DNA of 64,000 bases from contig NZ_CP025546.1 of assembly GCF_003614435.1 (NCBI RefSeq), forward strand, positions 2,294,001 through 2,358,000, written 5' to 3'. The position numbers and the translations under genes are program-made. Within the stretch, counting starts at the first letter, position 1. Each line of letters opens with the position of its first letter. Source of the DNA: Mycobacterium paragordonae. GTDB taxonomy: Bacteria > Actinomycetota > Actinomycetes > Mycobacteriales > Mycobacteriaceae. A model generated the notes under the pieces. The model did no database searches and was not told the origin of the DNA. It saw only the letters and a program-made list of their open reading frames with translations. Of this stretch, positions 1 through 64,000 are shown in pieces.

Positions 1-100
1 GGGCCGGCTGCTGCCCGGCCACGGCGGTCTGATGGACCGGCTCGACGGCATCCTGCCGTCCGCGGTGGCCGCCTGGACGGTCCTGACCCTGCTGCCCTGA
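1..100 (+). CDS. cdsA: CdsA, phosphatidate cytidylyltransferase (C-terminal end only)
   Basis: Only the last 32 codons are in the window, starting in frame at base 2 and ending in TGA at 98-100. The peptide contains PGHGGLMDRLDG, the C-terminal signature of CDP-diglyceride synthases, followed by a hydrophobic stretch ending in LTLLP. The enzyme makes CDP-diacylglycerol from phosphatidate and CTP in the plasma membrane, the precursor of cardiolipin and phosphatidylinositol lipids. cdsA directly precedes rlmN in mycobacteria, which supports the call. Confidence 0.9.
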   Translation, partial: GRLLPGHGGLMDRLDGILPSAVAAWTVLTLLP

Positions 101-115
101 GATACTGGACCAGTC

Positions 116-1213
116 ATGGTCCAACAACTGGTATTCGAGGCACCCCGCCGCGGTAAGCCGCCGCGGCACCTGGCCGACCTCGACGCCGCCGGCCGTGCGG
201 AGGCCGTCGCGGAGATGGGGCTGCCGGCGTTCCGGGCCAAGCAACTCGCCAACCAGTACTACGGGCGGCTGATCGCCGACCCGCACCAGATGACCGACCT
301 GCCCGCGGCGGTTCGTGATGCCGTCGCGACGAAGATGTTCCCCGTGTTGCTGACCGCGGCGCGCGAGGTCACCTGCGATGCCGGCCAGACGCGAAAGACG
401 TTGTGGCGGGCGGGCGATGGCGCCACCGTCGAGTCGGTGCTGATGCGCTACCCGCAACGCAACACCGTGTGTATCTCCTCGCAGGCCGGCTGCGGCATGG
501 CGTGCCCGTTCTGTGCCACCGGGCAGGGCGGGCTGACCCGCAACCTGTCGACCGCCGAGATCCTCGAGCAGGTGCGGGCCGCGGCGGTGGCGCTGCGCGA
601 CGACTTCGGCGACCGGTTGTCGAACGTGGTGTTCATGGGCATGGGGGAGCCGCTGGCCAACTATTCGCGCGTGGTGGCCGCGGTGCGTCGCATCACCGAG
701 GCGCCGCCGTCCGGCTTCGGGATCTCGGCGCGCTCGGTCACGGTGTCGACGGTGGGACTGGCCCCGGCGATCCGCAAGCTGGCCGATGAGCGGCTCGGGG
801 TGACGCTGGCGCTGTCGCTGCACACGCCCGACGACGAGCTGCGCGACACGCTGGTGCCGGTCAACAACCGGTGGAAGGTCAGCGAGGTGCTGGACGCGGC
901 CCGCTACTACGCCGACGTGACCGGTCGGCGGGTGTCGATCGAGTACGCGCTGATCCGCGACGTCAACGACCAGCCGTGGCGGGCCGATCTGCTGGGCAAG
1001 CTGCTACATCGCGCGCTGGGCGCCCTGGCGCATGTGAACTTGATCCCGCTGAATCCGACTCCGGGCAGCGACTGGGACGCCAGCCCCAAGCCGGTGGAGC
1101 GCGAGTTCGTCAGACGTGTTCGCGCACAGGGTGTTTCGTGCACGGTGCGGGACACCCGCGGCCGCGAGATCGCAGCGGCGTGCGGACAGCTGGCCGCCGG
1201 AGGCGGCGGGTAG
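116..1213 (+). CDS. rlmN: RlmN, dual-specificity 23S rRNA/tRNA adenine-C2 methyltransferase
   Basis: This 365-residue radical-SAM enzyme methylates C2 of A2503 in 23S rRNA (and A37 of some tRNAs in other bacteria). The 4Fe-4S binding motif CxxxCxxC is C126-C130-C133 in [10 protein letters not shown]119 in NTVCISS fits the conserved upstream cysteine of the family, and the C-terminal [16 protein letters not shown] carries the cysteine that forms the methyl-Cys intermediate. GMGEPLAN is the conserved SAM-binding stretch. Length is normal. The ATG is 15 bases after the cdsA stop, and a GATACT box at 101-106 could be its -10 element. Confidence 0.96.
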
Positions 1214-1259
1214 CTGGAGCGCACGCCATCGGGCCTGCGGTGCGGACAGCTGGCCGCCG
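1180..1259. repeat. 20-bp direct repeat duplicating the rlmN tail
   Basis: The 20 bases at 1180-1199, coding for the CGQLAA end of RlmN, recur exactly at 1240-1259 in the following intergenic stretch, exactly 60 bases later. The second copy lies outside the gene. It looks like a remnant of a partial tandem duplication of the 3' end of rlmN. Confidence 0.85.
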
Positions 1260-1355
1260 ACTCTGCAGGCTCGGCGACTTAGTCACCCGAGGTGTTGAAC
1301 CTTTCGCCGCCGTCAATACGTCGTCTAAGCAAAACCGGCGAACAGAAGGTGTGCC

Positions 1356-1856
1356 ATGAAACTGCTTTCCCCGCTGAAAATATTCACCGCCGCAGCGGTG
1401 GTCGCGCTGACACTCGGGTTGGCTGCCGCTCCACGGGCAATCGCCGCGGACGACCGCCTGAATTTCACCGCCACCACCCTCAGCGGCGCCCCTTTCAACG
1501 GAGCCACCCTGCAGGGCAAGCCGGCGGTGCTGTGGTTCTGGACGCCGTTCTGCCCGTTCTGCAACGCCGAGGCGCCCGGCCTCAGCCAGGTCGCCGCCGC
1601 CAACCCGGGCGTCACGTTCGTCGGCGTCGCGGCCCATTCCGACGTCGGCCAGATGCAGGGCTTCGTATCCAAGTACGGCCTGAACTTCACCAACCTCAAC
1701 GACGCTGACGGCGCGATCTGGGCGCGCTACAACGTGCCGTGGCAGCCCGCCTGGGTGTTCTACCGCGCCGACGGCTCCTCCACCTTCGTCAACAACACCA
1801 CCTCGGCTTTGTCCCAGCAGGACCTGCAGAGCCGGGTCGCCGCGCTGACGTCCTGA
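1356..1856 (+). CDS. mpt53: Mpt53-like secreted thioredoxin-fold protein (DsbE/DsbA-like)
   Basis: This is a 166-residue exported thiol oxidoreductase. Residues 1-30 are a Sec signal peptide (basic start, hydrophobic core, cleavage near AIA-ADD). The active site is WFWTPFCPFC with C66-P-F-C69. Mpt53 (Rv2878c) is the M. tuberculosis secreted DsbE/DsbA-like antigen that oxidises folding proteins outside the membrane. An AGAAGG Shine-Dalgarno lies at 1344-1349, 6 bases before the ATG. The next gene, a CcdA-like membrane protein, starts 2 bases after the stop, so the two are probably co-expressed as a periplasmic thiol-redox pair. Confidence 0.92.
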   Translation: MKLLSPLKIFTAAAVVALTLGLAAAPRAIAADDRLNFTATTLSGAPFNGATLQGKPAVLWFWTPFCPFCNAEAPGLSQVAAANPGVTFVGVAAHSDVGQMQGFVSKYGLNFTNLNDADGAIWARYNVPWQPAWVFYRADGSSTFVNNTTSALSQQDLQSRVAALTS

Positions 1857-1858
1857 GG

Positions 1859-2728
1859 GTGCACCACGCCCTGATCGGCTTGGCCTTCGCCGCCGGACTG
1901 GTGGCCGCGCTGAATCCGTGCGGATTCGCCATGCTGCCCGCCTACCTGCTCCTGGTGGTACGCGGCCGGGAATCGGCCAGCCCGATCTCCGCCGCCGGCC
2001 GCGCGCTGGCCGCGACGCTGGGCATGGCGCTCGGGTTCATCACGGTCTTCGGCGTGTTCGGCGTGCTGACCATATCGGCGGCCACCACCGTCCAGCGCTA
2101 CCTGCCTTACGTGACCGTGGTGATCGGGGTGCTGCTGATGGGGCTCGGTGCCTGGTTGCTGTCGGGCCGGGAGCTGACAGGGCTGGCGCCCGTCGGCCCG
2201 CGCTGGGCTCCCACCGCACGGCTCGGCTCGTTCTACGGATACGGAGTCAGCTATGCGATCGCCTCCTTGTCGTGCACGGTCGGGCCGTTTCTGGCAGTCA
2301 CCGGCGCCGGGCTGCGCGGCGGCTCGGTGCTGGACGGCGTGGCGGTCTACGGCGCCTACATCGCCGGGCTGACGCTGGTGGTCGGAGCACTGGCGATCGC
2401 GACGGCGACTGCCCGCTCGACGCTGGTCGCCCGGATGCGGGCGGTCCTGCCGTTCGTCAACCGCCTCAGCGGTGTCCTCTTGATCCTGGTAGGGGCCTAC
2501 GTCGGCTATTACGGCGTGTACGAGGTGCGGCTATTCGGCGCGAACGGCAACCCCGAGGATTCGGTGATCGCCGCCGCGGGACGCCTGCAGGGCTCGATCG
2601 CCGGGTGGGTGCACGGTCATGCCGGCTGGCCGTGGGTAGTGGTGCTGGCTCTGGCGGCAATCGGTGCATTGACCGCCACCTGGTACCGGCGGCGACGCGG
2701 CGGCGACACCACAAGCAATTGCGCGTGA
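1859..2728 (+). CDS. CcdA/DsbD-type membrane thiol-disulfide transporter
   Basis: This is a 289-residue integral membrane protein of the CcdA/DsbD transmembrane family (Rv2877c-like). The first helix contains LNPCGFAMLPAYLL (C21) and the middle contains SLSCTVGPFL (C139). These two membrane cysteines are the ones that relay electrons from cytoplasmic thioredoxin to the outside. Several hydrophobic helices follow, and the tail is basic (RRRRG). I chose GTG at 1859, right after the mpt53 stop; the open frame extends further upstream but only inside mpt53. Coupling to mpt53 suggests it services that thioredoxin-like partner. Confidence 0.9.
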   Translation: MHHALIGLAFAAGLVAALNPCGFAMLPAYLLLVVRGRESASPISAAGRALAATLGMALGFITVFGVFGVLTISAATTVQRYLPYVTVVIGVLLMGLGAWLLSGRELTGLAPVGPRWAPTARLGSFYGYGVSYAIASLSCTVGPFLAVTGAGLRGGSVLDGVAVYGAYIAGLTLVVGALAIATATARSTLVARMRAVLPFVNRLSGVLLILVGAYVGYYGVYEVRLFGANGNPEDSVIAAAGRLQGSIAGWVHGHAGWPWVVVLALAAIGALTATWYRRRRGGDTTSNCA

Positions 2729-2753
2729 CACCATAATGGTGTCATCATGACAC
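2726..2753. promoter_or_regulatory. Overlapping palindromic operator before the RHH gene
   Basis: Two perfect palindromes overlap here. One has 9-bp arms, TGACACCAT-A-ATGGTGTCA (2726-2744). The other has 7-bp arms, GTGTCAT-C-ATGACAC (2739-2753). A CATAAT -10-like box (2732-2737) lies inside the first. The GTG start of the ribbon-helix-helix gene follows at 2755 with no Shine-Dalgarno. I infer an autoregulatory operator covering the promoter. Confidence 0.7.
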
Positions 2754-2754
2754 T

Positions 2755-3249
2755 GTGGATTTGCAGCCCTACATCGACGCCGTCCGCAACGAGCTGACGG
2801 TGGCCGCTTCGGCCGCCGGCGCAGAGGCGCAGGATCTGGCCGAGCGGTTGACCGCTCCACTGGAATCCGCGCTGCGTCTGGCGCTGCTGGAAGCGCTGTC
2901 GGCGGCCGCCGAGGAAATCACCGGCGAACTGGCACCGGGTTCGGTCGAACTTCGGTTGCACGGCCGCGACCCGGAATTCGTCGTCGGCCCAGCGCCCGAT
3001 GAACAGAGTTTCGACGGCGCCGCCGACCAGGCGTTCGTAACGCCACTCGATGACGACGGCGCCACCTGGCGGGTCACTCTCCGATTGCCGGAAGGACTGC
3101 GGGCTTCGATCGAAGCGGCGGCTCGTCGCGACGGTGCCTCGCTGAACAGCTGGCTGGTACGGGCCGCGGCCACGCAGGCGGGTGGCGATCAACGCACCGC
3201 CCGCTCCACCCACCGCAATGCGCACCGCCTCACCGGCTGGGCGCGCTGA
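2755..3249 (+). CDS. Ribbon-helix-helix (HicB/Arc-like) DNA-binding protein
   Basis: This is a 164-residue protein. Residues 1-65 are alanine-rich and predicted helical; the middle is acidic. Residues about 105-145 (TLRLPEGLRASIEAAARRDG, then SLNSWLVRAA) match the strand-helix-helix of HicB-C/Arc-type repressors. GTG 2755 starts immediately after a double palindrome that is the obvious target for self-repression. It is followed 18 bases later by a DUF4097 gene, a pairing I know from other actinobacteria. There is no toxin-like partner such as HicA, so I read it as a transcription factor rather than half of a toxin-antitoxin module. Confidence 0.75.
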   Translation: MDLQPYIDAVRNELTVAASAAGAEAQDLAERLTAPLESALRLALLEALSAAAEEITGELAPGSVELRLHGRDPEFVVGPAPDEQSFDGAADQAFVTPLDDDGATWRVTLRLPEGLRASIEAAARRDGASLNSWLVRAAATQAGGDQRTARSTHRNAHRLTGWAR

Positions 3250-3267
3250 ACACCAAGGAGACCAACC

Positions 3268-4071
3268 ATGTCGTTATTCACCACGCCCGATCCGATCAGC
3301 GTCCGAGTCGAGGCCGGCGCCGGATCGGTCCGGCTCAGCGCGACCGAGCGCACCGACACCGTCGTGCAGGTACGACCCGACGATGACGCCTGCGACGCCG
3401 ACGTATGGGCCGCCGACCACGTCCGTGTCGACTTCCGGGACGGCCGGTTGACCGTGGCCACTCCCAGACGTGCGCGGCATCGCGCCGGGGCCGTGCAGAT
3501 CGACATCGAGCTGCCGTCCCGATCGCGGCTCTACGCGACGCTGGGTTCCGCTGACCTGCGCGCCGAAGGGGCCTACTGCGACGTGCGGCTCGCCACCGCC
3601 AGCGGCGACGCCGAAATTGACACAGTGACCGGAAAGCTCAAGAGCGTCAACGCTTCTGGCTCGCTGGCCGTACAGTCGGTCGAGGGTTATGCCTCGATCG
3701 CGACGTCCTCAGGTTCGGCGCGCATCGAAAGTCTCGATGGCGAGCTGAAGTTCAAGGGGGCCAGTGGATCGCTGTCCGTCGACACCATGCGCGGCGTCGT
3801 CAAGTCACGCACCGCGTCGGGATCGGTGATCATCGAGTCCGGCATCCGGGGCGTAGTGGATGCGCACACCAGCAGCGGTGAGGTGGCCGTCGGCGTTCCG
3901 GAGGGCACCGCCGTCCGGTTCGACATCGTCACCGGCTCCGGCAGCGTCACCAACCGACTGACAACGGCGGACGGGCCGCAGGCCGACGACGAAACACTGG
4001 TCCTACAAGTCCGCAGCGGCTCCGGAGACGTCCACATCCACCGGGACCCGGTCGCTGCGCCGGCTACCTGA
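3268..4071 (+). CDS. DUF4097-family beta-solenoid protein
   Basis: This is a 267-residue protein with no signal peptide or membrane segment. From about residue 95 it consists of short repeats of the type SGSARIESLDGEL, SGSLSVDTMRG, SGSVIIESGIRG and SGEVAVGV, the stacked-strand pattern of DUF4097 (LiaG-like) proteins. Its molecular function is unknown. A good AAGGAG Shine-Dalgarno (3254-3259) precedes ATG 3268. It is probably co-transcribed with the RHH gene upstream. Its stop codon falls inside a 21-bp tandem repeat shared with the converging gene. Confidence 0.8.
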   Translation: MSLFTTPDPISVRVEAGAGSVRLSATERTDTVVQVRPDDDACDADVWAADHVRVDFRDGRLTVATPRRARHRAGAVQIDIELPSRSRLYATLGSADLRAEGAYCDVRLATASGDAEIDTVTGKLKSVNASGSLAVQSVEGYASIATSSGSARIESLDGELKFKGASGSLSVDTMRGVVKSRTASGSVIIESGIRGVVDAHTSSGEVAVGVPEGTAVRFDIVTGSGSVTNRLTTADGPQADDETLVLQVRSGSGDVHIHRDPVAAPAT

Positions 4072-4102
4072 GCCAGCCGCTCCGGCTACCTGAGCCAGCC
4101 GC
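4060..4102. repeat. 21-bp tandem repeat at the convergent gene ends
   Basis: The 21 bases at 4060-4080 recur exactly at 4082-4102, separated by one base. On the plus strand the first copy holds the stop of the DUF4097 gene. On the minus strand the second copy encodes the last codons (GWLR, stop) of the opposing membrane protein. The duplication seems to have separated two stop codons that once shared the same bases. Confidence 0.9.
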
Positions 4103-4340
4103 GCCGGCGACCCCAGATGTCGCGCACCAGCACGAACAGCGCCAGCGCGGCAAACCCGATCAGGAACCAGTCCTCGACGTGACCGACGTGGTTACCCCGC
4201 AACATCGCCAACAGGAAGATGACGATCAACAACCCGGTGAGATGCCACGTGCGGTAGTTGATCCTGCTCCAACCCCAGCGCGCGGACGGCACCTCGGCCT
4301 CGTCGACGCCGGCGTACGGCTCCACCTCAGTACTGGCCAC
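4086..4340 (-). CDS. Small two-helix membrane protein (Rv2876-like)
   Basis: This is an 84-residue protein with two hydrophobic segments ([14 protein letters not shown] and [15 protein letters not shown]), a conserved-looking [11 protein letters not shown] loop between them and a basic RRRG tail. It resembles the Rv2876 product next to mpt70 in M. tuberculosis. Function is unknown. I prefer GTG 4340 because a strong GGAGGG Shine-Dalgarno lies just upstream (CCCTCC at 4347-4352 on the plus strand). An in-frame ATG at 4385, which would give 99 residues, is the alternative and may be used in other annotations. Confidence 0.75.
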
Positions 4341-4454
4341 GGCGATCCCTCCGGTTGTCACTCGGAACTGACACTGCCTGAACATTCTGGCACAGGCCGT
4401 TCGTCCGCAGTCAGGTCTCCAACCGAAGGGATCGCCGCGACACAGCTAGCGTGC

Positions 4455-5033
4455 TCACGCAGGCGGCATCAGCACCGTGTCGATCATGTAGACCTGCGCG
4501 TTGGCCGTCGACACGCCGCCGCAGACCACTCCGGCGTTGTTGACCCGGAGGTTGTTGCCCATGCCGGTGACCGTCACGTTGCCGCCCTGCAGCGTCTTGT
4601 GGGTGCCGATCACCCGGTTGGGGCTGGCCTGCCCACTGACCACGTGATAGGTCAGGATGCTGGTCAGCAGATTCGAGTCGGTCTTGAGCTGCTCGATGGT
4701 GGCCGGCGGCAGCTTGCCGAAGGCGGCGTCGGTCGGCGCGAACACGGTGTACTGACCGCTGTTGAGGGTGTCGACCAGGTTCACCTGCGGGTTGAGCTGG
4801 CCGGACAGTGCCGACGTCAGCGTGGTCAGCATCGGGTTGGCGGCCGCCGCCTCGGTGACCGGGACCTGCGACATGCCCTGCACCGACGCCGGGCCGGTGG
4901 GGTTGGCCGCCGCGTAGTCCGCGCATCCCGGACCGACCAGGTCGCTGGCCGCCGCGGTCGGAGCCAGCGCTACGCCGCACGCCATCAGCGCGACCGTGAA
5001 ACCGGTTGCTGCCATTGAGGTTTTGGTCTTCAT
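4455..5033 (-). CDS. mpt70: Mpt70-like secreted fasciclin-domain antigen
   Basis: This 192-residue secreted protein has a signal peptide at 1-30 (cleavage near TAAAS) and one FAS1 (fasciclin) domain. Seen in the domain are [21 protein letters not shown] and the C-terminal [11 protein letters not shown]. It parallels MPT70/MPB70 of the M. tuberculosis complex, a SigK-regulated secreted adhesion-like antigen. It is a close paralogue of Mpt83 at 7.0-7.6 kb; the two share long identical blocks in the FAS1 domain. GAGGAG precedes the ATG. A SigK-type promoter lies at 5082-5108, between it and dipZ. Confidence 0.94.
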
Positions 5034-5081
5034 GGTTAGTTCGCTCCTCGTGGTGAGTGTTGCAGACCCCTGACATCAAGG

Positions 5082-5108
5082 ATTCGGAGCCGAGCAGCAT
5101 CCGGACGG
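5082..5108 (-). promoter_or_regulatory. SigK-type promoter of mpt70
   Basis: On the minus strand CCGTCC (5108-5103) is followed after 15 bases by CCGAAT (5087-5082). The mpt83 promoter has the same layout, CCATCC-N15-CCGAAT. CCATCC/CCGAAT is, from memory, the mycobacterial SigK consensus. It leaves a leader of about 40 bases before the mpt70 ATG. Confidence 0.7.
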
Positions 5109-5111
5109 GTG

Positions 5112-6842
5112 TCAGCCGTAGGTGAAGGAGAAAACCTGCAATCCCTTGCTGGCCCGCACCTCGATGGTCCCGGAAGACTGGCGGGGATCCGCGACGATCT
5201 GGTGCGACGTCGGCGGCCCGTCGATCGCCAGCGTGGTCGGCTTGCCGTTGCGTGTCACCGTCAGCGTGCCGGTGCCGCCGACCACGAGGTAGATGTCTTT
5301 GGCGTGGTAGTTGAGCTTGATGGTTGAGTCGTCGCCGGTGGCCGTGGCGCCCTGATAGTCCAGCGCCCACGGGCCGGCCAGGGCGAAACTGTCGGCGGCC
5401 AACGTGGGTGGGTAGCGGAACATCTGGGCGCCCTCGTCGTACTGCCCGCCACCGCCGTAATTCACGGCCTTGCCGACGGCGAAGTAGGTCTCGGCAGTGG
5501 TGATCGCTTTCGGCGTGAGGTCGGGCGCCCCGACGGGGCCGGGTAGTGCGACACCGGGCCTGGCATCGGCGAGCAACTGCCTGATCAGCTGCTCGGTATC
5601 GTCGTAGCCGCCCTCGCCGAACTTCAGATGCCGCACGGTGCCGTTGGCGTCGATCAGATACTCGGCCGGCCAATAGCGATTGCGGTAGTTGGTCCATGTG
5701 GAGTAGTTGTTGTCCAGCGCCACAGGGTATTTGATGTTCAGGTCGGCTGCGCCCTTGCTGACGTTGTCGGGCACTTTCTCGAAGGCGTACTCGGGAGTGT
5801 GGACACCGATGACCTCCAGACCGGCGTCCTTGTAGGCCTGATACCAGCCGACGACGTGGGGGATGGCCCGTTGGCAGTTGATGCACGAGTAGGCCCAAAA
5901 GTCGATCAGAACGACCTTGCCGCGCAAGGATTTCAGGGTGATCGGCTGATTGCCCGGCGTGTTGAGCCATCCCGTGAGACCCCGTAGATCTGGTGCGGGC
6001 CCGCAGTTTTCGAGTTTTTTTCCGCCCTGCGTGCAGTTCGACAGCGCCATGTTCTGGTCGGTGACGATGCCGCCGAGTTTCTCCTGCACCTGCTCAGAGC
6101 CACCGACCTTCTCCTGCAGGGATGCGGTGTAGTCGGGAATGGCGCGCTGCAGTACGGCCGGAAGGTCGAATACCAGCGCGACCGCGAGCAGGATCGTCAC
6201 GATCCCGGCGCCGATCCGGATCTCACGCTGGCGGCGCCGAAACGCACTGACCCGCTGAGCAATTCGTTGGCCGGCCAGGGCGAAGAACAACAACGGCAAC
6301 GCGGCGCCGACCGCGAACGCGGCGGTGAGCACCACGGTGCCGGCGCCGATCTGCGCGGTCGCCCCGGCCACCACGATCGCGGCCAGGACCGGACCCGCGC
6401 ACGGCACGTACAGCACCCCCAGCGCCAACCCGAGCCCGAAACCGTTGCCGCGCGTGGCGATCTGCTTCTGCGGAATACGTGAGAAGGGCCGCTCGAGCAG
6501 CTGCTCGAAACGAGGGAAGATCAGACCGGCTCCGATGGCCACCAGCGCGACCAGCGCGACCCAGCGGATGGCATCCTGCGGCAGGTGCAGTGCAGAGAGC
6601 AATGCCGAGCCGAGCAGGGTCACGACACTGAAACTGAGCACCAGCCCGCCGATCACCCGGTAGGGGCGCGACGCCTCCGAACGGGTGGGCTTGGCTTTGA
6701 CGGCCACCGCGCCGTCGGTCGGCACCTCTCGCGAGGTGGTGTTCGCACCGGAAAAGAAGATCACCGGCAGCACCGGCAGGATGCACGGTGAGATGCCGGT
6801 GATCAGACCGCCGAGAAAGCCGATCAGCGCCAAGGTCCACAT
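5112..6842 (-). CDS. dipZ: DipZ, CcdA-thioredoxin fusion thiol-redox membrane protein
   Basis: This 576-residue protein has three parts. Residues 1-230 are a CcdA/DsbD membrane domain with [10 protein letters not shown] (C20) and [11 protein letters not shown] (C148). Residues about 280-420 are an extracytoplasmic thioredoxin-like domain with active site WAYSCINC (C320, C323). The C-terminal 150 residues form a beta-rich domain of the type reported for M. tuberculosis DipZ. It should carry reducing equivalents across the membrane to exported cysteine proteins. It sits between mpt83 and mpt70 as in the tubercle bacilli. No clear Shine-Dalgarno precedes ATG 6842, and a terminator separates it from mpt83, so its expression may be lower or independent. 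Confidence 0.93.
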
Positions 6843-6883
6843 GTCAGTTATTCGTCACGGGGGCGGTCCCGGATTGGTTCAAA

Positions 6884-6919
6884 GCCAACCAAGAAGCCAA
6901 CCAAAAAGCCAACGAAAAA
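6884..6919. repeat. Three 12-bp tandem repeats extending a terminator U-tract
   Basis: Three units read GCCAACCAAGAA, GCCAACCAAAAA and GCCAACGAAAAA on the plus strand. On the minus strand each supplies a T-rich run directly after the mpt83 terminator hairpin. The repeat is outside any gene. Confidence 0.85.
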
Positions 6920-6946
6920 GGCAGCCCACCTGGGGTGGGCCGCCTT
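6911..6946 (-). terminator. Intrinsic terminator of mpt83
   Basis: The hairpin has arms AAGGC-A-GCCCACC (6918-6930) and GGTGGGC-C-GCCTT (6934-6946) with a 3-base loop. That is 12 pairs with one mismatch. On the minus strand it is followed by TTTTT. It begins about 20 bases after the mpt83 stop. It is a textbook Rho-independent signal, unusual for a mycobacterium. Confidence 0.8.
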
Positions 6947-6966
6947 CGTCCAGACATACGAGATTG

Positions 6967-7650
6967 TCACTGGCCCGGGGGCATCAGCACCGTGTCGATC
7001 ATGTAGACCGTCGCGTTCGCGGTGTGCACGCCGCCGCACACCAGGCCCGAGGTGTTGACCTTCAGATCGTTACCGGCGCCGGTCACCGTCACATCGGCAC
7101 CTTGCAACGTCTTGTGGGTCCCGGCCACCTTGGCCGGGCTCGCCTGTCCGTTCACCACGTGGTAGGTCAAGATGCTGTTGAGCAGCTTGGCGTCGGTCTT
7201 GAGCTGGTCGAGGGTGGCCGCCGGGAGCTTGTCGAAGGCGGCGTTGGTGGGCGCGAACACGGTGTACTGCCCGCTGTTCAGCGTGTCCACCAGGTTCACC
7301 TGCGGGTTCAGCTTGCCGGACAACGCCGAGGTCAGCGTGGTCAGCATCGGGTTGTTCGACGCCGCGGTCGCGACGGGGTCCTGCGCCATGCCGGCGACCG
7401 ACCCGGGACCGGTGGGGTTCTGGGCGGCGTATTCCGAGCAGCCGGGACCGATGAGATCGGCGGCGGGGTCAGCCTTACCCGATGACGGAGCGGACGACGG
7501 CGCCGAGCTGGTTGCGACCGAGACGCTCGCGGAGGTGGCGCTGCTGGTGCCCTGCGACGCGGGCTTGCTGCTGGAACACCCGGCGACGCCGGCGATTGCG
7601 ATCGCCGCGAGAGCCGCTGCCGCCACTGACTTGGCCTGATTGTTCATCAC
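6967..7650 (-). CDS. mpt83: Mpt83-like fasciclin-domain lipoprotein antigen
   Basis: This 227-residue surface lipoprotein has a signal peptide with lipobox GVAGC (C25), a Ser/Ala/Thr-rich linker (26-62) and a FAS1 domain. The domain contains [21 protein letters not shown] and [11 protein letters not shown]. It matches MPT83 (Rv2873), the lipid-anchored counterpart of MPT70. I chose GTG 7650 over ATG 7647 because an AAAGGA motif is better spaced (8 bases), and the known MPT83 start aligns there. A SigK-type promoter sits at 7723-7749 and an intrinsic terminator at 6911-6946. Confidence 0.94.
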
Positions 7651-7722
7651 GTGTCAATTCCTTTGTTAGGGAACACATTCGAAGTGGCGGCCGACGCCGC
7701 CATTGGTGCCGTACACAAAGTC

Positions 7723-7749
7723 ATTCGGAGTGAGGGTGATCACGGATGG
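7723..7749 (-). promoter_or_regulatory. SigK-type promoter of mpt83
   Basis: On the minus strand CCATCC (7749-7744) is followed after 15 bases by CCGAAT (7728-7723). This matches both hexamers of the SigK consensus as I remember it and has the same spacing as the mpt70 promoter. It predicts a leader of about 65 bases. Confidence 0.75.
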
Positions 7750-7770
7750 GTGCGATTTCGAAAAGGGCGG

Positions 7771-7776
7771 CACAAT
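7771..7776 (+). promoter_or_regulatory. -10 element of dxr, leaderless
   Basis: CACAAT is followed by 6 bases and then the GTG of dxr at 7783. Transcription would start at or next to the start codon, as in mycobacterial leaderless mRNAs. Confidence 0.5.
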
Positions 7777-7782
7777 AGGTGG

Positions 7783-8976
7783 GTGACTTTCTCGGGTGAT
7801 GCTCCCGTCGAGCGGGTGCGCGTACTGGTGCTCGGCAGCACCGGCTCCATCGGCACCCAGGCGCTGGAGGTCATCGCCGCCAACCCCGACCGGTTCGAGA
7901 TCGTCGGCCTGGCCGCGGGCGGCAGGAATCTGGACACGCTGCTGCGTCAACGGGCCGAGACCGGGGTCACCAACGTCGCCGTCGCCGACGCCGAGGCCGC
8001 CGAGCGGGCCGGGGACATCCCGTTCCAGGGTCCTGACGCCGTTACCCGGTTGGTCCAGGAGACCGAGGCCGACGTGGTCCTCAACGCCCTGGTCGGCGCG
8101 CTGGGCCTGCGCCCGACGCTGGCGGCGCTGGAATCGGGCGCCCGGCTGGCGCTGGCCAACAAGGAGTCCCTGGTCGCCGGCGGTCCGTTGGTGCTGCGGG
8201 CCGCCCGGCCCGGCCAGATCGTGCCGGTGGACTCCGAGCACTCCGCGCTGGCGCAGTGCCTGCGCGGCGGCACGCCCGACGAGGTCGCCAAGCTGATCCT
8301 GACGGCCTCCGGGGGACCGTTCCGGGGCTGGTCGGCGGCCGACCTGCAGGACGTCACCCCCGAACAGGCCGGCGCGCACCCGACCTGGTCGATGGGCCCG
8401 ATGAACACCCTGAACTCGGCGTCGCTGGTCAACAAGGGGCTCGAACTCATCGAGACCCACCTGCTCTTCGGCATCCCGTACGACCGCATCGAGGTCGTGG
8501 TCCACCCGCAGTCGATCATTCATTCGATGGTGACCTTCACCGACGGCTCGACGATCGCCCAGGCCAGCCCGCCGGACATGAAACTGCCTATTTCACTGGC
8601 GCTGGGCTGGCCGCACCGGGTGCCGGGAGCGGCCAGCTGCTGCGACTTCACCACCGCGTCTACCTGGGAATTCGAGCCCCTGAACGACGATGTGTTCCCC
8701 GCCGTCGAGCTGGCGCGACAAGCCGGGGGAACCGGAGGCTGCATGACAGCCGTTTACAACGCGGCGAACGAAGAGGCGGCGGAGGCCTTTCTGCAGGGAC
8801 GGATCGGTTTTCCCGCCATCGTCGCCACTATCGCCGACGTGCTGCACGCTGCCGACCAATGGGCGGCGTCACCAGCTACCGTGGATGACGTACTCGAGGC
8901 GCAGCGTTGGGCCCGCGAGCGGGCTCGACGTGCGATGGCAACTCCGGCGTCGGTCAGAGTCTCGGGCATGGCGTGA
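7783..8976 (+). CDS. dxr: Dxr (IspC), 1-deoxy-D-xylulose-5-phosphate reductoisomerase
   Basis: This is the second enzyme of the MEP isoprenoid pathway, converting DXP to MEP with NADPH; it is the fosmidomycin target. The 397-residue protein starts with [15 protein letters not shown] (NADPH site). It has [24 protein letters not shown] (metal and substrate residues) and [18 protein letters not shown] (active-site loop). I placed the start at GTG 7783; the frame is open further upstream but only into the mpt83 promoter region. dxr, rip1 and ispG follow each other as in M. tuberculosis. The C-terminus ends in RVSGMA and appears shorter than the tuberculosis protein. Confidence 0.95.
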
Positions 8977-8995
8977 GAAAGGTCGTCACAGACAG

Positions 8996-10210
8996 ATGAT
9001 GTTCGTTATCGGCATAGTGCTGTTCGCACTCGCCATCCTCATCTCGGTCGCGCTGCACGAGTGCGGCCACATGTGGGCCGCCCGCGCCACCGGCATGAAG
9101 GTGCGTCGCTACTTCGTCGGGTTCGGCCCGACGCTGTGGTCGACCCAGCGCGGCGAGACCCAGTACGGATTGAAGGCAATCCCGGCGGGCGGCTTCTGCG
9201 ACATCGCCGGCATGACCCCGGTCGAGGAGCTGGCTCCCGACGAGCAGGACCGCGCGATGTACAAACAGGCCACCTGGAAGCGGGTCGCGGTGCTGTTCGC
9301 CGGTCCGGGCATGAACTTCGTCATCTGCCTGGTGCTGCTCTATGCCATCGCGCTGGTCTGGGGCCTGCCCAACCTGCACCCGTCCACCAAGGCGATTGTC
9401 GGCGAAACCGGTTGCGTCGCACAGGAAATCAGCCAGGGCAAGCTCGACAAGTGCGACGGCCCGGGTCCCGCGGCACTGGCGGGCCTGCGCCCCGGCGACG
9501 TCGTCGTCAAGGTCGGCGACACCCCGGTCAACACGTTCGAGGACATGGCCACGGCGGTGCGCAAGATGCACGGCTCCGTGCCGATCGTCGTCGAGCGGGA
9601 CGGCAAGACCATCACCACCAACGTCACCGTCGAATCGACCCGCCGCTACGTGCCCAGCGGACAGGGCAATCAGCTGGAGCCGGCCAACGTCGGCGCCATC
9701 GGTGTCGGGGCTCCGCGCAACGAGCCCACGCGCTACAACGTGCTGTCCGCCGCGCCGGCCACCGTGGTCTTCGCCGGACAGCTGACCGTCGAGGTCGGCA
9801 AATCGCTGGCCGCCATCCCGACCAAGGTCGGTGCGCTCTTCCACGCGATCGGCGGCGGGCAGCGCGACCCGCAGACGCCGATGAGCGTGGTCGGCGCCAG
9901 CATCGTCGGCGGCGACACCGTCGACCACGGACTGTGGGTCGCGTTCTGGTTCTTCCTGGCTCAGCTGAACCTGGTGCTGGGCGCCATCAACCTGTTGCCG
10001 CTGTTGCCGTTCGACGGCGGACACATCGCGGTGGCCGTGTTCGAGAAGATCCGCAACGCCATTCGCACCGCCCGCGGCAAGGTGGCCGCGGCGCCGGTGA
10101 ACTACCTGAAGCTGATGCCGGCGACCTACGTGGTGCTGATCTTCGTGGTCGGCTACATGCTGCTGACCGTCACCGCTGACCTGGTCAACCCCATCCGGCT
10201 CTTCCAGTAA
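8996..10210 (+). CDS. rip1: Rip1, site-2 intramembrane zinc metalloprotease
   Basis: This 404-residue membrane protease cleaves anti-sigma factors inside the membrane (RseP/S2P family). The zinc motif HECGH is at residues 21-25 in the first helix. A PDZ-like domain lies at about 130-230 ([21 protein letters not shown]). The second catalytic motif [12 protein letters not shown] is near the C-terminus. I chose ATG 8996 because it gives the family's usual length; a second ATG follows immediately. In M. tuberculosis Rip1 degrades the anti-sigma factors of SigK, SigL and SigM. That is relevant here because SigK-type promoters lie 1.5-4 kb upstream. Confidence 0.95.
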
Positions 10211-10231
10211 TAGAGAGAAGGCGAACAGACA

Positions 10232-11416
10232 GTGACCATTGGCCTGGGCATGCCGCAACCGCCGGCGCCCACGCTCGCCCCCCGGCGTGCCACGCGTCAG
10301 CTCATGGTCCGCGACGTCGGCGTCGGCAGCGACTACCCGATTTCCGTGCAGTCGATGTGCACGACCAAGACCCACGACGTCAACTCGACACTGCAGCAGA
10401 TCGCGGAATTGACCGCGGCGGGTTGTGACATTGTCCGGGTGGCCTGCCCGCGCCAGGAGGACGCCGACGCGCTGGCCGAGATCGCCCGGCACAGCCAGAT
10501 CCCGGTCATCGCCGACATCCACTTCCAGCCGAAGTACATCTTCGCCGCCATCGACGCCGGATGTGCTGCGGTGCGGGTCAACCCGGGCAACATCAAGGAG
10601 TTCGACGGCCGGGTCGGCGAAGTCGCCAAGGCCGCCGGCGACGCGGGCATCCCGATCCGCATCGGAGTGAACGCGGGCTCGCTGGACAAGCGGTTCATGG
10701 AAAAGTACGGCAAGGCGACCCCGGAGGCGCTGGTCGAGTCGGCGCTGTGGGAGGCCTCGCTGTTCGAGGAACACGGCTTCGGCAACATCAAGATCAGCGT
10801 CAAGCACAACGACCCGGTGGTGATGGTCGCCGCCTACGAGCAGTTGGCCGCCCAGTGCGACTACCCGCTGCACCTCGGGGTCACCGAGGCCGGCCCCGCC
10901 TTCCAGGGCACCATCAAGTCCGCGGTGGCCTTCGGTGCGCTGCTGTCGCGCGGCATCGGCGACACCATCCGGGTGTCGCTTTCGGCGCCGCCGATTGAGG
11001 AAGTCAAGGTCGGCTCCCAGATCCTCGAGTCGCTGAACCTGCGGCCGCGCAAGCTGGAGATCGTGTCCTGCCCGTCGTGCGGACGGGCCCAGGTCGACGT
11101 CTACACCCTGGCCAACGAGGTCAGCGCCGGCTTGGACGGGCTGGAGGTGCCGTTGCGGGTCGCGGTGATGGGCTGCGTCGTCAACGGTCCGGGCGAGGCT
11201 CGCGAGGCCGACCTCGGGGTGGCCTCCGGCAACGGCAAGGGCCAGATCTTCGTCAAGGGCGAGGTGATCAAGACCGTGCCCGAAGCACAGATCGTCGAGA
11301 CGCTGATCGAGGAAGCGATGCGGCTTGCCGAGCAGATGGGCTTAGAAACGGAAACGGAAACCGAGACAGATCCCGGGACGGCGGCGAGCGGTTCGCCTAT
11401 TGTGACCGTAAGCTGA
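10232..11416 (+). CDS. ispG: IspG (GcpE), HMBPP synthase, 4Fe-4S enzyme
   Basis: This enzyme converts MEcPP to HMBPP in the MEP pathway, two genes from dxr. The 394-residue protein has the TIM-barrel part ([24 protein letters not shown]) and the C-terminal cluster domain. Cluster cysteines are in [14 protein letters not shown] and [10 protein letters not shown]. It starts at GTG 10232 after AGAGAAGG, 21 bases downstream of rip1. The tail is unusual: it ends [10 protein letters not shown] plus about 15 residues, encoded by a short GGAAAC-type repeat near 11345-11368. Confidence 0.95.
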
Positions 11417-11484
11417 TAGGGGCCAAGCACCTAGGTTTTCCAAGGCCCTCAGGGCCCTCGGTTCGCACCACAGAGAGTTATGAG

Positions 11485-12339
11485 ATGTCGGCTCCGCCCA
11501 TCTTGCGCCTCGTCGGCGAGAGACGGGTTTCGGTGGTGCGCGACGCCGCCGCCGTGTGGCGGGTCCTGGGTGAGAACCCGGTCGAATCCTGCATGGTGGC
11601 CGCGCGGGTCGCGGACTACGGCGTCGAACCCAATTCGATCGGCGGAGAACTCTGGACCCGGCGCGCCCCGGAGGAATCGCTGTGCTTCGCCGGTGCCAAT
11701 CTGATCCCGCTGCGCGGCAACCTCATTGACCTCAACGCGTTCGCCGACGAAGCCAAGAGCACGGCCCGTCGGTGTTCGTCACTGGTCGGCCGCGCCGATC
11801 TGGTGCTGCCGATGTGGCAGCGGCTCGAGCCGGCCTGGGGCCCGGCCCGGGACGTGCGCGACCGCCAGCCGCTGATGGCACTTGACAGCCATCCCAACTG
11901 CGCGCTCGACCTCGAAGTGCGCCAGGTGCGGCCCGAGGAACTCGACGCCTACCTGGTCGCCGCCGTGGACATGTTCATCGGCGAAGTCGGCGTGGACCCC
12001 CGGTTGGGCGACGGTGGCCGCGGCTACCGGCGCAGGGTGGCCAGCCTGATCGCGGCCGGCCGGGCGTGGGCCCGCTTCGAGCACGGACAGGTCATCTTCA
12101 AAGCCGAAGTGGGATCCCAGTCGCCGTCGGTCGGCCAGATCCAGGGCGTGTGGGTCCATCCGGAGAGGCGAGGCCTCGGGCTGGGCACCACCGGCACCGC
12201 GACGCTGGCCGCCGTGATCGTCGGCAGTGGCCGCGTCGCCAGCCTCTACGTCAACGACTTCAACTCGGTGGCCCGGGCCGCCTACGCCCGCGTCGGGTTC
12301 AAGGAAGTCGGCACCTTCGCCACGGTCCTGCTGGATTAG
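11485..12339 (+). CDS. GNAT-family N-acetyltransferase (Rv2867c-like)
   Basis: This 284-residue protein has a C-terminal GNAT fold. Residues about 215-245 contain IQGVWVHPERRGLGLGTTGTA, which includes the acetyl-CoA pyrophosphate loop (RGLGLGT). The final LYVNDFNSVARAAYARVGF is the usual GNAT beta6-alpha4 region. The N-terminal half is a DUF4081-like extension. The length equals Rv2867c, which also follows ispG. Substrate is unknown. ATG 11485 is chosen because the longer frame upstream only overlaps ispG. Confidence 0.88.
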   Translation: MSAPPILRLVGERRVSVVRDAAAVWRVLGENPVESCMVAARVADYGVEPNSIGGELWTRRAPEESLCFAGANLIPLRGNLIDLNAFADEAKSTARRCSSLVGRADLVLPMWQRLEPAWGPARDVRDRQPLMALDSHPNCALDLEVRQVRPEELDAYLVAAVDMFIGEVGVDPRLGDGGRGYRRRVASLIAAGRAWARFEHGQVIFKAEVGSQSPSVGQIQGVWVHPERRGLGLGTTGTATLAAVIVGSGRVASLYVNDFNSVARAAYARVGFKEVGTFATVLLD

Positions 12340-12341
12340 TC

Positions 12342-12367
12342 GCGGTTCGTTCCGCGAGTGGAACCGC
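12342..12367 (+). terminator. Possible terminator hairpin after the GNAT gene
   Basis: GCGGTTC (12342-12348) and GAACCGC (12361-12367) can pair around a 12-base loop, starting 2 bases after the stop codon. There is no U-run. M. tuberculosis carries the relFG toxin-antitoxin pair between these neighbours (from memory); here there are only 151 non-coding bases. Confidence 0.35.
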
Positions 12368-12454
12368 ACTGCGAAAATCGGCGCTCAAAATCGCAGCCTC
12401 GTTCCGCTCGCAGTTCCATGCCGCGGATAACGGTCGGGTCTCGGTGTGTCTGCG

Positions 12455-12482
12455 TTGACGCGGTGGCCATGGTCCATAACAT
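12455..12482 (+). promoter_or_regulatory. Promoter of the penicillin-binding lipoprotein gene
   Basis: TTGACG (12455-12460), a 16-base spacer and TAACAT (12477-12482) give a good sigma-70-type promoter. The predicted transcript start is within a base or two of ATG 12491. Confidence 0.65.
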
Positions 12483-12490
12483 CAGTACCG

Positions 12491-14308
12491 ATGGTCACAA
12501 TAGGCTCAAAAACCACATTGGTAACAGCGGTCGCCGGCCTGCTGCTGGCGCTGGTCGTGTTGCCCGGCTGCACACCCAAGCCCGAAGGGCCCGGCCCGGC
12601 CGCCGAGAAGTTCCTGGCGGCGCTGTCCGTCGGTGACACCGCGACCGCCGCCCAGCTCAGCGACAACCCCAACGAGGCGCGCGAGGCGCTCAACGCCGCC
12701 TGGGCCGGCCTGCAGGCCACCCACCTGGACGCCCAAGTGCTGAGTTCGAAGTATGCGGAGGACACCGGGACCGTCGTGTACCGCTTCACCTGGCACCTGC
12801 CGAAGGACCGGACCTGGAGCTACGACGGGCAACTGAAGATGGCCCGCGACGAGGGACACTGGCAGGTCCGCTGGGCCACCACCGGACTGCACCCGAAGCT
12901 GGGTGAGCACCAGACGTTCGCGCTGCGGGCTGACCAGCCGCGGCGGGCTTCGGTGAACGAGTTGGGCGGATCCGACGTGCTGGCGCCCGGGTACATCTAC
13001 AACTATTCGCTGGATGCCACCAAGGCCGGACCCGACCTCATCGGGACCGCGCACGCCATCGTCGACACCCTGCATCCGTTCAACGACACGCTCAACGACT
13101 CCCAGCTGCTGGCGGAGATGGCGAGCTCGGCAACCAAGCCGGTCGATCTGGCCACGCTGCTGCCCGACGACAGCAACCGGGTGTTCCCGGCCATCGGCCA
13201 GCTGCCCGGCATCGTGATCACCCCACACCCCGAGCTCTTGCCGACCGACCCGCACTTCGCGCCGGCGGTCATGGCCGAGGTGAAGAAGTCGGTCGTCGAT
13301 CAACTCGACGGGCAGGCCGGATGGCGGATCGTCAGCACCAACCAGAACGGCGTCGACGTCGCGGTGCTGCACGAGGTCGAGGGCTCGCCCGCGCCCTCGG
13401 TGTCGATCACCTTGGACCGCGCCGTGCAGGACGCCGCCCAGCATGCGGTCGACACCCGCGGCGGCAAAGCGATGCTGGTCGTGATCAAACCGTCGACGGG
13501 GGAGATCCTGGCGGTCGCGCAGAACGCCGGCGCGAACGCCGAGGGCCTGCTGGCGACCACCGGCCTGTACCCGCCCGGGTCGACCTTCAAGATGGTGACC
13601 GCCGGCGCCGCCGTCGAGCGCGACATGGCCACCCCCAACACGATGGTCGGCTGCCCTGGCCATATCGACATCGGCCACCGGACCATTCCCAACTACGGCG
13701 GCTTCGATCTCGGAGTGGTGCCGATGTCGCGCGCGTTCGCCAGTTCCTGCAACACCACGTTCGCCGAACTGAGCGCGAAACTGCCGCCGCGTGGATTGAC
13801 GCAGGCCGCCACCCGCTACGGCATCGGGCTGGACTACCAGGTTGAGGGCATCACCACCGTGACCGGGTCGGTACCGCCGACGGTCGACCTGACCGAACGC
13901 ACCGAGGACGGGTTCGGCCAGGGCCGGGTGCTGGCCAGCCCGTTCGGCATGGCCCTGGTGGCGGCCACCGTCGCCGCCGGCAAGACCCCGGTGCCGCAGT
14001 TGATCGCGGGGCGGCCGACGACGGTCGCCGGCGACAACACACCGATCAGCCCGAAGATGGTCGAGGCGTTGCGGCCGATGATGCGGCTTGTCGTCACCAA
14101 CGGCACCGCCAAGGAGATCGCCGGATGCGGGGAGATCTACGGCAAGACCGGGGAAGCCGAATTCGCAGGCGGCTCGCACTCCTGGTTCGCCGGGTACCGC
14201 GGTGACCTGGCGTTCGCCGCGCTGATCGTCGGGGGCGGGAGTTCCGAATACGCCGTCCGGATGACCAAAGTGATGTTCGACTCGCTGCCGCCGGGCTACC
14301 TGGCCTAA
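12491..14308 (+). CDS. Penicillin-binding lipoprotein, D,D-transpeptidase (Rv2864c-like)
   Basis: This 605-residue class B PBP is a lipoprotein (lipobox VLPGC, C27). Residues about 35-150 are an NTF2-like MecA_N domain, followed by a dimerisation domain. The transpeptidase domain has SxxK as S364-T-F-K367, SxN as S419-C-N421 and KTG at 552-554, all intact. It should cross-link peptidoglycan outside the membrane. ATG 12491 is used because it gives a proper lipoprotein signal; the upstream in-frame ATG 12446 would bury it. It stands alone with its own promoter. Confidence 0.93.
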   Translation: MVTIGSKTTLVTAVAGLLLALVVLPGCTPKPEGPGPAAEKFLAALSVGDTATAAQLSDNPNEAREALNAAWAGLQATHLDAQVLSSKYAEDTGTVVYRFTWHLPKDRTWSYDGQLKMARDEGHWQVRWATTGLHPKLGEHQTFALRADQPRRASVNELGGSDVLAPGYIYNYSLDATKAGPDLIGTAHAIVDTLHPFNDTLNDSQLLAEMASSATKPVDLATLLPDDSNRVFPAIGQLPGIVITPHPELLPTDPHFAPAVMAEVKKSVVDQLDGQAGWRIVSTNQNGVDVAVLHEVEGSPAPSVSITLDRAVQDAAQHAVDTRGGKAMLVVIKPSTGEILAVAQNAGANAEGLLATTGLYPPGSTFKMVTAGAAVERDMATPNTMVGCPGHIDIGHRTIPNYGGFDLGVVPMSRAFASSCNTTFAELSAKLPPRGLTQAATRYGIGLDYQVEGITTVTGSVPPTVDLTERTEDGFGQGRVLASPFGMALVAATVAAGKTPVPQLIAGRPTTVAGDNTPISPKMVEALRPMMRLVVTNGTAKEIAGCGEIYGKTGEAEFAGGSHSWFAGYRGDLAFAALIVGGGSSEYAVRMTKVMFDSLPPGYLA

Positions 14309-14333
14309 CGCGATTGCCGCCCTGCAACAGCGG

Positions 14334-14339
14334 TAAGTT
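14334..14339 (+). promoter_or_regulatory. -10 element, leaderless, DUF1707 gene
   Basis: TAAGTT (TANNNT) lies 6 bases before GTG 14346, the geometry of a leaderless transcript. Confidence 0.55.
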
Positions 14340-14345
14340 GCGAAG

Positions 14346-14936
14346 GTGAGCACGACGGGGCCCGGCGGGGACATGGCGGCGATGCGGGTGTCGGACGCCG
14401 ACCGCAACGGCACCATGCGCCGACTGCAGAACGCCCTGGCACTCGGACTGATCAACATCGACGAGTTCGAACAGCGCACCCGCCAGGTGTCCTACGCGCG
14501 CACGCGCGATGAATTGGACACGCTGGTGGGCGACCTGCCCGCACCGGGAGCGATCGTCACCTCGGCGACCGACCGGGTCGAACTGCGGGGCTGGGCCGGC
14601 TCCTTGAAGCGTCACGGCGAATGGACCGTGCCCACCCGGCTGTCGCTGGTGCGCCGGTTCGGCTCGATCGACCTGGACCTGACCAAGGCGCGGTTCGCGG
14701 GTCCGGTCGTGGTCATCGAAATCGACATGAAGTTCGGCTCGCTGAACCTGTGGCTGCCCGAAGGGGCCAGCGCTTCGATCGACAACGTCGAGGCCTACGT
14801 GGGCAGCGCGTCGGATCGCCGCAAGGACCCCCCGGCCGAAGGCAATCCCCACGTCGTGCTGAGCGGTCAATTGGTGTTCGGCTCGGTGATCATCCGCGGG
14901 CCGCGGCGCACCTTGCTGCGCCGTCCAAGGTTCTGA
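14346..14936 (+). CDS. DUF1707 (SHOCT-like) domain protein
   Basis: This 196-residue protein has an N-terminal DUF1707 domain at about 15-67 (MRVSDADRNGTMRRLQNALA, then GLINIDEFEQR, then ARTRDELDTLVGDLP). The C-terminal half is a beta-rich region (residues 90-190) resembling the DUF2154/LiaF-like C-terminal domain. It has no signal peptide or clear membrane helix. Function is unknown; DUF1707 proteins are common in actinobacteria. It starts at a GTG placed directly after a -10 element. Confidence 0.82.
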   Translation: MSTTGPGGDMAAMRVSDADRNGTMRRLQNALALGLINIDEFEQRTRQVSYARTRDELDTLVGDLPAPGAIVTSATDRVELRGWAGSLKRHGEWTVPTRLSLVRRFGSIDLDLTKARFAGPVVVIEIDMKFGSLNLWLPEGASASIDNVEAYVGSASDRRKDPPAEGNPHVVLSGQLVFGSVIIRGPRRTLLRRPRF

Positions 14937-15062
14937 CTGACTCGCGCGTGCCCCTGCGCGCGCCCAGCCTTTAGATCTGCAGCGAAAGTGCGAGTGAGGC
15001 TCACCGATTCTTCAGGCTCGCTGCGTCGCACGCGCTCGGCAGCACTACCGGCGCTGCATCGT

Positions 15063-15068
15063 TAAGCT
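15063..15068 (+). promoter_or_regulatory. -10 element, near-leaderless, map gene
   Basis: TAAGCT (TANNNT) lies 7 bases before ATG 15076. Confidence 0.55.
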
Positions 15069-15075
15069 AGCTGCC

Positions 15076-15933
15076 ATGCCTGTTCGCACTGCGCTGTCTC
15101 CCGGCGTGCTGTCCCCGACGCTGCCGGTGCCCAAGTGGATCGCGCGCCCGGAATACGTCGGCAAGCCCACCGCCAAAGAGGGCTCCGAGCCCTGGGTGCA
15201 AGAACCCGAGGTCATCGAGAAGATGCGGGTGGCCGGCCAGATCGCGGCCCGCGCGCTCCAGGAGGCGGGCAAGGCCGTCGCGCCGGGCGTCACCACCGAC
15301 CAACTCGACCGCATCGCGCACGACTACATGGTGGACAACGGCGCCTACCCGTCGACGCTCGGCTACAAGAACTTCCCGAAGTCGTGCTGCACGTCGCTCA
15401 ACGAGGTGATCTGCCACGGCATCCCCGACTCGACGGTCATCGAGGACGGCGACATCGTCAACATCGACGTCACCGCGTATATCAACGGAGTGCACGGCGA
15501 CACCAACGCGACGTTCCTGGCCGGCAACGTCTCCGAGGAGCACCGGCTGCTCGTCGAGCGCACCCACGAGGCGACCATGCGCGCCATCAAGGCCGTCAAA
15601 CCCGGACGGCAGTTGTCGGTGGTCGGCCGCGTCATCGAATCATATGCAAATCGGTTCGGCTACAACGTGGTTCGTGACTTCACCGGCCACGGCATCGGCA
15701 CCACCTTCCACAACGGCCTGGTGGTGCTGCACTACGACCAACCCGCGGTGGAGTCGGTCATCCAGCCGGGGATGACGTTCACCATCGAGCCGATGATCAA
15801 CCTCGGCGCACTGGATTACGAGATCTGGGACGACGGCTGGACCGTCGTCACCCGCGACCGCAAGTGGACCGCGCAGTTCGAGCACACCCTGCTGGTCACC
15901 GAGACCGGCGCCGAAATCCTGACCCTGCCCTGA
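15076..15933 (+). CDS. map: Methionine aminopeptidase type I (MapB-like)
   Basis: This 285-residue enzyme removes the initiator methionine from nascent proteins. It has the actinobacterial N-terminal extension (residues 1-40, Pro-rich, [12 protein letters not shown]) before the pita-bread fold. Metal-ligand regions are visible: [20 protein letters not shown] (two Asp), [11 protein letters not shown] (His), [10 protein letters not shown] (Glu) and [10 protein letters not shown] (Glu). The length matches M. tuberculosis MapB (Rv2861c), also just upstream of glnA4. Confidence 0.95.
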
Positions 15934-15943
15934 GTTCGGTGGC

Positions 15944-16003
15944 GCGAGCAGTCACAAACTCACCCTTGCCAGACCGAAAGAGGGTGACTTTGTGTCTGCT
16001 CGC
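15944..16003 (+). terminator. Long stem-loop after map
   Basis: The two arms, 15944-15966 and 15981-16003, pair over 21 positions with 2 mismatches (GCGAGCAG...CTGCTCGC outer, CACAAA...TTTGTG middle, TCACCCT...AGGGTGA inner) around a 14-base loop. It begins 11 bases after the stop. There is no U-run, so it may be a terminator, an RNA-stability element or a dispersed intergenic hairpin repeat. Confidence 0.55.
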
Positions 16004-16059
16004 CGCACCAAGGCGAGTGGGGCGCTGCTTCCCGGCGTGTAAACCAGGGCCATTGGGCG

Positions 16060-16065
16060 TAGTTT
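16060..16065 (+). promoter_or_regulatory. -10 element, leaderless, before the unknown 187-aa gene
   Basis: TAGTTT (TANNNT) is followed by 6 bases and GTG 16072. This supports the GTG over the ATG at 16081. Confidence 0.55.
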
Positions 16066-16071
16066 GACGGG

Positions 16072-16635
16072 GTGTCCAGGATGATGACCACGCTCGACGG
16101 GTTCTCCGCCCAAGTGGGAGTTGCCGGTCCGGAAAAGGGCGTCGTGGTGGTGATACTCGGCGCCGAGCAGCGCGCGGTGTCGGCCTACGACGCGATCTGC
16201 GAGCGCCTGCACACCGCCTCGCTGCGAACCGTCGTCATCGGCGCGGACCCGAGGCTCACCGCGAAATCGGTGATCGGCATCCTCGACTCGCTGGGGATCG
16301 GTTGGGCCGTGGTCGTGGGTGACCGCGACGGGGCCGAATTGGCGTGGGAATTGGCGGCCACCAGATTGGGCCGGTTCGCCGGACTCGTGGCTATCGATCG
16401 CGGGCACCCCGCCGTCGCCGATTCCGACGGGGTGATTCGCGACGACCACTGCCCGCCGGTGGAGATCGGCACCACCGTCCTGGTGAGCTCGCCGGCCGCG
16501 CGGAACGCCGCGCGCGACAGCCAGCGCCTGGTCTTCTCCGACTACCGCGTCGTGGACCTGGCCGGGCGCCGCAACGCCCAGGAGTCGACGGCGCAGTTGG
16601 CCACCGAGATCGTGCTGCGCACCAGCGCCTGGTAG
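16072..16635 (+). CDS. Unknown protein, Rossmann/alpha-beta-hydrolase-like fold
   Basis: This 187-residue protein has alternating hydrophobic strands (GVVVVILG, LRTVVIGADP, IGWAVVVGD, FAGLVAID, GTTVLVSS) that suggest an alpha/beta fold like part of an alpha/beta hydrolase. The nucleophile elbow GxSxG is absent: WAVVVGDRDGAELAWE stands at that position. I cannot assign a reaction. It lies 18 bases upstream of glnA4, so the two are probably co-transcribed, and a link to that amine pathway is possible. Confidence 0.6.
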   Translation: MSRMMTTLDGFSAQVGVAGPEKGVVVVILGAEQRAVSAYDAICERLHTASLRTVVIGADPRLTAKSVIGILDSLGIGWAVVVGDRDGAELAWELAATRLGRFAGLVAIDRGHPAVADSDGVIRDDHCPPVEIGTTVLVSSPAARNAARDSQRLVFSDYRVVDLAGRRNAQESTAQLATEIVLRTSAW

Positions 16636-16653
16636 GCGCGGGAGTTCAGTCAA

Positions 16654-18021
16654 GTGCCGCAACATGATTCGTCACGCCTGCCGTTAACGGAATTGGTGCA
16701 ACTGGTGGGCACCGGCGACATCGACACCGTCATCGTCGCGTTCACCGACATGCAGGGCCGGCTGGTCGGCAAACGGGTGGCCGGACGGTTCTTCGTCGAC
16801 GAGGTGGCCGCGCACGGCGCCGAGTGCTGCAGCTATCTGGTGGCGGTCGACGTCGACCTGAACACGGTGCCCGGCTACGCCATGTCGAGCTGGGAAACCG
16901 GCTACGGCGACATGGTGATGACGCCCGACCTGGCCACGTTGCGGCTGGTGCCGTGGCTGTCCGGCACGGCACTGGTGATCGCGGATCTGAGCTGGGCCGA
17001 CGGCAGCCCGGTGGCCGTGTCCCCACGCGCGATCCTGCGCCGCCAGCTCGATCGACTCGCGCAGCGCGATCTGATCGCCGACGTCGCCACCGAACTTGAG
17101 TTCATCGTGTTCGACCAGTCCTACCGCGCGGCGTGGGCCACCGGCTACCGGGACCTGACACCGGCCAGCGACTACAACATCGACTACGCGATCATGGCGT
17201 CGTCGCGGATGGAGCCGCTGCTGCGCGATATCCGGCTGGGCATGCAGGGCGCGGGTCTGCGGGTCGAGGCCATCAAGGGTGAATGCAACAACGGCCAGCA
17301 GGAGATCGGCTTCCGTTACGACGAGGCGCTGGTCACCTGTGACAACCACGCCATTTACAAGAACGGCGCCAAGGAGATCGCCGATCAGCACGGCAAGAGC
17401 CTGACCTTCATGGCCAAATACGATGAGCGCGAAGGCAATAGCTGTCACATTCACCTGTCGCTGCGCGGCGCCGATGACAGCGCGACGTTCGCCGACGGCA
17501 GCGGTGGGATGTCGGCGACGTTTCGCAGCTTCGTCGCCGGGCTGCTGGCCACGGTGCGCGAACTGACCCTGTTCTTCGCGCCGAACATCAACTCGTACAA
17601 GCGTTTTGCCGACGGCAGCTTCGCTCCGACCGCGGTGGCCTGGGGGATGGACAACCGGACCTGCGCGCTGCGGGTGGTGGGGCACGGGCGCAGCATCCGG
17701 GTGGAATGCCGGGTGCCCGGCGGCGACGTCAACCAGTACCTGGCGGTCGCCGCGCTGATCGCCGGCGGACTGTACGGTATCGATCGGGACCTCGAGCTCG
17801 GGGAGCCGTACGCCGGCAACGCCTACGATGCGCAGGATGTCGAGCGGCTACCCACCACCCTGGGCGAGGCCGCGGCGCTGTTCGGGGATTCGGTGCTGAC
17901 ACGGGAGGCCTTCGGCGACGACGTGGTCGCGCATTACCTGAACAACGCGCGCGTCGAGTTGAAGGCGTTCAACGCCGCCGTCACCGATTGGGAGAGGATT
18001 CGTGGCTTTGAACGGCTGTAA
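16654..18021 (+). CDS. glnA4: GlnA4, glutamine synthetase-like gamma-glutamylating ligase
   Basis: This 455-residue glutamine synthetase-family enzyme (Rv2860c-like) has the N-terminal beta-grasp (FTDMQGRLVGKRVAGRFF) and the catalytic domain (ATELEFIVFD, KGECNNGQQEIGF, NSCHIHLSL, FAPNINSYKRF, DNRTCALRVVGHGRSIRVECR). GlnA4-type enzymes are not the main ammonia-assimilating enzyme. In Streptomyces they gamma-glutamylate amines such as ethanolamine (from memory). The downstream amidotransferase, aldehyde dehydrogenase and SDR fit a gamma-glutamyl-amine breakdown route. It starts at GTG 16654 and overlaps the next gene by 20 bases. Confidence 0.9.
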   Translation: MPQHDSSRLPLTELVQLVGTGDIDTVIVAFTDMQGRLVGKRVAGRFFVDEVAAHGAECCSYLVAVDVDLNTVPGYAMSSWETGYGDMVMTPDLATLRLVPWLSGTALVIADLSWADGSPVAVSPRAILRRQLDRLAQRDLIADVATELEFIVFDQSYRAAWATGYRDLTPASDYNIDYAIMASSRMEPLLRDIRLGMQGAGLRVEAIKGECNNGQQEIGFRYDEALVTCDNHAIYKNGAKEIADQHGKSLTFMAKYDEREGNSCHIHLSLRGADDSATFADGSGGMSATFRSFVAGLLATVRELTLFFAPNINSYKRFADGSFAPTAVAWGMDNRTCALRVVGHGRSIRVECRVPGGDVNQYLAVAALIAGGLYGIDRDLELGEPYAGNAYDAQDVERLPTTLGEAAALFGDSVLTREAFGDDVVAHYLNNARVELKAFNAAVTDWERIRGFERL

Positions 18022-18736
18022 GGCTCCGGTGGTGGGCCTGTCCATGTACCTCGAGCAGGTGCGGACCGGAGTGTGGGACATCCCCGCGGCGTACCTGCCT
18101 GCCGACTACTTCGAGGGCGTGACACTGGCCGGCGGGATCCCGGTATTGCTACCGCCGCAGCCGGTGGACCCCGCCACAGTCGACCGCCTGCTGGACAGCC
18201 TGGACGCATTGGTGATCACCGGGGGCTACGACCTGGATCCCGCGACCTACGGGCAGCAACCCCACGCGACCACCGACGAGCCGCGCACCGACCGCGACGC
18301 CTGGGAGTTCGCGTTGTTGCGTGCGGCCCTGGACCGGCGGTTGCCGGTGCTGGGCATCTGTCGCGGCGCTCAAGTGCTCAACGTCGCGTTCGGTGGCACG
18401 CTGCACCAGCATCTACCCGAGGTGATCGGCCACTCCGGCCATCGCGCGGGCAACGGCGTGTTCAGCAGACTGCCGGTGCGCACGGTGCCCGGCACGAAGG
18501 CGGCGGCGGTGCTCGGTGAGACCGCCGACGTGCCGTGCTACCACCATCAGGCCATCGACACGGTGGGGGAAGAGTTGGTGGTCGGCGCGTGGGACGTCGA
18601 CGGCGTCGTCGAAGCGGTGGAGCTGCCCGGGGACGCGTTCGCCCTTGCGGTGCAATGGCATCCGGAGAAGTCATTGGACGATCTGCGGTTGTTCACCGCC
18701 TTGGTCGACGCCGCGCGATCGTACGCCGCGGCATGA
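18002..18736 (+). CDS. Class I glutamine amidotransferase, PuuD-like gamma-glutamyl hydrolase
   Basis: This 244-residue protein (Rv2859c-like) belongs to peptidase C26. The catalytic Cys is in LGICRGAQVLNVAFGG (about residue 120), and the catalytic His is in LAVQWHPEKSLDD. ALVITGGYDLDP is the usual oxyanion region. PuuD relatives hydrolyse gamma-glutamyl-GABA or similar amides to free glutamate. It overlaps glnA4 by 20 bases and aldC by 4, so the unit is translationally coupled. Confidence 0.88.
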   Translation: MALNGCKAPVVGLSMYLEQVRTGVWDIPAAYLPADYFEGVTLAGGIPVLLPPQPVDPATVDRLLDSLDALVITGGYDLDPATYGQQPHATTDEPRTDRDAWEFALLRAALDRRLPVLGICRGAQVLNVAFGGTLHQHLPEVIGHSGHRAGNGVFSRLPVRTVPGTKAAAVLGETADVPCYHHQAIDTVGEELVVGAWDVDGVVEAVELPGDAFALAVQWHPEKSLDDLRLFTALVDAARSYAAA

Positions 18737-20100
18737 CCTCCACGCAGCTGATCAACCCCGCCACCGAAGAGGTGCTGCGCGCGGTCGAGCATGTTGATGT
18801 CGCAGCCGTGGACGACGCGGTGGCGCGAGCGAGCGCCGCGCAACGGCGGTGGGCGCGGCTGGCGCCCGCCGAGCGCGCCGCCGGACTGCGCGCGTTCGCG
18901 GCCGCCGTGGACGCGCACCTGGACGAACTGGCCGCGTTGGAAGTGGCCAATTCCGGACACCCGATCGGCTCCGCACGGTGGGAGGCCGGCAACGTCCGCG
19001 ATGTGCTGCAGTTTTATGCCGGTAGTCCGGAACGCTTGTCCGGCAGACAGATTCCGGTAGCCGGCGGTATCGACGTGACTTTTCACGAGCCGATGGGCGT
19101 GGTGGGGGTGATCACGCCGTGGAACTTCCCGATGGTCATCGCGACCTGGGGGATCGCGCCGGCGCTGGCCGCGGGCAACGCGGTACTGGTCAAGCCCGCC
19201 GAGTGGACGCCGCTGACCACCATGCGCCTGGCTGAACTGGCCGTCGAGGCGGGACTGGACGCCGACCTGCTGCAGGTGTTGCCGGGGCAGGGCTCGGTGG
19301 TGGGGGAGCGGTTCGTCTCCCATCCCGGGGTCCGCAAGGTCGTGTTCACCGGGTCGACCGCGGTGGGCAAGAAGGTGCTGGCCGGTGCGGCGGCACACGT
19401 CAAGCGCGTGACGCTGGAACTGGGCGGCAAGAGCGCCAACATCGTGTTCGCCGACTGCGATCTCGAGCAGGCCGCCGCGACGGCGCCGGGCGGGGTGTTC
19501 GACAACGCCGGTCAGGACTGCTGCGCCCGCAGCCGAATCCTGGTGCAGCGCAGCGTCTACGACCGGTTCATGGAGCTACTGGAACCGGCGGTGCGCGCTG
19601 TGGCGGTCGGGGACCCCGCCGCGGAGACGACCGAGATGGGTCCGCTGGTGTCGCGTGCGCATTGGAACAAGGTGGCCTCCTACGTGCCCCCGAACGCGCC
19701 CGTCGCATTTCGCGGCACTGCACCCACCGGTCCCGGATTCTGGTTCCCGCCAACGGTTCTCACCCCGGAGCGCACCGACCGCAGCGTCACGGAGGAGATC
19801 TTCGGGCCGGTCGTCACCGTCTTGGCCTTCGACGACGAGCACGACGCCGTCACCCTGGCCAACGACACCGAATACGGTCTGTCGGGTTCCATCTGGACCG
19901 ACGATCTGTCGCGCGCCCTGCGCGTGTCGCGCGCGGTCGAATCCGGCAACCTGTCGGTGAATTCGCATTCCTCGGTGCGCTACACCACCCCGTTCGGCGG
20001 ATTCAAACAATCCGGTGTGGGCCGAGAGCTCGGGCCCGACGCCCCACTGCATTTCACCGAGACCAAGAACGTGTTCATCGCCATCAAGGAGGAGCAGTGA
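18733..20100 (+). CDS. aldC: AldC, NAD(P)-dependent aldehyde dehydrogenase
   Basis: This 455-residue ALDH superfamily enzyme (Rv2858c-like) has ITPWNFPMVIATWGIAPALA, FTGSTAVGKKV, the catalytic Glu region LELGGKSANIVFADCD, the nucleophile in NAGQDCCARSR, and EIFGPVVTVL. It would oxidise the (gamma-glutamyl)aminoaldehyde expected in the putative amine pathway. ATG 18733 overlaps the amidotransferase stop as ATGA. The open frame upstream of it is an artefact of that overlap. Confidence 0.92.
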   Translation: MTSTQLINPATEEVLRAVEHVDVAAVDDAVARASAAQRRWARLAPAERAAGLRAFAAAVDAHLDELAALEVANSGHPIGSARWEAGNVRDVLQFYAGSPERLSGRQIPVAGGIDVTFHEPMGVVGVITPWNFPMVIATWGIAPALAAGNAVLVKPAEWTPLTTMRLAELAVEAGLDADLLQVLPGQGSVVGERFVSHPGVRKVVFTGSTAVGKKVLAGAAAHVKRVTLELGGKSANIVFADCDLEQAAATAPGGVFDNAGQDCCARSRILVQRSVYDRFMELLEPAVRAVAVGDPAAETTEMGPLVSRAHWNKVASYVPPNAPVAFRGTAPTGPGFWFPPTVLTPERTDRSVTEEIFGPVVTVLAFDDEHDAVTLANDTEYGLSGSIWTDDLSRALRVSRAVESGNLSVNSHSSVRYTTPFGGFKQSGVGRELGPDAPLHFTETKNVFIAIKEEQ

Positions 20101-20873
20101 TCGACCTGAGTCGGCGGCTGGCGGGCCGGGTGGCGGTGATCACCGGCGGCGGCAGCGGCATCGGACTGGCCGCGGCGCGGCGGATGCACGCCGAGGGCGC
20201 GACCATCGTCATCGGCGACATCGATGCCGAGGCCGGAGGTGCCGCCGCCGAGGAGCTCTCCGGACTGTATGTGGCAGTGGATGTTTCCGACGAGGAGTCG
20301 GTGAACAAGCTGTTCGACGGCGCCGCGCACGCCTGCGGGTCGATCGATATCGCGTTCAACAACGCCGGCATCTCGCCGCCCGAAGACGACCTGATCGAGA
20401 GCACCGAACTGCCGGCCTGGCAACACGTCCAGGACGTCAACCTGAAATCGGTGTACCTGTGCTGCCGGGCGGCGTTGCGGCACATGGTGCCGGCCTGCAA
20501 GGGGTCGATCATCAACACCGCGTCGTTCGTCGCGGTAATGGGCTCGGCGACGTCGCAGATCTCCTACACCGCCTCCAAGGGGGGCGTGCTGGCCATGTCA
20601 CGGGAACTCGGCGTGCAGTTCGCCCGCCAGGCTATCCGCGTCAACGCGCTGTGCCCCGGCCCGGTGAATACACCTCTGCTGCAGGAGCTTTTCGCCAAGG
20701 ATCCGGAGCGAGCCGCCCGCCGGTTGGTGCACGTGCCGCTGGGCCGCTTCGCCGACCCCGACGAAATTGCCGCTGCCGTAGCGTTTTTGGCCAGCGACGA
20801 CGCGTCGTTCATCACCGCGTCGACGTTCCTGGTGGACGGCGGTATCAGTTCGGCCTACGTGACGCCGCTGTAG
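20097..20873 (+). CDS. Short-chain dehydrogenase/reductase (Rv2857c-like)
   Basis: This 258-residue classical SDR has an NAD(P) glycine motif TGGGSGIG near the N-terminus, NNAG (FNNAGISPP), a catalytic Ser region (INTASF) and YTASK (Tyr-x3-Lys). GTG 20097 overlaps the aldC stop (GTGA) and is preceded by GGAGGAG. It is the last gene of the glnA4 operon; its substrate is unknown. In M. tuberculosis the next gene to the right is nicT, whereas here about 18 kb intervenes. Confidence 0.9.
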   Translation: MIDLSRRLAGRVAVITGGGSGIGLAAARRMHAEGATIVIGDIDAEAGGAAAEELSGLYVAVDVSDEESVNKLFDGAAHACGSIDIAFNNAGISPPEDDLIESTELPAWQHVQDVNLKSVYLCCRAALRHMVPACKGSIINTASFVAVMGSATSQISYTASKGGVLAMSRELGVQFARQAIRVNALCPGPVNTPLLQELFAKDPERAARRLVHVPLGRFADPDEIAAAVAFLASDDASFITASTFLVDGGISSAYVTPL

Positions 20874-20888
20874 CGGCTCAGCCGGCGC

Positions 20889-21830
20889 TCAGTTCATGTC
20901 GACGATCACTTTGCCGACGGCGCGGCGGGCGGCCAGGTCGCTCAGTGCCAGGCCGATGTCGTCGAGGGGATAGACGGTACCGATGAGCGGACTGATGGCG
21001 CCGTTGCCCGCCAGGTCCTCCAACAGGGCCAGGGCTTCCCCGCGGACGGCGGGGTCAACGGCAAGCACGCCGAAGGAGCAGCCGCGCACGTCGACGTTGC
21101 GCATCAACAGCCGGTTGACCGACACCGTCGGTATCTCGCCACCGGCGAAACCCACGACGACGATCCGGCCTTCAGGCAACAGCGAGCGGAGGCTGTGCCG
21201 GAAGCGGTTCTCTCCGCCGACCGGGTCGACGATCATCGCGACGGGAGTGTCCAGTTGGGCGTGCCAGTTCTCGCCTACCAGAACCACATCGGCGCCCAGA
21301 TCTGCAGCGGCACGGGCCTTCTCATCGGTCGAAACACAACCGATCACCTGGCCGCCGAGTGCCTTCGCGACCTGGATGCACGCGCTGCCGACCCCGCCGG
21401 CCGCGCCGTGCACCAGGACGGTCTCGCCGGGCCGCAGCGCTCCGCGCCGCTGCACGGCGGCCAGCGCGGTGAGGTAGTTCAGTGGCAAGGCCGCACCCTG
21501 GCGGTAGTCCAGAGCATCGGGCAATCGGAACGTGGTCTCTGCTACCGCGGCGACGCGTTCGGCGTGCGCCCCGAACGTCAATGTCATCACCCGGTCGCCC
21601 ACGCTGAACTCACCGCCCGGCGGCGCCTTGACGACGTCGCCGGCCGCCTCCCAGCCCAGGGTGAACGGAAGCTGCTGGCGCACCTGGTATTTGCCCTGAG
21701 TCATCAACAGATCCGGGAACGACACCCCGGCGGCGCGGACCTGCACCACCAAATCGCCGTCGGGTTCCGGCACGTCAGCCAGCACGACCTCCTCGGGTCC
21801 GCTCTCTTCGACCACCTGTACCGCCCGCAT
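20889..21830 (-). CDS. Zinc-less MDR quinone oxidoreductase (QOR-like)
   Basis: This 313-residue NADPH:quinone oxidoreductase of the medium-chain family has the N-terminal GroES-like domain (AAGVSFPDLLMTQGKY) and Rossmann motif HGAAGGVGSACIQVAKALG. It lacks the zinc-ligand cysteines of alcohol dehydrogenases. ATG 21830 has GGAGGT just upstream; the longer frame to 21854 lacks support. It is divergent from the HxlR regulator, and the 98-base gap carries two matching operators, so HxlR probably controls it in response to electrophiles. Confidence 0.88.
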   Translation of the reverse strand: MRAVQVVEESGPEEVVLADVPEPDGDLVVQVRAAGVSFPDLLMTQGKYQVRQQLPFTLGWEAAGDVVKAPPGGEFSVGDRVMTLTFGAHAERVAAVAETTFRLPDALDYRQGAALPLNYLTALAAVQRRGALRPGETVLVHGAAGGVGSACIQVAKALGGQVIGCVSTDEKARAAADLGADVVLVGENWHAQLDTPVAMIVDPVGGENRFRHSLRSLLPEGRIVVVGFAGGEIPTVSVNRLLMRNVDVRGCSFGVLAVDPAVRGEALALLEDLAGNGAISPLIGTVYPLDDIGLALSDLAARRAVGKVIVDMN

Positions 21831-21848
21831 CGGAGACCTCCATCTCAA

Positions 21849-21886
21849 TATCAAAATGATATCTAGGCAAGGTATCAGAACGATAT
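21849..21886. promoter_or_regulatory. Two TATCA-N4-GATAT operators (HxlR sites)
   Basis: TATCA-AAAT-GATAT (21849-21862) and TATCA-GAAC-GATAT (21873-21886) are two inverted repeats with identical arms, 24 bp centre to centre. They lie in the divergent promoter region. A lone GATA half-site at 21915 sits on the hxlR promoter. I infer binding by the HxlR-type protein encoded next door. Confidence 0.7.
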
Positions 21887-21916
21887 CCTGCGAATCAAGG
21901 CAAAGTTCTAAACTGA

Positions 21917-21922
21917 TACTGT
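21917..21922 (+). promoter_or_regulatory. -10 element, leaderless, hxlR-type gene
   Basis: TACTGT (TANNNT) is followed by 6 bases and ATG 21929. Confidence 0.55.
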
Positions 21923-21928
21923 GCGGGT

Positions 21929-22414
21929 ATGCGGTACGAAGAGCTCGCCGATATCCCCTGCTCGATCACCCGGCCGCTCGTCGTGCTCGGGGAGCGGTGG
22001 ACGTTCCTGCTGGTCAAGCAGGCGTTCGCCGGTACCACTCGGTTCGAGGACTTCCTGACGACCCTCGGTATTCCCCGGGGCCGGTTGGCCGACCGGCTCG
22101 ATCGCCTGGTCGCCGAAGAGATCTTGCGGCGTGAGCCGTACCGGGAAGGGAACAACCGGACCCACGACGCGTACCGGCTCACCGAGAAGGGTCTGGCGCT
22201 CTACCCGGTGCTGCTGGCATTGCGTGACTGGGGCGACCGTTATATGGCACCCGACGGCCCGCCGGTGCACTACCGGCACCGGGACTGCGGCGGTGAAGCC
22301 CACGCCCACCTGTCCTGCGATAAGTGCCATCAGGAACTCACCGCACACGACGTCGTCCCGGAAGCCGGACCGGGTCTGACGGCCGCCGCGAAGGGCGCCA
22401 ATTCTCAGGAATAG
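21929..22414 (+). CDS. HxlR-family winged-helix transcriptional regulator
   Basis: This 161-residue protein has a typical HxlR/DUF24 core at residues 10-105: C11 (PCSITRPLVVLGERWTFLLV), FEDFLTTLGIPRGRLADRLDRL and the wing DAYRLTEKGLALYPVL. The N-terminal cysteine is the redox or electrophile sensor in several family members. The C-terminus adds a CGGEAHAHLSCDKCHQEL segment with three more Cys and His, possibly a zinc site. Its stop overlaps the stop of the converging PPE gene by 10 bases. Confidence 0.88.
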   Translation: MRYEELADIPCSITRPLVVLGERWTFLLVKQAFAGTTRFEDFLTTLGIPRGRLADRLDRLVAEEILRREPYREGNNRTHDAYRLTEKGLALYPVLLALRDWGDRYMAPDGPPVHYRHRDCGGEAHAHLSCDKCHQELTAHDVVPEAGPGLTAAAKGANSQE

Positions 22415-23364
22415 ACCAGGCGCCCGTTGACCGCCAGCCCGCCGATCGTCCTCATCCGACGGGCCGAGCAGTAGAGGTCGACGACCGCCGGCTTGGGCGG
22501 TTCCGCGGTACCCCAGACCGGCGGCACCGACAGCCGGCCGATGGACATTCCCCTGCCCCAGGTCGCCCGGACGGTCGGCGAGGCCGCACTTACCAGGGCC
22601 GCGGCCGGACCTTTGCTCGTTCGAGGGCCGCCGAGGAAATTGAGCAGGTGCATCGGGAACTTGACCGGCACGGCAAGGCGACTCAGCTTCGCCAGTGATG
22701 ACGACACCGCTGCCAGGGCGGTGCACGTCAACGGTGACGCCGACAGCGACTGGAGCGCTTGCGGTATCGCGGAAATCAATTGCGAGCCAGCCGAAATAAG
22801 CTCGGGATCGCCGACGGCGCCCTGCTGGGTCAACACCGGCAGGTCAAGGGCCAACGGGCCCGAGGTGAACGGTGTCACCCGCGCTGCAGCCGCGGCGGAT
22901 TCGGCATAGGCGTACATCGCCTCGACGTCGCGGGCCCACATCTGTTCGTACTGTGCGTCCATCGCCGCGATGTTCTGGGTGTCCTGGCTCAGCGCATTGC
23001 CGGTGACCAGTGCCTCTCGGTGAGATCGGTTGGCCGCGATTACCGGCGGTGGCACCATCGCCGCATAGGCTTCCTGATAGGCGGCCGCGGCCGCTCGGGC
23101 GTGGTCCGCCGCCTGCTTGCTTTTCACCGCCGCGGCGTTGAGCCAACCGAGATAGGGAGTGGCGGCCTGCGTCATGGCGATCGCCGCCGCGCCCTGCCAT
23201 CCGCAATTCAGCTTCGCGGTCACCCGGCGGAATCCGTCCGCGGCCTCGTCCAGCCCGTCGGCGACGTTGCCCCACGCGGCGGCGGCCGTGAGCAACGACT
23301 GCGCTCCGGGCCCGGAATACATTCGTGCCGAATGGATTTCCGGTGGCACCTGGCCGTAGTCCAT
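22405..23364 (-). CDS. PPE-family protein (PPE-SVP type)
   Basis: This 319-residue protein has an N-terminal PPE domain of about 175 residues (VPPEIHSARMYSGPG, LNCGWQGAAA, YQEAYAAMVPPP) and a short C-terminal region with SVPPVWG, the SVP-subfamily signature. PPE proteins are exported by ESX type VII systems, usually with a PE partner and a chaperone. None is encoded nearby. GGAAAGG precedes ATG 23364. It lies just beyond the 3' end of the hydrogenase operon and is separated from it by 117 bases, so it is probably a separate unit. Confidence 0.92.
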   Translation of the reverse strand: MDYGQVPPEIHSARMYSGPGAQSLLTAAAAWGNVADGLDEAADGFRRVTAKLNCGWQGAAAIAMTQAATPYLGWLNAAAVKSKQAADHARAAAAAYQEAYAAMVPPPVIAANRSHREALVTGNALSQDTQNIAAMDAQYEQMWARDVEAMYAYAESAAAAARVTPFTSGPLALDLPVLTQQGAVGDPELISAGSQLISAIPQALQSLSASPLTCTALAAVSSSLAKLSRLAVPVKFPMHLLNFLGGPRTSKGPAAALVSAASPTVRATWGRGMSIGRLSVPPVWGTAEPPKPAVVDLYCSARRMRTIGGLAVNGRLVYS

Positions 23365-23481
23365 CGCTACCTTTCCCGCGCCGGGGACAGTCTCAGAGCA
23401 GCGATTACGACGCGCAGGTCCACAGATCCGAACCTATCGCGCTGGGCATAGGCAAAACACGCAAAAGAGATTTGAGTTTGA

Positions 23482-24597
23482 TTAGAGCAATTCGATCAGC
23501 GGGATGGCCATCTCCGCCGCGGTCGCCGCACCGTGAAAGCCGACCAGCCGAGCAGACTCCGGCGGTTCGTGAGCGGTCGCCAGTACCGCCGATCCGCCGG
23601 TGCACACCACCACGACGTCGCCGATCCTCGGTAGATGAGCCGGGCTGACCGGGCCGAACAACCCTGCCGTGACGGCCTGCTCGCGGGTGTAGACATCCGC
23701 GCGACCGGCGAGGAGTTCGGACCAGGCGGCCAGCACATCAGCGGCGGCGCCGGGCTGGGTGTGCAGGTAGCGAACCCGCGGTTCGCCGGCGACCACCCGC
23801 ACCCCGGCGGCGAGCCGAGGGTCGGCGTCCAGGTCGATACGAGCGTCGGCGGCGACGTTCAATCCACCGTGGTCGGCCGTCACCAGCAGCGCCGCGTTGG
23901 CGGGCAGCGACTCGGCCAGCCTGCTCAGCAGCCCATCGACCCGCGCCGCGGCCTCGTGCCATTCGGGCGACCCGACGCCGAACACGTGCGCCATGGTGTC
24001 CAGGTCGGCGGTATAGCCGTAGACCAGGCCGGGTGCCGCGTTCAGTTCGTCGATCATCCGCCGGGCGTAGTCGTCGTCGGCGTGCGTGGGCACAAAGAGA
24101 GCGCCGTGATAGGCCGCCTCGGTCAGGCCGCTCCCGATGAACCATTCCGGCAGCAGGGCGCGAGCTGCCACTCCGGCGTGCGCGAGTCGGTCGAACCATG
24201 TTGGCAGAGGCTGCCATTCGTCGGCCGGCGGCTCGTCCCGCCAACGGATGTGGTTGAGGACGCGATCGGTGCCCGGGATGTTGAGCGTGAAGCCGAGGAT
24301 GCCGTGCTGTCCGGGGAGGGCGCCGGTGCCGAGCGACACCAGGCTCGTCGGCGTGGTGGACGGAAAGGTGCACGTCAGTTGCCGCAGCCGTCCCGCGCCA
24401 CCGCTCAGCACGGAGGCCAGCAGCGGAGCGTCGTCCACCAGATCGGGGAGCAGGTGCCAGCCCAGTCCGTCGACGAGCACCATCATGACGCGGTCGACGT
24501 CTCCGATCGACTCCGCCAGTCCCAGTGCGTCTGCCGCGCCGGACACTCCGAGCAGAGCCGCCGCGCTGGGCAGCACGTCGCAGATGGAACCGGGCAC
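23482..24597 (-). CDS. Alkaline phosphatase superfamily (nucleotide pyrophosphatase-like) protein
   Basis: This 371-residue protein has metal-site motifs of type I phosphodiesterases/nucleotide pyrophosphatases: MMVLVDGLGWHLL (Asp), TFPSTTPTSLVSLGTGALPGQHG (nucleophile Thr and metal Asn/Thr region), ADLDTMAHVFG and VTADHGGLN. There is no signal peptide, so it is cytoplasmic. It starts 21 bases after the DUF6390 stop at a GTG, so it is likely the last gene of the hydrogenase transcript. Substrate unknown. It may be an accidental passenger. Confidence 0.8.
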   Translation of the reverse strand: MPGSICDVLPSAAALLGVSGAADALGLAESIGDVDRVMMVLVDGLGWHLLPDLVDDAPLLASVLSGGAGRLRQLTCTFPSTTPTSLVSLGTGALPGQHGILGFTLNIPGTDRVLNHIRWRDEPPADEWQPLPTWFDRLAHAGVAARALLPEWFIGSGLTEAAYHGALFVPTHADDDYARRMIDELNAAPGLVYGYTADLDTMAHVFGVGSPEWHEAAARVDGLLSRLAESLPANAALLVTADHGGLNVAADARIDLDADPRLAAGVRVVAGEPRVRYLHTQPGAAADVLAAWSELLAGRADVYTREQAVTAGLFGPVSPAHLPRIGDVVVVCTGGSAVLATAHEPPESARLVGFHGAATAAEMAIPLIELL

Positions 24598-24618
24598 GAG
24601 CGCCAGTCTGACACGGAT

Positions 24619-25350
24619 TCAGCCATGCAGACGGTCATTGGTCAGCCGCAGCTGCCGGAAGGTGCTGTCGGCCAGCGCCCGCACCTGGTCCGGCTCCAGC
24701 CGTCCGCACAACCGGCCCCAATGCACGGCGACCTCGTCGCCCGCTGCCACGTCCGGCACCGCGCAGTACCCGTCGGCCCACACCTCGAGCGTCCGGGGAC
24801 CGGGCTCGGACAATGCGAGCGTTCGGCCGTCCCACACCAGCTGCCGGCACAGCACCTCGACATCGTCGCCTGCGCGCGAGACAACCGTGCCCCAGCTGAT
24901 CCGGCAACTGTCCAGCACATGCAGCGGATGCTGATCCATGCCGCGCCCCAGAAAGCGTGTCCAGGGATACACCCCGAAGACGTGGAAGCAGTGGTTGCCC
25001 GCGGCCTCGTTCGCCAGGTCGGGGGTGAGATGCGACCAGTAGCGCCCGGCCTGCGGGCCGATGATCGCCAGCAGTTCGTCGAAGAATCGACTGCCCGGCA
25101 CGTCGGCCCCGACACCGCCGCCGAGCCAATACGATTCGACCAACCGATAGTCCAGCGGATCGGTGATACCGGTCAGTCGCGACAACACCCGCAGATAGGG
25201 CCAGGCGCCGGAGAACCCGCGCGCCGCGTGCAGCACATCCTCGACCGCGCCGTCGCGCAGGGTGCCGCCCAGCGGGAGACCGCAGTAGCCGAGTGCGTTG
25301 GGCGCGTAGGCGTATCGGGCGAACATCTCGGCGCCGGCGGCGTCCGTCAC
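24619..25350 (-). CDS. DUF6390-like protein of the hydrogenase cluster
   Basis: This is a 243-residue soluble protein without recognised catalytic motifs. Visible features are an N-terminal RYAYAPNALGYCGLP, a central SYWLGGGV and NHCFHVFGVYPWTRFL, and scattered Cys/His. I match it from memory to DUF6390, seen mainly beside actinobacterial [NiFe]-hydrogenase genes. GTG 25350 overlaps the hypD stop by 4 bases. A role in cofactor assembly is inferred only from position. Confidence 0.7.
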   Translation of the reverse strand: MTDAAGAEMFARYAYAPNALGYCGLPLGGTLRDGAVEDVLHAARGFSGAWPYLRVLSRLTGITDPLDYRLVESYWLGGGVGADVPGSRFFDELLAIIGPQAGRYWSHLTPDLANEAAGNHCFHVFGVYPWTRFLGRGMDQHPLHVLDSCRISWGTVVSRAGDDVEVLCRQLVWDGRTLALSEPGPRTLEVWADGYCAVPDVAAGDEVAVHWGRLCGRLEPDQVRALADSTFRQLRLTNDRLHG

Positions 25351-26483
25351 TTCGTGGCCGACCCCACCAGCTTGGCGGCGTCACGGTGCATCCGCCCGAA
25401 GTTGTAGTAGGCGGCGCATGCCCCCTCGGGGGACACCATGCAGGTGCCGATCGGCGTCTCCGGTGTGCACGCGGTGCCGAAAACCTTGCATTCCCAGGGC
25501 TTGAGGACGCCCTTGAGCACCTCCCCGCACTGGCACGCCTTGGGGTCGGCGACCCGCACACCGGGCATCGAGAAGCGTTGTTCGGCATCGAAATCCGCGA
25601 AGTCATCATGCAGGCGCAGCGCGCTTTGCGAGATGAACCCCAGCCCGCGCCATTCGAAATGCGGGCGCAACGCGAAGACGCTGCCCATCAGCGCCAGCGC
25701 GGCGGGGTTGCCGTTCTCCGGCACCACCCGCTTGTACTGGTTTTCCACCTCGCACCGGCCCTCGCGGATCTGCCGCAGCAGCATAGCGACCGACGCGAGG
25801 ATGTCCAACGGCTCAAAACCCGCCACCACCAACGGCTTTCGATAGACGTCCGGGACGAACCGGTAGGGCCGGTTGCCCACCACTGTCGACACATGGCCGG
25901 GGCCGATGAACCCGGACAGCCGCAGGTCCGGCGATTCCAGAATCGCCTTGATCGGCGGCACGATCGTGACGTGGTTGCAGAACACGCTGAAATTGGACAA
26001 TTGCAGCTCGCGGGCGCGCACCAGCGTGACCGCGGTGGACGGAGCGGTGGTTTCGAACCCGATCGCGAAGAACACCACCTGCCGGTCGGGATTGTCGAGC
26101 GCGATTTTCAGCGCGTCCAGAGGGGAGTAGACGAAACGCACGTCGGCGCCACGCGCCTTCGCGTCCAACAGGCTGCCCGCCGAACCGGGCACCCGCATCA
26201 TGTCGCCGAAGCAGGTGAAGATCACCCCGGGCCGGCCGGCCAGCCACATCGCGTCATCGATGCGGCCCATCGGAATCACACAGACCGGACAGCCTGGGCC
26301 GTGCACCAGTTCCACGTTGTCGGGCAACAGGTGTTCGATGCCGTGCCGGTAGATGGTGTGGGTGTGCCCGCCGCACACCTCCATGAATTTGAAGTGCTCC
26401 GGACCGGTTCCGGCGAGATGCTCGATCGCCGTCAGCAGCGTGCGGGCGGCCGCCGGATCCCGGAATTCGTCGACGAATTTCAT
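25347..26483 (-). CDS. hypD: HypD, Fe(CN)2CO cofactor assembly iron-sulfur protein
   Basis: This 378-residue protein works with HypC and HypE as the scaffold on which the Fe(CN)2CO unit of [NiFe]-hydrogenase is built. It has FMEVCGGHTHTIYRHG, VHGPGCPVCV, and the C-terminal 4Fe-4S segment with CQCGEVLKG, WECKVFGTAC and TCMVSPEGACAAYY. All the expected cysteines are present and the length is typical. It sits 8 bases downstream of hypC2 and overlaps DUF6390 by 4. Confidence 0.96.
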   Translation of the reverse strand: MKFVDEFRDPAAARTLLTAIEHLAGTGPEHFKFMEVCGGHTHTIYRHGIEHLLPDNVELVHGPGCPVCVIPMGRIDDAMWLAGRPGVIFTCFGDMMRVPGSAGSLLDAKARGADVRFVYSPLDALKIALDNPDRQVVFFAIGFETTAPSTAVTLVRARELQLSNFSVFCNHVTIVPPIKAILESPDLRLSGFIGPGHVSTVVGNRPYRFVPDVYRKPLVVAGFEPLDILASVAMLLRQIREGRCEVENQYKRVVPENGNPAALALMGSVFALRPHFEWRGLGFISQSALRLHDDFADFDAEQRFSMPGVRVADPKACQCGEVLKGVLKPWECKVFGTACTPETPIGTCMVSPEGACAAYYNFGRMHRDAAKLVGSATK

Positions 26484-26491
26484 TGCGTCTC

Positions 26492-26764
26492 CTAAACGAT
26501 CGCGGAAGAGTCGAAGGCTTCCAGCTCGGTGGTGTAGGCCTCGCCGAGTTTCTTGATGGCCGCCAGGGTCAGCAGCGCTTCGGCCTCGTCGATCTTGGCC
26601 ATCGCGAAGCCGACATGAACCAGCACCCAGTCGTCGGGCTCGGGCGGGTCACCTTCCAGCAGTCGCACGCTGATGGTGCGCTGTACACCGCTGACGTCGA
26701 CTTTGGCCAAATGGTTTGCCGGGTCGGTGATTGCGACGATCCGCCCCGGAATTCCCAGGCACAT
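26492..26764 (-). CDS. hypC: HypC-family chaperone, copy 2
   Basis: This is a 90-residue HypC/HupF protein starting MCLGIPGRI, with the essential Cys2. HypC carries iron between HypD and the hydrogenase large subunit and keeps the precursor open. It lies between hypE and hypD, the classical hypCD pairing, and GGAGAC-type sequence precedes the ATG. It differs clearly from the copy at 31575-31826, so the two may serve different steps or different partners. Confidence 0.95.
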   Translation of the reverse strand: MCLGIPGRIVAITDPANHLAKVDVSGVQRTISVRLLEGDPPEPDDWVLVHVGFAMAKIDEAEALLTLAAIKKLGEAYTTELEAFDSSAIV

Positions 26765-26782
26765 CGGTCGTCTCCTTTCTGG

Positions 26783-27895
26783 TCAGCAGATTCGGGGTAG
26801 TGGGTCGCCGACCAGCATGTCGACGATCCGGGTTCCGCCGAATCCGGTACGGAGCAGGACGCTTTCGCGTGGTTCGGTCACGATCTCCCCGACGTCGGCG
26901 GCATCGGATCCCAGCGGGTGCGAGCGCAGGGCGGCCAGACCCGCCTCGGCTTCCGCGGCCGCGACGACGGCAACGAACTTTCCTTCGTTGGCGACATACA
27001 GCGGGTCGATGCCGAGTAGTTCGCACGCTCCGTTGACCATCGGCCGCACCGGCAGGCGTTCTTCGTCGAGCACCACGCCGAGCCCGCAGGACTGCGCGAG
27101 TTCGTTGCAGACGGTGCCCACCCCGCCGCGGGTCGCGTCGCGCAGCCAGCGGGTGGACGGCGCCGCGGCCATCAAGAGTTCGACGAGTGGGCTCAGTGAC
27201 GCTGTGTCCGAGGCGATATCGGCTTCGATGGCCAGATCACCACGGGCGAGCAGAACCGCCATGCCGTGATCGCCCATCGACCCGGACAGCAGCACCCGGT
27301 CGCCGGCACGTACCGCCCCGGCCTTGAGGGTGCGGTCCGCGGGTATGACGCCGGTGCCCGTGGTGGTGATGAATACGCCGTCGGCTGCGCCGTTGGGCAC
27401 CACCTTGGTATCGCCGGTGACGATCTGCACTCCGGCATCGGCGGCCGCGGCGGCCATGTCCGCCACGATCTCTCTCAACTCGGCGATCGGGAAGCCCTCT
27501 TCGAGCACGAAGGCCGCCGAGATCCAGGACGGTACCGCGCCGGCCATCGCGAGGTCGTTACATGTGCCGTGCACGGCCAGGGTCCCGATCGAGCCACCTG
27601 GAAACCGTCTGGGCTGCACCACGAATGAGTCGGTGGACATCGCGATCCGCTCACCGCCGGGCAGCGTGAGCACCGCGCCGTCGCCGAGCGACTCGAGCAG
27701 CGGGTTGCGGAACGCGTCGAGGAACACCGCGTCCACCAGTGCCGCCGAGGCTTTGCCGCCGGCTCCGTGTGCCAGCGTGATGTGGTCGTCGAGTAGGCGG
27801 GGCCGCCGCCTGCGGAACGATTCGATGCGCTCGATCACCTGGCCCTCGGCGAATCGTGGTCCCGACGAGAGGTATTCTCCTGCAGAGTTTTTCAT
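26783..27895 (-). CDS. hypE: HypE, carbamoyl dehydratase making the cyanide ligand
   Basis: This 370-residue PurM-like ATPase dehydrates the carbamoyl group placed by HypF on its C-terminal cysteine to thiocyanate. The protein ends in PRIC, the invariant C-terminal motif. LLDDHITLAHGAGGKASAALV, STDSFVV and RDATRGGVGTVCNELA are typical PurM/HypE stretches. I chose ATG 27895, which overlaps the SIS gene stop as ATGA. The frame stays open further upstream only by overlap. Confidence 0.96.
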   Translation of the reverse strand: MKNSAGEYLSSGPRFAEGQVIERIESFRRRRPRLLDDHITLAHGAGGKASAALVDAVFLDAFRNPLLESLGDGAVLTLPGGERIAMSTDSFVVQPRRFPGGSIGTLAVHGTCNDLAMAGAVPSWISAAFVLEEGFPIAELREIVADMAAAAADAGVQIVTGDTKVVPNGAADGVFITTTGTGVIPADRTLKAGAVRAGDRVLLSGSMGDHGMAVLLARGDLAIEADIASDTASLSPLVELLMAAAPSTRWLRDATRGGVGTVCNELAQSCGLGVVLDEERLPVRPMVNGACELLGIDPLYVANEGKFVAVVAAAEAEAGLAALRSHPLGSDAADVGEIVTEPRESVLLRTGFGGTRIVDMLVGDPLPRIC

Positions 27896-28557
27896 GCCGC
27901 CCCCACCTTCTGATCGCATCTCTCCTGCACCGTCAGCCAGAGCCGATAGCCGAGTAGGGCCTGGGCCTCCTGGATGCGGTGCACGCTCTGGGACCTCACG
28001 GTGAAGCAGGCGTCCACATTCGGGTTGTTGGCGAAGGCGCCGCCGTCGTAGCCGGCGAATCCGATGGTGTAAAGGCCGCGTTGGCGGGCCTCGGTGAGCG
28101 CGGTGAGCAGGTTCGGCGAATTGCCGCTGGTGGACATGGCAACCGCGATGTCGCCGGACTTGGCGCGGGCGATCAGCTGACGGGCGAAGACCAACTCGAA
28201 TCCGACGTCGTTGCCCAGGGCGGTGACGATCGCCTGGTCGGTGGCCAAAGACCATGCGGGCAATGGGTTTCCGGCCGGGGGACGGGCGAACAACCCGGCC
28301 AGCGTGGTGCAGTCGGTGCTGCTGCCGCCGTTGCCGAAGGTGAACATCCGCCCGCCTGCGTTGAACCGGCGGGCCAGTTCGGTTGCGGCCCGGTTCAGCA
28401 GGTCGGCATTGGCGGCGAGCGTGGCGCGCCGCACCGCGAGGCTCTCGGCCGCCTTGGCCTGCGCGGACGCGGCCAGGTCCGCCAGCAGCGAATCGGGGTC
28501 GTCTTCCTGCGCGTCGATGAACGGGTACAGGAAGTTGGTGGGCTCCTGGCGTGTCAT
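27892..28557 (-). CDS. SIS-domain protein, GmhA-like (hydrogenase-associated)
   Basis: This 221-residue protein has a full phosphosugar isomerase (SIS) fold. FTFGNGGSSTDCTTL and MSTSGNSPNLLTAL are the two phosphate-binding Ser/Gly loops, and TVRSQSVHRIQEAQALLGYRLW is a C-terminal GmhA-like helix. Sedoheptulose-7-phosphate isomerase activity would normally be assigned, but no heptose biosynthesis genes are near. It overlaps hypE and the SIS-HypC gene by 4 bases each. Conservation inside a hyp operon suggests a maturation role, perhaps in handling a phosphorylated metabolite; this is inference. Confidence 0.82.
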   Translation of the reverse strand: MTRQEPTNFLYPFIDAQEDDPDSLLADLAASAQAKAAESLAVRRATLAANADLLNRAATELARRFNAGGRMFTFGNGGSSTDCTTLAGLFARPPAGNPLPAWSLATDQAIVTALGNDVGFELVFARQLIARAKSGDIAVAMSTSGNSPNLLTALTEARQRGLYTIGFAGYDGGAFANNPNVDACFTVRSQSVHRIQEAQALLGYRLWLTVQERCDQKVGAA

Positions 28558-29267
28558 GAGGCCTCCTGACCGGCGCGCGAGATCGCCGTTCCCGCGTGCA
28601 CGAGCACCAGGTCCCCGGCGGCGACCGGCCCTATCAGGGTCGTCACCACGGTCTCGGTGCCCTGCGCGGTACGCACGGTGGCTCGTTCGGTGTCCTGTGC
28701 GGTGAGCACTTCACCGAGTCGGCCCTCGTCGCTGCACGTGACGCAAACCTCCTCGGCGGCTGATGTTTTCAACAGGCCGGGGTGTTCGAAACACACGTGC
28801 GTCAGTTCCCAGAGCAGGTGGTAGAACAGGACGAAGCCGCCGGTCGCGGGCACCCTCGGATCGGGATCGTCCAGCCACAGCACATGGTCGGCGGCGCCGG
28901 GTTCGGGCCGGACGCCGCTGCCGATCCAGATCGTGGTGGCACCCCAGGCCGGGCAGCGCTGCATCACCGATCGCACGTCCGGATCCCCGGCGCCGGCCAC
29001 CGCGATCACCAGGTCGCCGGGGCGTACCGAAACCCGGACCTGATCCACCAGGTCGGGCCCGGTCAGCGCGACCGCCGGCAGCGCCCGTTTGCCCACGATC
29101 ACCGGGTGCACGAATTCGACCGCGATGTGCCTGGCATGCGGTTCCCACGACGGCGCGATCGACCACATGGTGGCGCCCGCCGCGAACCGCCTGGCCGCGG
29201 TGAAGGCGGCTCCCGCCAGATCAGCAGCCAGATCGGCGCCGAGTTCGCGATCCATGACCGTGTTCAT
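28554..29267 (-). CDS. SIS-like domain fused to a HypC-like domain
   Basis: This is a 237-residue fusion. Residues 1-170 resemble a degenerate SIS domain (GDLVIAVAGAGDPDVRSVMQ, TTIWIGSG, HVLWLDDPD), lacking the clear Ser/Thr phosphate loop of its neighbour. Residues about 173-231 read like HypC (EVCVTCSDEGRLGEVLTAQ, then LIGPVAAGDLVLVHAGTAIS). The HypC part is internal, so the usual N-terminal Met-Cys is replaced by C175-x-x-C178. It overlaps hypF and the second SIS gene by 4 bases each. It may dock a sugar-phosphate-type domain on the HypD/HypE complex. Function unproven. Confidence 0.78.
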   Translation of the reverse strand: MNTVMDRELGADLAADLAGAAFTAARRFAAGATMWSIAPSWEPHARHIAVEFVHPVIVGKRALPAVALTGPDLVDQVRVSVRPGDLVIAVAGAGDPDVRSVMQRCPAWGATTIWIGSGVRPEPGAADHVLWLDDPDPRVPATGGFVLFYHLLWELTHVCFEHPGLLKTSAAEEVCVTCSDEGRLGEVLTAQDTERATVRTAQGTETVVTTLIGPVAAGDLVLVHAGTAISRAGQEAS

Positions 29268-31573
29268 CGGTGTTCCTCCTCCCGCGCGATCAGCAGCGAG
29301 ACCGCGGCCTGGCCCAGCGCCAGCCCGCCGTCATTCGGCGGCACCAGGCGATGGGTCAGCACCTCGAAATCTCTGTCGTGCAGCCGATTAAGGCACTGTT
29401 CCAGCAACAGCACGTTCTGGAACACACCGCCGGTGAGGCCGACCAACCGGGTCGCCCCCGCCACCCGGGCGACCACGTCGGCGACGGCATCGGCCACCGC
29501 GAGGTGAAAGCCCGCGGCCAGCGCCGCCGGTGGCACCCCGTCGCGCAGCGCCGCCACCATCGCTCGCACCATCGGAGCCGGGTCGATCACTGCGTCCGCG
29601 CCTATCGCGAAGTGCAGCGGTTCGGGGGCCGGTGCCGTCTGCGCCAGTGCCTCGAGTTCGATGGCGGCCTGTCCCTCGTAGTCGATCCGGTGCCGCACCC
29701 CCAGCAACGAGGCGACCGCGTCGAACAGCCGGCCCATGCTCGAGCACGGAACACAGGCCGTACCACGATCCAGAAGCGAAAGCACGAAACGCAATTCATC
29801 GGCCGGGGCGGTAATCACCGGGGCCAGATCGGCATCCCAGCCGACACCGGCCTGCCGGAGCTGGGACAGCGCCATCCGCCACGGATTGCGCACCGCCGCG
29901 TCGCCGCCGGGCAGCGGCACCGGACGCAGGTGCCCGGCCCGCCGGAACCGGTGACTGTCGTGGCCCAGGGTGAGAATCTCACCGCCCCAGATCGTTTCGT
30001 CGCATCCGTAGCCTGTGCCGTCGAAGGCCAGGCCGATGATCGGCTCGCCGAGTCGCCCGTGCTCGGCCAGCAGCGAGACTACATGTGCGTGGTGGTGCTG
30101 GACCAGGTCCACCGGCCGGCCCTGCTGGTGGCGCTCGGCCCAGGCGCGAGTGTGGTAGCCGGGGTGCAGATCGGCGGCCAGTCGTGCCGGGCGGCCACGA
30201 ATCTCGCTGAGCTGGCCCACCGCCCGCTCGAAGGCCCGCAAGGTCTCATAGCCGCCCATGTCGCCGATGTGCCCGGACAGGTAGGCGCGGGAACCGTCGG
30301 TGAGACAGCAGGTGTTCTTCAGTTCTCCGCCCACGGCCAGCACCAGGGGCCCGTCGATCCCGAGCGCGACGGGCAGCGGTGCATAGCCGCGCGAACGCCG
30401 GATGGGTAGTTCGCCGCCCTTTCGCATGCGCACCACCGAGTCGTCGCAGGGCACGTGAATGGGCCGGTCGTGGTCGAGGACGGCGTCGCACAACGCTGGA
30501 AGTCGCCGCGCGGCATCCTCTTCGGTGAAACAGATGGGTTCCTCGGACCGGTTGGCGCTGGTCAGCACCAACGAGTCGAGCGGCCCGTCGAGCAGTAGAT
30601 GATGAACGGGGGAGTAGGGCAACATCAGGCCGATCAGCGGGCTGCCCGGCGCGACCGCGTCGCACACCGGTGCGTCAGGTCTGCGACGCAGCAACACGAT
30701 CGGCCGCGCCGAGCCGGTCAATACCGCGGCCTCGGTCTCGTCGACGAACGCGTAGCGCCGTGCCACCGCCAGATCGCGCACCAGGACGGCAAAAGGTTTG
30801 CTGCCGCGAGACTTTCGCACCCGCAACACGCGGACCACCGATTCCTCGTCCACGACGCACGCCAGGTGGTAGCCGCCGATGCCCTTGACGGCGACCACGG
30901 CGCCCGATGCCAGTGCATCCCGGGCCGCCGTTACAGCCGCTTCGGCACCCGCGGTGCGCCCGGCGGGCGAGTCGAACCACAGCGACGGCCCGCAGTCCGG
31001 ACAGGCGATGGGCTGGGCGTGGAACCGGCGGTCAGCGGGATCGTGGTACTCGGCGGCACACCGTTCGCACATGGCGAATCCCGACATGGTGGTGGCCGGG
31101 CGGTCATAGGGCAGCGACCGGATGATGGTGAAGCGCGGACCGCAGTTGGTGCAGGTGACGAACGGGTGCCGGTAGCGGCGGTTGTGCGGGTCAAACAGTT
31201 CGGCCCGGCAGTCGTCGCACATCGCGATATCGGGGGGGATCGGGGTGGCGGGGCCGCTCACGGCCCGGCTGGCGACGATGCGGAACCCGGGCGCGTCGCT
31301 GTCCCGGAATCCCACCTCGGTCACCGCAACCGAACTGATCAGGGCCAGCGGAGGCGCTTGATGCCGCAACCGGTGAGCGAATTCGTCCAGCCGATCACGT
31401 TCGCCCTGCACCTCGAGAAACACCGCACCCGAATCGTTTCCGACAAATCCCGTCAAACCGAGGTCGTTCGCGAGGCGGTGCACGAACGGACGGAAGCCGA
31501 CCCCCTGAACCACCCCGGTCACCGTGATGCGTCGCCGAACATCGTCGGACCGGGTCAGGGGAGCGGCCGTCAC
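29264..31573 (-). CDS. hypF: HypF, carbamoyltransferase for hydrogenase maturation
   Basis: This 769-residue protein uses carbamoyl phosphate and ATP to carbamoylate the C-terminal Cys of HypE. Domains in order: acylphosphatase (about 14-100, VQGVGFRPFVHRLA); double zinc finger (about 118-200, CDDCRAELFDP, CTNCGPRFT, CERCAAEYHDP, CPDCGPSL); YrdC-like (about 215-390, KGIGGYHLAC, KSRGSKPFAVLV); and Kae1-like (about 400-769, VQHHHAHVVSLLAEHG, GLAFDGTGYG, LTGGVFQNVLL). All four are complete. It starts at GTG 31573, one base after the hypC1 stop. Confidence 0.96.
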   Translation of the reverse strand: MTAAPLTRSDDVRRRITVTGVVQGVGFRPFVHRLANDLGLTGFVGNDSGAVFLEVQGERDRLDEFAHRLRHQAPPLALISSVAVTEVGFRDSDAPGFRIVASRAVSGPATPIPPDIAMCDDCRAELFDPHNRRYRHPFVTCTNCGPRFTIIRSLPYDRPATTMSGFAMCERCAAEYHDPADRRFHAQPIACPDCGPSLWFDSPAGRTAGAEAAVTAARDALASGAVVAVKGIGGYHLACVVDEESVVRVLRVRKSRGSKPFAVLVRDLAVARRYAFVDETEAAVLTGSARPIVLLRRRPDAPVCDAVAPGSPLIGLMLPYSPVHHLLLDGPLDSLVLTSANRSEEPICFTEEDAARRLPALCDAVLDHDRPIHVPCDDSVVRMRKGGELPIRRSRGYAPLPVALGIDGPLVLAVGGELKNTCCLTDGSRAYLSGHIGDMGGYETLRAFERAVGQLSEIRGRPARLAADLHPGYHTRAWAERHQQGRPVDLVQHHHAHVVSLLAEHGRLGEPIIGLAFDGTGYGCDETIWGGEILTLGHDSHRFRRAGHLRPVPLPGGDAAVRNPWRMALSQLRQAGVGWDADLAPVITAPADELRFVLSLLDRGTACVPCSSMGRLFDAVASLLGVRHRIDYEGQAAIELEALAQTAPAPEPLHFAIGADAVIDPAPMVRAMVAALRDGVPPAALAAGFHLAVADAVADVVARVAGATRLVGLTGGVFQNVLLLEQCLNRLHDRDFEVLTHRLVPPNDGGLALGQAAVSLLIAREEEHR

Positions 31574-31574
31574 C

Positions 31575-31826
31575 TCAGCTGCCCTCCGGACTGGGGCCCC
31601 GGCCCATCAGCTCCAGGCCGGCCAGTGCCTGCTCGGCGCCGGCGCGGTCGGTCTTCTCCACGGCGAAGCCCATGTGAATGATCACCCAGTCGCCCGGCTC
31701 GAAGGTCTCCTCGGGCAGCATCCCGATGTTGACCCGGCGCTGGTCCCCGGCGACTTCGACCAGCGCGAGCTGCCCCTCATATCCCTCCAGCGTCCTGATC
31801 ACCTGGCCAGGAATCCCGAGACACAT
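31575..31826 (-). CDS. hypC: HypC-family chaperone, copy 1
   Basis: This is an 83-residue HypC/HupF protein beginning MCLGIPGQV; I start at ATG 31826 because Cys2 must follow the initiator Met. An in-frame GTG two codons upstream would mask it. It has the usual WVIIHMGFAVEKTD core. Its ATG shares one base with the protease stop (TGATG), pairing it with the large-subunit protease. It may be the large-subunit-specific chaperone, while copy 2 works with HypD; that division is inference. Confidence 0.95.
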   Translation of the reverse strand: MCLGIPGQVIRTLEGYEGQLALVEVAGDQRRVNIGMLPEETFEPGDWVIIHMGFAVEKTDRAGAEQALAGLELMGRGPSPEGS

Positions 31827-32329
31827 CAGCACTCCTGTTCTGCCGGGGCCGAAGACAGCAGGGCGGCAACGAGTCTCTGCACCGCGCCGACCGCGCGGGG
31901 CACGGCGGCGGCGACCGGTTCGCTCAGTCCGAGGTGCTCCTCGACACTGCCGGCCTCACAACCGACGATCACGGTGTACGGCGGGTTGCCACCCAACGCC
32001 CGCAAGCTCGCGAACACCGTCTGCGGATCCATGCTGTGCGCATCCAAACCCGTTGCATGGCAGTCGCTGTCATGGTCAGCTTGGAATACGTGCAACGTTC
32101 CCGGGGCGCCGCGGCTGGGGATGGCGTCGACCAGGACCAGCGTGTCCCACTCCTCGAGCAGGTCGTACGCCAGATGCATACCGCCGATCCCGTAGTCGAC
32201 AACACGCACGTCGTCGCACCCGATCTCGGTGCCCGCCGCTACGACAAGCTGACGTGCCACCTCGGACCCGAAACCGTCGTCGCCGAGGAAGATGTTCCCG
32301 ATGCCGGCTACCAGGATGCGCGCTGTCAT
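31826..32329 (-). CDS. Hydrogenase maturation protease (HyaD/HupD family)
   Basis: This 167-residue endopeptidase removes the C-terminal tail of the hydrogenase large subunit after nickel insertion. The N-terminal motif is ILVAGIGNIFLGDDGFG. Nickel-contacting acidic residues are D18 (Glu in classical HybD) and the Asp of VLVDAIPSRGAPGT, with a His in GLDAHSMDPQTV. Its substrate here is HhyL, whose predicted tail is 22 residues after H577. It lies directly upstream of hypC1. Confidence 0.93.
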   Translation of the reverse strand: MTARILVAGIGNIFLGDDGFGSEVARQLVVAAGTEIGCDDVRVVDYGIGGMHLAYDLLEEWDTLVLVDAIPSRGAPGTLHVFQADHDSDCHATGLDAHSMDPQTVFASLRALGGNPPYTVIVGCEAGSVEEHLGLSEPVAAAVPRAVGAVQRLVAALLSSAPAEQEC

Positions 32330-32338
32330 AGGCCGGAC

Positions 32339-32458
32339 CTACATTCGCCGTAACCGCAGATAGCGCTTGGCATCCGGTAGGGAAGCCAGGCCCAGCCCCA
32401 CCGCGGCAGCGACGACCAGCGCGATCAGCGCGAGGAATATCCAACCTAAGACGTCCAT
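32339..32458 (-). CDS. 39-aa single-helix membrane miniprotein (DUF6893-like)
   Basis: This very short gene encodes one transmembrane helix (residues about 5-27, GWIFLALIALVVAAAVGLGLA) and a basic tail (AKRYLRLRRM), so the C-terminus should face the cytoplasm. A good AAAGGAA Shine-Dalgarno precedes ATG 32458. I match it from memory to the DUF6893 small-protein family. It lies between the 438-aa gene (13-base overlap) and the protease. It could anchor the hydrogenase or its electron carrier to the membrane; that is inference. Confidence 0.8.
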   Translation of the reverse strand: MDVLGWIFLALIALVVAAAVGLGLASLPDAKRYLRLRRM

Positions 32459-33762
32459 GACGGGTTCCTTTCGGTGAGGGGTTCGATTTCGTCGGGGGAG
32501 AAGTACAGGTAGCGGCCGTACCACTCGTGCAGGTCTGCCGCCGGGTCGTCCTCGACCACTACCGCCACGTGTGTGTTGCCCTCGACGTCCTCGTGCACCG
32601 ACGTGACGCGGGCGGTCTTGCCGGCCACGAAGATGTCCTGTGCGTCGGCGTTGCGCCGCGGGCGGAGTACCACCCTGCTGCCGCGGGCGACCCGCACTCC
32701 CTGAACCAGGACTGCATCGACGTCGGGGCTAACCGCGTTGTCGGCCAATGGATCCCACCAGTCGACGCCATCGGGTATCTCCGGAATGAGCCCGGCGGCG
32801 CGGTGCGGGTCGCGCAGCACACCGTGCAGGCGACCCATGTCCTCGGCCGACATCGCGTCACACTCGTCGATGATCCGTGCCGCCCGCGGATCGGTGGCCC
32901 GGGCCTGAGCTTTCTCCTCGTCGGTCATCGTCATCACGCGCAGCGTGAGTATCTCGTCGATCTCCGTGCAGTCGTACAGGGCGGTGCTGCTCTGCGCGGC
33001 CACTTCGGGGTGGTCGTAGAGGATGATCGGCGAGACCAGCAGCATGTCGTGTGCGCCCGGCGGTCCGGCCAGCACCGGGAAACACCGGTGCTGGGCACAC
33101 CGTGACGCCGCGCCGGCCGCCGCGGCCGGCGGCTCCAGCAGTGAAACGAATTCACCACCAACGACTTCGGCGATCAGATGGGTGCCGATCATCGAGCGGG
33201 CCAGCGCATCGTCCTTGTGGGTGGCCGCCGCCCCGGTGTTGGCCAGGTGGACGGAAACTCTCAGCAGCTCACCATCAGGCTCGGTACGCACCACGAGCCG
33301 GCCCCGCACCTCGTACCGTTCGCGAACCAATCGGCCACCCTCGACGGCCTCGATATCGGTTGCGGGCGCCGCTGATACGGGCAGCGTCCACGGCGCATCG
33401 ACCAACGGCAGCGGCCCGAACGAGGTTTCGCATTCCACCGCTTCGTCCCAGGTCAGCCAGGACCCGGCCGGGGTGCTCAGCGCGTCGACCGCCTCGAAGC
33501 CGCCGGCTACCGCGCGTTGTGCCTGGCGGCGCTGCAGTTGCAGAAAACGCACCACCAGGGTGATCGCATCCGCCGAGCGGACCAGGAACTGCGCCGCCAG
33601 CGCGTCGTCTTCGCCGAGTCCGGCCGCGGCCGCCCCCGGCGGCCCGAGTACGCCGAATTGCCAGCGGGATTGATTCTTGCTCGACGTGCCGCGGTAGGGG
33701 TAGAGCAGGTAGCCCTCGTAGAGCACCGCGTCGGCGACCGCGCGGGCCCGGTCCCAACTCAT
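32446..33762 (-). CDS. Unknown 438-aa hydrogenase-cluster protein
   Basis: I do not recognise a family. The protein starts MSWDRARAVADAVLYEGYLLYPYRG and has a Cys-containing centre (SRCAQHRCFPVLAGPP, IDECDAMSAED). The C-terminal region of about 100 residues looks beta-rich (RGSRVVLRPRRNADAQDIFV, TRVAVVVEDDPAADLHEWYG-like). There is no signal peptide or membrane helix. ATG 33762 overlaps the DUF6084 stop as ATGA; the longer frame to 33888 is overlap. It belongs to a block with DUF5947 and DUF6084, so a shared task in assembly or electron transfer is likely. Confidence 0.75.
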   Translation of the reverse strand: MSWDRARAVADAVLYEGYLLYPYRGTSSKNQSRWQFGVLGPPGAAAAGLGEDDALAAQFLVRSADAITLVVRFLQLQRRQAQRAVAGGFEAVDALSTPAGSWLTWDEAVECETSFGPLPLVDAPWTLPVSAAPATDIEAVEGGRLVRERYEVRGRLVVRTEPDGELLRVSVHLANTGAAATHKDDALARSMIGTHLIAEVVGGEFVSLLEPPAAAAGAASRCAQHRCFPVLAGPPGAHDMLLVSPIILYDHPEVAAQSSTALYDCTEIDEILTLRVMTMTDEEKAQARATDPRAARIIDECDAMSAEDMGRLHGVLRDPHRAAGLIPEIPDGVDWWDPLADNAVSPDVDAVLVQGVRVARGSRVVLRPRRNADAQDIFVAGKTARVTSVHEDVEGNTHVAVVVEDDPAADLHEWYGRYLYFSPDEIEPLTERNPSWTS

Positions 33763-34415
33763 GGCGCTACCTGCCGGGTAGCCGCATCGGCCAGCAGCGC
33801 CGTCACCGCGTGGTCGAGGTCGAGCAGTCCGTTCACCGACTTGTAACCGGCCAGCGCCGAGACGGTTTCGTGGCGCAGACGGACCCATCCGGTGTTCGGG
33901 TAGTGCAGGGAGATGAGGTCACGCCAGACACTCACCGGCATGTCGTAACGATCCTCGCAGTCCCATGACACCTGCTGCACCGAGAACCCGCGCGCCGACT
34001 TCACGAAAATGGTTCCACTGAACAGGAATTGCAGGGGCAGCGCGCCGTGATCGAGGGCGTGCAGGTATTTCGCCGCCGTCACCTCGAAGTCGTAGGTGCA
34101 GTCCAGTGGTAGCGCCACCGTGGTGTTGCCGGCGAATCCCGGCACCATCGCGCCACAGTGTTGCCACAGGAAGGTGCGCTGAGTGGTGGCCCATCGCTCG
34201 CGAGTGCCGAACAGGTCGGTGAGTCCGGCGGCCTCCTGGTCGTTGTAGGAGCGCCGTAGTGGTTCAATGCGGACCTGGCAGCGCAGCGCGATCGCGTGCA
34301 CGGGGTCTTCCGGGCTGGCAACGACGCCGATGCGCGCGGTCAGCATCGGTGTGACGGCATACGGTTCGGGCGCCACGTCGAGAACGGCGAAGGACACGTC
34401 CAAGTGGTCGGTCAT
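33759..34415 (-). CDS. DUF6084-like protein of the hydrogenase cluster
   Basis: This 218-residue soluble protein starts MTDHLDVSFAVLDVAPEPYA at an ATGA overlap with DUF5947. The first half is beta-rich (ALRCQVRIEPLRRSY, TVALPLDCTYDFEVTAAKYL). The second half has LQFLFSGTIFVKS and VSWDCEDRYDMPVSVWRDL. I recall this as DUF6084, confined to actinobacterial hydrogenase clusters. No catalytic motif is evident. It is translationally coupled on both sides. Confidence 0.75.
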   Translation of the reverse strand: MTDHLDVSFAVLDVAPEPYAVTPMLTARIGVVASPEDPVHAIALRCQVRIEPLRRSYNDQEAAGLTDLFGTRERWATTQRTFLWQHCGAMVPGFAGNTTVALPLDCTYDFEVTAAKYLHALDHGALPLQFLFSGTIFVKSARGFSVQQVSWDCEDRYDMPVSVWRDLISLHYPNTGWVRLRHETVSALAGYKSVNGLLDLDHAVTALLADAATRQVAP

Positions 34416-35035
34416 GGCGGTGTCTCGCGCGCACGGGCCGCGATCCGCGCGAAGAATTCGTCGATGAACGCCCGCGCCTCCTGCCCGCCGTCGAATCCGT
34501 GCCACAGCGTGCGCAGCCGTCCGACGAATTCGTAGCAGGCATCGATCGGGACGAGAAACGTTTGCGGCGAGCCGGTTTCCGGCACCCGCACCAGGAGCGC
34601 CTCGACGTCATCGGCGAGTAGGTCGGCGCGGCGATCGGCGGCCCGGATGGAGTTCCACATGTCCAGGTCCAGCTCGGATTCGCAGGCGCCGGCCGGCCCG
34701 GGATAAAACGCGACGGTGCGGCCCAGCGCGGAGTTGGTGAAGAAGAACGCGACCCCGACGGGAATCTGCATCGCCTCCCAGGCGCGCCGATCCAGGGCGA
34801 AATCGGTGAAGGCCAGGTACCGGTCGGGCACCGCGCGGTAGCGCAGTTCGGCGTGCGGGTCGGTGAACAGCAGGTAGCAGCCGCGGCAGACGCACATCAG
34901 CTGCCGCCCAGCCACATTCACCACGTGCTGGTGCTCGTCGGCTATCGTCTCGGCGCACATCTCACACCGTTCCCCGGCCGGCTCGGGAGGTCGCCGGCTG
35001 CTGATCCGGGTCAACACGTCGTACGGACTGCTCAT
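34412..35035 (-). CDS. DUF5947-like cysteine-rich protein of the hydrogenase cluster
   Basis: This 207-residue protein has an N-terminal metal-site candidate: C24-x-x-C27 (ERCEMCAETI) and C48-x-C50-x-x-C53 (MCVCRGCYLLF), enough to bind zinc or iron as a rubredoxin- or zinc-ribbon-like knuckle. The rest is alpha/beta with FTDFALDRRAWEAMQIPVG and WNSIRAADRRADLL. I match it from memory to DUF5947. ATG 35035 overlaps the hhyE stop as ATGA. Adjacent genes also have Cys-rich metal sites, so iron-sulfur assembly or electron relay is plausible. Confidence 0.76.
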   Translation of the reverse strand: MSSPYDVLTRISSRRPPEPAGERCEMCAETIADEHQHVVNVAGRQLMCVCRGCYLLFTDPHAELRYRAVPDRYLAFTDFALDRRAWEAMQIPVGVAFFFTNSALGRTVAFYPGPAGACESELDLDMWNSIRAADRRADLLADDVEALLVRVPETGSPQTFLVPIDACYEFVGRLRTLWHGFDGGQEARAFIDEFFARIAARARETPP

Positions 35036-35901
35036 GCCGAAGCTCCCAGCATTTCGCGCGGCAACGCCAGCGACAGCACCCCGTCCCGGGTCAGCAGGGG
35101 CAGTGGCTCGAGGTGGCTGCCAGGCCCGGCCCCCGCCTGGATGACGTCGAATTCCGTTGCACATCGCGGGCATCGGAGCAAGCCGCCGTGCAGCTGCGCG
35201 CCGGCCAGCGTGTCGACGCAGACCGGGCAGTGGTCGCGGTAGGCCAGGCTGCGGTCACCGACGCGGCAGGCCAGCACCGGCGTGCCGGCGATCAGGAAGC
35301 CGGCCACCTCGCCGGGGACCAGGTCGGCCAACTCCGGCGCCGGGTGCCAGGCCGCGATTCCGTTGGAACGCATTGGCGCCAGCAGTGATTCGGCCGGGAT
35401 GACGTCGGTGTGCCGCGCGGCCACCACCTCGATTTCGGAAATCTCCGGCGCAGCGGCCCTTATCGCGTCTTCCACCGCGAACTCGAGCGTCACTGCCGAG
35501 GACGGACAACTCTTGCAGCTGCCCTGGAAAGCCAGCCGCACCGTGTCGTCGGCGATCTCGAGCAGCTCGACATCGCCGCCGTGCGAACCCAGATAGGGGC
35601 GCACCCGGTCCAGGGCGTCACCGACCCGGCGCCGCACATCGTGCGGGTGCAGGCCGTGGACCAGGAGCAGGCTGGCCACCAGGTCGTCGGTGGCCAGCCG
35701 CTCGGCTAATTGAGGGTCGGCATGCGCCAAGATCCGTTGCAGGCCGGCACCGTACAGTCCGACCACCTCGCGGACCAGCTGCTGCGCGCGGTCGTATGCG
35801 GCCGTCCCGCCCGCGGCGCAGGAATCCAGTAGCGTCTGGATCCGGTCGCCCGCGGTGCGCCACTCGGTGTCTGATTCCCGGTCATCTGGGCGAGCCACCA
35901 T
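35032..35901 (-). CDS. hhyE: NifU-domain plus Rieske-fold iron-sulfur protein (HhyE position)
   Basis: This 289-residue protein has an N-terminal helical region, a NifU C-terminal-type domain at about 88-160 (LGSHGGDVELLEI and GSCKSCPSSAVTLE, C129-x-x-C132), and a Rieske-fold domain at about 180-285. In the latter the normal CxH...CxxH ligands read C225-P-V-C228 ... C244-P-R-C247: both histidines are gone and four cysteines remain. Its place right after hhyL (4-base gap) is that of HhyE, the iron-sulfur protein proposed as electron relay in M. smegmatis (from memory). It could carry electrons from HhyS or aid cluster assembly. Confidence 0.8.
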   Translation of the reverse strand: MVARPDDRESDTEWRTAGDRIQTLLDSCAAGGTAAYDRAQQLVREVVGLYGAGLQRILAHADPQLAERLATDDLVASLLLVHGLHPHDVRRRVGDALDRVRPYLGSHGGDVELLEIADDTVRLAFQGSCKSCPSSAVTLEFAVEDAIRAAAPEISEIEVVAARHTDVIPAESLLAPMRSNGIAAWHPAPELADLVPGEVAGFLIAGTPVLACRVGDRSLAYRDHCPVCVDTLAGAQLHGGLLRCPRCATEFDVIQAGAGPGSHLEPLPLLTRDGVLSLALPREMLGASA

Positions 35902-35905
35902 CTCC

Positions 35906-37705
35906 TCACTCCATTACGGGTGACTGGGTGGGCGTGTGCAATCTCTCCAGCGTCTTGCCCTTGCCCAGGTACATGTGCACGCCGCAGGGCAGGCACGGAT
36001 CGAAGCTGCGCACCGTGCGCATCACGTCGATGCCTTTGAAGTTCTCCCGATCGTTCTCCTCGAAGATCGGCTGTCCTTGCACCGCGTCCTCGTACGGACC
36101 CGGCGTGCCGTAGCTGTCGCGCGGGTTGGCGTTCCACGGGGTGGGCGGGTACGGATGGTAGTTGGCGATCTTGCCGTCGCGGATCACCATGTGGTGGCTC
36201 AGTACGCCGCGCACGGCCTCGGTGAATCCGCAGCCGATGCCCTCGTCGGGCACTTCGAATTTCTCCCAGGTTTTCGTTCGCCCCGCACGGATCTCGGCCA
36301 AAGCCTGTTCGGCGAAATACAGTCCGCACGCGGCGGCGTACGCCTGGAAGTAGGTACGGGCACGGTTGCGTTCGATGGTGTTGGAGCCGTGCCTAGGCAC
36401 CTTCCACTCGAACTCGACCGGGCCCTTCAGCGCGGTCTTGGGCAGGTTGATCTTGACGCTGTTGCCGGTGGCCTTGACGTAGCCGATATCGACGAGGCCG
36501 GCCAGCGCGGTCGACCACAACCGGGCCAGCGGGCCGCCGCCGGTGTCCAGCGCCAGGTGGTCCTTGCCGTCGAACCAGCGCGGTGACATCACCCAGCTGT
36601 AATTGCCGCCGTCCATTTCGCGCTTCTGCGGATGCGGGTTGGTGTGCTGGTTCCACGGGTGCCGCCGGTCCACCGGGTTGCCCAGCGGATCGGTCTTGAC
36701 GAACATCTCCTGGTCGGTCCAGTCGTCGTAATACGAACTGCCCAAAAGGATCCGGATGCCCAGGTTGATGTCGACCAGGGAATGGGTGAGGAGCTTGCCG
36801 TCGACGACGACGCCCGGGGTGACGTACATCGCGTTGCCCCAGCGCTCCATGTCCTTGTACTCGAAGTTGCACACCTCGGGATCCTGGAACGAGCCCCAGC
36901 AGCCCAGCAGGGTGCGGCGCAGGCCCACCTTCTCGTAGCCGGGCAGTGCCTCGTAGAAGAAGTCGAACAGGTCGTCGTGCATCGGGACGACCTTCTTCAT
37001 GAACTCGACGTAGCGCATCAACCGGGTCATGTAGTCGGTCATCAGCTGGATCGTGGCCACCGTGCCGACGCCGCCGGGGTACAGCGTGGACGGATGGACG
37101 TGCCGACCTTCCATGAGACAGAACATCTCTCGGGTCCAGCGGCTGACCTGGAGTGCTTCGCGGTAGAACTCACCGCTGAACGGGTTGAGCGACCGCATGA
37201 TGTCCGCGATCGTCTTGTAACCGTGCGCGTCGGCGTGCGGCGCCGCGGTCTTCTCCGCCTTAGCAAGTACACCCGGATTTGTTTCGGCGACCATCTTCTC
37301 GCAGAAGTCGACCCCCACCAGGTTCTCCTGGAATATGTTGTGGTCGAACATGTATTCCGCGGCCTCGCCCAGGTTGACGATCCATTCGCCGATGTGCGGC
37401 GGCTTGACCCCGTAGGCCATGTTCTGCGCGTAGCAGGAGCAGGTGGCGTGGTTGTCGCCGCAGATGCCGCAGATGCGGCTGGTGATGAAATGGGCGTCGC
37501 GAGGGTCCTTGCCCTTCATGAAGATCGAGTAGCCGCGGAAGATCGACGACGTGCTGTGGCATTCGACCACTTCGCGGTTCTCGAAATCGATCTTGGTGTA
37601 GATGCCGAGGCTGCCGACGATCCGGGTGATGGGGTCCCAGGCCATTTCGACGAGCTGACCGGGTTCCCGCTTGGAAGTTGACGGTTCGGGAATGATGGTT
37701 GTCAT
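35906..37705 (-). CDS. hhyL: Group 1h [NiFe]-hydrogenase large subunit
   Basis: This 599-residue catalytic subunit oxidises H2 at a Ni-Fe(CN)2CO site. Nickel ligands are C79/C82 in RICGICGDNH (L1) and C571/C574 in DPCLPCGVH (L2). After H577 there is a 22-residue tail, the substrate of the protease at 31826-32329. Sequence and length fit the actinobacterial high-affinity group 1h (former group 5). I start at ATG 37705, 68 bases after hhyS; the frame extends upstream without a likely start. No export signal is seen. Confidence 0.96.
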   Translation of the reverse strand: MTTIIPEPSTSKREPGQLVEMAWDPITRIVGSLGIYTKIDFENREVVECHSTSSIFRGYSIFMKGKDPRDAHFITSRICGICGDNHATCSCYAQNMAYGVKPPHIGEWIVNLGEAAEYMFDHNIFQENLVGVDFCEKMVAETNPGVLAKAEKTAAPHADAHGYKTIADIMRSLNPFSGEFYREALQVSRWTREMFCLMEGRHVHPSTLYPGGVGTVATIQLMTDYMTRLMRYVEFMKKVVPMHDDLFDFFYEALPGYEKVGLRRTLLGCWGSFQDPEVCNFEYKDMERWGNAMYVTPGVVVDGKLLTHSLVDINLGIRILLGSSYYDDWTDQEMFVKTDPLGNPVDRRHPWNQHTNPHPQKREMDGGNYSWVMSPRWFDGKDHLALDTGGGPLARLWSTALAGLVDIGYVKATGNSVKINLPKTALKGPVEFEWKVPRHGSNTIERNRARTYFQAYAAACGLYFAEQALAEIRAGRTKTWEKFEVPDEGIGCGFTEAVRGVLSHHMVIRDGKIANYHPYPPTPWNANPRDSYGTPGPYEDAVQGQPIFEENDRENFKGIDVMRTVRSFDPCLPCGVHMYLGKGKTLERLHTPTQSPVME

Positions 37706-37773
37706 AGCGAATACTGCTCTCCGCCCTGCGGGCTGTGTGGAGGGGTGAGGCCGGCCGCGACCGGCCGTGGCGC

Positions 37774-38829
37774 TCACCAGGTTCGGCGGGCTCCGGTGAC
37801 CAGTTCGGTGCCCTTGTGGCGCCAGCGTGGTTCCTTGTCAACGGTCTTCGCCGTGATGTGACGCAGGCTCCGGATCACGGTCCCGTACAGACCCGAAGCC
37901 GTGCTGGACAGTTTGCCGCCCGGTGGTTCGTCCATGAACGGCATGAACTTGTCCGGGAAGCCGGGCATCGTGCAGCCGATGCAGATGCCGCCGACATTCG
38001 GGCAGCCCCCGATACCGTTGATCCAGCCTCGCTTGGGCACATTGCACTTCACCACGGGTCCCCAACAGCCAAGCTTGACAATGCATTTGGGTGACCCGTA
38101 TTCCGTGGCGAAGTCACCCTGCTCGTAGTAACCAGCCCGGTCGCACCCTTCGTGCACGGTCTGGCCGAACAGCCATTTGGGGCGCAGGGCGTCGTCGAGC
38201 GGGATCATCGGCGCCTGACCGGTCGCCATGTACAGCAGGTAGGTCAGCGTCTCGGCCAGGTTGTCCGGATGGATCGGGCACCCGGGCACGCAGACGATCG
38301 GTATGCCGGCCTTGCTCTTCCAGTCCCAGCCGAGGTAGTCGGGCACGCCCATCGCGCCGGTCGGGTTGCCGGCCATTGCGTGGATTCCGCCGTAGGTCGC
38401 GCAAGTCCCGACGGCGACGACCGCAGTGGCCTTGGGAGTCAACCGGTCCAGCCATTCGCTGGTCGTCATCGGTTGGCCGGTGGCCGGGTCGTTGCCGAAG
38501 CCGCACCAATAACCTTCGCTCTTGATCTGCTCGTTGGGAATCGATCCCTCGACGACCAGCACGAAGGGTTCCAACTCCCCGCGATCGGCTTTGAAGAACC
38601 ATTCCAGGAAGTCGTCGGCCCCTCCATTGGGCCCGCACTCGAAGTCGATCAGCGGCCAGTGAACGGCGACCTGCGGGAGACCGGGCAGCGCACCTAAGGC
38701 GATTTCCTCGACGCTGGGCTGGGTGGCGGCAGTCAACGCCACCGAATCGCCGTCGCAACTGAGGCCGGCATTGATCCACAGAACGTGAATCAACGTTTGT
38801 TCTGCTTTGACTGCTGCTTCTGTTGGCAT
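37774..38829 (-). CDS. hhyS: Group 1h [NiFe]-hydrogenase small subunit
   Basis: This 351-residue subunit carries three iron-sulfur clusters from the active site to the electron acceptor. Its proximal-cluster motif is C25-D-G-D28 (GLSCDGDS), i.e. CxxD instead of CxxC, with C143 and C184 (VPGCPIHP). This Asp ligand is the hallmark reported for actinobacterial-type hydrogenase. Distal cluster: H226, C229, C249, C255. Medial: C262, C276, C283/C286. It has no Tat signal, unlike classical group 1 enzymes, so it should face the cytoplasm. GGAAAG precedes ATG 38829. First gene of the 17-gene unit. Confidence 0.96.
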   Translation of the reverse strand: MPTEAAVKAEQTLIHVLWINAGLSCDGDSVALTAATQPSVEEIALGALPGLPQVAVHWPLIDFECGPNGGADDFLEWFFKADRGELEPFVLVVEGSIPNEQIKSEGYWCGFGNDPATGQPMTTSEWLDRLTPKATAVVAVGTCATYGGIHAMAGNPTGAMGVPDYLGWDWKSKAGIPIVCVPGCPIHPDNLAETLTYLLYMATGQAPMIPLDDALRPKWLFGQTVHEGCDRAGYYEQGDFATEYGSPKCIVKLGCWGPVVKCNVPKRGWINGIGGCPNVGGICIGCTMPGFPDKFMPFMDEPPGGKLSSTASGLYGTVIRSLRHITAKTVDKEPRWRHKGTELVTGARRTW

Positions 38830-39142
38830 AGTGCAGCTTTCCGGGGCCGGGCTGATGCCCCTACGCCGCCGGAGTCGACCGTCGGCCCACTTGCGCGGCG
38901 CTATCTTCAGGCCTACTCGCGCTATTGGGCAATGTCAACGGTTCGCCGTGACTGCGTCGTTGGACAGACGTGTCACAACACCTGGCGCTTGCCGAAAGAG
39001 GCTGTTTCGCAAAGTTATCGGAGTACGGCATTCCAGATGATGAACCGCCGGTTCCGAACTTTATTGTCGGCTCCGTTATTTCCATCCTGCGGCCTATTCG
39101 CAAGAGCGCATCGGCGCGAAATGCGGCTACGCTGACCGGATT
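38830..39142 (-). promoter_or_regulatory. 313-base gap upstream of hhyS, with a candidate promoter
   Basis: No gene is supported here. On the minus strand a perfect TTGACA lies at 38938-38933, followed after 17 bases by TAGGCC (38915-38910), a weak -10. The transcript start would be about 75 bases before the hhyS ATG. I see no Nur-type TTGCAA box in the gap. The remaining ~200 bases are less GC-rich than the flanks and may hold activator sites. Confidence 0.4.
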
Positions 39143-39478
39143 TCAGGAAACCTCGAGTGAAGTCACCAGAAACTCGTTGCCGCGCAGCACCTCGACGTCC
39201 GAGCTTTCGCATTGTGGACACCAGATCGACCATGGCGAAGTGATCTCCGACTGGCCGTCGCAGGCACGGCAGCGCACCTGGGCGGCGACGTGTTCGATGC
39301 ACAACTCGGCGTCGGGCATGTCCTCGGCATCTCGGACCAGCGTCCAACAGAATGACAGGGAGTCGGGGACGACCTGCCGAAGGGAGCCGATTCGCACCCG
39401 CACCAGGTCGACGTGACGGCCCGCGGCGTGGGACTTGGCCACCCCGGCGATCGCCTGGCACAGCGAGAGTTCATGCAC
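39143..39478 (-). CDS. hypA: HypA, nickel metallochaperone
   Basis: This 111-residue protein delivers nickel to the hydrogenase large subunit. The N-terminus MHELSLC provides the nickel site (Met1, His2, Glu3). The zinc site is C70-x-x-C73 and C87-x-x-C90. The length is typical. It lies 90 bases downstream of nicT on the same strand and 313 bases upstream of hhyS, so it may share the Nur-controlled nicT transcript rather than the hydrogenase one. Its usual partner GTPase HypB is not in the window. Confidence 0.95.
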   Translation of the reverse strand: MHELSLCQAIAGVAKSHAAGRHVDLVRVRIGSLRQVVPDSLSFCWTLVRDAEDMPDAELCIEHVAAQVRCRACDGQSEITSPWSIWCPQCESSDVEVLRGNEFLVTSLEVS

Positions 39479-39568
39479 CGTCGCTCACGGTAGCACGCCG
39501 AAAAGCGCTGTGGGTCAGAACAACTGACGGAAGAATCCGGTGATGTAGGCAGGGGAAGCCGGTTCCAG

Positions 39569-40684
39569 CTAGCCCACGCGCTCCGTCGCGGGCGCCCACT
39601 TCTCTTCGATTCGTCCGTAGCGCCATACCAGCAGCGCGACGGCCCAGGTGAGGACGAACATCCCGACGACGACGAAGCCCACCGTGTTCAGGTCCAGCCC
39701 GGCGATCCAGTCCCACAGGCCGCCGCGCCAGCCGAGGTGATCGGCGAACAGCCCGAGCAGCTCCACCGTGCCGATCAGCAGCGCCACCGCCACCGACAGC
39801 CCGGTGACGGTGAGGTTGTAATAGATCTTGCGCACCGGGTTGGAGAACGCCCAGCCGTAAGCGAAGTTCATGAATGACCCGTCGATCGTGTCCAGCAGAC
39901 ACATGCCGGCCGTGAACAAGACCGGCAGGCACAGGATGGCGTACCAGGGCAGCCCCGACGCCGCGCTGGTGCCGGCCAGCACCAGCAGCGCGATCTCGGT
40001 GGCCGTGTCAAAGCCCAGGCCGAACAGCAGTCCGAGCGGGTACATGTGCCAGGACTTGGTGATCGACTTGGTGAGGCGTCCGAGGAATCGGTTGATCAGG
40101 CCGCGGTTGTCCAGCTGCTGCTCGAGTTCCGCTTCATTGAACTCACCCTGGCGCAACCGCCGGAAAACCCGCAGGATTCCGACCAGCACGACGATGTTCA
40201 TCAGGGCGATCAAGTAGAGGAACCCGCCCGAGACGCTGGTACCGATCAGACCGGTATAGAAGTGCAGTCGTGATGAGTCGTCCTCGACGGGGCCCACGAC
40301 GGCGCGCAGCCCGACTGCCAGCAGCAGCGCCAGGGTGAACACCACCGAGGAGTGGCCCAGGGAGAAGAAGAAGCCGACGGCCAGGGGCCGCTGGCCCTCA
40401 CTCATCAGCTTGCGGGTGGTGTTGTCGATGGCGGCGATGTGGTCCGCGTCGAACGCATGCCGCAGCCCCAACGTATAGGCGGTGAGTCCGATGCCCACGC
40501 CAAATGCCTTGTGGCCCAAGCTCAGATGCGCCGGCTCCACCACCAGGATCAGGGTCAGCCAGCCCACCAGATGCAGCGCCGCGATCACCGCCAGCATCAG
40601 GCCCAGCCGCCCCCACTCCGCGGGTGACAGCGCCGCCCGCAGCCGCGACCAGGGCGACTGCCGGTCGAGTTGGTCGCTGGCCAT
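39569..40684 (-). CDS. nicT: NicT, high-affinity nickel/cobalt permease (NiCoT family)
   Basis: This 371-residue membrane protein has about eight helices. The family signatures are all present: RHAFDADHIAAIDN in helix II, LGHSSVV, GLGFDTATE and LFTAGMCLLDTIDG. It imports nickel for hydrogenase (and possibly urease). GGAAGG precedes ATG 40684. A Nur-type operator covers its -35 element, predicting repression when nickel is plentiful. A nicT homologue (Rv2856) is kept at this position in M. tuberculosis although no hydrogenase genes accompany it there. Confidence 0.95.
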   Translation of the reverse strand: MASDQLDRQSPWSRLRAALSPAEWGRLGLMLAVIAALHLVGWLTLILVVEPAHLSLGHKAFGVGIGLTAYTLGLRHAFDADHIAAIDNTTRKLMSEGQRPLAVGFFFSLGHSSVVFTLALLLAVGLRAVVGPVEDDSSRLHFYTGLIGTSVSGGFLYLIALMNIVVLVGILRVFRRLRQGEFNEAELEQQLDNRGLINRFLGRLTKSITKSWHMYPLGLLFGLGFDTATEIALLVLAGTSAASGLPWYAILCLPVLFTAGMCLLDTIDGSFMNFAYGWAFSNPVRKIYYNLTVTGLSVAVALLIGTVELLGLFADHLGWRGGLWDWIAGLDLNTVGFVVVGMFVLTWAVALLVWRYGRIEEKWAPATERVG

Positions 40685-40717
40685 TCAAGATCCTTCCCGC
40701 TGACGGAGACGCGCTCA

Positions 40718-40757
40718 ACTGTAGGTTCGCTGCCGAGCTGGTTGCAAGTGACTTGCA
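40718..40757 (-). promoter_or_regulatory. nicT promoter with Nur box on its -35
   Basis: The perfect palindrome TGCAAGT-G-ACTTGCA (40743-40757), within TTGCAA-N5-TTGCA, fits the Streptomyces Nur consensus tTGCaa-N5-ttGCAA as I remember it. On the minus strand TTGCAA (40747-40742) can serve as -35 with TACAGT (40723-40718) as -10 after 18 bases. Binding there would block nicT. A weaker TTGC-N4-GCAA at 40779-40790 lies nearer the regulator gene. Confidence 0.72.
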
Positions 40758-40807
40758 GGAGCCGGACCCGCCGTGGTCTTGCGCTGGCAATCCCGGGCCG
40801 GTGGCGC

Positions 40808-40813
40808 GACACT
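40808..40813 (+). promoter_or_regulatory. -10 element, leaderless, Nur gene
   Basis: GACACT is followed by 6 bases and GTG 40820, consistent with a leaderless transcript. Confidence 0.4.
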
Positions 40814-40819
40814 GAACGG

Positions 40820-41293
40820 GTGACGACTGAACCGGCGGGCCTGGACCCGGCGGCCACCGAGCGGATCGGGGAACTGCTGCGCGCCCGCGGGCTGCGGCGG
40901 ATGGCCTCGCGGATCCAGGTGTTGGCGATCCTGGAGCCGTTCAACGGGCACCTGTCGGTGGCCGAGATCCAGCACCGGCTGCCGGCGTGCCTGGCGCCGG
41001 GAGTCCAGCCACCGGACCTCGCGACCATTTACCGCACGGTGACCACCCTGGTCGACCAGGGCGTGCTGCACGCGTTGACCCTCGACGGCGGAGTCACCAC
41101 CTACGGCATGGCCACCGCACCGCACCACCACGCGGTGTGCACGCAGTGCGGAGCGATCATCGAGGTGCCCGCCCGTCAGCTCAGTTCGGCGCTCGAACAT
41201 GCGATGGCGGGCAGTTCCTTCGCGCTGTCCGAGCGGGCCGGCCTGACGCTGCACGGACTGTGCCCGGCCTGTCAGCAACGGGCGCAGGACTGA
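40820..41293 (+). CDS. nur: Fur-family nickel-responsive repressor (Nur-like)
   Basis: This 157-residue Fur-superfamily regulator has a winged-helix N-terminal half (RMASRIQVLAILEP, PPDLATIYRTVTTLVDQGVL). The metal-binding half has HHHAVCTQCG (H102-H104, C107, C110) and C148-x-x-C151. I call it Nur rather than Fur or Zur because it is divergent from nicT and the shared gap has a Nur-pattern palindrome. Start GTG 40820 gives the normal Fur length; the upstream extension is not supported. It ends 1 base from the converging mtr stop. Confidence 0.82.
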   Translation: MTTEPAGLDPAATERIGELLRARGLRRMASRIQVLAILEPFNGHLSVAEIQHRLPACLAPGVQPPDLATIYRTVTTLVDQGVLHALTLDGGVTTYGMATAPHHHAVCTQCGAIIEVPARQLSSALEHAMAGSSFALSERAGLTLHGLCPACQQRAQD

Positions 41294-41294
41294 G

Positions 41295-42674
41295 TCAGCT
41301 CAGACCCAGCAGCGCGTTCTCCACCACCTCGGCCAGAGCGGGATGGATCCAGTACTGTCCGCGGGCCATCTGGTGGGCGGTGAGCCCGAAGCTCATCGCC
41401 TGAATCAGCGGCTGAATCAGCGACGACGCCTGATAGCCCATCAGGTGCGCGCCCAGCAGCCGGCCGGTGCCGCGCTCGGCGATCAACTTGACGATGCCGG
41501 TGGTGTCCTCCATCGCCCACCCGTAGGCGACGTCGGCGTAGTCCTGGATCTTCACCGAGATATCGAAACCCTGTGCCACTGCCTGGTTTTCGGTCAGTCC
41601 CACGCTGGCCAACTGCGGATCGGTGAATACCGCTGAGGGGACGAACCGGTGGTCGGTGACGGCCATCGATTCGGTGTCGTCCCAGTCGCAGAGCAGGTTT
41701 CGCTGCACGACGCGGGCCTCGTGGTTGGCGACATGCTTGAGCTGATAGGGCGACGACACGTCACCCAGGGCGAAAACGCCACGCGCGGAGGTGCGTTGGT
41801 ACTGGTCGACGATGACGCGTCCATTTTCGACGGCGACTCCGGCCTGCTCCGCGTCGAGCAGGTCGGCATTGGATATCCGTCCGGTAGCCACCAGCAGCGC
41901 GTCGGCGTCCAGGGTGCTCCCGTCGTCGAGTTGCAGCGAAACACCGGAATCACGGTTGTGCCCGTCGACGACGTTGCGGTGGGTGCGCAGTTCCCACTTG
42001 CCGGACACGATGCGGGTGAACCGTTCGCAGATGGTGTCGTCGCAGTGACGCAGCAGGCAGCTGCCCCTTACCACCAGCGTGACCCGCGAGCCCAGCGCCG
42101 AGAACACGTGCGCGAATTCCGCTGCGACAAAACCGCTTCCAACGATCACCAGGTGCTCGGGAACATCGGCAATCCGCATGATGGTGTCGCTGGTGTGGTA
42201 CTTGACGCCCGAGGCGGCGATCGCCGGCGGTACCGTCGGCCGCGAGCCCGCCGCGATCACCACCTGGTCGGCGGTGAACTCCTCGCCGGCGTCGGTACGC
42301 AACAGGTAGCGCCCGTCGGCCGCGATGGGCCCGAAACGCGTGTGACTGTCGTACACATCGATGTTGGGCGCCGAGCGGCGGTAATCTTCGCCGCTGGGCC
42401 CGATCGGATCGATGCGCCCGAACACCCGCGACACGATGTCCGTCCAGCGCACCCCGTCGATGTGCGCGTCCACGCCGTACCGGGCCGCGCCCTGGATCGT
42501 CTTCGCCACCTCGGCGGCGTAGACGAACATCTTGGTGGGGATGCACCCGACGTTCAGGCAGGTGCCGCCGAAGACGCCCTGCTCGCAGATCGCCACCCGC
42601 TTGGCCGCATAGTGTTCATTGAGAATGCTGTTGCCCGAACCGGTTCCGATGATCGCGAGGTCGTAGGTCTCCAT
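41295..42674 (-). CDS. mtr: Mtr, mycothione reductase
   Basis: This 459-residue FAD flavoprotein disulfide reductase regenerates mycothiol from mycothione with NADPH. The redox pair is C39-L-N-V-G-C44 in [17 protein letters not shown] and NADPH sites are IIGTGSGNS and [16 protein letters not shown], and [19 protein letters not shown] is the second FAD motif. Length and gene position match Rv2855. It is one of the clearest proofs that the host is an actinobacterium. Confidence 0.96.
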
Positions 42675-42681
42675 CGATGCG

Positions 42682-43707
42682 TCACCCTTTCCCCGACTGG
42701 TTCTCGGGCGGGACCGAGGCGTCGGTGTCGTTGAGCCTGCTGAGGTGTTCGTCGAGCCAGCGGTCCAGATGGCGATACGCTAGCTGACGGGGTTGGGGAA
42801 GCGACAGAAACACATCGTGTTTGGCATCCGGCACCGGAATGATGCTGGTGCGGTTGCCGATACAGCCGGCCCACCGCGCGATCTGGCCGACGTCGAGCAC
42901 CGCGTCGCCGCGCTGCAGGGCCGCCGGTTCGGCGCTCTCGGGCACGGTGTGGTCCGAGCGCAGGATCAGGTTGGGCACCCCGACGTCGAGGCCGCGGTGC
43001 AGCCGGGCCTGGCCGCGGCGTACCGCGTGCAGCCAGCCGAACGTGACGGGGAAGCCGCCCAACGGTTTCCACTGCAGGTTGTAGTCGAACTCGCCGTGGT
43101 AATCGCGGTGCAGGCTCGACCCGTAGCCGCCGCTTCCGCTGGCCCGGGCGACGCCCTTGCTGCGCATCCGCGACAGGGCCGCGATGGTTGCCGACGTGAC
43201 TCCGAGCCGCAGGATCGCCGGGCCGTGCAGGTCGAGGAACGGGCTGTTGAGCACCAGGCCGCTCACACCGGCCTGCGCGACCGCATCCTGGCGACGCAGC
43301 CGGTCCAGCCACAGCGACAGGATCAGACCCCCGGCCGAATGGCCGTACATCAGCACCTCGGTGTCGGACTGCTCGCGGATCAGCGCCAGCGCCTGGTTCA
43401 ACTCGTCGTCGTAGTGGGCCAGGTTGCTGGTGAAATGCGGCGTCTGCTCCGCCCGGTGCGAGCGGCCGCACTTGCGCAGGTCCAGGGCGTAGAACGTGAA
43501 GCCGCGGTCGGCGAAGTGGTCGGCCAGCGCGGTGTGGAAGAAATAGTCGGTGTAGCCGTGCACGGCCAGCACCGCACGGCCGGCCGCCGGTTGCGGACCA
43601 CGGCGCACGAGCGTTGCGACGATCTCACCCTCGCCGTCCGGGTCGGGCCCGAGCGGGATGGTGCACTGCCAGTAGCCCGGCAGGACGTCGGGCTCCCAGC
43701 CAGTCAC
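42682..43707 (-). CDS. Alpha/beta hydrolase, monoglyceride-lipase-like (Rv2854-like)
   Basis: This 341-residue hydrolase has the oxyanion HGYTD and nucleophile motif [10 protein letters not shown] later catalytic-Asp candidate is in [11 protein letters not shown], and the His is in DAKHDVFLS. The fold resembles serine aminopeptidase S33/monoacylglycerol lipases. It has no signal peptide. Start is GTG 43707. It lies 7 bases upstream of mtr on the same strand, so co-transcription is likely. Confidence 0.88.
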
Positions 43708-43818
43708 GAGGCCAGCTTAGAGGTTGCGGCCGTGGCGGATGCGGTGGATTGGGTGCCCAACTCCTTCGGCGATAACCTGGGGAACCGGCAGTCTTCCCAG
43801 AAAGGACCAGCGATCGGC

Positions 43819-45300
43819 GTGGCACAGCAAGCCAGAACCGACGTCGTGCTGGTGGGTGCCGGAATCATGAGCGCCACCCTGGGCGCGTTGCTGCGGCGGC
43901 TGGAGCCCGGCTGGTCGATCACCGTGATCGAGCGCCTGGACGGCGTCGGCGCCGAGAGCAGCAGCCCGTGGAACAACGCCGGCACCGGGCATGCGGGGCT
44001 GTGCGAAATGAACTACACCCCGCAGCTCCCGGACGGCTCGATCGACATCACCAAGGCGGTACTGGTCAACGAGCAGTTCCAGATCACCCGGCAGTTCTGG
44101 GCCTACGCGGCCGAGAACGGCATCGTCACCGATGTACCGGGGTTCCTCAACCCGGTTCCGCATGTCAGTTTCGTGCGCGGCGTGGCCGGCGTCGACTATC
44201 TGCGGCGACGCCGTGACGCGTTGGCCCGCAACCCGTTGTTCGCCGCCACCGAGTTGGTGGTGGACCCCGACGAGTTCGCGCGCCGGCTGCCGTTCATGGC
44301 CGCCAACCGTGACTTCGCCGAACCGGTGGCCCTGAACTGGGCCGCCGACGGCACGGACGTCGACTTCGGCGCTCTGTCCCGGCAACTCATCGGCTACTGC
44401 GTGAAAGCCGGTGCCACCGTGTGGTTCGGCCATCAGGTGCGCAAGCTGGCCCGCCGGCACGATGGCGGCTGGACGCTGACCGTGGGCAACCGGCGCACCG
44501 GTGAAAAGCGAAAGCTGGATGCCAGATTCGTGTTCGTCGGGGCCGGCGGCGACGCCTTGCCGTTGCTGCAGAAGGCCGGTATCGACGAGATCCGCGGCTT
44601 CGCGGGGTTCCCGATCGGCGGCCGTTTCCTGCGCACCGCCAACCCCAGGCTCACGGCCGCGCACCGGGCCAAGGTGTACGGCTCGCCGGCGGCGGGAGCG
44701 CCGCCGTTGGGCGCGCTGCACCTGGACCTGCGGTTCGTCAACGGCCGGCCGTGGCTGGTGTTCGGGCCTTACGCCGGTTGGTCGCCGAAATTCCTCAAGC
44801 ACGGGCACGTCAGCGACCTGCCCCGCTCGATACGGCCGGACAATCTGCCGTCCATGCTCGGCGTCGGCGTGCGGGAGATGACACTGCTCCGCTATCTGAT
44901 CGCCCAACTGCGGCTCACCGAACCGGACCGGGTGGCCGCGTTGCGTGAATTCGCCCCCAGCGCAGTGGATTCCGATTGGGAGCTGACGGTGGCCGGGCAG
45001 CGAGTGCAGGTGATCCGGCGGACCAGGGGCAAGGGCGGGGCGCTGGAGTTCGGCACCACGATCGTGGGCGCCGCCGACGGCAGCATCGCCGGCCTGCTCG
45101 GTGGCTCACCGGGCGCCTCGACCGCCGTCCCGGCGATGCTGGACGTGCTGCAACGCTGTTTCGCCAACAGGTACCAGTCGTGGTTACCTACCCTCAAAGA
45201 GATCGTGCCGTCCTTGGGAGCTGACTTGTCGCGTGAACCCGCCCTTTACGACGAGTTGAGGTCGTGGACCAACAAGACGTTGCGGCTGGAGGCGGCGTAA
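43819..45300 (+). CDS. mqo: Mqo, malate:quinone oxidoreductase
   Basis: This 493-residue FAD enzyme oxidises malate to oxaloacetate at the membrane and feeds quinone. The N-terminus is [21 protein letters not shown] (FAD), followed by [21 protein letters not shown], the diagnostic Mqo stretch. GTG 43819 with AAAGGA upstream gives the length of Rv2852c; a very long open frame further upstream is antisense to the hydrolase gene and not real. The next gene starts immediately after the stop. Confidence 0.95.
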
Positions 45301-45783
45301 ATGAGTGAGGCGTTGCGACGTTCCTGGTTCAAAGACCTTGACGCGCGGACTCTTTACGAACTGCTCAAGCTGCGGGTCGAGGTGTTCGTGGTCGAACAGG
45401 CCTGCCCCTACCCGGAATTGGACGGGCGCGACCTGCTCGCCGAAACCCGGCACTTCTGGCTGGAATCCACCGACGGAGAGGTGATCTGCACATTGCGGTT
45501 GATGGAGGAGCACGCCGGTGGTGAGAAGGCGTTCCGGATCGGCCGGGTGTGCACCAAGCGCAGCGCGCGCGGGCAGGGCCACGCCACTCGCCTGCTGCGC
45601 GCCGCGCTGGCCGAAGTGGGCGACTACCCGTGTCGCATCGACGCCCAGAAATACCTGGCCGAGATGTACGCCCGGCACGGCTTCGTCCGCGACGGTGACG
45701 ATTTCCTCGACGACGGTATCCCGCATGTGCCGATGCTCAGACCAGGTTCAGGGCCGGCTTCTCCCGCGGCGGGCGCCCGGTGA
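45301..45783 (+). CDS. ElaA-like GNAT acetyltransferase (Rv2851c-like)
   Basis: This 160-residue protein has the ElaA pattern: [25 protein letters not shown] at the N-terminus, [20 protein letters not shown] (acetyl-CoA loop RGQGHA) and a C-terminal [22 protein letters not shown]. Substrate unknown. It begins directly after the mqo stop and its own stop overlaps the chelatase start by 4 bases, so mqo, this gene and the chelatase appear to be one unit. Confidence 0.9.
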
Positions 45784-47627
45784 AGCCCTATCCGTTCAGC
45801 GCGATCGTCGGGCACGACCAGCTGCGGCTGGCGCTGCTGCTGTGCGCAGTGCGGCCCGAGATCGGCGGCGCCCTCATCCGCGGTGAGAAGGGCACCGCCA
45901 AGTCGACCGCGGTGCGCGGGCTGGCCGCGCTGTTGTCCGCCGCGACCGACTCCGGCGGGGCGGGCCTGGTGGAGATGCCGTTGGGGGCCACCGAAGACCG
46001 GGTCGTCGGCTCGCTGGACCTGCAGCGGGTGTTGCGTGACGGCGAGCACGCCTTCTCCCCGGGCCTGCTGGCCCGCGCTCACGGCGGCGTCCTCTATGTC
46101 GACGAGGTGAACCTGCTGCACGACCATCTGGTCGACATCCTGCTCGACGCCGCCGCCATGGGCCGGGTGCACATCGAACGAGACGGCATCTCCCATACCC
46201 ACGAGGCCCGGTTCGTCCTGATCGGAACCATGAACCCCGAAGAGGGCGAACTGCGCCCGCAGCTGTTGGACCGGTTTGGTCTCACGGTCGACGTGCAGGC
46301 CTCGCGCGACGTCGATGTGCGGGTGGAAGTGATCCGTCAGCGGATGGCCTACGAAGCCGATCCCGACGCGTTCGCCCGCAAGTACGCCGACGCCGACGCC
46401 GAGTTGGCCGGCCGGATCGCCGCGGCCCGTGCCATGGTCGACGATGTGGTGTTGCCCGACAACGAGTTACGGCGCATCGCGGCGCTGTGCGCGGCCTTCG
46501 ACGTCGACGGCATGCGAGCCGATCTGGTGGTGGCGCGCACCGCCGCCGCCCACGCGGCCTGGCGCGGCGCGCTCGTGATCGAAGAACAGGACATCCGGGT
46601 GGCCGCTGAACTGGCGTTGCCGCACCGTCGCCGACGTGATCCCTTCGACGACCACGGCATCGAGCGCGACCAATTGGACGAAGCGTTGGCCCGGGCGGAT
46701 GCGGAGTCTAGGACCCAACCCGACCCCGAGCCCGATCCCGATCCTCCCCATGGCGGTCAACCCGCCGAAGACTCTGTCCCCGAACAGAATTCGGGTGGCA
46801 CCCAGGCACCGGCACCGCCACGGCCCAGCGCGCCGCCTTCGAAGGTGTTTCGCACCCGGGCCTTGACGGTGCCCGGGGTCGGCGAAGGCGCACCCGGTCG
46901 TCGGTCCCGCGCCCGCAACGCCGCCGGCAGCGTCGTGGCCGCCGCCGACCCCACCGACCCGGGCGCGCACGGCCTGCACCTGTTCGCCACCCTGCTGACG
47001 GCCGCCGAAGACGCCGATCGGGCCGGGCCCCTGCTCCTACAGCCCAGCCACCTGCGCCGGGCGGTTCGCGAGGGACGCGAAGGCAACCTGGTGATCTTCG
47101 TCGTCGACGCCTCCGGGTCGATGGCCGCCCGCGACCGGATGGCCGCCGTCAGCGGGGCCACCATGTCGTTGCTGCGCGACGCCTACCAGCGACGCGACAA
47201 GGTCGCCGTGATCACCTTCCGCCAGCAGGAAGCCAGGATCCTGCTGCCGCCAACGTCGTCGGCGCACATCGCCGGACGGCGACTGTCCCGGTTCGACACC
47301 GGCGGCAGAACTCCACTCGCCGAGGGCCTGATGGCCGCGCGGGGACTGGTCATCCGCGAGAAGGTGCGCGACCGGGCCCGCCGCCCGCTGGTCGTGGTGC
47401 TCACTGACGGCCGCGCCACCGCTGGCCCGGATCCGTTGAACCGCAGCAGGATTGCTGCGGCCCGGTTGGCGGCTGAAGGTGTTGCCGCCGTCGTCGTCGA
47501 CTGCGAGACGTCCTATGTCCGGCTGGGCCTGGCCGGCCGGTTGGCACAACAGCTCGGCGCGCCCATCATGCGGCTGGAACATCTGCACGCCGATCACCTG
47601 ACCCAAGCCGTCCGCAGCGTGGCGTGA
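45780..47627 (+). CDS. Magnesium-chelatase-like ChlI-ChlD fusion (Rv2850c-like)
   Basis: This 615-residue protein has an AAA+ ChlI part (residues 1-310; Walker [10 protein letters not shown] at 35-43, Walker [11 protein letters not shown]). An acidic Pro-rich linker (about 310-360) precedes a ChlD-type von Willebrand A domain with MIDAS motif [12 protein letters not shown] near residue 441. Mycobacteria make no chlorophyll. Placement beside cobO and cobB suggests a part in cobalt insertion, but CobN-type partners are elsewhere. Start is GTG 45780, overlapping the GNAT stop. Confidence 0.9.
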
Positions 47628-47641
47628 GCTGGTAATCGCCT

Positions 47642-48265
47642 ATGCCCCAGGGAAATCCGACCGCCGTCCCGAACGACGGCCTGACCACCCGGGCGCGGCG
47701 TAACACCCCGGTACTGGCGGTGCACACCGGCGAAGGCAAGGGCAAGTCGACGGCGGCGTTCGGAATGGCGTTGCGCGCCTGGAACGTCGGGATGAGTGTC
47801 GCGGTGTTCCAGTTCGTCAAGAGCGCGAAATGGAAAGTGGGGGAAGAGGCCGCTTTTCGGGAGCTCGGCCAACTGCATGAAAGCACCGGCGTCGGCGGCG
47901 CGGTCGAATGGCACAAGATGGGTTCGGGGTGGTCTTGGACACGCAAGTCGCGCAAGGCCGGCAGCGAACTCGACCATGCCGCGGCGGCCGCCGACGGGTG
48001 GGCCGAGATCTCGCGGCGTCTGCGGGAGCAGCGGCACGACTTCTATGTTCTCGACGAATTCACCTATCCGCTCAAGTGGGGCTGGCTCGATGTCGACGAG
48101 GTGGTGGCGACGCTGCAGGACCGCCCGGGTCAGCAGCACGTGGTGATCACCGGCCGTGACGCCCCGCCGCGCCTCATCGACGCCGCCGACCTGGTGACCG
48201 AGATGGGCAAGGTGAAACACCCGATGGACGCGGGCCGCAAAGGCCAGAAGGGCATCGAGTGGTGA
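47642..48265 (+). CDS. cobO: CobO, corrinoid adenosyltransferase
   Basis: This 207-residue enzyme adenosylates cob(I)yrinic acid a,c-diamide in aerobic cobalamin synthesis. The P-loop is HTGEGKGKSTAAFG (28-41), and FYVLDEFTYPLKWGWLD plus VVITGRDAPPRLIDAADLVTE are the usual CobA/CobO-type motifs. The stop overlaps the cobB start, so cobO-cobB are coupled. Confidence 0.94.
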   Translation: MPQGNPTAVPNDGLTTRARRNTPVLAVHTGEGKGKSTAAFGMALRAWNVGMSVAVFQFVKSAKWKVGEEAAFRELGQLHESTGVGGAVEWHKMGSGWSWTRKSRKAGSELDHAAAAADGWAEISRRLREQRHDFYVLDEFTYPLKWGWLDVDEVVATLQDRPGQQHVVITGRDAPPRLIDAADLVTEMGKVKHPMDAGRKGQKGIEW

Positions 48266-49629
48266 GGCCGGCACCCGCCGTCGTCATCGCCGCCCCCGCA
48301 TCGGGCAGCGGAAAGACCACGGTGGCAACGGGTTTGATCGGCGCGCTGCGCCGGGCCGGCCACCGGGTGGCGCCGTTCAAGGTCGGTCCCGACTTCATCG
48401 ACCCCGGCTACCACACCCTGGCCGCCGGACGACCCGGCCGCAACCTCGACCCGGTGATGGTGGGGGACAAGCTCATCGGCCCGCTGTTCGGCCACGGCGT
48501 CCGCGGCGCCGACATCGCCGTGATCGAGGGCGTGATGGGCCTGTTCGACGGCCGGATCGGCCCGGACGCAACGGGCCCGGCCGCCGGCTCCACCGCGCAC
48601 GTCGCGGGCCTGCTGGGCGCCCCGGTGGTTCTGGTGGTCGACGCCCGTGGTCAGAGCCACAGCATGGCCGCTCTGCTGCACGGCTTCTCTACCTTCGACC
48701 CGCACACCCGGATCAGCGGTGTCATCCTCAACCGGGTCGGGACGTCCCGGCACGAGTTGGTGCTGCGGCAGGCGTGCGAGCAGGCGGGTGTGCCGGTTCT
48801 GGGGGCGATCCCTCGCAACGCCGAATTGGAGCTTCCGACAAGGTATCTGGGACTGGTCACCGCCGCGGAGTACGGCCGCCACGCCCAGCGGGCGATCGAG
48901 GCGATGACGGATCTGGTGGCGCGCCACGTCGACCTGCCCGCGGTGGTGGCGGCCGCCGGCGGCCGGGTTGAGGACCCGCCGTGGGACCCGGCGGACGTGG
49001 TGAGCGCCGTCGGTCGGGACGTCCGCGTCGCCGTGGCCGCCGGCAAGGCGTTCACCTTCGGGTACGCCGAACACGCCGAGCTGCTGCGGGCCGCCGGCGC
49101 GCAGGTCGTCGAATTCGACCCGCTGAACGAAACCCTGCCCGAGGCGACCGACGCCGTGTTGCTGCCCGGCGGGTTTCCCGAGCAGTTCACCGCGGAACTG
49201 TCCGCCAACGACGTCGTCCGGCGTCAGATCGCCGAGTTGGCCGCCACGGGCGCGCCGGTGCACGCGGAATGCGCCGGCCTGATCTATCTGGCCGACGAAC
49301 TGGACGGCTATCCGATGTGCGGGGTGCTGGCCGGGTCGGCGCGCTTCACCCAGCAGCTCACCCTGGGGTACCGGGACGCGGTGGCCGTCGCCGACTCGTC
49401 GCTGTTCGCGGCCGGACAGCGGGTGGTGGGCCACGAATTTCACCGGACCGCGGTCACGTTCGCCGACAGCTACCAGCCGGCCTGGGTCTACCGCGGCGGA
49501 CCCGCCGATCGCCAGCACGACGGCGCCGTCCATGCCGGCGTGCACGCGTCGTATCTGCACACCCATCCGGCGGCGATGCCCGAAGCCGTGGCCCGCTTTG
49601 TCGCACAGGCCGCCAGGCCACCGGCCTAG
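48259..49629 (+). CDS. cobB: CobB, cobyrinate a,c-diamide synthase
   Basis: This 456-residue enzyme amidates cobyrinic acid using glutamine. The N-terminal ATP part has APASGSGKTTVATGLIGALR and VGPDFIDPGYH, typical of CobB/CbiA. The C-terminal class I amidotransferase domain has the catalytic Cys in VHAECAGLIYLADEL and His in HTHPAAMPEAVARF. Start is GTG 48259 (a second GTG follows), overlapping cobO by 7 bases. Confidence 0.94.
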   Translation: MVRPAPAVVIAAPASGSGKTTVATGLIGALRRAGHRVAPFKVGPDFIDPGYHTLAAGRPGRNLDPVMVGDKLIGPLFGHGVRGADIAVIEGVMGLFDGRIGPDATGPAAGSTAHVAGLLGAPVVLVVDARGQSHSMAALLHGFSTFDPHTRISGVILNRVGTSRHELVLRQACEQAGVPVLGAIPRNAELELPTRYLGLVTAAEYGRHAQRAIEAMTDLVARHVDLPAVVAAAGGRVEDPPWDPADVVSAVGRDVRVAVAAGKAFTFGYAEHAELLRAAGAQVVEFDPLNETLPEATDAVLLPGGFPEQFTAELSANDVVRRQIAELAATGAPVHAECAGLIYLADELDGYPMCGVLAGSARFTQQLTLGYRDAVAVADSSLFAAGQRVVGHEFHRTAVTFADSYQPAWVYRGGPADRQHDGAVHAGVHASYLHTHPAAMPEAVARFVAQAARPPA

Positions 49630-49637
49630 CGCGACAT

Positions 49638-49643
49638 TAAGCT
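49638..49643 (+). promoter_or_regulatory. -10 element, leaderless, cysG-type gene
   Basis: TAAGCT (TANNNT) is followed by 6 bases and GTG 49650. Confidence 0.55.
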
Positions 49644-49649
49644 TGCCCA

Positions 49650-50849
49650 GTGACCGAGAGCCCCTATCTGGTGGGACTGCGACTGACCGGCCGAAAGGTC
49701 GTCGTCGTCGGCGGCGGAGGTGTCGCTCAGCGCCGGTTACCCCTGCTGATCGCCAGCGGCGCCGACGTGCACGTCATCTCCCGCAGCGCCACCGCCGCGG
49801 TCGAGGCCATGGACGGGATCACCCTGTCACTACGGGAATACCGTGACGGCGACCTCGACGGAGCCTGGTACGCCCTGGCTGCCACCGACGAGCCGGAGGT
49901 GAACGCGGCGATCGTCGCCGAGGCTGAACGGCGTCATATCTTCTGCGTCCGCGCCGACATCGCAGTCGAGGGCACGGCGGTCACCCCGGCGTCCTTCAGC
50001 TACGCGGGGCTGTCCGTGGGTGTGCTGGCCGGCGGTGAGCACCGGCGTTCGGCGGCCATCCGGTCGGCCATCCGTGAAGCCCTGCAGGAGGGCGTCATCG
50101 CGGCCGAGGCCTCCGATGAGGTCCTGCGCGGTGGCGTGGCGCTGGTCGGGGGCGGCCCGGGCGACCCCGAACTGATCACCGTTCGCGGCCGCCGACTGCT
50201 CGCCCAGGCCGACGTCGTCGTTGCCGACCGGCTCGCTCCGCCGGAACTACTGGCCGAGTTGTCGCCGCACGTCGAGGTGATCGATGCCGCCAAGATCCCG
50301 TATGGCCGGGCGATGGCCCAGGACGCGATCAACGAGGTGCTGATCGAGCGGGCCCGGGCGGGCAAATTCGTGGTCCGGCTCAAAGGGGGCGACCCGTTCG
50401 TGTTCGCCCGCGGTTACGAGGAAGTCCTGGCATGCGCGGAAGCGGGGATTTCGGTGACCGTGGTGCCAGGTGTGACAAGTGCCATAGCCGTACCGGCTCT
50501 GGCGGGCGTTCCGGTGACTCATCGGGCCACAAATCACGAGTTTGTGGTGGTCAGCGGCCATCTGGCGCCCGACCATCCCGAATCGTTAGTGAATTGGGAC
50601 GCTTTAGCAGCAATGACCGGGACCATTGTTTTGCTGATGGCGGTCGAACGCATCGAACTTTTTGTCGCCGCGCTGTTAAAAGGCGGCCGACCTGGGGATA
50701 CTCCCGTGATGGTGGTTCAACACGGAACGACGGCAGCGCAGCAGACGTTGCGGGCGACCCTGGCGGACACGCCGGAGAAGGTCCGCGCAGAAGGGATTCG
50801 ACCTCCCGCGATCATCGTTATCGGGCCGGTAGCGGCGTTCGGGGTTTAA
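49650..50849 (+). CDS. cysG: CysG-like multifunctional siroheme synthase
   Basis: This 399-residue protein (Rv2847c-like) has an N-terminal precorrin-2 dehydrogenase/ferrochelatase domain (KVVVVGGGGVAQRRLPLL, AATDEPEVNAAIV) and a C-terminal uroporphyrinogen-III methyltransferase. In the latter GGGPGDPELITVRGRRLLAQADVVVADRL, VRLKGGDPFVFARGYEE and PGVTSAIAVPALAGVPVTHR are visible in order. It makes siroheme for sulfite/nitrite reductase and can supply precorrin-2 to the cob genes upstream. The 3' end of the gene and its flank are noticeably more AT-rich. Confidence 0.93.
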   Translation: MTESPYLVGLRLTGRKVVVVGGGGVAQRRLPLLIASGADVHVISRSATAAVEAMDGITLSLREYRDGDLDGAWYALAATDEPEVNAAIVAEAERRHIFCVRADIAVEGTAVTPASFSYAGLSVGVLAGGEHRRSAAIRSAIREALQEGVIAAEASDEVLRGGVALVGGGPGDPELITVRGRRLLAQADVVVADRLAPPELLAELSPHVEVIDAAKIPYGRAMAQDAINEVLIERARAGKFVVRLKGGDPFVFARGYEEVLACAEAGISVTVVPGVTSAIAVPALAGVPVTHRATNHEFVVVSGHLAPDHPESLVNWDALAAMTGTIVLLMAVERIELFVAALLKGGRPGDTPVMVVQHGTTAAQQTLRATLADTPEKVRAEGIRPPAIIVIGPVAAFGV

Positions 50850-50857
50850 ACAATTCT

Positions 50858-50869
50858 TAAGATTACTGT
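50858..50869 (+). promoter_or_regulatory. efpA promoter region
   Basis: Two overlapping -10 candidates, TAAGAT (50858-50863) and TACTGT (50864-50869), lie in an AT-rich patch. They would give a leader of about 7-13 bases before ATG 50883; AAGG at 50870-50873 could act as Shine-Dalgarno. Confidence 0.45.
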
Positions 50870-50882
50870 AAGGTAACCCGCT

Positions 50883-52475
50883 ATGACGGCTCTCAACGAC
50901 TCAGAGCGGGCAGTCCACACTTGGACTGAGGGACGCTCGGAACGTTCGGCCCAGGAGCGTCCCACGCGAACAGTGGAGACCCCTTTGCAGCGCTTGAGCA
51001 GGTATTACCCGACGTGGCTACCCTCACGTCGGTTTATCGCCGCGGTTATCGCGATCGGCGGGATGCAGCTGCTGGCCACCATGGACAGCACGGTGGCCAT
51101 CGTCGCGCTTCCTAAGATTCAAAACGAGCTCAGCCTGTCCGATGCGGGCCGTAGCTGGGTGATCACCGCTTATGTGCTGACCTTCGGCGGGCTGATGCTG
51201 CTCGGCGGCCGGCTCGGCGACACCATCGGGCGCAAGCGCACCTTCATCGTCGGTGTCGCGCTGTTCACCATCTCGTCGGTGCTGTGCGCGGTGGCTTGGG
51301 ACGAGGTGACGCTGGTCATCGCCCGGCTGTCGCAGGGCGTGGGCTCGGCGATCGCCTCGCCGACCGGATTGGCGTTGGTCGCGACCACCTTCCCGAAGGG
51401 TCCGGCGCGTAATGCCGCGACGGCGGTCTTCGCGGCCATGACGGCGATCGGGTCCGTGATGGGCCTGGTGGTCGGCGGCGCGCTGACCGAGTACTCGTGG
51501 CGGCTGGCGTTCATGGTCAACGTGCCGATCGGCTTGGTGATGATCTACCTGGCCCGTACCGCGCTGCGCGAGACCAACCGCGAGCGGATGAAGCTGGACG
51601 CCGGCGGCGCCATGCTGGCCACCCTGGCGTGCACCGCCGCGGTGTTCGCCTTCTCGGTAGGCCCGGAGAAGGGCTGGCTCTCATTCACCACCCTCGGGTC
51701 CGGTGTGGTCGCAGTGGTGGCGGCCATCGCCTTCGCGATCGTCGAGCGCAGTGCGGAGAACCCGGTCATCCCGTTTGAGCTGTTCCGTGACCGCAACCGG
51801 CTGGTCACGTTCATCGCGATCTTCCTGGCCGGCGGCGTCATGTTCAGCCTGACGGTGTCCATCGGCCTGTACGTGCAGGACATCCTCGGCTACAGCGCGC
51901 TCGGCGCCGGCATCGGCTTCATCCCGTTCGTCATCGCCATGGGCATCGGTTTGGGCATCTCGTCGCAGCTGGTGTCGCGATTCTCGCCGCGGGTGCTGAC
52001 GATCGGCGGCGGCTGGCTGCTGCTGGGCGCGATGATCTACGGCTCGTTGTTCATGCACCGTGGCGCGCCGTACTTCCCGAACCTGGTGCTGCCGATCGTG
52101 GTCGGCGGGATCGGCATCGGCATGGTCGTCGTCCCGCTCACCCTGGCTGCGATCGCCGGCGTCGGTTTCGACCAGATCGGCCCGGTCTCGGCGATGACGC
52201 TGATGCTGCAGAGCTTGGGCGGGCCGCTGGTGCTGGCCGTCATTCAGGCCGTGATCACCTCGCGGACGCTGTTCCTGGGCGGCACGACCGGCCCGGTGAA
52301 GTTCATGAACGACGCGCAGTTGCAGGCACTCGACCACGGGTACACCTATGGGCTGCTGTGGATCGCCGGAGCGGCCGTGATCGTCGGTATCGCCGCGCTG
52401 TTCATCGGCTACACGCCCGAGCAGGTTGCGCACGCTCAGGAAGTCAAGGAAGCGATCGACGCCGGAGAGCTGTAG
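50883..52475 (+). CDS. efpA: EfpA, MFS (DHA2-type) efflux transporter
   Basis: This 530-residue major-facilitator protein has a hydrophilic N-terminus of about 48 residues followed by 14 hydrophobic helices. MFS motif A is seen as LGGRLGDTIGRKRTFI. MDSTVAIVALPKIQNELSLS is the conserved DHA2 motif D1 region. It matches EfpA (Rv2846c), the mycobacterial multidrug/lipid efflux pump. The gene stands alone between cysG and a repeat-rich gap. Confidence 0.94.
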   Translation: MTALNDSERAVHTWTEGRSERSAQERPTRTVETPLQRLSRYYPTWLPSRRFIAAVIAIGGMQLLATMDSTVAIVALPKIQNELSLSDAGRSWVITAYVLTFGGLMLLGGRLGDTIGRKRTFIVGVALFTISSVLCAVAWDEVTLVIARLSQGVGSAIASPTGLALVATTFPKGPARNAATAVFAAMTAIGSVMGLVVGGALTEYSWRLAFMVNVPIGLVMIYLARTALRETNRERMKLDAGGAMLATLACTAAVFAFSVGPEKGWLSFTTLGSGVVAVVAAIAFAIVERSAENPVIPFELFRDRNRLVTFIAIFLAGGVMFSLTVSIGLYVQDILGYSALGAGIGFIPFVIAMGIGLGISSQLVSRFSPRVLTIGGGWLLLGAMIYGSLFMHRGAPYFPNLVLPIVVGGIGIGMVVVPLTLAAIAGVGFDQIGPVSAMTLMLQSLGGPLVLAVIQAVITSRTLFLGGTTGPVKFMNDAQLQALDHGYTYGLLWIAGAAVIVGIAALFIGYTPEQVAHAQEVKEAIDAGEL

Positions 52476-52572
52476 GTCTTCGGTCTGCCAGCTTCGGCCT
52501 GCGAGCTTCGGCCGTAGGACCGTCCGCACGTCTCACTCGTCACACCAGTCCCTGGGAAAGTCGGGGGTCTGC

Positions 52573-52690
52573 CTGCCCGCCTACGCGCGACAAGTCAGGA
52601 GTCGCTACTTGGCGGGCGCAGGGTGCACCGACTGCCCGCCTACGCGCGACAGATCACGAGTCGCTACGAGGCGGGCACGCAGTGCACCGA
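52573..52690. repeat. Two 59-bp tandem units, each able to form a hairpin
   Basis: Units 52573-52631 and 52632-52690 are identical at 50 of 59 positions. Each contains GCCCGCC...GGCGGGC-type and GCGAC...GTCGC complementary arms, so each can fold into a stem-loop. The differences are mostly in loop and internal-loop positions. Confidence 0.85.
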
Positions 52691-52744
52691 CTCCGCCATG
52701 GACCAGTGCGGCTGCTGTGACTGAGCCCCGGGCGATGGCACTGA

Positions 52745-52850
52745 GCCGCTAAACGCCGCGGCACCGACCCACCAAACGCCGTGGCACCGAGCCTCTGAAC
52801 GCCGTGTCACCGAGCCGCTAAACGCCGTGGCACCGAGCCGGTAAACCGGC
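52745..52850. repeat. 23-bp VNTR-like tandem repeat
   Basis: Four full 23-bp units begin at 52745, 52768, 52791 and 52814, with core AACGCCGTGGCACCGA. A degenerate unit precedes them (52725-52744) and a partial one follows (52837-52850). The unit length is not a multiple of three, so it is not a coding repeat. It has the look of a mycobacterial MIRU/VNTR locus. Confidence 0.85.
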
Positions 52851-52971
52851 CGGCCCCTACTCGCGTTTCCGCTGCAATTTTGCAACCTCGATACAGCGCT
52901 GAGCGCCGCGCGTCGCCGAGTGCAGCCTCCGCCCGACACCCACGTGACGCGGGAAGCACCCAGCCCCCAAG

Positions 52972-52977
52972 TAGGCT
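52972..52977 (+). promoter_or_regulatory. -10 element of proS
   Basis: TAGGCT (TANNNT) lies 8 bases before GTG 52986, predicting a leaderless or nearly leaderless mRNA. Confidence 0.5.
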
Positions 52978-52985
52978 TGCCGCCT

Positions 52986-54728
52986 GTGATCACCCGGATG
53001 TCCGAGCTGTTTCTGCGCACTCTGCGCGACGACCCCGCCGACGCGGAAGTCCCCAGCCACAAACTGCTGATCCGCGCCGGATACGTCCGACCCATCGCGC
53101 CCGGCCTGTACAGCTGGCTTCCGCTCGGCCTGAAGGTGCTGCGCAACATCGAGCGCGTCGTCCGCGAGGAGATGAACGTGATCGGCGGCCAGGAGATCCT
53201 GTTTCCCGCCCTGCTGCCGCGCGCACCCTACGAGACCACCAATCGGTGGACGGAATACGGCGACGGCGTGTTCCGGGTAAAGGATCGCCGCGGCAACGAC
53301 TACATGCTGGGCCCCACCCACGAAGAGCTGTTCACCCTGACCGTCAAGGGCGAGTACAGCTCCTACAAGGACTTCCCGCTGACCCTGTACCAAATCCAGA
53401 ACAAATACCGCGACGAGGCGCGTCCGCGCGCCGGCATCCTGCGCGGCCGCGAGTTCGTCATGAAGGACTCGTACTCCTTCGACCTCGACGCCGCCGGCCT
53501 CAAGGCCTCCTACCATGCCCACCGCGAGGCCTACCAGCGGATCTTCGAGCGACTGAACGTGCGGTACGTGATCGTGTCCGCGGTGTCGGGTGCGATGGGC
53601 GGCAGCGCCTCCGAAGAGTTCCTGGCCGAAAGCCCGATCGGTGAGGACACCTTCGTCCGTTGCGTGGAATCCGGCTACGCCGCCAACGTCGAAGCCGTCA
53701 TCACCGCCCGCCCCGACGCGCAACCCACCGAGGACAAGCCCCCGGCCGAGGTCCACGACACCGGCGACACCCCGACCATCGCCACTCTGGTCGCCTGGGC
53801 AAACGAGGCGCTGGGCCGCACGGTGACCGCCGCCGACACCCTCAAGAACGTGCTGCTGAAGGTGCGCCAGCCCGGGGGAGACTGGGAACTGCTGGCCATC
53901 GGTGTGCCCGGTGACCGCGAGGTCGACGACAAGCGACTCGGCGCGGCGCTGGAACCGGCCGAGTACGCGTTGCTCGACGACGCCGACTTCGCGAAGTACC
54001 CGTTCCTGGTCAAGGGCTACATCGGCCCGAAAGCCTTGCGGGACAACGAGGTCCGCTATCTCATCGACCCGCGGATCGTCGACGGCACCAGCTGGATCAC
54101 CGGCGCCGACGAGCCCGGGCGCCACGTTGTCGGCCTGGTCGCCGGCCGCGACTTCACCGCCGACGGCACCATCGAGGCCGCCGAGGTACGCGAAGGCGAC
54201 CCCTCGCCCGACGGCGCCGGCCCGCTGGTGATGGCCCGTGGCATCGAGATCGGCCACATCTTCCAGCTCGGCCGCAAATACACCGACGCCTTCAGCGCGG
54301 ACGTGCTGGGCGAGGACGGCAAGCCGGTGCGGCTGACCATGGGTTCGTACGGCATCGGGGTCTCGCGCCTGGTGGCCGTGGTCGCCGAGCAGCACCACGA
54401 CGAGCTGGGCCTGCGCTGGCCGCCGTCGATGGCGCCGTTCGGGGTGCACCTGGTGATGGCCAACAAGGACCCTGAGGCCCGGCTCGGCGCCGCCAAGCTG
54501 GCCGCCGACCTGGACAAGATCGGGGTCGACGTGCTGCTTGACGACCGTCAGGCCTCGCCCGGGGTGAAGTTCAAGGACGCCGAGCTGCTCGGCGTGCCCT
54601 GGATCGTCGTGGTCGGCCGCGGCTGGGCCGACGGCCGAGTGGAGCTGCGCAACCGGTTCAGCGGGGAGACCAGAGAGCTGACGGTCGGCGATTCGCTCAC
54701 CACCGACCTGGTCGCCGCCATCAGCTAG
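52986..54728 (+). CDS. proS: ProS, prolyl-tRNA synthetase
   Basis: This 580-residue class II synthetase is of the bacterial type with an insertion (INS) editing domain. Motif 1 region: [23 protein letters not shown]. Motif 2: [25 protein letters not shown]. Motif 3: [16 protein letters not shown]. The YbaK-like insertion lies at about 225-390, and the anticodon-binding domain is C-terminal. I use GTG 52986 (M-I-T-R-M-S-E-L) because it matches the tuberculosis start; ATG 52998 is possible. Confidence 0.95.
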
Positions 54729-55175
54729 CTACTCGTTGCCGCCCGGGAACGTGGTGGTGATCGGCCAGCCGCCCAGCACCTTGTTCCACCGCGCGGCCAG
54801 CACAGCGCTCTGCGTCAGTGCGGTCGAGGCGAACGCCCGGTCCTCGGCGGTCTCGGCGTGCTCGACGACCGCCCGCCACGCCGTCGCGCCGTCGTTCTCC
54901 ATGCGTGCCGCCAGCCGTGCCGCATCCGCCGGGCTGCCCACCGGTGACGGCAGCTGATACCCGGCGGCGGCCGGCGGCGGCGTGACCTTGCGGGCGCTCA
55001 GCATCGCGATGACATCGTCGCGGCGCTGACGGTGCTGATTGAGCGCCTCCACCACCAGGTCGTTGACGCTGGGGGGCGACAGCGCCGACACGATGCCGTA
55101 GCCGTAGATGGTGCCGTGCTCGACGGCCAGCGCATCGCTGAGGGCCGTGACGTCAGCGTCTTTGCCGCCGCTCAT
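54729..55175 (-). CDS. DUF4439 ferritin-like protein (Rv2844-like)
   Basis: This 148-residue helical protein contains AVEHGTIYGYGIVSAL and NQHRQRRDDVIAML, a four-helix ferritin-like pattern with Glu/His pairs (DUF4439). The typical diiron ExxH set is incomplete as far as I can see. ATG 55175 overlaps the stop of the upstream lipoprotein gene as ATGA, and the two similar-sized proteins may interact. Function unknown. Confidence 0.8.
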   Translation of the reverse strand: MSGGKDADVTALSDALAVEHGTIYGYGIVSALSPPSVNDLVVEALNQHRQRRDDVIAMLSARKVTPPPAAAGYQLPSPVGSPADAARLAARMENDGATAWRAVVEHAETAEDRAFASTALTQSAVLAARWNKVLGGWPITTTFPGGNE

Positions 55176-55720
55176 ATCGACGGCCCCCCGGGAACCAGCG
55201 CAACCTCGCAGGACGCGGTGCACGACGCGGCGATCGAGGCGAGCAATCCGGCCCGATAGCCCGACGACGACGACACCAGGCGGTTGGCGTCCTCCGCCGA
55301 CTTGCGCAGCGAATCGATCACGTCGGAAACCGGTGGCGGTGGCGGCGGCGGAGCCTCCGGCTCGGTCGGGCTGGTGGTCGGGCTGGAGCTGCTGGTTTCA
55401 CTGGTGGAGGAGACGAGCTTGCCGGCGGCCCGCGCGATCTCGGTGGACAGCGCCCGGGCGTGCGCGGCGCGCTGAGTCGCGACCACGGTCAGCGCGGCCG
55501 CGATCTGCGGTGGGCTGCCGATCGCCCCGGCGGCCGAGGCGGCCAGCGCACTGTCGCGCCGGGCCTGGTCCAAAGGGCCCACCAATTCCTCGACGGCTGG
55601 AGTTTTCGGGGCCGACTCGCCGCAGGCGGTTGCCGCCACCCCGAGTGCGGCGAGAGCGGCACCACCGGCGAGCACACGCCGCCTGCTGATGACGGGTACT
55701 GCTCTGGGCACGTCCCACAT
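55172..55720 (-). CDS. Tat-exported lipoprotein with helical domain (Rv2843-like)
   Basis: This 182-residue protein has a twin-arginine signal (ISRRRVLAGGAALAALGVAAT) ending in a lipobox-like ATAC (C33). A helical domain (about 35-110) precedes a Ser/Thr/Pro-rich linker (SSTSETSSSSPTTSP, PPPPPP) and a C-terminal helix. A folded protein anchored on the outer face of the membrane is expected. It is coupled to the ferritin-like gene. Start ATG 55720; longer starts would disrupt the signal. Confidence 0.82.
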   Translation of the reverse strand: MWDVPRAVPVISRRRVLAGGAALAALGVAATACGESAPKTPAVEELVGPLDQARRDSALAASAAGAIGSPPQIAAALTVVATQRAAHARALSTEIARAAGKLVSSTSETSSSSPTTSPTEPEAPPPPPPPVSDVIDSLRKSAEDANRLVSSSSGYRAGLLASIAASCTASCEVALVPGGPSI

Positions 55721-55906
55721 CCTGCCATCACCGGGCACCGCGGCAGCGCCAGCCACGATGCCACCCGGCCCCGGCGAGACAACCACCGCGTCGTTGAACG
55801 GGCGTCAATAGCGGATCCTGGCGTATCGTTGGTAGCTGGCTCTCTGAGTTCGCTGTGAAAGCCGCGCTCAAGCGCATGACCGACAACTCAAGATGAGGAG
55901 CTCGCC

Positions 55907-56446
55907 GTGACCACCGGGCTACCTTCGCAGACGCAGGTGATCGAGCTACTGACCGGAGAGTTCGCGCGCGCCGGTTACGAGATTGAAGACGTGGTCATCA
56001 ACAGCCGCACCCGCCCACCGCGCATCACCGTGATCGCCGACGGCGACACCGCCCTGGACCTCGATACCATCGCCGCACTGTCCCGTACCGCCTCGGATTT
56101 GCTGGACAGGCTGGACGGCGGCACGGGCGACAATTCGGACGCCTACATCCTCGAGGTCAGCTCGCCCGGCGTGGACCGCCCGTTGACCACCGAGAAGCAC
56201 TTCCGTCGGGCGCGGGGCCGCAAGGTCGACCTGGCACTGGCGGACGGATCACAGCTGTCCGGACGGGTCGCTGATGCCATCGACGGCACGCTGTCGTTGG
56301 TGGTCCGCACCGGCCGGGATCTGGCCGTTCGCCAGATTCCTCTGGCGGACGTCGTCAAAGCTGTTGTGCAGGTTGAATTTTCGCCACCGGCCCGAGCGGA
56401 GCTGGAACTGTTGGGTCAGGCACAGGGGACGGAGGCCGGAGCATGA
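55907..56446 (+). CDS. rimP: RimP, 30S ribosome maturation factor
   Basis: This 179-residue protein has the RimP N-domain ([16 protein letters not shown]-type strand) with [23 protein letters not shown], the family signature, and a C-terminal SH3-like domain. It helps assemble the 30S subunit. GAGGAG precedes GTG 55907. Its stop overlaps nusA by 4 bases; it opens the rimP-nusA-(ylxR)-infB-rbfA unit. Confidence 0.94.
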
Positions 56447-57474
56447 ACATCGACATGGCCGCACTCCACGCGATCGAGGTGGACCGGGGCATCTCGGTCA
56501 ACGAGCTACTCGAGACCATCAAGTCCGCGCTGCTCACCGCCTACCGGCACACCGAGGGCCACCAGTCGGACGCCCGCATCGAGATCGACCGCAAGACCGG
56601 CGTGGTCCGGGTGATCGCCCGTGAGACCGATGAAGACGGCAACCTGATCAGCGAGTGGGACGACACACCCGAGGGTTTCGGCCGCATCGCGGCGACCACC
56701 GCACGCCAGGTCATGTTGCAACGATTCCGCGACGCGGAGAACGAGCGCACGTTCGGTGAGTTCTCCACCCGCGAAGGCGAGATCGTCGCCGGCGTCATCC
56801 AGCGCGACAGCCGGGCCAACGCCCGCGGGTTGGTCGTCGTCCGGATGGGCACCGAAGCCAAGGCCTCCGAAGGGGTGATCCCGGCCGCCGAACAGGTGCC
56901 CGGTGAGAGCTACGAGCACGGCAACCGGCTGCGCTGTTACGTCGTCGGGGTCAGTCGCGGGTCCCGTGAGCCGCTGATCACCCTGTCGCGCACGCACCCG
57001 AACCTGGTGCGCAAGCTGTTCTCGCTCGAGGTCCCCGAGATCGCCGACGGTTCGGTGGAGATCGTGGCGGTGGCCCGGGAGGCCGGCCACCGGTCCAAGA
57101 TCGCCGTCGCGTCCCGGGTGCCCGGTCTGAACGCCAAGGGTGCCTGCATCGGTCCGATGGGGCAGCGGGTCCGCAACGTGATGAGCGAGTTGTCCGGAGA
57201 GAAGATCGACATCATCGACTACGACGAGGACCCGGCCCGCTTCGTGGCCAACGCGCTGTCGCCGGCCAAGGTGGTCTCGGTGTCGGTGATCGACCCGAAC
57301 GCGCGCGCCGCCCGGGTCGTGGTTCCGGACTTCCAGTTGTCGCTGGCCATCGGCAAGGAAGGGCAGAACGCCCGGCTCGCGGCCCGGCTCACGGGGTGGC
57401 GCATCGACATCCGGGGTGACGCGCCGGGTCAGCCGGAGGAGGGCGCGAGCCACGGGATGGCGCACGAGCACTAG
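56443..57474 (+). CDS. nusA: NusA, transcription elongation/termination factor
   Basis: This 343-residue factor has an N-terminal RNA-polymerase-binding domain ([20 protein letters not shown]), an S1 domain (about 105-180, [20 protein letters not shown]) and two KH domains ([45 protein letters not shown]). It lacks the C-terminal acidic repeats, as usual in actinobacteria. Downstream, where ylxR should follow, there is an inverted PE-lipase gene. Confidence 0.95.
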
Positions 57475-57480
57475 AGCTTC

Positions 57481-57504
57481 GGCGCTGGCCGCTTGCCGAG
57501 CGCC
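57481..57504 (+). terminator. Possible hairpin between nusA and the lipase gene
   Basis: GGCGCT (57481-57486) and AGCGCC (57499-57504) pair around a 12-base loop in the 48-base gap between the two converging genes. There is no U-run, so confidence is low. Confidence 0.3.
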
Positions 57505-57522
57505 CGGCCGCAGCGGTTCGGC

Positions 57523-58824
57523 TCAAATACCCAGCTCCCGCTCGATCTGCGGCCAGTAGCGCAGCCCGCCCGGGCTCAGCAGAACCCAGTCATGGAATCC
57601 GCCGGTAGCCAGGACGAAGCTGATCGGCGCCGATTGCGACACCGCGTTCTGCGCGAGGATGAACTGGTCCGGCGCGACCGGATCCAGGGAGCCCGCATAG
57701 ACGTACGTCGGCGGCAGCCCCTCGAGGGACCCGAATAATGGGCTTACCAGCGGATCGGTCAGCGCAAGATCGCCGGCCCAAAGTTGGTTGGCCCGATAGA
57801 TCCCGTTCGAGCGATCGGGAAGGAAGGGGTCGTCGATCAGGCCGAGGTTCGGATTGACCAGCCGTTGGTCCAGCAGTGGCGACAGCAGAACCATCGATCG
57901 CGGTACGGCCTGGTTGTGGGCCACCAGGTATTGGACGGCCGACAGTCCGATGGTTGCACCCGCGGAGTCACCCAACACGCTTACGTTGGATGCGCCGTGA
58001 GCCGCGATCTGCGTGGAGATGTAGCCGGCAACTCTGGGCACCACAGTGCCGGCCGTACCGCCTTGCTGGATCAGCGGGTAGATCGGCACCGCAAAGGTTG
58101 CGCCGGTCTGATACGCCATCACGGAATAGCCGAGCCAGTGGAAGATCATCGGCGGCCAGAGGAACGCGCCGCCGTGTAGTGCGACGACATAGTTGCCCGT
58201 CGGGTGAGCCGGCACGATCTCGACGACCTGCATCCCTTCATAGCTGGTGTAGCGGACCGTTTCGCCCAGCAAAGTCGTCAGGAGGCGCGGTGGCGAGTCG
58301 CTGAAGAGCGGGTTCAAGAGGCCGCTGACAAACAGCTGCTGAACTGGGGAATTCAGTACCCCGAGTTGGTCATATATTCCGGACCAGGTCAGGAAGGCTT
58401 TCACCGGCCGCAACGCGGCAGTTTCCAGACGCGTGAGCAGCGACTGCGTGCCGCTGAACCTGGGGGTTTCCCCGGCCGGGACCGGTTCGATGGCCGGTGA
58501 CCCGAAGATCTCGGTCCAAATCGAGTTTCCCAGCGCTGAAAGATTGGCGGCTTCCGCGCCCAGAAAGGATTCCGCACTCATCGTCAGCGTCGCGATGAAA
58601 CGGGACTGAAAAGCCGCTGCCTGGGCGCTGAGTGCCTGAAATTCCCAACCGTGGCCCGAGAACAGCTTCACTACGGCCGCTGACACCTCATCGGCGGCAG
58701 CCGCAAGCACCCTGGTGGTCGAGGTTGCGGCCGCCGCGTTGGCCTCGCCAAGCCTCGATTCGATGATCGCCAGTTCCGCTGCCGCCGACCCCATCAGTTC
58801 CGGCGCCGCAATCACATAGGACAT
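57523..58824 (-). CDS. LipY-like PE-domain triacylglycerol lipase
   Basis: This 433-residue protein has an N-terminal PE domain (1-95, MSYVIAAPELMGSAAAEL) for ESX-5 export, a linker, and a hormone-sensitive-lipase-family domain (about 180-433). HGG oxyanion motif is at 217-219; GDSAG nucleophile S287; Asp D381 (GSLDP); His H411 (GGFHDW). It is close to M. tuberculosis LipY (Rv3097c) in layout, but G-D-S-A-G-A replaces G-D-S-A-G-G. It lies inverted inside the nusA-infB translation operon. ATG 58824 gives the canonical PE start. Confidence 0.92.
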   Translation of the reverse strand: MSYVIAAPELMGSAAAELAIIESRLGEANAAAATSTTRVLAAAADEVSAAVVKLFSGHGWEFQALSAQAAAFQSRFIATLTMSAESFLGAEAANLSALGNSIWTEIFGSPAIEPVPAGETPRFSGTQSLLTRLETAALRPVKAFLTWSGIYDQLGVLNSPVQQLFVSGLLNPLFSDSPPRLLTTLLGETVRYTSYEGMQVVEIVPAHPTGNYVVALHGGAFLWPPMIFHWLGYSVMAYQTGATFAVPIYPLIQQGGTAGTVVPRVAGYISTQIAAHGASNVSVLGDSAGATIGLSAVQYLVAHNQAVPRSMVLLSPLLDQRLVNPNLGLIDDPFLPDRSNGIYRANQLWAGDLALTDPLVSPLFGSLEGLPPTYVYAGSLDPVAPDQFILAQNAVSQSAPISFVLATGGFHDWVLLSPGGLRYWPQIERELGI

Positions 58825-59004
58825 GTCATGAAACCCTTTACGTCGGCCGAGGTCGCGCCCATGGTGTGACCAGGTCTTGCGCAACCCAGCCTCACTCCGG
58901 TCGACGAATTGCTCCGCAGTAGTCGGCTACTGAATCGAGATCGGGCAATCGAAGAAACACTGAACCCGGCCTGACCGGGCGTTGGGCCCCTGGGTGCGTC
59001 GAGC

Positions 59005-59082
59005 GCACGTACGTGCCGACCTCGAAGATCATCTGGTGTCGGGCGCGCGTGCCCGCGTCGACGCGGGTGGTTCGGACCACCG
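59005..59082. promoter_or_regulatory. Palindrome cluster upstream of ylxR
   Basis: Three perfect inverted repeats occur in 78 bases: GCACGTACGTGC (59005-59016), CCCGCGTCGACGCGGG (59052-59067) and GGTGGT-TCGG-ACCACC (59066-59081). The last two abut and end 14 bases before the ylxR -10. They may be operators, a transcript-boundary structure or scars of the lipase insertion. Confidence 0.5.
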
Positions 59083-59094
59083 GTCGGGTGACGC

Positions 59095-59100
59095 TAGACT
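59095..59100 (+). promoter_or_regulatory. -10 element, leaderless, ylxR
   Basis: TAGACT (TANNNT) lies 5 bases before GTG 59106. It gives ylxR-infB-rbfA-nrnA a start point independent of nusA. Confidence 0.55.
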
Positions 59101-59105
59101 GAGCC

Positions 59106-59474
59106 GTGATCCAGCGCGAGCCTTCGGCCTCGGCGCGCCAACGCCCGGACAACCCCAGCGGACCGGTGCGGACGTGTGTCGGATGCCGGAAGCGAGAGCT
59201 GGCCGTCGAACTGCTTCGAGTGGTGGCTCGGTCGGCCGGGAACGGCAACTACGCCGTAATCGTTGACCCTGCCGGAAGCCTGCCGGGGCGAGGTGCGTGG
59301 TTGCATCCCGGCCCGAAGTGCGTACAAGAAGCGATTCGGCGGCGAGCTTTCACCCGCGCGCTGCGCATCACCGGTTCACCGGATACATCCGCGGTGATCG
59401 AGCACGTCAGCTCCCTGGCGGGCTCGTCCACCAAGGCAACAGAACAGGTAGCAACGAACATGAGCACACCGTGA
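59106..59474 (+). CDS. ylxR: YlxR/RnpM family RNA-binding protein
   Basis: This 122-residue protein carries the YlxR motif RTCVGCRKRELAVELLRVV and the later LPGRGAWLHPGPKCVQEAIRRRAF. Family members bind nucleic acid and have been linked to RNase P regulation. The gene normally sits directly between nusA and infB. Here it is the first gene after the inverted lipase insertion and starts at a GTG right after a -10 element. Confidence 0.9.
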   Translation: MIQREPSASARQRPDNPSGPVRTCVGCRKRELAVELLRVVARSAGNGNYAVIVDPAGSLPGRGAWLHPGPKCVQEAIRRRAFTRALRITGSPDTSAVIEHVSSLAGSSTKATEQVATNMSTP

Positions 59475-59560
59475 AGTCCCGATGACTCCCACTTCGATGC
59501 GTTACAGCTAACCCCCGAGGCGCGGCCCAACCGCTTGTCGCCTCTTAGACAGGAGATGTA

Positions 59561-62407
59561 GTGGCAGGTAAGGCCCGCGTACACGAGTTGGCTAAGGAAC
59601 TCGGTGTCACCAGCAAGGAAGTTCTCGCCCGACTGACCGAACAGGGCGAATTCGTCAAATCGGCATCATCCACGGTGGAAGCACCCGTGGCCCGGCGGCT
59701 CCGCGAGTCGTTCGGCGGCAGCAAGCCCCCCGCCGGGGCGACCAAGACGCAATCAGGCCCTCCGGCCGGCGCGCAGCCGGCGGCCAAGCCCGCCGAGAAG
59801 GTCGCAGCCTCGGCAACCGATGCGGCACTCGACCGCGCGCTGGACAAGGCCGTCGGCAACGGCGCCTCCACCAGTGCTCCCGCCAAGCCGGCGGCGCCTG
59901 GCCGCCCGGCCACCCCGGCTCCGCAGGCACCTCCGGCTGCTCCGGCCGCCCCGGCTGCTCCCGCCGCCAGGGCCAAGCCCGCGCCGCCGGCCCCGCCGGC
60001 CCCCGGTCCCGCGGCAGCCGCGCCAGGACAGGCGCCGGCCCCCCAGGCTCCGCAACCGGGCGCGACACCCGGGCCGCGTCCGGGTCCCATGCCCAAGCCC
60101 GGCGTTCGCACACCCCGCGTCGGCAACAACCCGTTCTCCTCGTCACAGCCGGTGGACCGGCCGATTCCGCGTCCGCACCCGCAGGCTCCGCGCCCCGGCG
60201 CACCCCGGCCGGGCGCGCCCCGACCGGGCGGCGCGTCGCCCGGCAGCATGCCGCCGCGTCCCGGTGGCGCCTCCGGCGGACCTCGTCCGCCGCGTACCGG
60301 CGCACCCCGGCCCGGCGGTGCCCGCCCCGGTGGCGGCGGTCCCGGCGGCGGTGGCGGCGGTGGTAACTACCGCGGCGGCGGCGGTGTCGGCGCGGCACCC
60401 GGCGGTGGCGGCGGCTTCCGGGGTCGTCCCGGTGGTGGTGGCCCCGGTGGTGGCGGTGGCGGCGGCGGCCGTCCCGGTCAGCGCGGTGGCGCGGCCGGTG
60501 CCTTCGGTCGTCCCGGTGGCGCGCCGCGGCGTGGCCGCAAGTCCAAGCGGGCCAAACGCGCCGAATACGAGAACATGCAGGCCCCGGTCGTCGGCGGCGT
60601 GCGGTTGCCGCACGGCAACGGCGAGACCATCCGGCTGGCCCGCGGCGCATCGCTGAGCGACTTCGCCGACAAGATCAACGCCAACCCGGCCGCGCTGGTG
60701 CAGGCGCTGTTCAATCTCGGCGAGATGGTCACGGCCACCCAGTCGGTCGGTGACGAGACGCTCGAACTGCTGGGCAGCGAGATGAACTACAACGTTCAGG
60801 TCGTCAGTCCCGAGGACGAGGACCGTGAGCTGCTGGAATCCTTCGATCTCACCTACGGCGAGGACGAAGGCGGCGAAGAGGACTTGCAGACCCGTCCGCC
60901 GGTGGTCACCGTGATGGGTCACGTCGACCACGGCAAGACGCGCCTGCTGGACACCATCCGTAACGCCAGCGTCCGCGAGGGCGAGGCCGGTGGCATCACC
61001 CAGCACATCGGCGCCTACCAGGTCGGCGTCAACTTCGAGGGCAGCGAGCGGCTGATCACCTTCATCGACACCCCCGGTCACGAGGCGTTCACCGCCATGC
61101 GTGCCCGCGGTGCCAAGGCCACCGACATCGCCATCCTGGTGGTCGCGGCCGACGACGGCGTCATGCCGCAGACGGTGGAGGCCATCAACCACGCGCAGGC
61201 CGCCGACGTGCCGATCGTGGTGGCGGTCAACAAGATCGACAAGGAGGGCGCCGACCCGGCCAAGATCCGTGGTCAGCTCACCGAATACGGGCTGGTGGCA
61301 GAGGATTTCGGCGGCGACACGATGTTCGTCGACATCTCGGCCAAGCAGGGCACCAACATCGAGGCGCTGGAAGAAGCGGTGCTGCTGACCGCCGACGCCG
61401 CCCTGGACCTGCGGGCCAACCCCGACATGGAGGCCCAGGGTGTGGCCATCGAGGCGCACCTGGACCGCGGTCGCGGTCCGGTGGCCACCGTGCTGATCCA
61501 GCGCGGCACGCTGCGGGTCGGCGACTCGATCGTCGCCGGCGACGCGTACGGCCGCGTCCGCCGGATGGTCGACGAGCACGGCGAGGACGTCCACGAGGCA
61601 TTGCCGTCGCGCCCGGTGCAGGTCATCGGCTTCACGTCGGTGCCCGGTGCCGGTGACAACCTGCTGGTCGTCGACGAGGACCGGATCGCCCGCCAGATCG
61701 CCGACCGGCGCAGCGCGCGCAAGCGCAACGCACTGGCGGCCCGCAGCCGCAAGCGGATCAGCCTGGAGGACCTGGACTCGGCGCTGAAGGAAACCAGCCA
61801 GCTGAACCTGATCCTCAAGGGCGACAACGCCGGTACCGTCGAGGCGCTGGAAGAGGCCCTGATGGGCATCGAGGTGGACGACGAGGTGGCGCTGCGCGTC
61901 ATCGACCGCGGTGTCGGTGGCATCACCGAGACCAATGTCAACCTGGCCTCGGCATCGGACGCCATCATCATCGGCTTCAATGTGCGGGCCGAGGGCAAGG
62001 CGACAGAGCTGGCCAACCGCGAAGGCGTCGAGATCCGCTACTACTCGGTGATCTACCAGGCCATCGACGAGATCGAGAAGGCCCTGCGCGGCATGCTCAA
62101 GCCGATCTACGAGGAGAACCAGCTGGGCCGTGCGGAGATCCGCGCGATCTTCCGGTCCTCCAAGGTGGGCGTCATCGCCGGTTGCATGATCACCTCCGGG
62201 GTGGTGCGCCGCAACGCCAAGGCCCGGCTGTTGCGGGACAACATCGTGGTGACCGAGAACCTGTCGATCCACTCGCTGCGGCGGGAGAAGGACGACGTCA
62301 CCGAGGTCCGCGAGGGCTTCGAATGTGGTCTGACGCTGGGTTACTCGGACATCAAGGAAGGCGACATCATCGAGTCCTTCGAGCTCGTGCAGAAGGAACG
62401 GTCATGA
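59561..62407 (+). CDS. infB: InfB, translation initiation factor IF-2
   Basis: This 948-residue GTPase brings initiator tRNA to the ribosome. Residues 1-55 are the IF2N helical domain ([19 protein letters not shown]). Residues about 60-325 are a long Ala/Pro-rich then Gly/Arg-rich disordered region, typical of actinobacterial IF-2. A second IF2N region precedes the GTP domain (GHVDHGKT at about 453-460, [12 protein letters not shown]). The C-terminal domains bind fMet-tRNA. AGGAGA precedes GTG 59561. Confidence 0.96.
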
Positions 62408-62422
62408 CCGGGCCGGAGCAGC

Positions 62423-63953
<1,531 letters not shown>

Positions 63954-64000
63954 CGGCCTTGCGCGACGGCGGGCCCGACCCCGGCCGGCCGGTTGCCGGG
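63954..64000. other. Window end after nrnA
   Basis: These 47 GC-rich bases hold no recognisable feature. A DinF-type transporter gene would be expected next from synteny but does not begin within the window in a way I can support. Confidence 0.5.

What the first reader, a model, noticed from the sequence alone, without database searches (positions are those of the whole stretch)
23482..40684. Complete 17-kb group 1h [NiFe]-hydrogenase island with a 17-gene coupled operon
From hhyS (38829) to the phosphatase-superfamily gene (23482) all genes run leftward, with 4-bp stop/start overlaps or gaps of 1-68 bases. Structural, maturation, metal-site and unknown proteins are interleaved. hypA and nicT lie upstream on the same strand. 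This suggests a self-contained atmospheric-H2 oxidation module in a slow-growing mycobacterium.
Basis: partly seen in the sequence, partly recalled or inferred. Interest (0 to 1): 0.75.

Follow-up and report, generated by a model that had tools for sequence, protein, structure and literature searches.

The report
Air-hydrogen operon with hidden assembly module
A mycobacterium carries a known kind of gene block for living on traces of hydrogen in air, and inside it sits a little-understood three-part set of proteins, found together with one of two old versions of the enzyme-assembly machinery, that may be a missing step in building the enzyme's metal centre.

Summary
In detail: 17 leftward genes from hhyS to 23482, tightly packed, with hypA and nicT upstream. 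It is a group 1h hydrogenase operon (HhyL matches 5AA5 at 1091 bits, Huc at 123), a kind known from M. smegmatis.

Three corrections. No hypB lies here; the genome's copy is near its Huc locus. The last gene (phosphodiesterase) occurs in 34 of 248 genus genomes without HhyL. The whole 5' leader of hhyS is Rfam's hya RNA (RF02992), with covariation support.

The new part is genes 11 and 12: SIS1 fused to a HypC paralogue (HupF2), and SIS2. SIS1 keeps the three zinc ligands of the sugar isomerase GmhA but lost the phosphate loop; SIS2 keeps the loop and lost those ligands. This predicts one composite active site. The trio also occurs unfused or differently fused, in five loci between hypC and hypD. 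In the loci examined it segregates with one of two deep HypD/HypE clades (25 against 24 rows, one change). None of 15 clade-A genomes shows a full HypX.

I read it as an unrecognised cofactor-assembly module. Supplying the CO ligand is its boldest, unproven role.

The parts
38910..38938 (-). Promoter-like pair TTGACA-N17-TAGGCC; predicted transcript start at about 38903, next to the first base of the hya RNA
   Evidence: Read. The pattern TTGACA-N14..20-TA[AG]A[CT][CTA] is found upstream of hhyS in 66 of 76 named loci with a mapped hhyS start (4 of the 80 loci were dropped for lack of one). The window's own TAGGCC does not fit that pattern, and the scan does not list it.
38831..38902 (-). hya RNA (RF02992); would make up the whole 5' leader, one base before the hhyS ATG
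   Evidence: cmscan 90.8 bits, gathering 56.8; 7 of 11 pairs with changes on both sides (1 of 500 shuffles reaches 7), 0 of 500 shuffles reach the covariation score
39569..40684 (-). nicT, nickel transporter (NicO)
   Evidence: PF03824 356.6 bits
39143..39478 (-). hypA
   Evidence: PF01155 99.9 bits
37774..38829 (-). hhyS, small subunit; no twin-arginine motif seen near its N-terminus
   Evidence: PF01058, PF14720; sequence
35906..37705 (-). hhyL, catalytic large subunit (GTG start at 37777 possible)
   Evidence: PF00374; 5AA5 1091 bits; RICGICGDNH and DPCLPCGVH read
35032..35901 (-). hhyE, NifU domain plus C-terminal CxxC pair
   Evidence: PF01106 79 bits; HhyE described in PMC6883350 (passages)
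34412..35035 (-). DUF5947 protein, CxxC motifs
   Evidence: PF19372 244 bits on the longer ORF
33759..34415 (-). DUF6084 protein
   Evidence: PF19562 308 bits on the longer ORF
32446..33762 (-). 438-aa protein without Pfam or NCBIfam match
   Evidence: relatives in most of the actinobacterial 1h loci
32339..32458 (-). 39-aa DUF6893 protein with one hydrophobic stretch; candidate membrane tether (inference, by eye)
   Evidence: PF21833 44.4 bits on the longer ORF
31826..32329 (-). hycI-type maturation protease
   Evidence: PF01750 62.6 bits
31575..31826 (-). hypC1
   Evidence: PF01455 74.1 bits (ORF from 31832)
29264..31573 (-). hypF
   Evidence: five HypF-type domains
28554..29267 (-). SIS1-HupF2 fusion: degenerate GmhA-like domain with the zinc ligands at H46, E50, H149 (window protein numbering), plus a CxTCSD-type HypC paralogue
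   Evidence: SIS by iterated HMM, profile comparison 99.8% and BLASTP 35% over 144 columns with a double-SIS relative; residues; tail. Pfam calls only the HypC part.
27892..28557 (-). SIS2: GmhA-like domain with NGGS and STS phosphate loop, without H64/E68/H183
   Evidence: PF13580 59.8 bits; GmhA structures 99.6 bits; residues
26783..27895 (-). hypE, clade A
   Evidence: PF00586/PF02769 on the longer ORF; tree
26492..26764 (-). hypC2
   Evidence: PF01455 89.5 bits
25347..26483 (-). hypD, clade A
   Evidence: PF01924 514.9 bits; trees
24619..25350 (-). DUF6390 protein; also seen at varying positions in many, not all, related loci
   Evidence: PF19927 345 bits
23482..24597 (-). Type I phosphodiesterase; adjacent, not tied to the hydrogenase
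   Evidence: PF01663 148 bits; in 34 of 248 genus genomes without HhyL

Best explanation
This is a group 1h [NiFe]-hydrogenase operon. HhySL with HhyE oxidises trace H2 and feeds electrons to respiration. HypF, HypE and a HypC/HypD scaffold build Fe(CN)2CO, HypA (with HypB from the second hyp set) inserts nickel, and HycI trims HhyL. Expression starts at one promoter whose transcript begins with the hya RNA, which would be the whole leader and so probably controls translation of hhyS. Within the maturation genes, SIS1-HupF2 and SIS2 form one hetero-oligomeric enzyme. SIS1 supplies the zinc site and SIS2 the phosphate-binding loop of a single GmhA-like active site, and HupF2 docks it on the HypCD/HypE machinery. 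It acts on a phosphorylated metabolite during cofactor assembly. Shown here: gene content, RNA covariation, complementary residue loss, alternative fusions, co-segregation with one HypD/HypE clade in the loci examined. From known families: the roles of Hhy and Hyp proteins. Inferred: transcript start, complex formation, catalysis and its step in assembly.
For: Group 1h. Operon; homologous M. smegmatis genes rise together at slow growth or in stationary phase (passages of PMC2799521, and PMC5445863). RNA. SIS (best 120 listed relatives of each of two searches): SIS1 keeps H64/E68/H183 in 120, 120 and 120 of 120 fused relatives, and in 120, 119 and 120 of 120 double-SIS relatives; SIS2 of 54 single-domain ORFs keeps the STS loop and Q175 in 54 of 54 and lost H64 and E68 in 54 of 54. 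[quoted passage not shown] Fusions: SIS1-HupF2 in 53 ORFs of 53 loci, 52 with the CxTC motif; SIS1-SIS2 in 120 of 120 listed relatives. Order hypC-SIS1-HupF2-SIS2-hypD in L218 and L219. One change separates 25 SIS+ from 24 SIS- rows on the HypD tree, and 27 from 24 on the HypE tree.
Against: Pfam does not call SIS1 a SIS domain. 17 of the 24 SIS- rows are named loci judged only within their flanks; 10 SIS+ loci were fetched for their SIS match. The whole-genome search used E 1e-15, which also missed the SIS1 of G150. In 5 of 19 SIS loci no hyp gene is in view. G182, G586 and G471 have clade-B HypD and neither the SIS pair nor HypX, so the pair is not universally needed. The tail lacks the N-terminal Met-Cys of HypC. 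In the double-SIS form domain 1 also keeps Q175 and domain 2 keeps H183, so the split is complete only in the mycobacterial form. Expression data are from M. smegmatis.
Confidence: 0.66

Rival explanations
1. The SIS pair is a dead enzyme kept as a sensor or scaffold: it binds a sugar phosphate and gates cofactor assembly by carbon or energy state, with no chemistry.
For: A non-enzyme SIS protein, DiaA, is among the structural hits (its role is recalled). Neither mycobacterial domain alone has a full GmhA site. SIS2 scores far below the TIGR00441 cut-off (101 against 209.45).
Against: The three zinc ligands in SIS1 (120 of 120 each, fused form) and the STS loop in SIS2 (54 of 54) stay invariant, which a pure scaffold would not require.
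Confidence: 0.3
2. The SIS1-HupF2-SIS2 trio makes or delivers the CO ligand in HypX-less aerobes, from a phosphorylated carbon compound, and hands it to iron on HypCD through the HupF2 part.
For: 0 of 15 genomes with clade-A HypD show a full-length HypX; 4 of 7 genomes with clade-B HypD do, two within 1.4 kb of hhyL and two within 8.4 kb. HypX makes CO under oxic conditions, and the enzymes for the anoxic route are unknown (PMC12134894 passages).
Against: The four HypX genomes of that count are all of one genus code (g7), so this is close to one event. G086 has both a double-SIS gene and HypX. G182, G586 and G471 have neither. The own genome's Huc locus has clade-B HypD, and no HypX was found in that genome. 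GmhA chemistry is not known to release CO (recalled). Two of the 15 clade-A genomes are under 90% complete (G013, G264).
Confidence: 0.12
3. The SIS genes are ordinary phosphoheptose isomerases for heptose synthesis that lie among hyp genes by accident.
For: Public names call relatives D-sedoheptulose 7-phosphate isomerase and MSMEG_2706 gmhA (PMC5445863 passage). In 5 of 19 SIS loci no hyp gene is in view.
Against: Co-segregation with the HypD/HypE clade, fusion to a HypC paralogue, and complementary residue loss.
Confidence: 0.05
4. The hya element acts as DNA (an operator) rather than as RNA.
For: It lies directly behind the promoter-like pair, and its P1 loop is highly conserved. Its single-sequence fold is no better than shuffles (z -1.13).
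Against: Both-sided changes and G-U pairs in both helices; 93.4% of cells paired, against at most 59.7% when slid.
Confidence: 0.06

Closest known systems
Hhy (group 1h) cluster of Mycobacterium smegmatis, MSMEG_2702-2722
   Same: hypA, hhyS, hhyL, hhyE, M52 protease, hypC, hypF, a gene annotated gmhA, hypE, hypC and hypD; induced at slow growth or in stationary phase (passages of PMC2799521, PMC5445863, PMC6883350)
   Different: M. smegmatis has a hypB (MSMEG_2721) beside hhyS; the window has none. SIS1-HupF2 is not named in the passages read.
GmhA, sedoheptulose 7-phosphate isomerase
   Same: Same family of SIS domains; zinc ligands and phosphate loop are all present when SIS1 and SIS2 are taken together
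   Different: Split over two proteins; SIS2 below the TIGR00441 cut-off; SIS1 fused to a HypC paralogue
HypC/HupF chaperones
   Same: PF01455 match of the tail, 34.0 bits against a cut-off of 28.5; a His aligned with that of hypC1 and hypC2 is invariant
   Different: Internal CxTC motif instead of N-terminal Met-Cys; fused to SIS1
HypX, aerobic CO synthase
   Same: An accessory of only some such clusters; noted as not always present in high-affinity H2 oxidisers (PMC4767420 passage)
   Different: Formyltransferase and hydratase domains (PMC12134894 passage), not SIS; found here in Streptomyces-like group 1h clusters with clade-B HypD
hya RNA, RF02992
   Same: 72 of 72 model positions, 90.8 bits
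   Different: None found; this is a member. Described here: it would be the whole leader, and copies remain where the hydrogenase was lost (G150, G603).

Membership tests
Group 1h [NiFe]-hydrogenase | Large subunit closest to the actinobacterial-type enzyme of C. necator (5AA5; that it is group 1h is recalled) rather than to other solved groups | tested here: met
   1091 bits to 5AA5; next best 165; Huc 123. No tree against HydDB references was made.
Group 1h [NiFe]-hydrogenase | L1 and L2 cysteine motifs (recalled) | tested here: met
   RICGICGDNH and DPCLPCGVH in the sequence
Group 1h [NiFe]-hydrogenase | HhyE iron-sulfur protein downstream, no cytochrome b partner | tested here: met
   PF01106 gene at 35032-35901; no cytochrome b Pfam hit among the 17 genes
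Group 1h [NiFe]-hydrogenase | Oxidises H2 at or below atmospheric level | not testable with these tools
   needs gas measurements
hya RNA RF02992 | Score above the curated gathering threshold, upstream of a hydrogenase gene | tested here: met
   90.8 against 56.8 bits, just before hhyS
GmhA (TIGR00441) | Family score cut-off | tested here: not met
   SIS2 101.0 and the double-SIS relative 199.2, against 209.45; SIS1 no NCBIfam hit
GmhA (TIGR00441) | Zinc ligands and phosphate loop in one domain | tested here: not met
   split between SIS1 and SIS2
GmhA (TIGR00441) | Isomerase activity on sedoheptulose 7-phosphate | not testable with these tools
   needs enzyme assay
HypC/HupF (PF01455), for the SIS1 tail | Pfam gathering score | tested here: met
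   34.0 against 28.5 bits
HypC/HupF (PF01455), for the SIS1 tail | N-terminal Met-Cys (recalled) | tested here: not met
   tail is internal; CxTC instead, both Cys 120 of 120
HypX in this genome | Formyltransferase domain in an ORF of about 570 aa with a hydratase half | tested here: not met
   PF00551 ORFs of 212, 297 and 313 aa only; no full-length match to a Streptomyces-like HypX

The most novel reading that the evidence does not exclude
SIS1-HupF2-SIS2 is a second, HypX-independent way for aerobes to make the CO ligand of the [NiFe] centre: a zinc and phosphate-loop enzyme with one composite active site that turns a phosphorylated carbon compound into a carbonyl donor and passes it to iron on a dedicated clade of HypC/HypD/HypE through its HypC-like part.
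Probability: 0.12. Interest if true: 0.88.

Novelty: new variant of a known kind. Interest (0 to 1): 0.55.

Why it matters
[quoted passage not shown] An aerobe without a recognisable HypX, such as this one, fits neither case. How Hhy is switched on in starvation is named as open in PMC13098282 (passage). This locus offers a concrete gene pair and a concrete leader RNA for the two questions. A link between HypD, HypE and a GmhA-type protein was noted before as unclear (PMC3231954 passage), and a SIS cluster is listed among hydrogenase neighbours (PMC12727194, Table 1, passage). The split active site, the HypC fusion and the clade co-segregation make that link testable.

Tried and rejected
Self-contained module: rejected, no hypB here. 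Phosphodiesterase as a hydrogenase gene: rejected (in G603 it survives beside nicT after loss of the island). HypX in the own genome: not found. G548 as an orphan hya RNA: below the gathering score (38.4 bits) and no island gene in the fetched 19 kb, so treated as chance. Single-sequence fold of the leader: z-score only -1.13. Possible pairing of the P1 loop CUCC with the ribosome-binding site: considered by eye; both sides barely vary, so covariation cannot test it. PDB search for the 438-aa protein gave only weak hits (best E 0.037), and that for SIS1-HupF2 one chance hit (E 0.55). The alignment misplaced the N-terminal Cys of HypC; I rely on the CxTC motif and the His only. Alignment A2 includes chance matches and was not used for pair counts. 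Model R1 was built from 33 of the leaders it later finds. One search counts matched stretches, not ORFs; the ORF count is.
Full report
WHAT IS THERE. HhyL matches the C. necator structure 5AA5 at 1091 bits; the next structure scores 165 bits and M. smegmatis Huc 123. HhyL is 99% identical to that of a named M. gordonae contig (L068). The genome has a second hydrogenase of Huc type (1105 bits to 7UUS); the nearby second hyp set has a HypD and HypE of a different clade. Upstream lie hypA, nicT, and genes with Pfam hits for a pyridine-nucleotide oxidoreductase, a hydrolase and malate:quinone oxidoreductase. The cluster kind is known: in M. smegmatis MSMEG_2702-2722 contains a like set, induced at slow growth or in stationary phase (passages of PMC2799521, and PMC5445863; HhyE in PMC6883350, passages).

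WHAT IS NOT PART OF IT. The phosphodiesterase gene at 23482 occurs in 97 of 248 genus genomes at E 1e-90, 34 of which have no HhyL at 1e-60 (HhyL: 137 of 248; cross-count). In G603 no island gene was recognised between nicT and the phosphodiesterase, only the hya RNA. hypB is missing from the island. A HypB-type GTPase with a His-rich start lies beside the second hyp set, while M. smegmatis has one next to hhyS. So the island is not self-contained.

THE LEADER. RF02992 matches 38831-38902 over its full model. A TTGACA-N14..20-TA[AG]A[CT][CTA] pair lies upstream in 66 of 76 named loci with a mapped hhyS start, 4 of the 80 loci being dropped for lack of one. In the window a variant of it, TAGGCC, puts the predicted start at about 38903, so the RNA would be the whole leader. 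In 248 genus genomes 109 have the RNA and 137 have HhyL: 106 both, 31 HhyL only, 3 RNA only (G150, G548, G603). In 396 phylum genomes 6 have it, all of the genus. Both RNA searches used stricter filters that lose weak matches. My own model also finds it in three Rhodococcus loci and one Gordonia locus, and in 71 of 80 named loci upstream of hhyS at E 0.002 or better, 62 at 1e-10 or better (the 80 are the best of at least 589, and 32 of the 33 training rows come from them). The four Nocardia loci have no hit. On 64 aligned copies (59 distinct) 93.4% of cells pair, 7 of 11 pairs change on both sides (51 cells); 1 of 500 shuffles reaches 7 pairs and none reaches the covariation score. That alignment is fitted to the model. 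The P1 loop is highly conserved, as for a ligand or protein site. Copies persist where the structural genes decay or are lost (G150, L040; G603, L185). I found no paper on its function: searches returned none, and none of the 10 of 11 papers listed holds 'hya motif'; the original description is not held.

THE SIS1-HUPF2-SIS2 TRIO. Gene 11 is named in databases as a HypC/HupF protein, and Pfam calls only that part. Its N-terminal 180 residues are a SIS domain: an iterated profile from it and one from gene 12 pick up the same 115 ORFs; profile comparison with double-SIS relatives gives 99.8% probability, and BLASTP 35% identity over 144 columns including the H, E and H positions. The double form itself scores 199.2 bits to the GmhA model in two stretches. 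In seven loci the two SIS domains are one protein of about 400 residues, as in 120 of 120 listed relatives. On an alignment with GmhA, SIS1 keeps H64, E68 and H183 (fused form 120, 120 and 120 of 120; double form 120, 119 and 120 of 120) and lost the STS loop. SIS2 keeps NGGS, STS and Q175 (54 single ORFs scoring over 250 bits: all 54, except S58 in 53; double form 119 of 120) and lost H64 and E68 (54 of 54; 120 of 120). The single form also lost H183 in 53 of 54, while the double form keeps it in 119 of 120, and domain 1 of the double form keeps Q175 in 120 of 120. [quoted passage not shown] The mycobacterial pair therefore looks like one asymmetric enzyme with a composite site.

The tail of gene 11 is a HypC paralogue with invariant CxTC cysteines and His (120 of 120 each). 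The fusion is seen in 53 ORFs of 53 loci, 52 with the motif. In eight loci without the fusion a stand-alone gene of that type is present (L052, L054, L055, L058, L060, L063, L064, L067; two of them, L054 and L063, read CVVCSD). In L218 and L219 the order is hypC-SIS1-HupF2-SIS2-hypD-hypE, and in L211, L212 and L217 the SIS genes also lie between hypC and hypD. Of 19 SIS loci fetched, 14 show hyp genes in view and 5 do not (L202, L203, L205, L210, L216).

CO-SEGREGATION. HypD splits into two deep clades (its 40 rows include the window). All 15 clade-A rows (the window and 14 loci chosen by HhyL or hya RNA) come from genomes with the SIS pair. Of clade-B genomes searched whole, 0 of 7 show SIS1 at E 1e-15 (G182, G128, G369, G023, G352, and G586 and G471, which I picked for odd leaders or HhyL); that cut-off also missed the SIS1 of G150, though not its SIS2. 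With more loci, 10 of them fetched for their SIS match, 25 SIS+ and 24 SIS- rows are separated by one change on the HypD tree, and 27 and 24 on the HypE tree. The own genome's second set, L188, was left out of the count because that genome has both kinds. For 17 of the 24 SIS- rows only the locus was examined.

HYPX. Full-length HypX is found in 6 of 70 genomes searched (G369, G128, G352, G171, G023, G086; all over 400 bits); the other rows of that call are weak partial matches of 45 bits or less. None of the 15 clade-A genomes shows it (G013 and G264 are 86% and 64% complete). Four of the 7 clade-B genomes do, two within 1.4 kb of hhyL and two within 8.4 kb, all of one genus code, so the contrast is close to a single evolutionary event. 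G086 has both HypX and a double-SIS gene. Three clade-B genomes have neither. A paper on S. avermitilis says hypX is a separate operon and not always present in such bacteria (passage of PMC4767420). So a CO role for the trio is possible but not forced.

NOVELTY. The hydrogenase operon is ordinary and known. The SIS link was noted before without explanation (PMC3231954; PMC12727194 Table 1; passages). In the held library I found no paper describing the HypC fusion, the split site or the HypD-clade link: one search listed 15 of 42 papers and 12 of 19, of which I saw listings and the passages named above. That is a limited look at a limited library.

Noticed in passing
L185:9917-10001 (G603): hya RNA left between nicT and the phosphodiesterase; no hydrogenase-island gene recognised in between.
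   Followed up: partly
L040:5201-14317 (G150): Decaying island: hya RNA and hyp/SIS genes remain while hhyS is broken, hhyL, hhyE, DUF5947 and DUF6084 are not found, and the 438-aa gene and DUF6390 are fragments.
   Followed up: partly
window 32339-32458: 39-residue protein with one hydrophobic stretch (DUF6893), seen in most mycobacterial and some other 1h clusters; candidate membrane tether for a hydrogenase without cytochrome b.
   Followed up: no
L102, L108, L110, L122, L111, L136 (upstream of hhyS): These leaders keep the promoter-like pair but have altered hya RNAs, some with an apparently repeated 3' hairpin (by eye).
   Followed up: no
L190 (G471) and G602:C328:165058-166824: A 69-70% identical HhyL in the genus, in L190 with a Streptomyces-like gene order; G602 carries it beside a normal copy. 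Suggests a second acquisition.
   Followed up: no
L050, L051, L056, L059: Streptomyces-like group 1h clusters carry a full HypX near the hydrogenase genes.
   Followed up: yes
L214 and L220 (G086): One genome has both a double-SIS gene near its 1h genes and a 48% identical HypX on another contig.
   Followed up: partly
window 22405-23364: PPE-family gene directly left of the phosphodiesterase.
   Followed up: no
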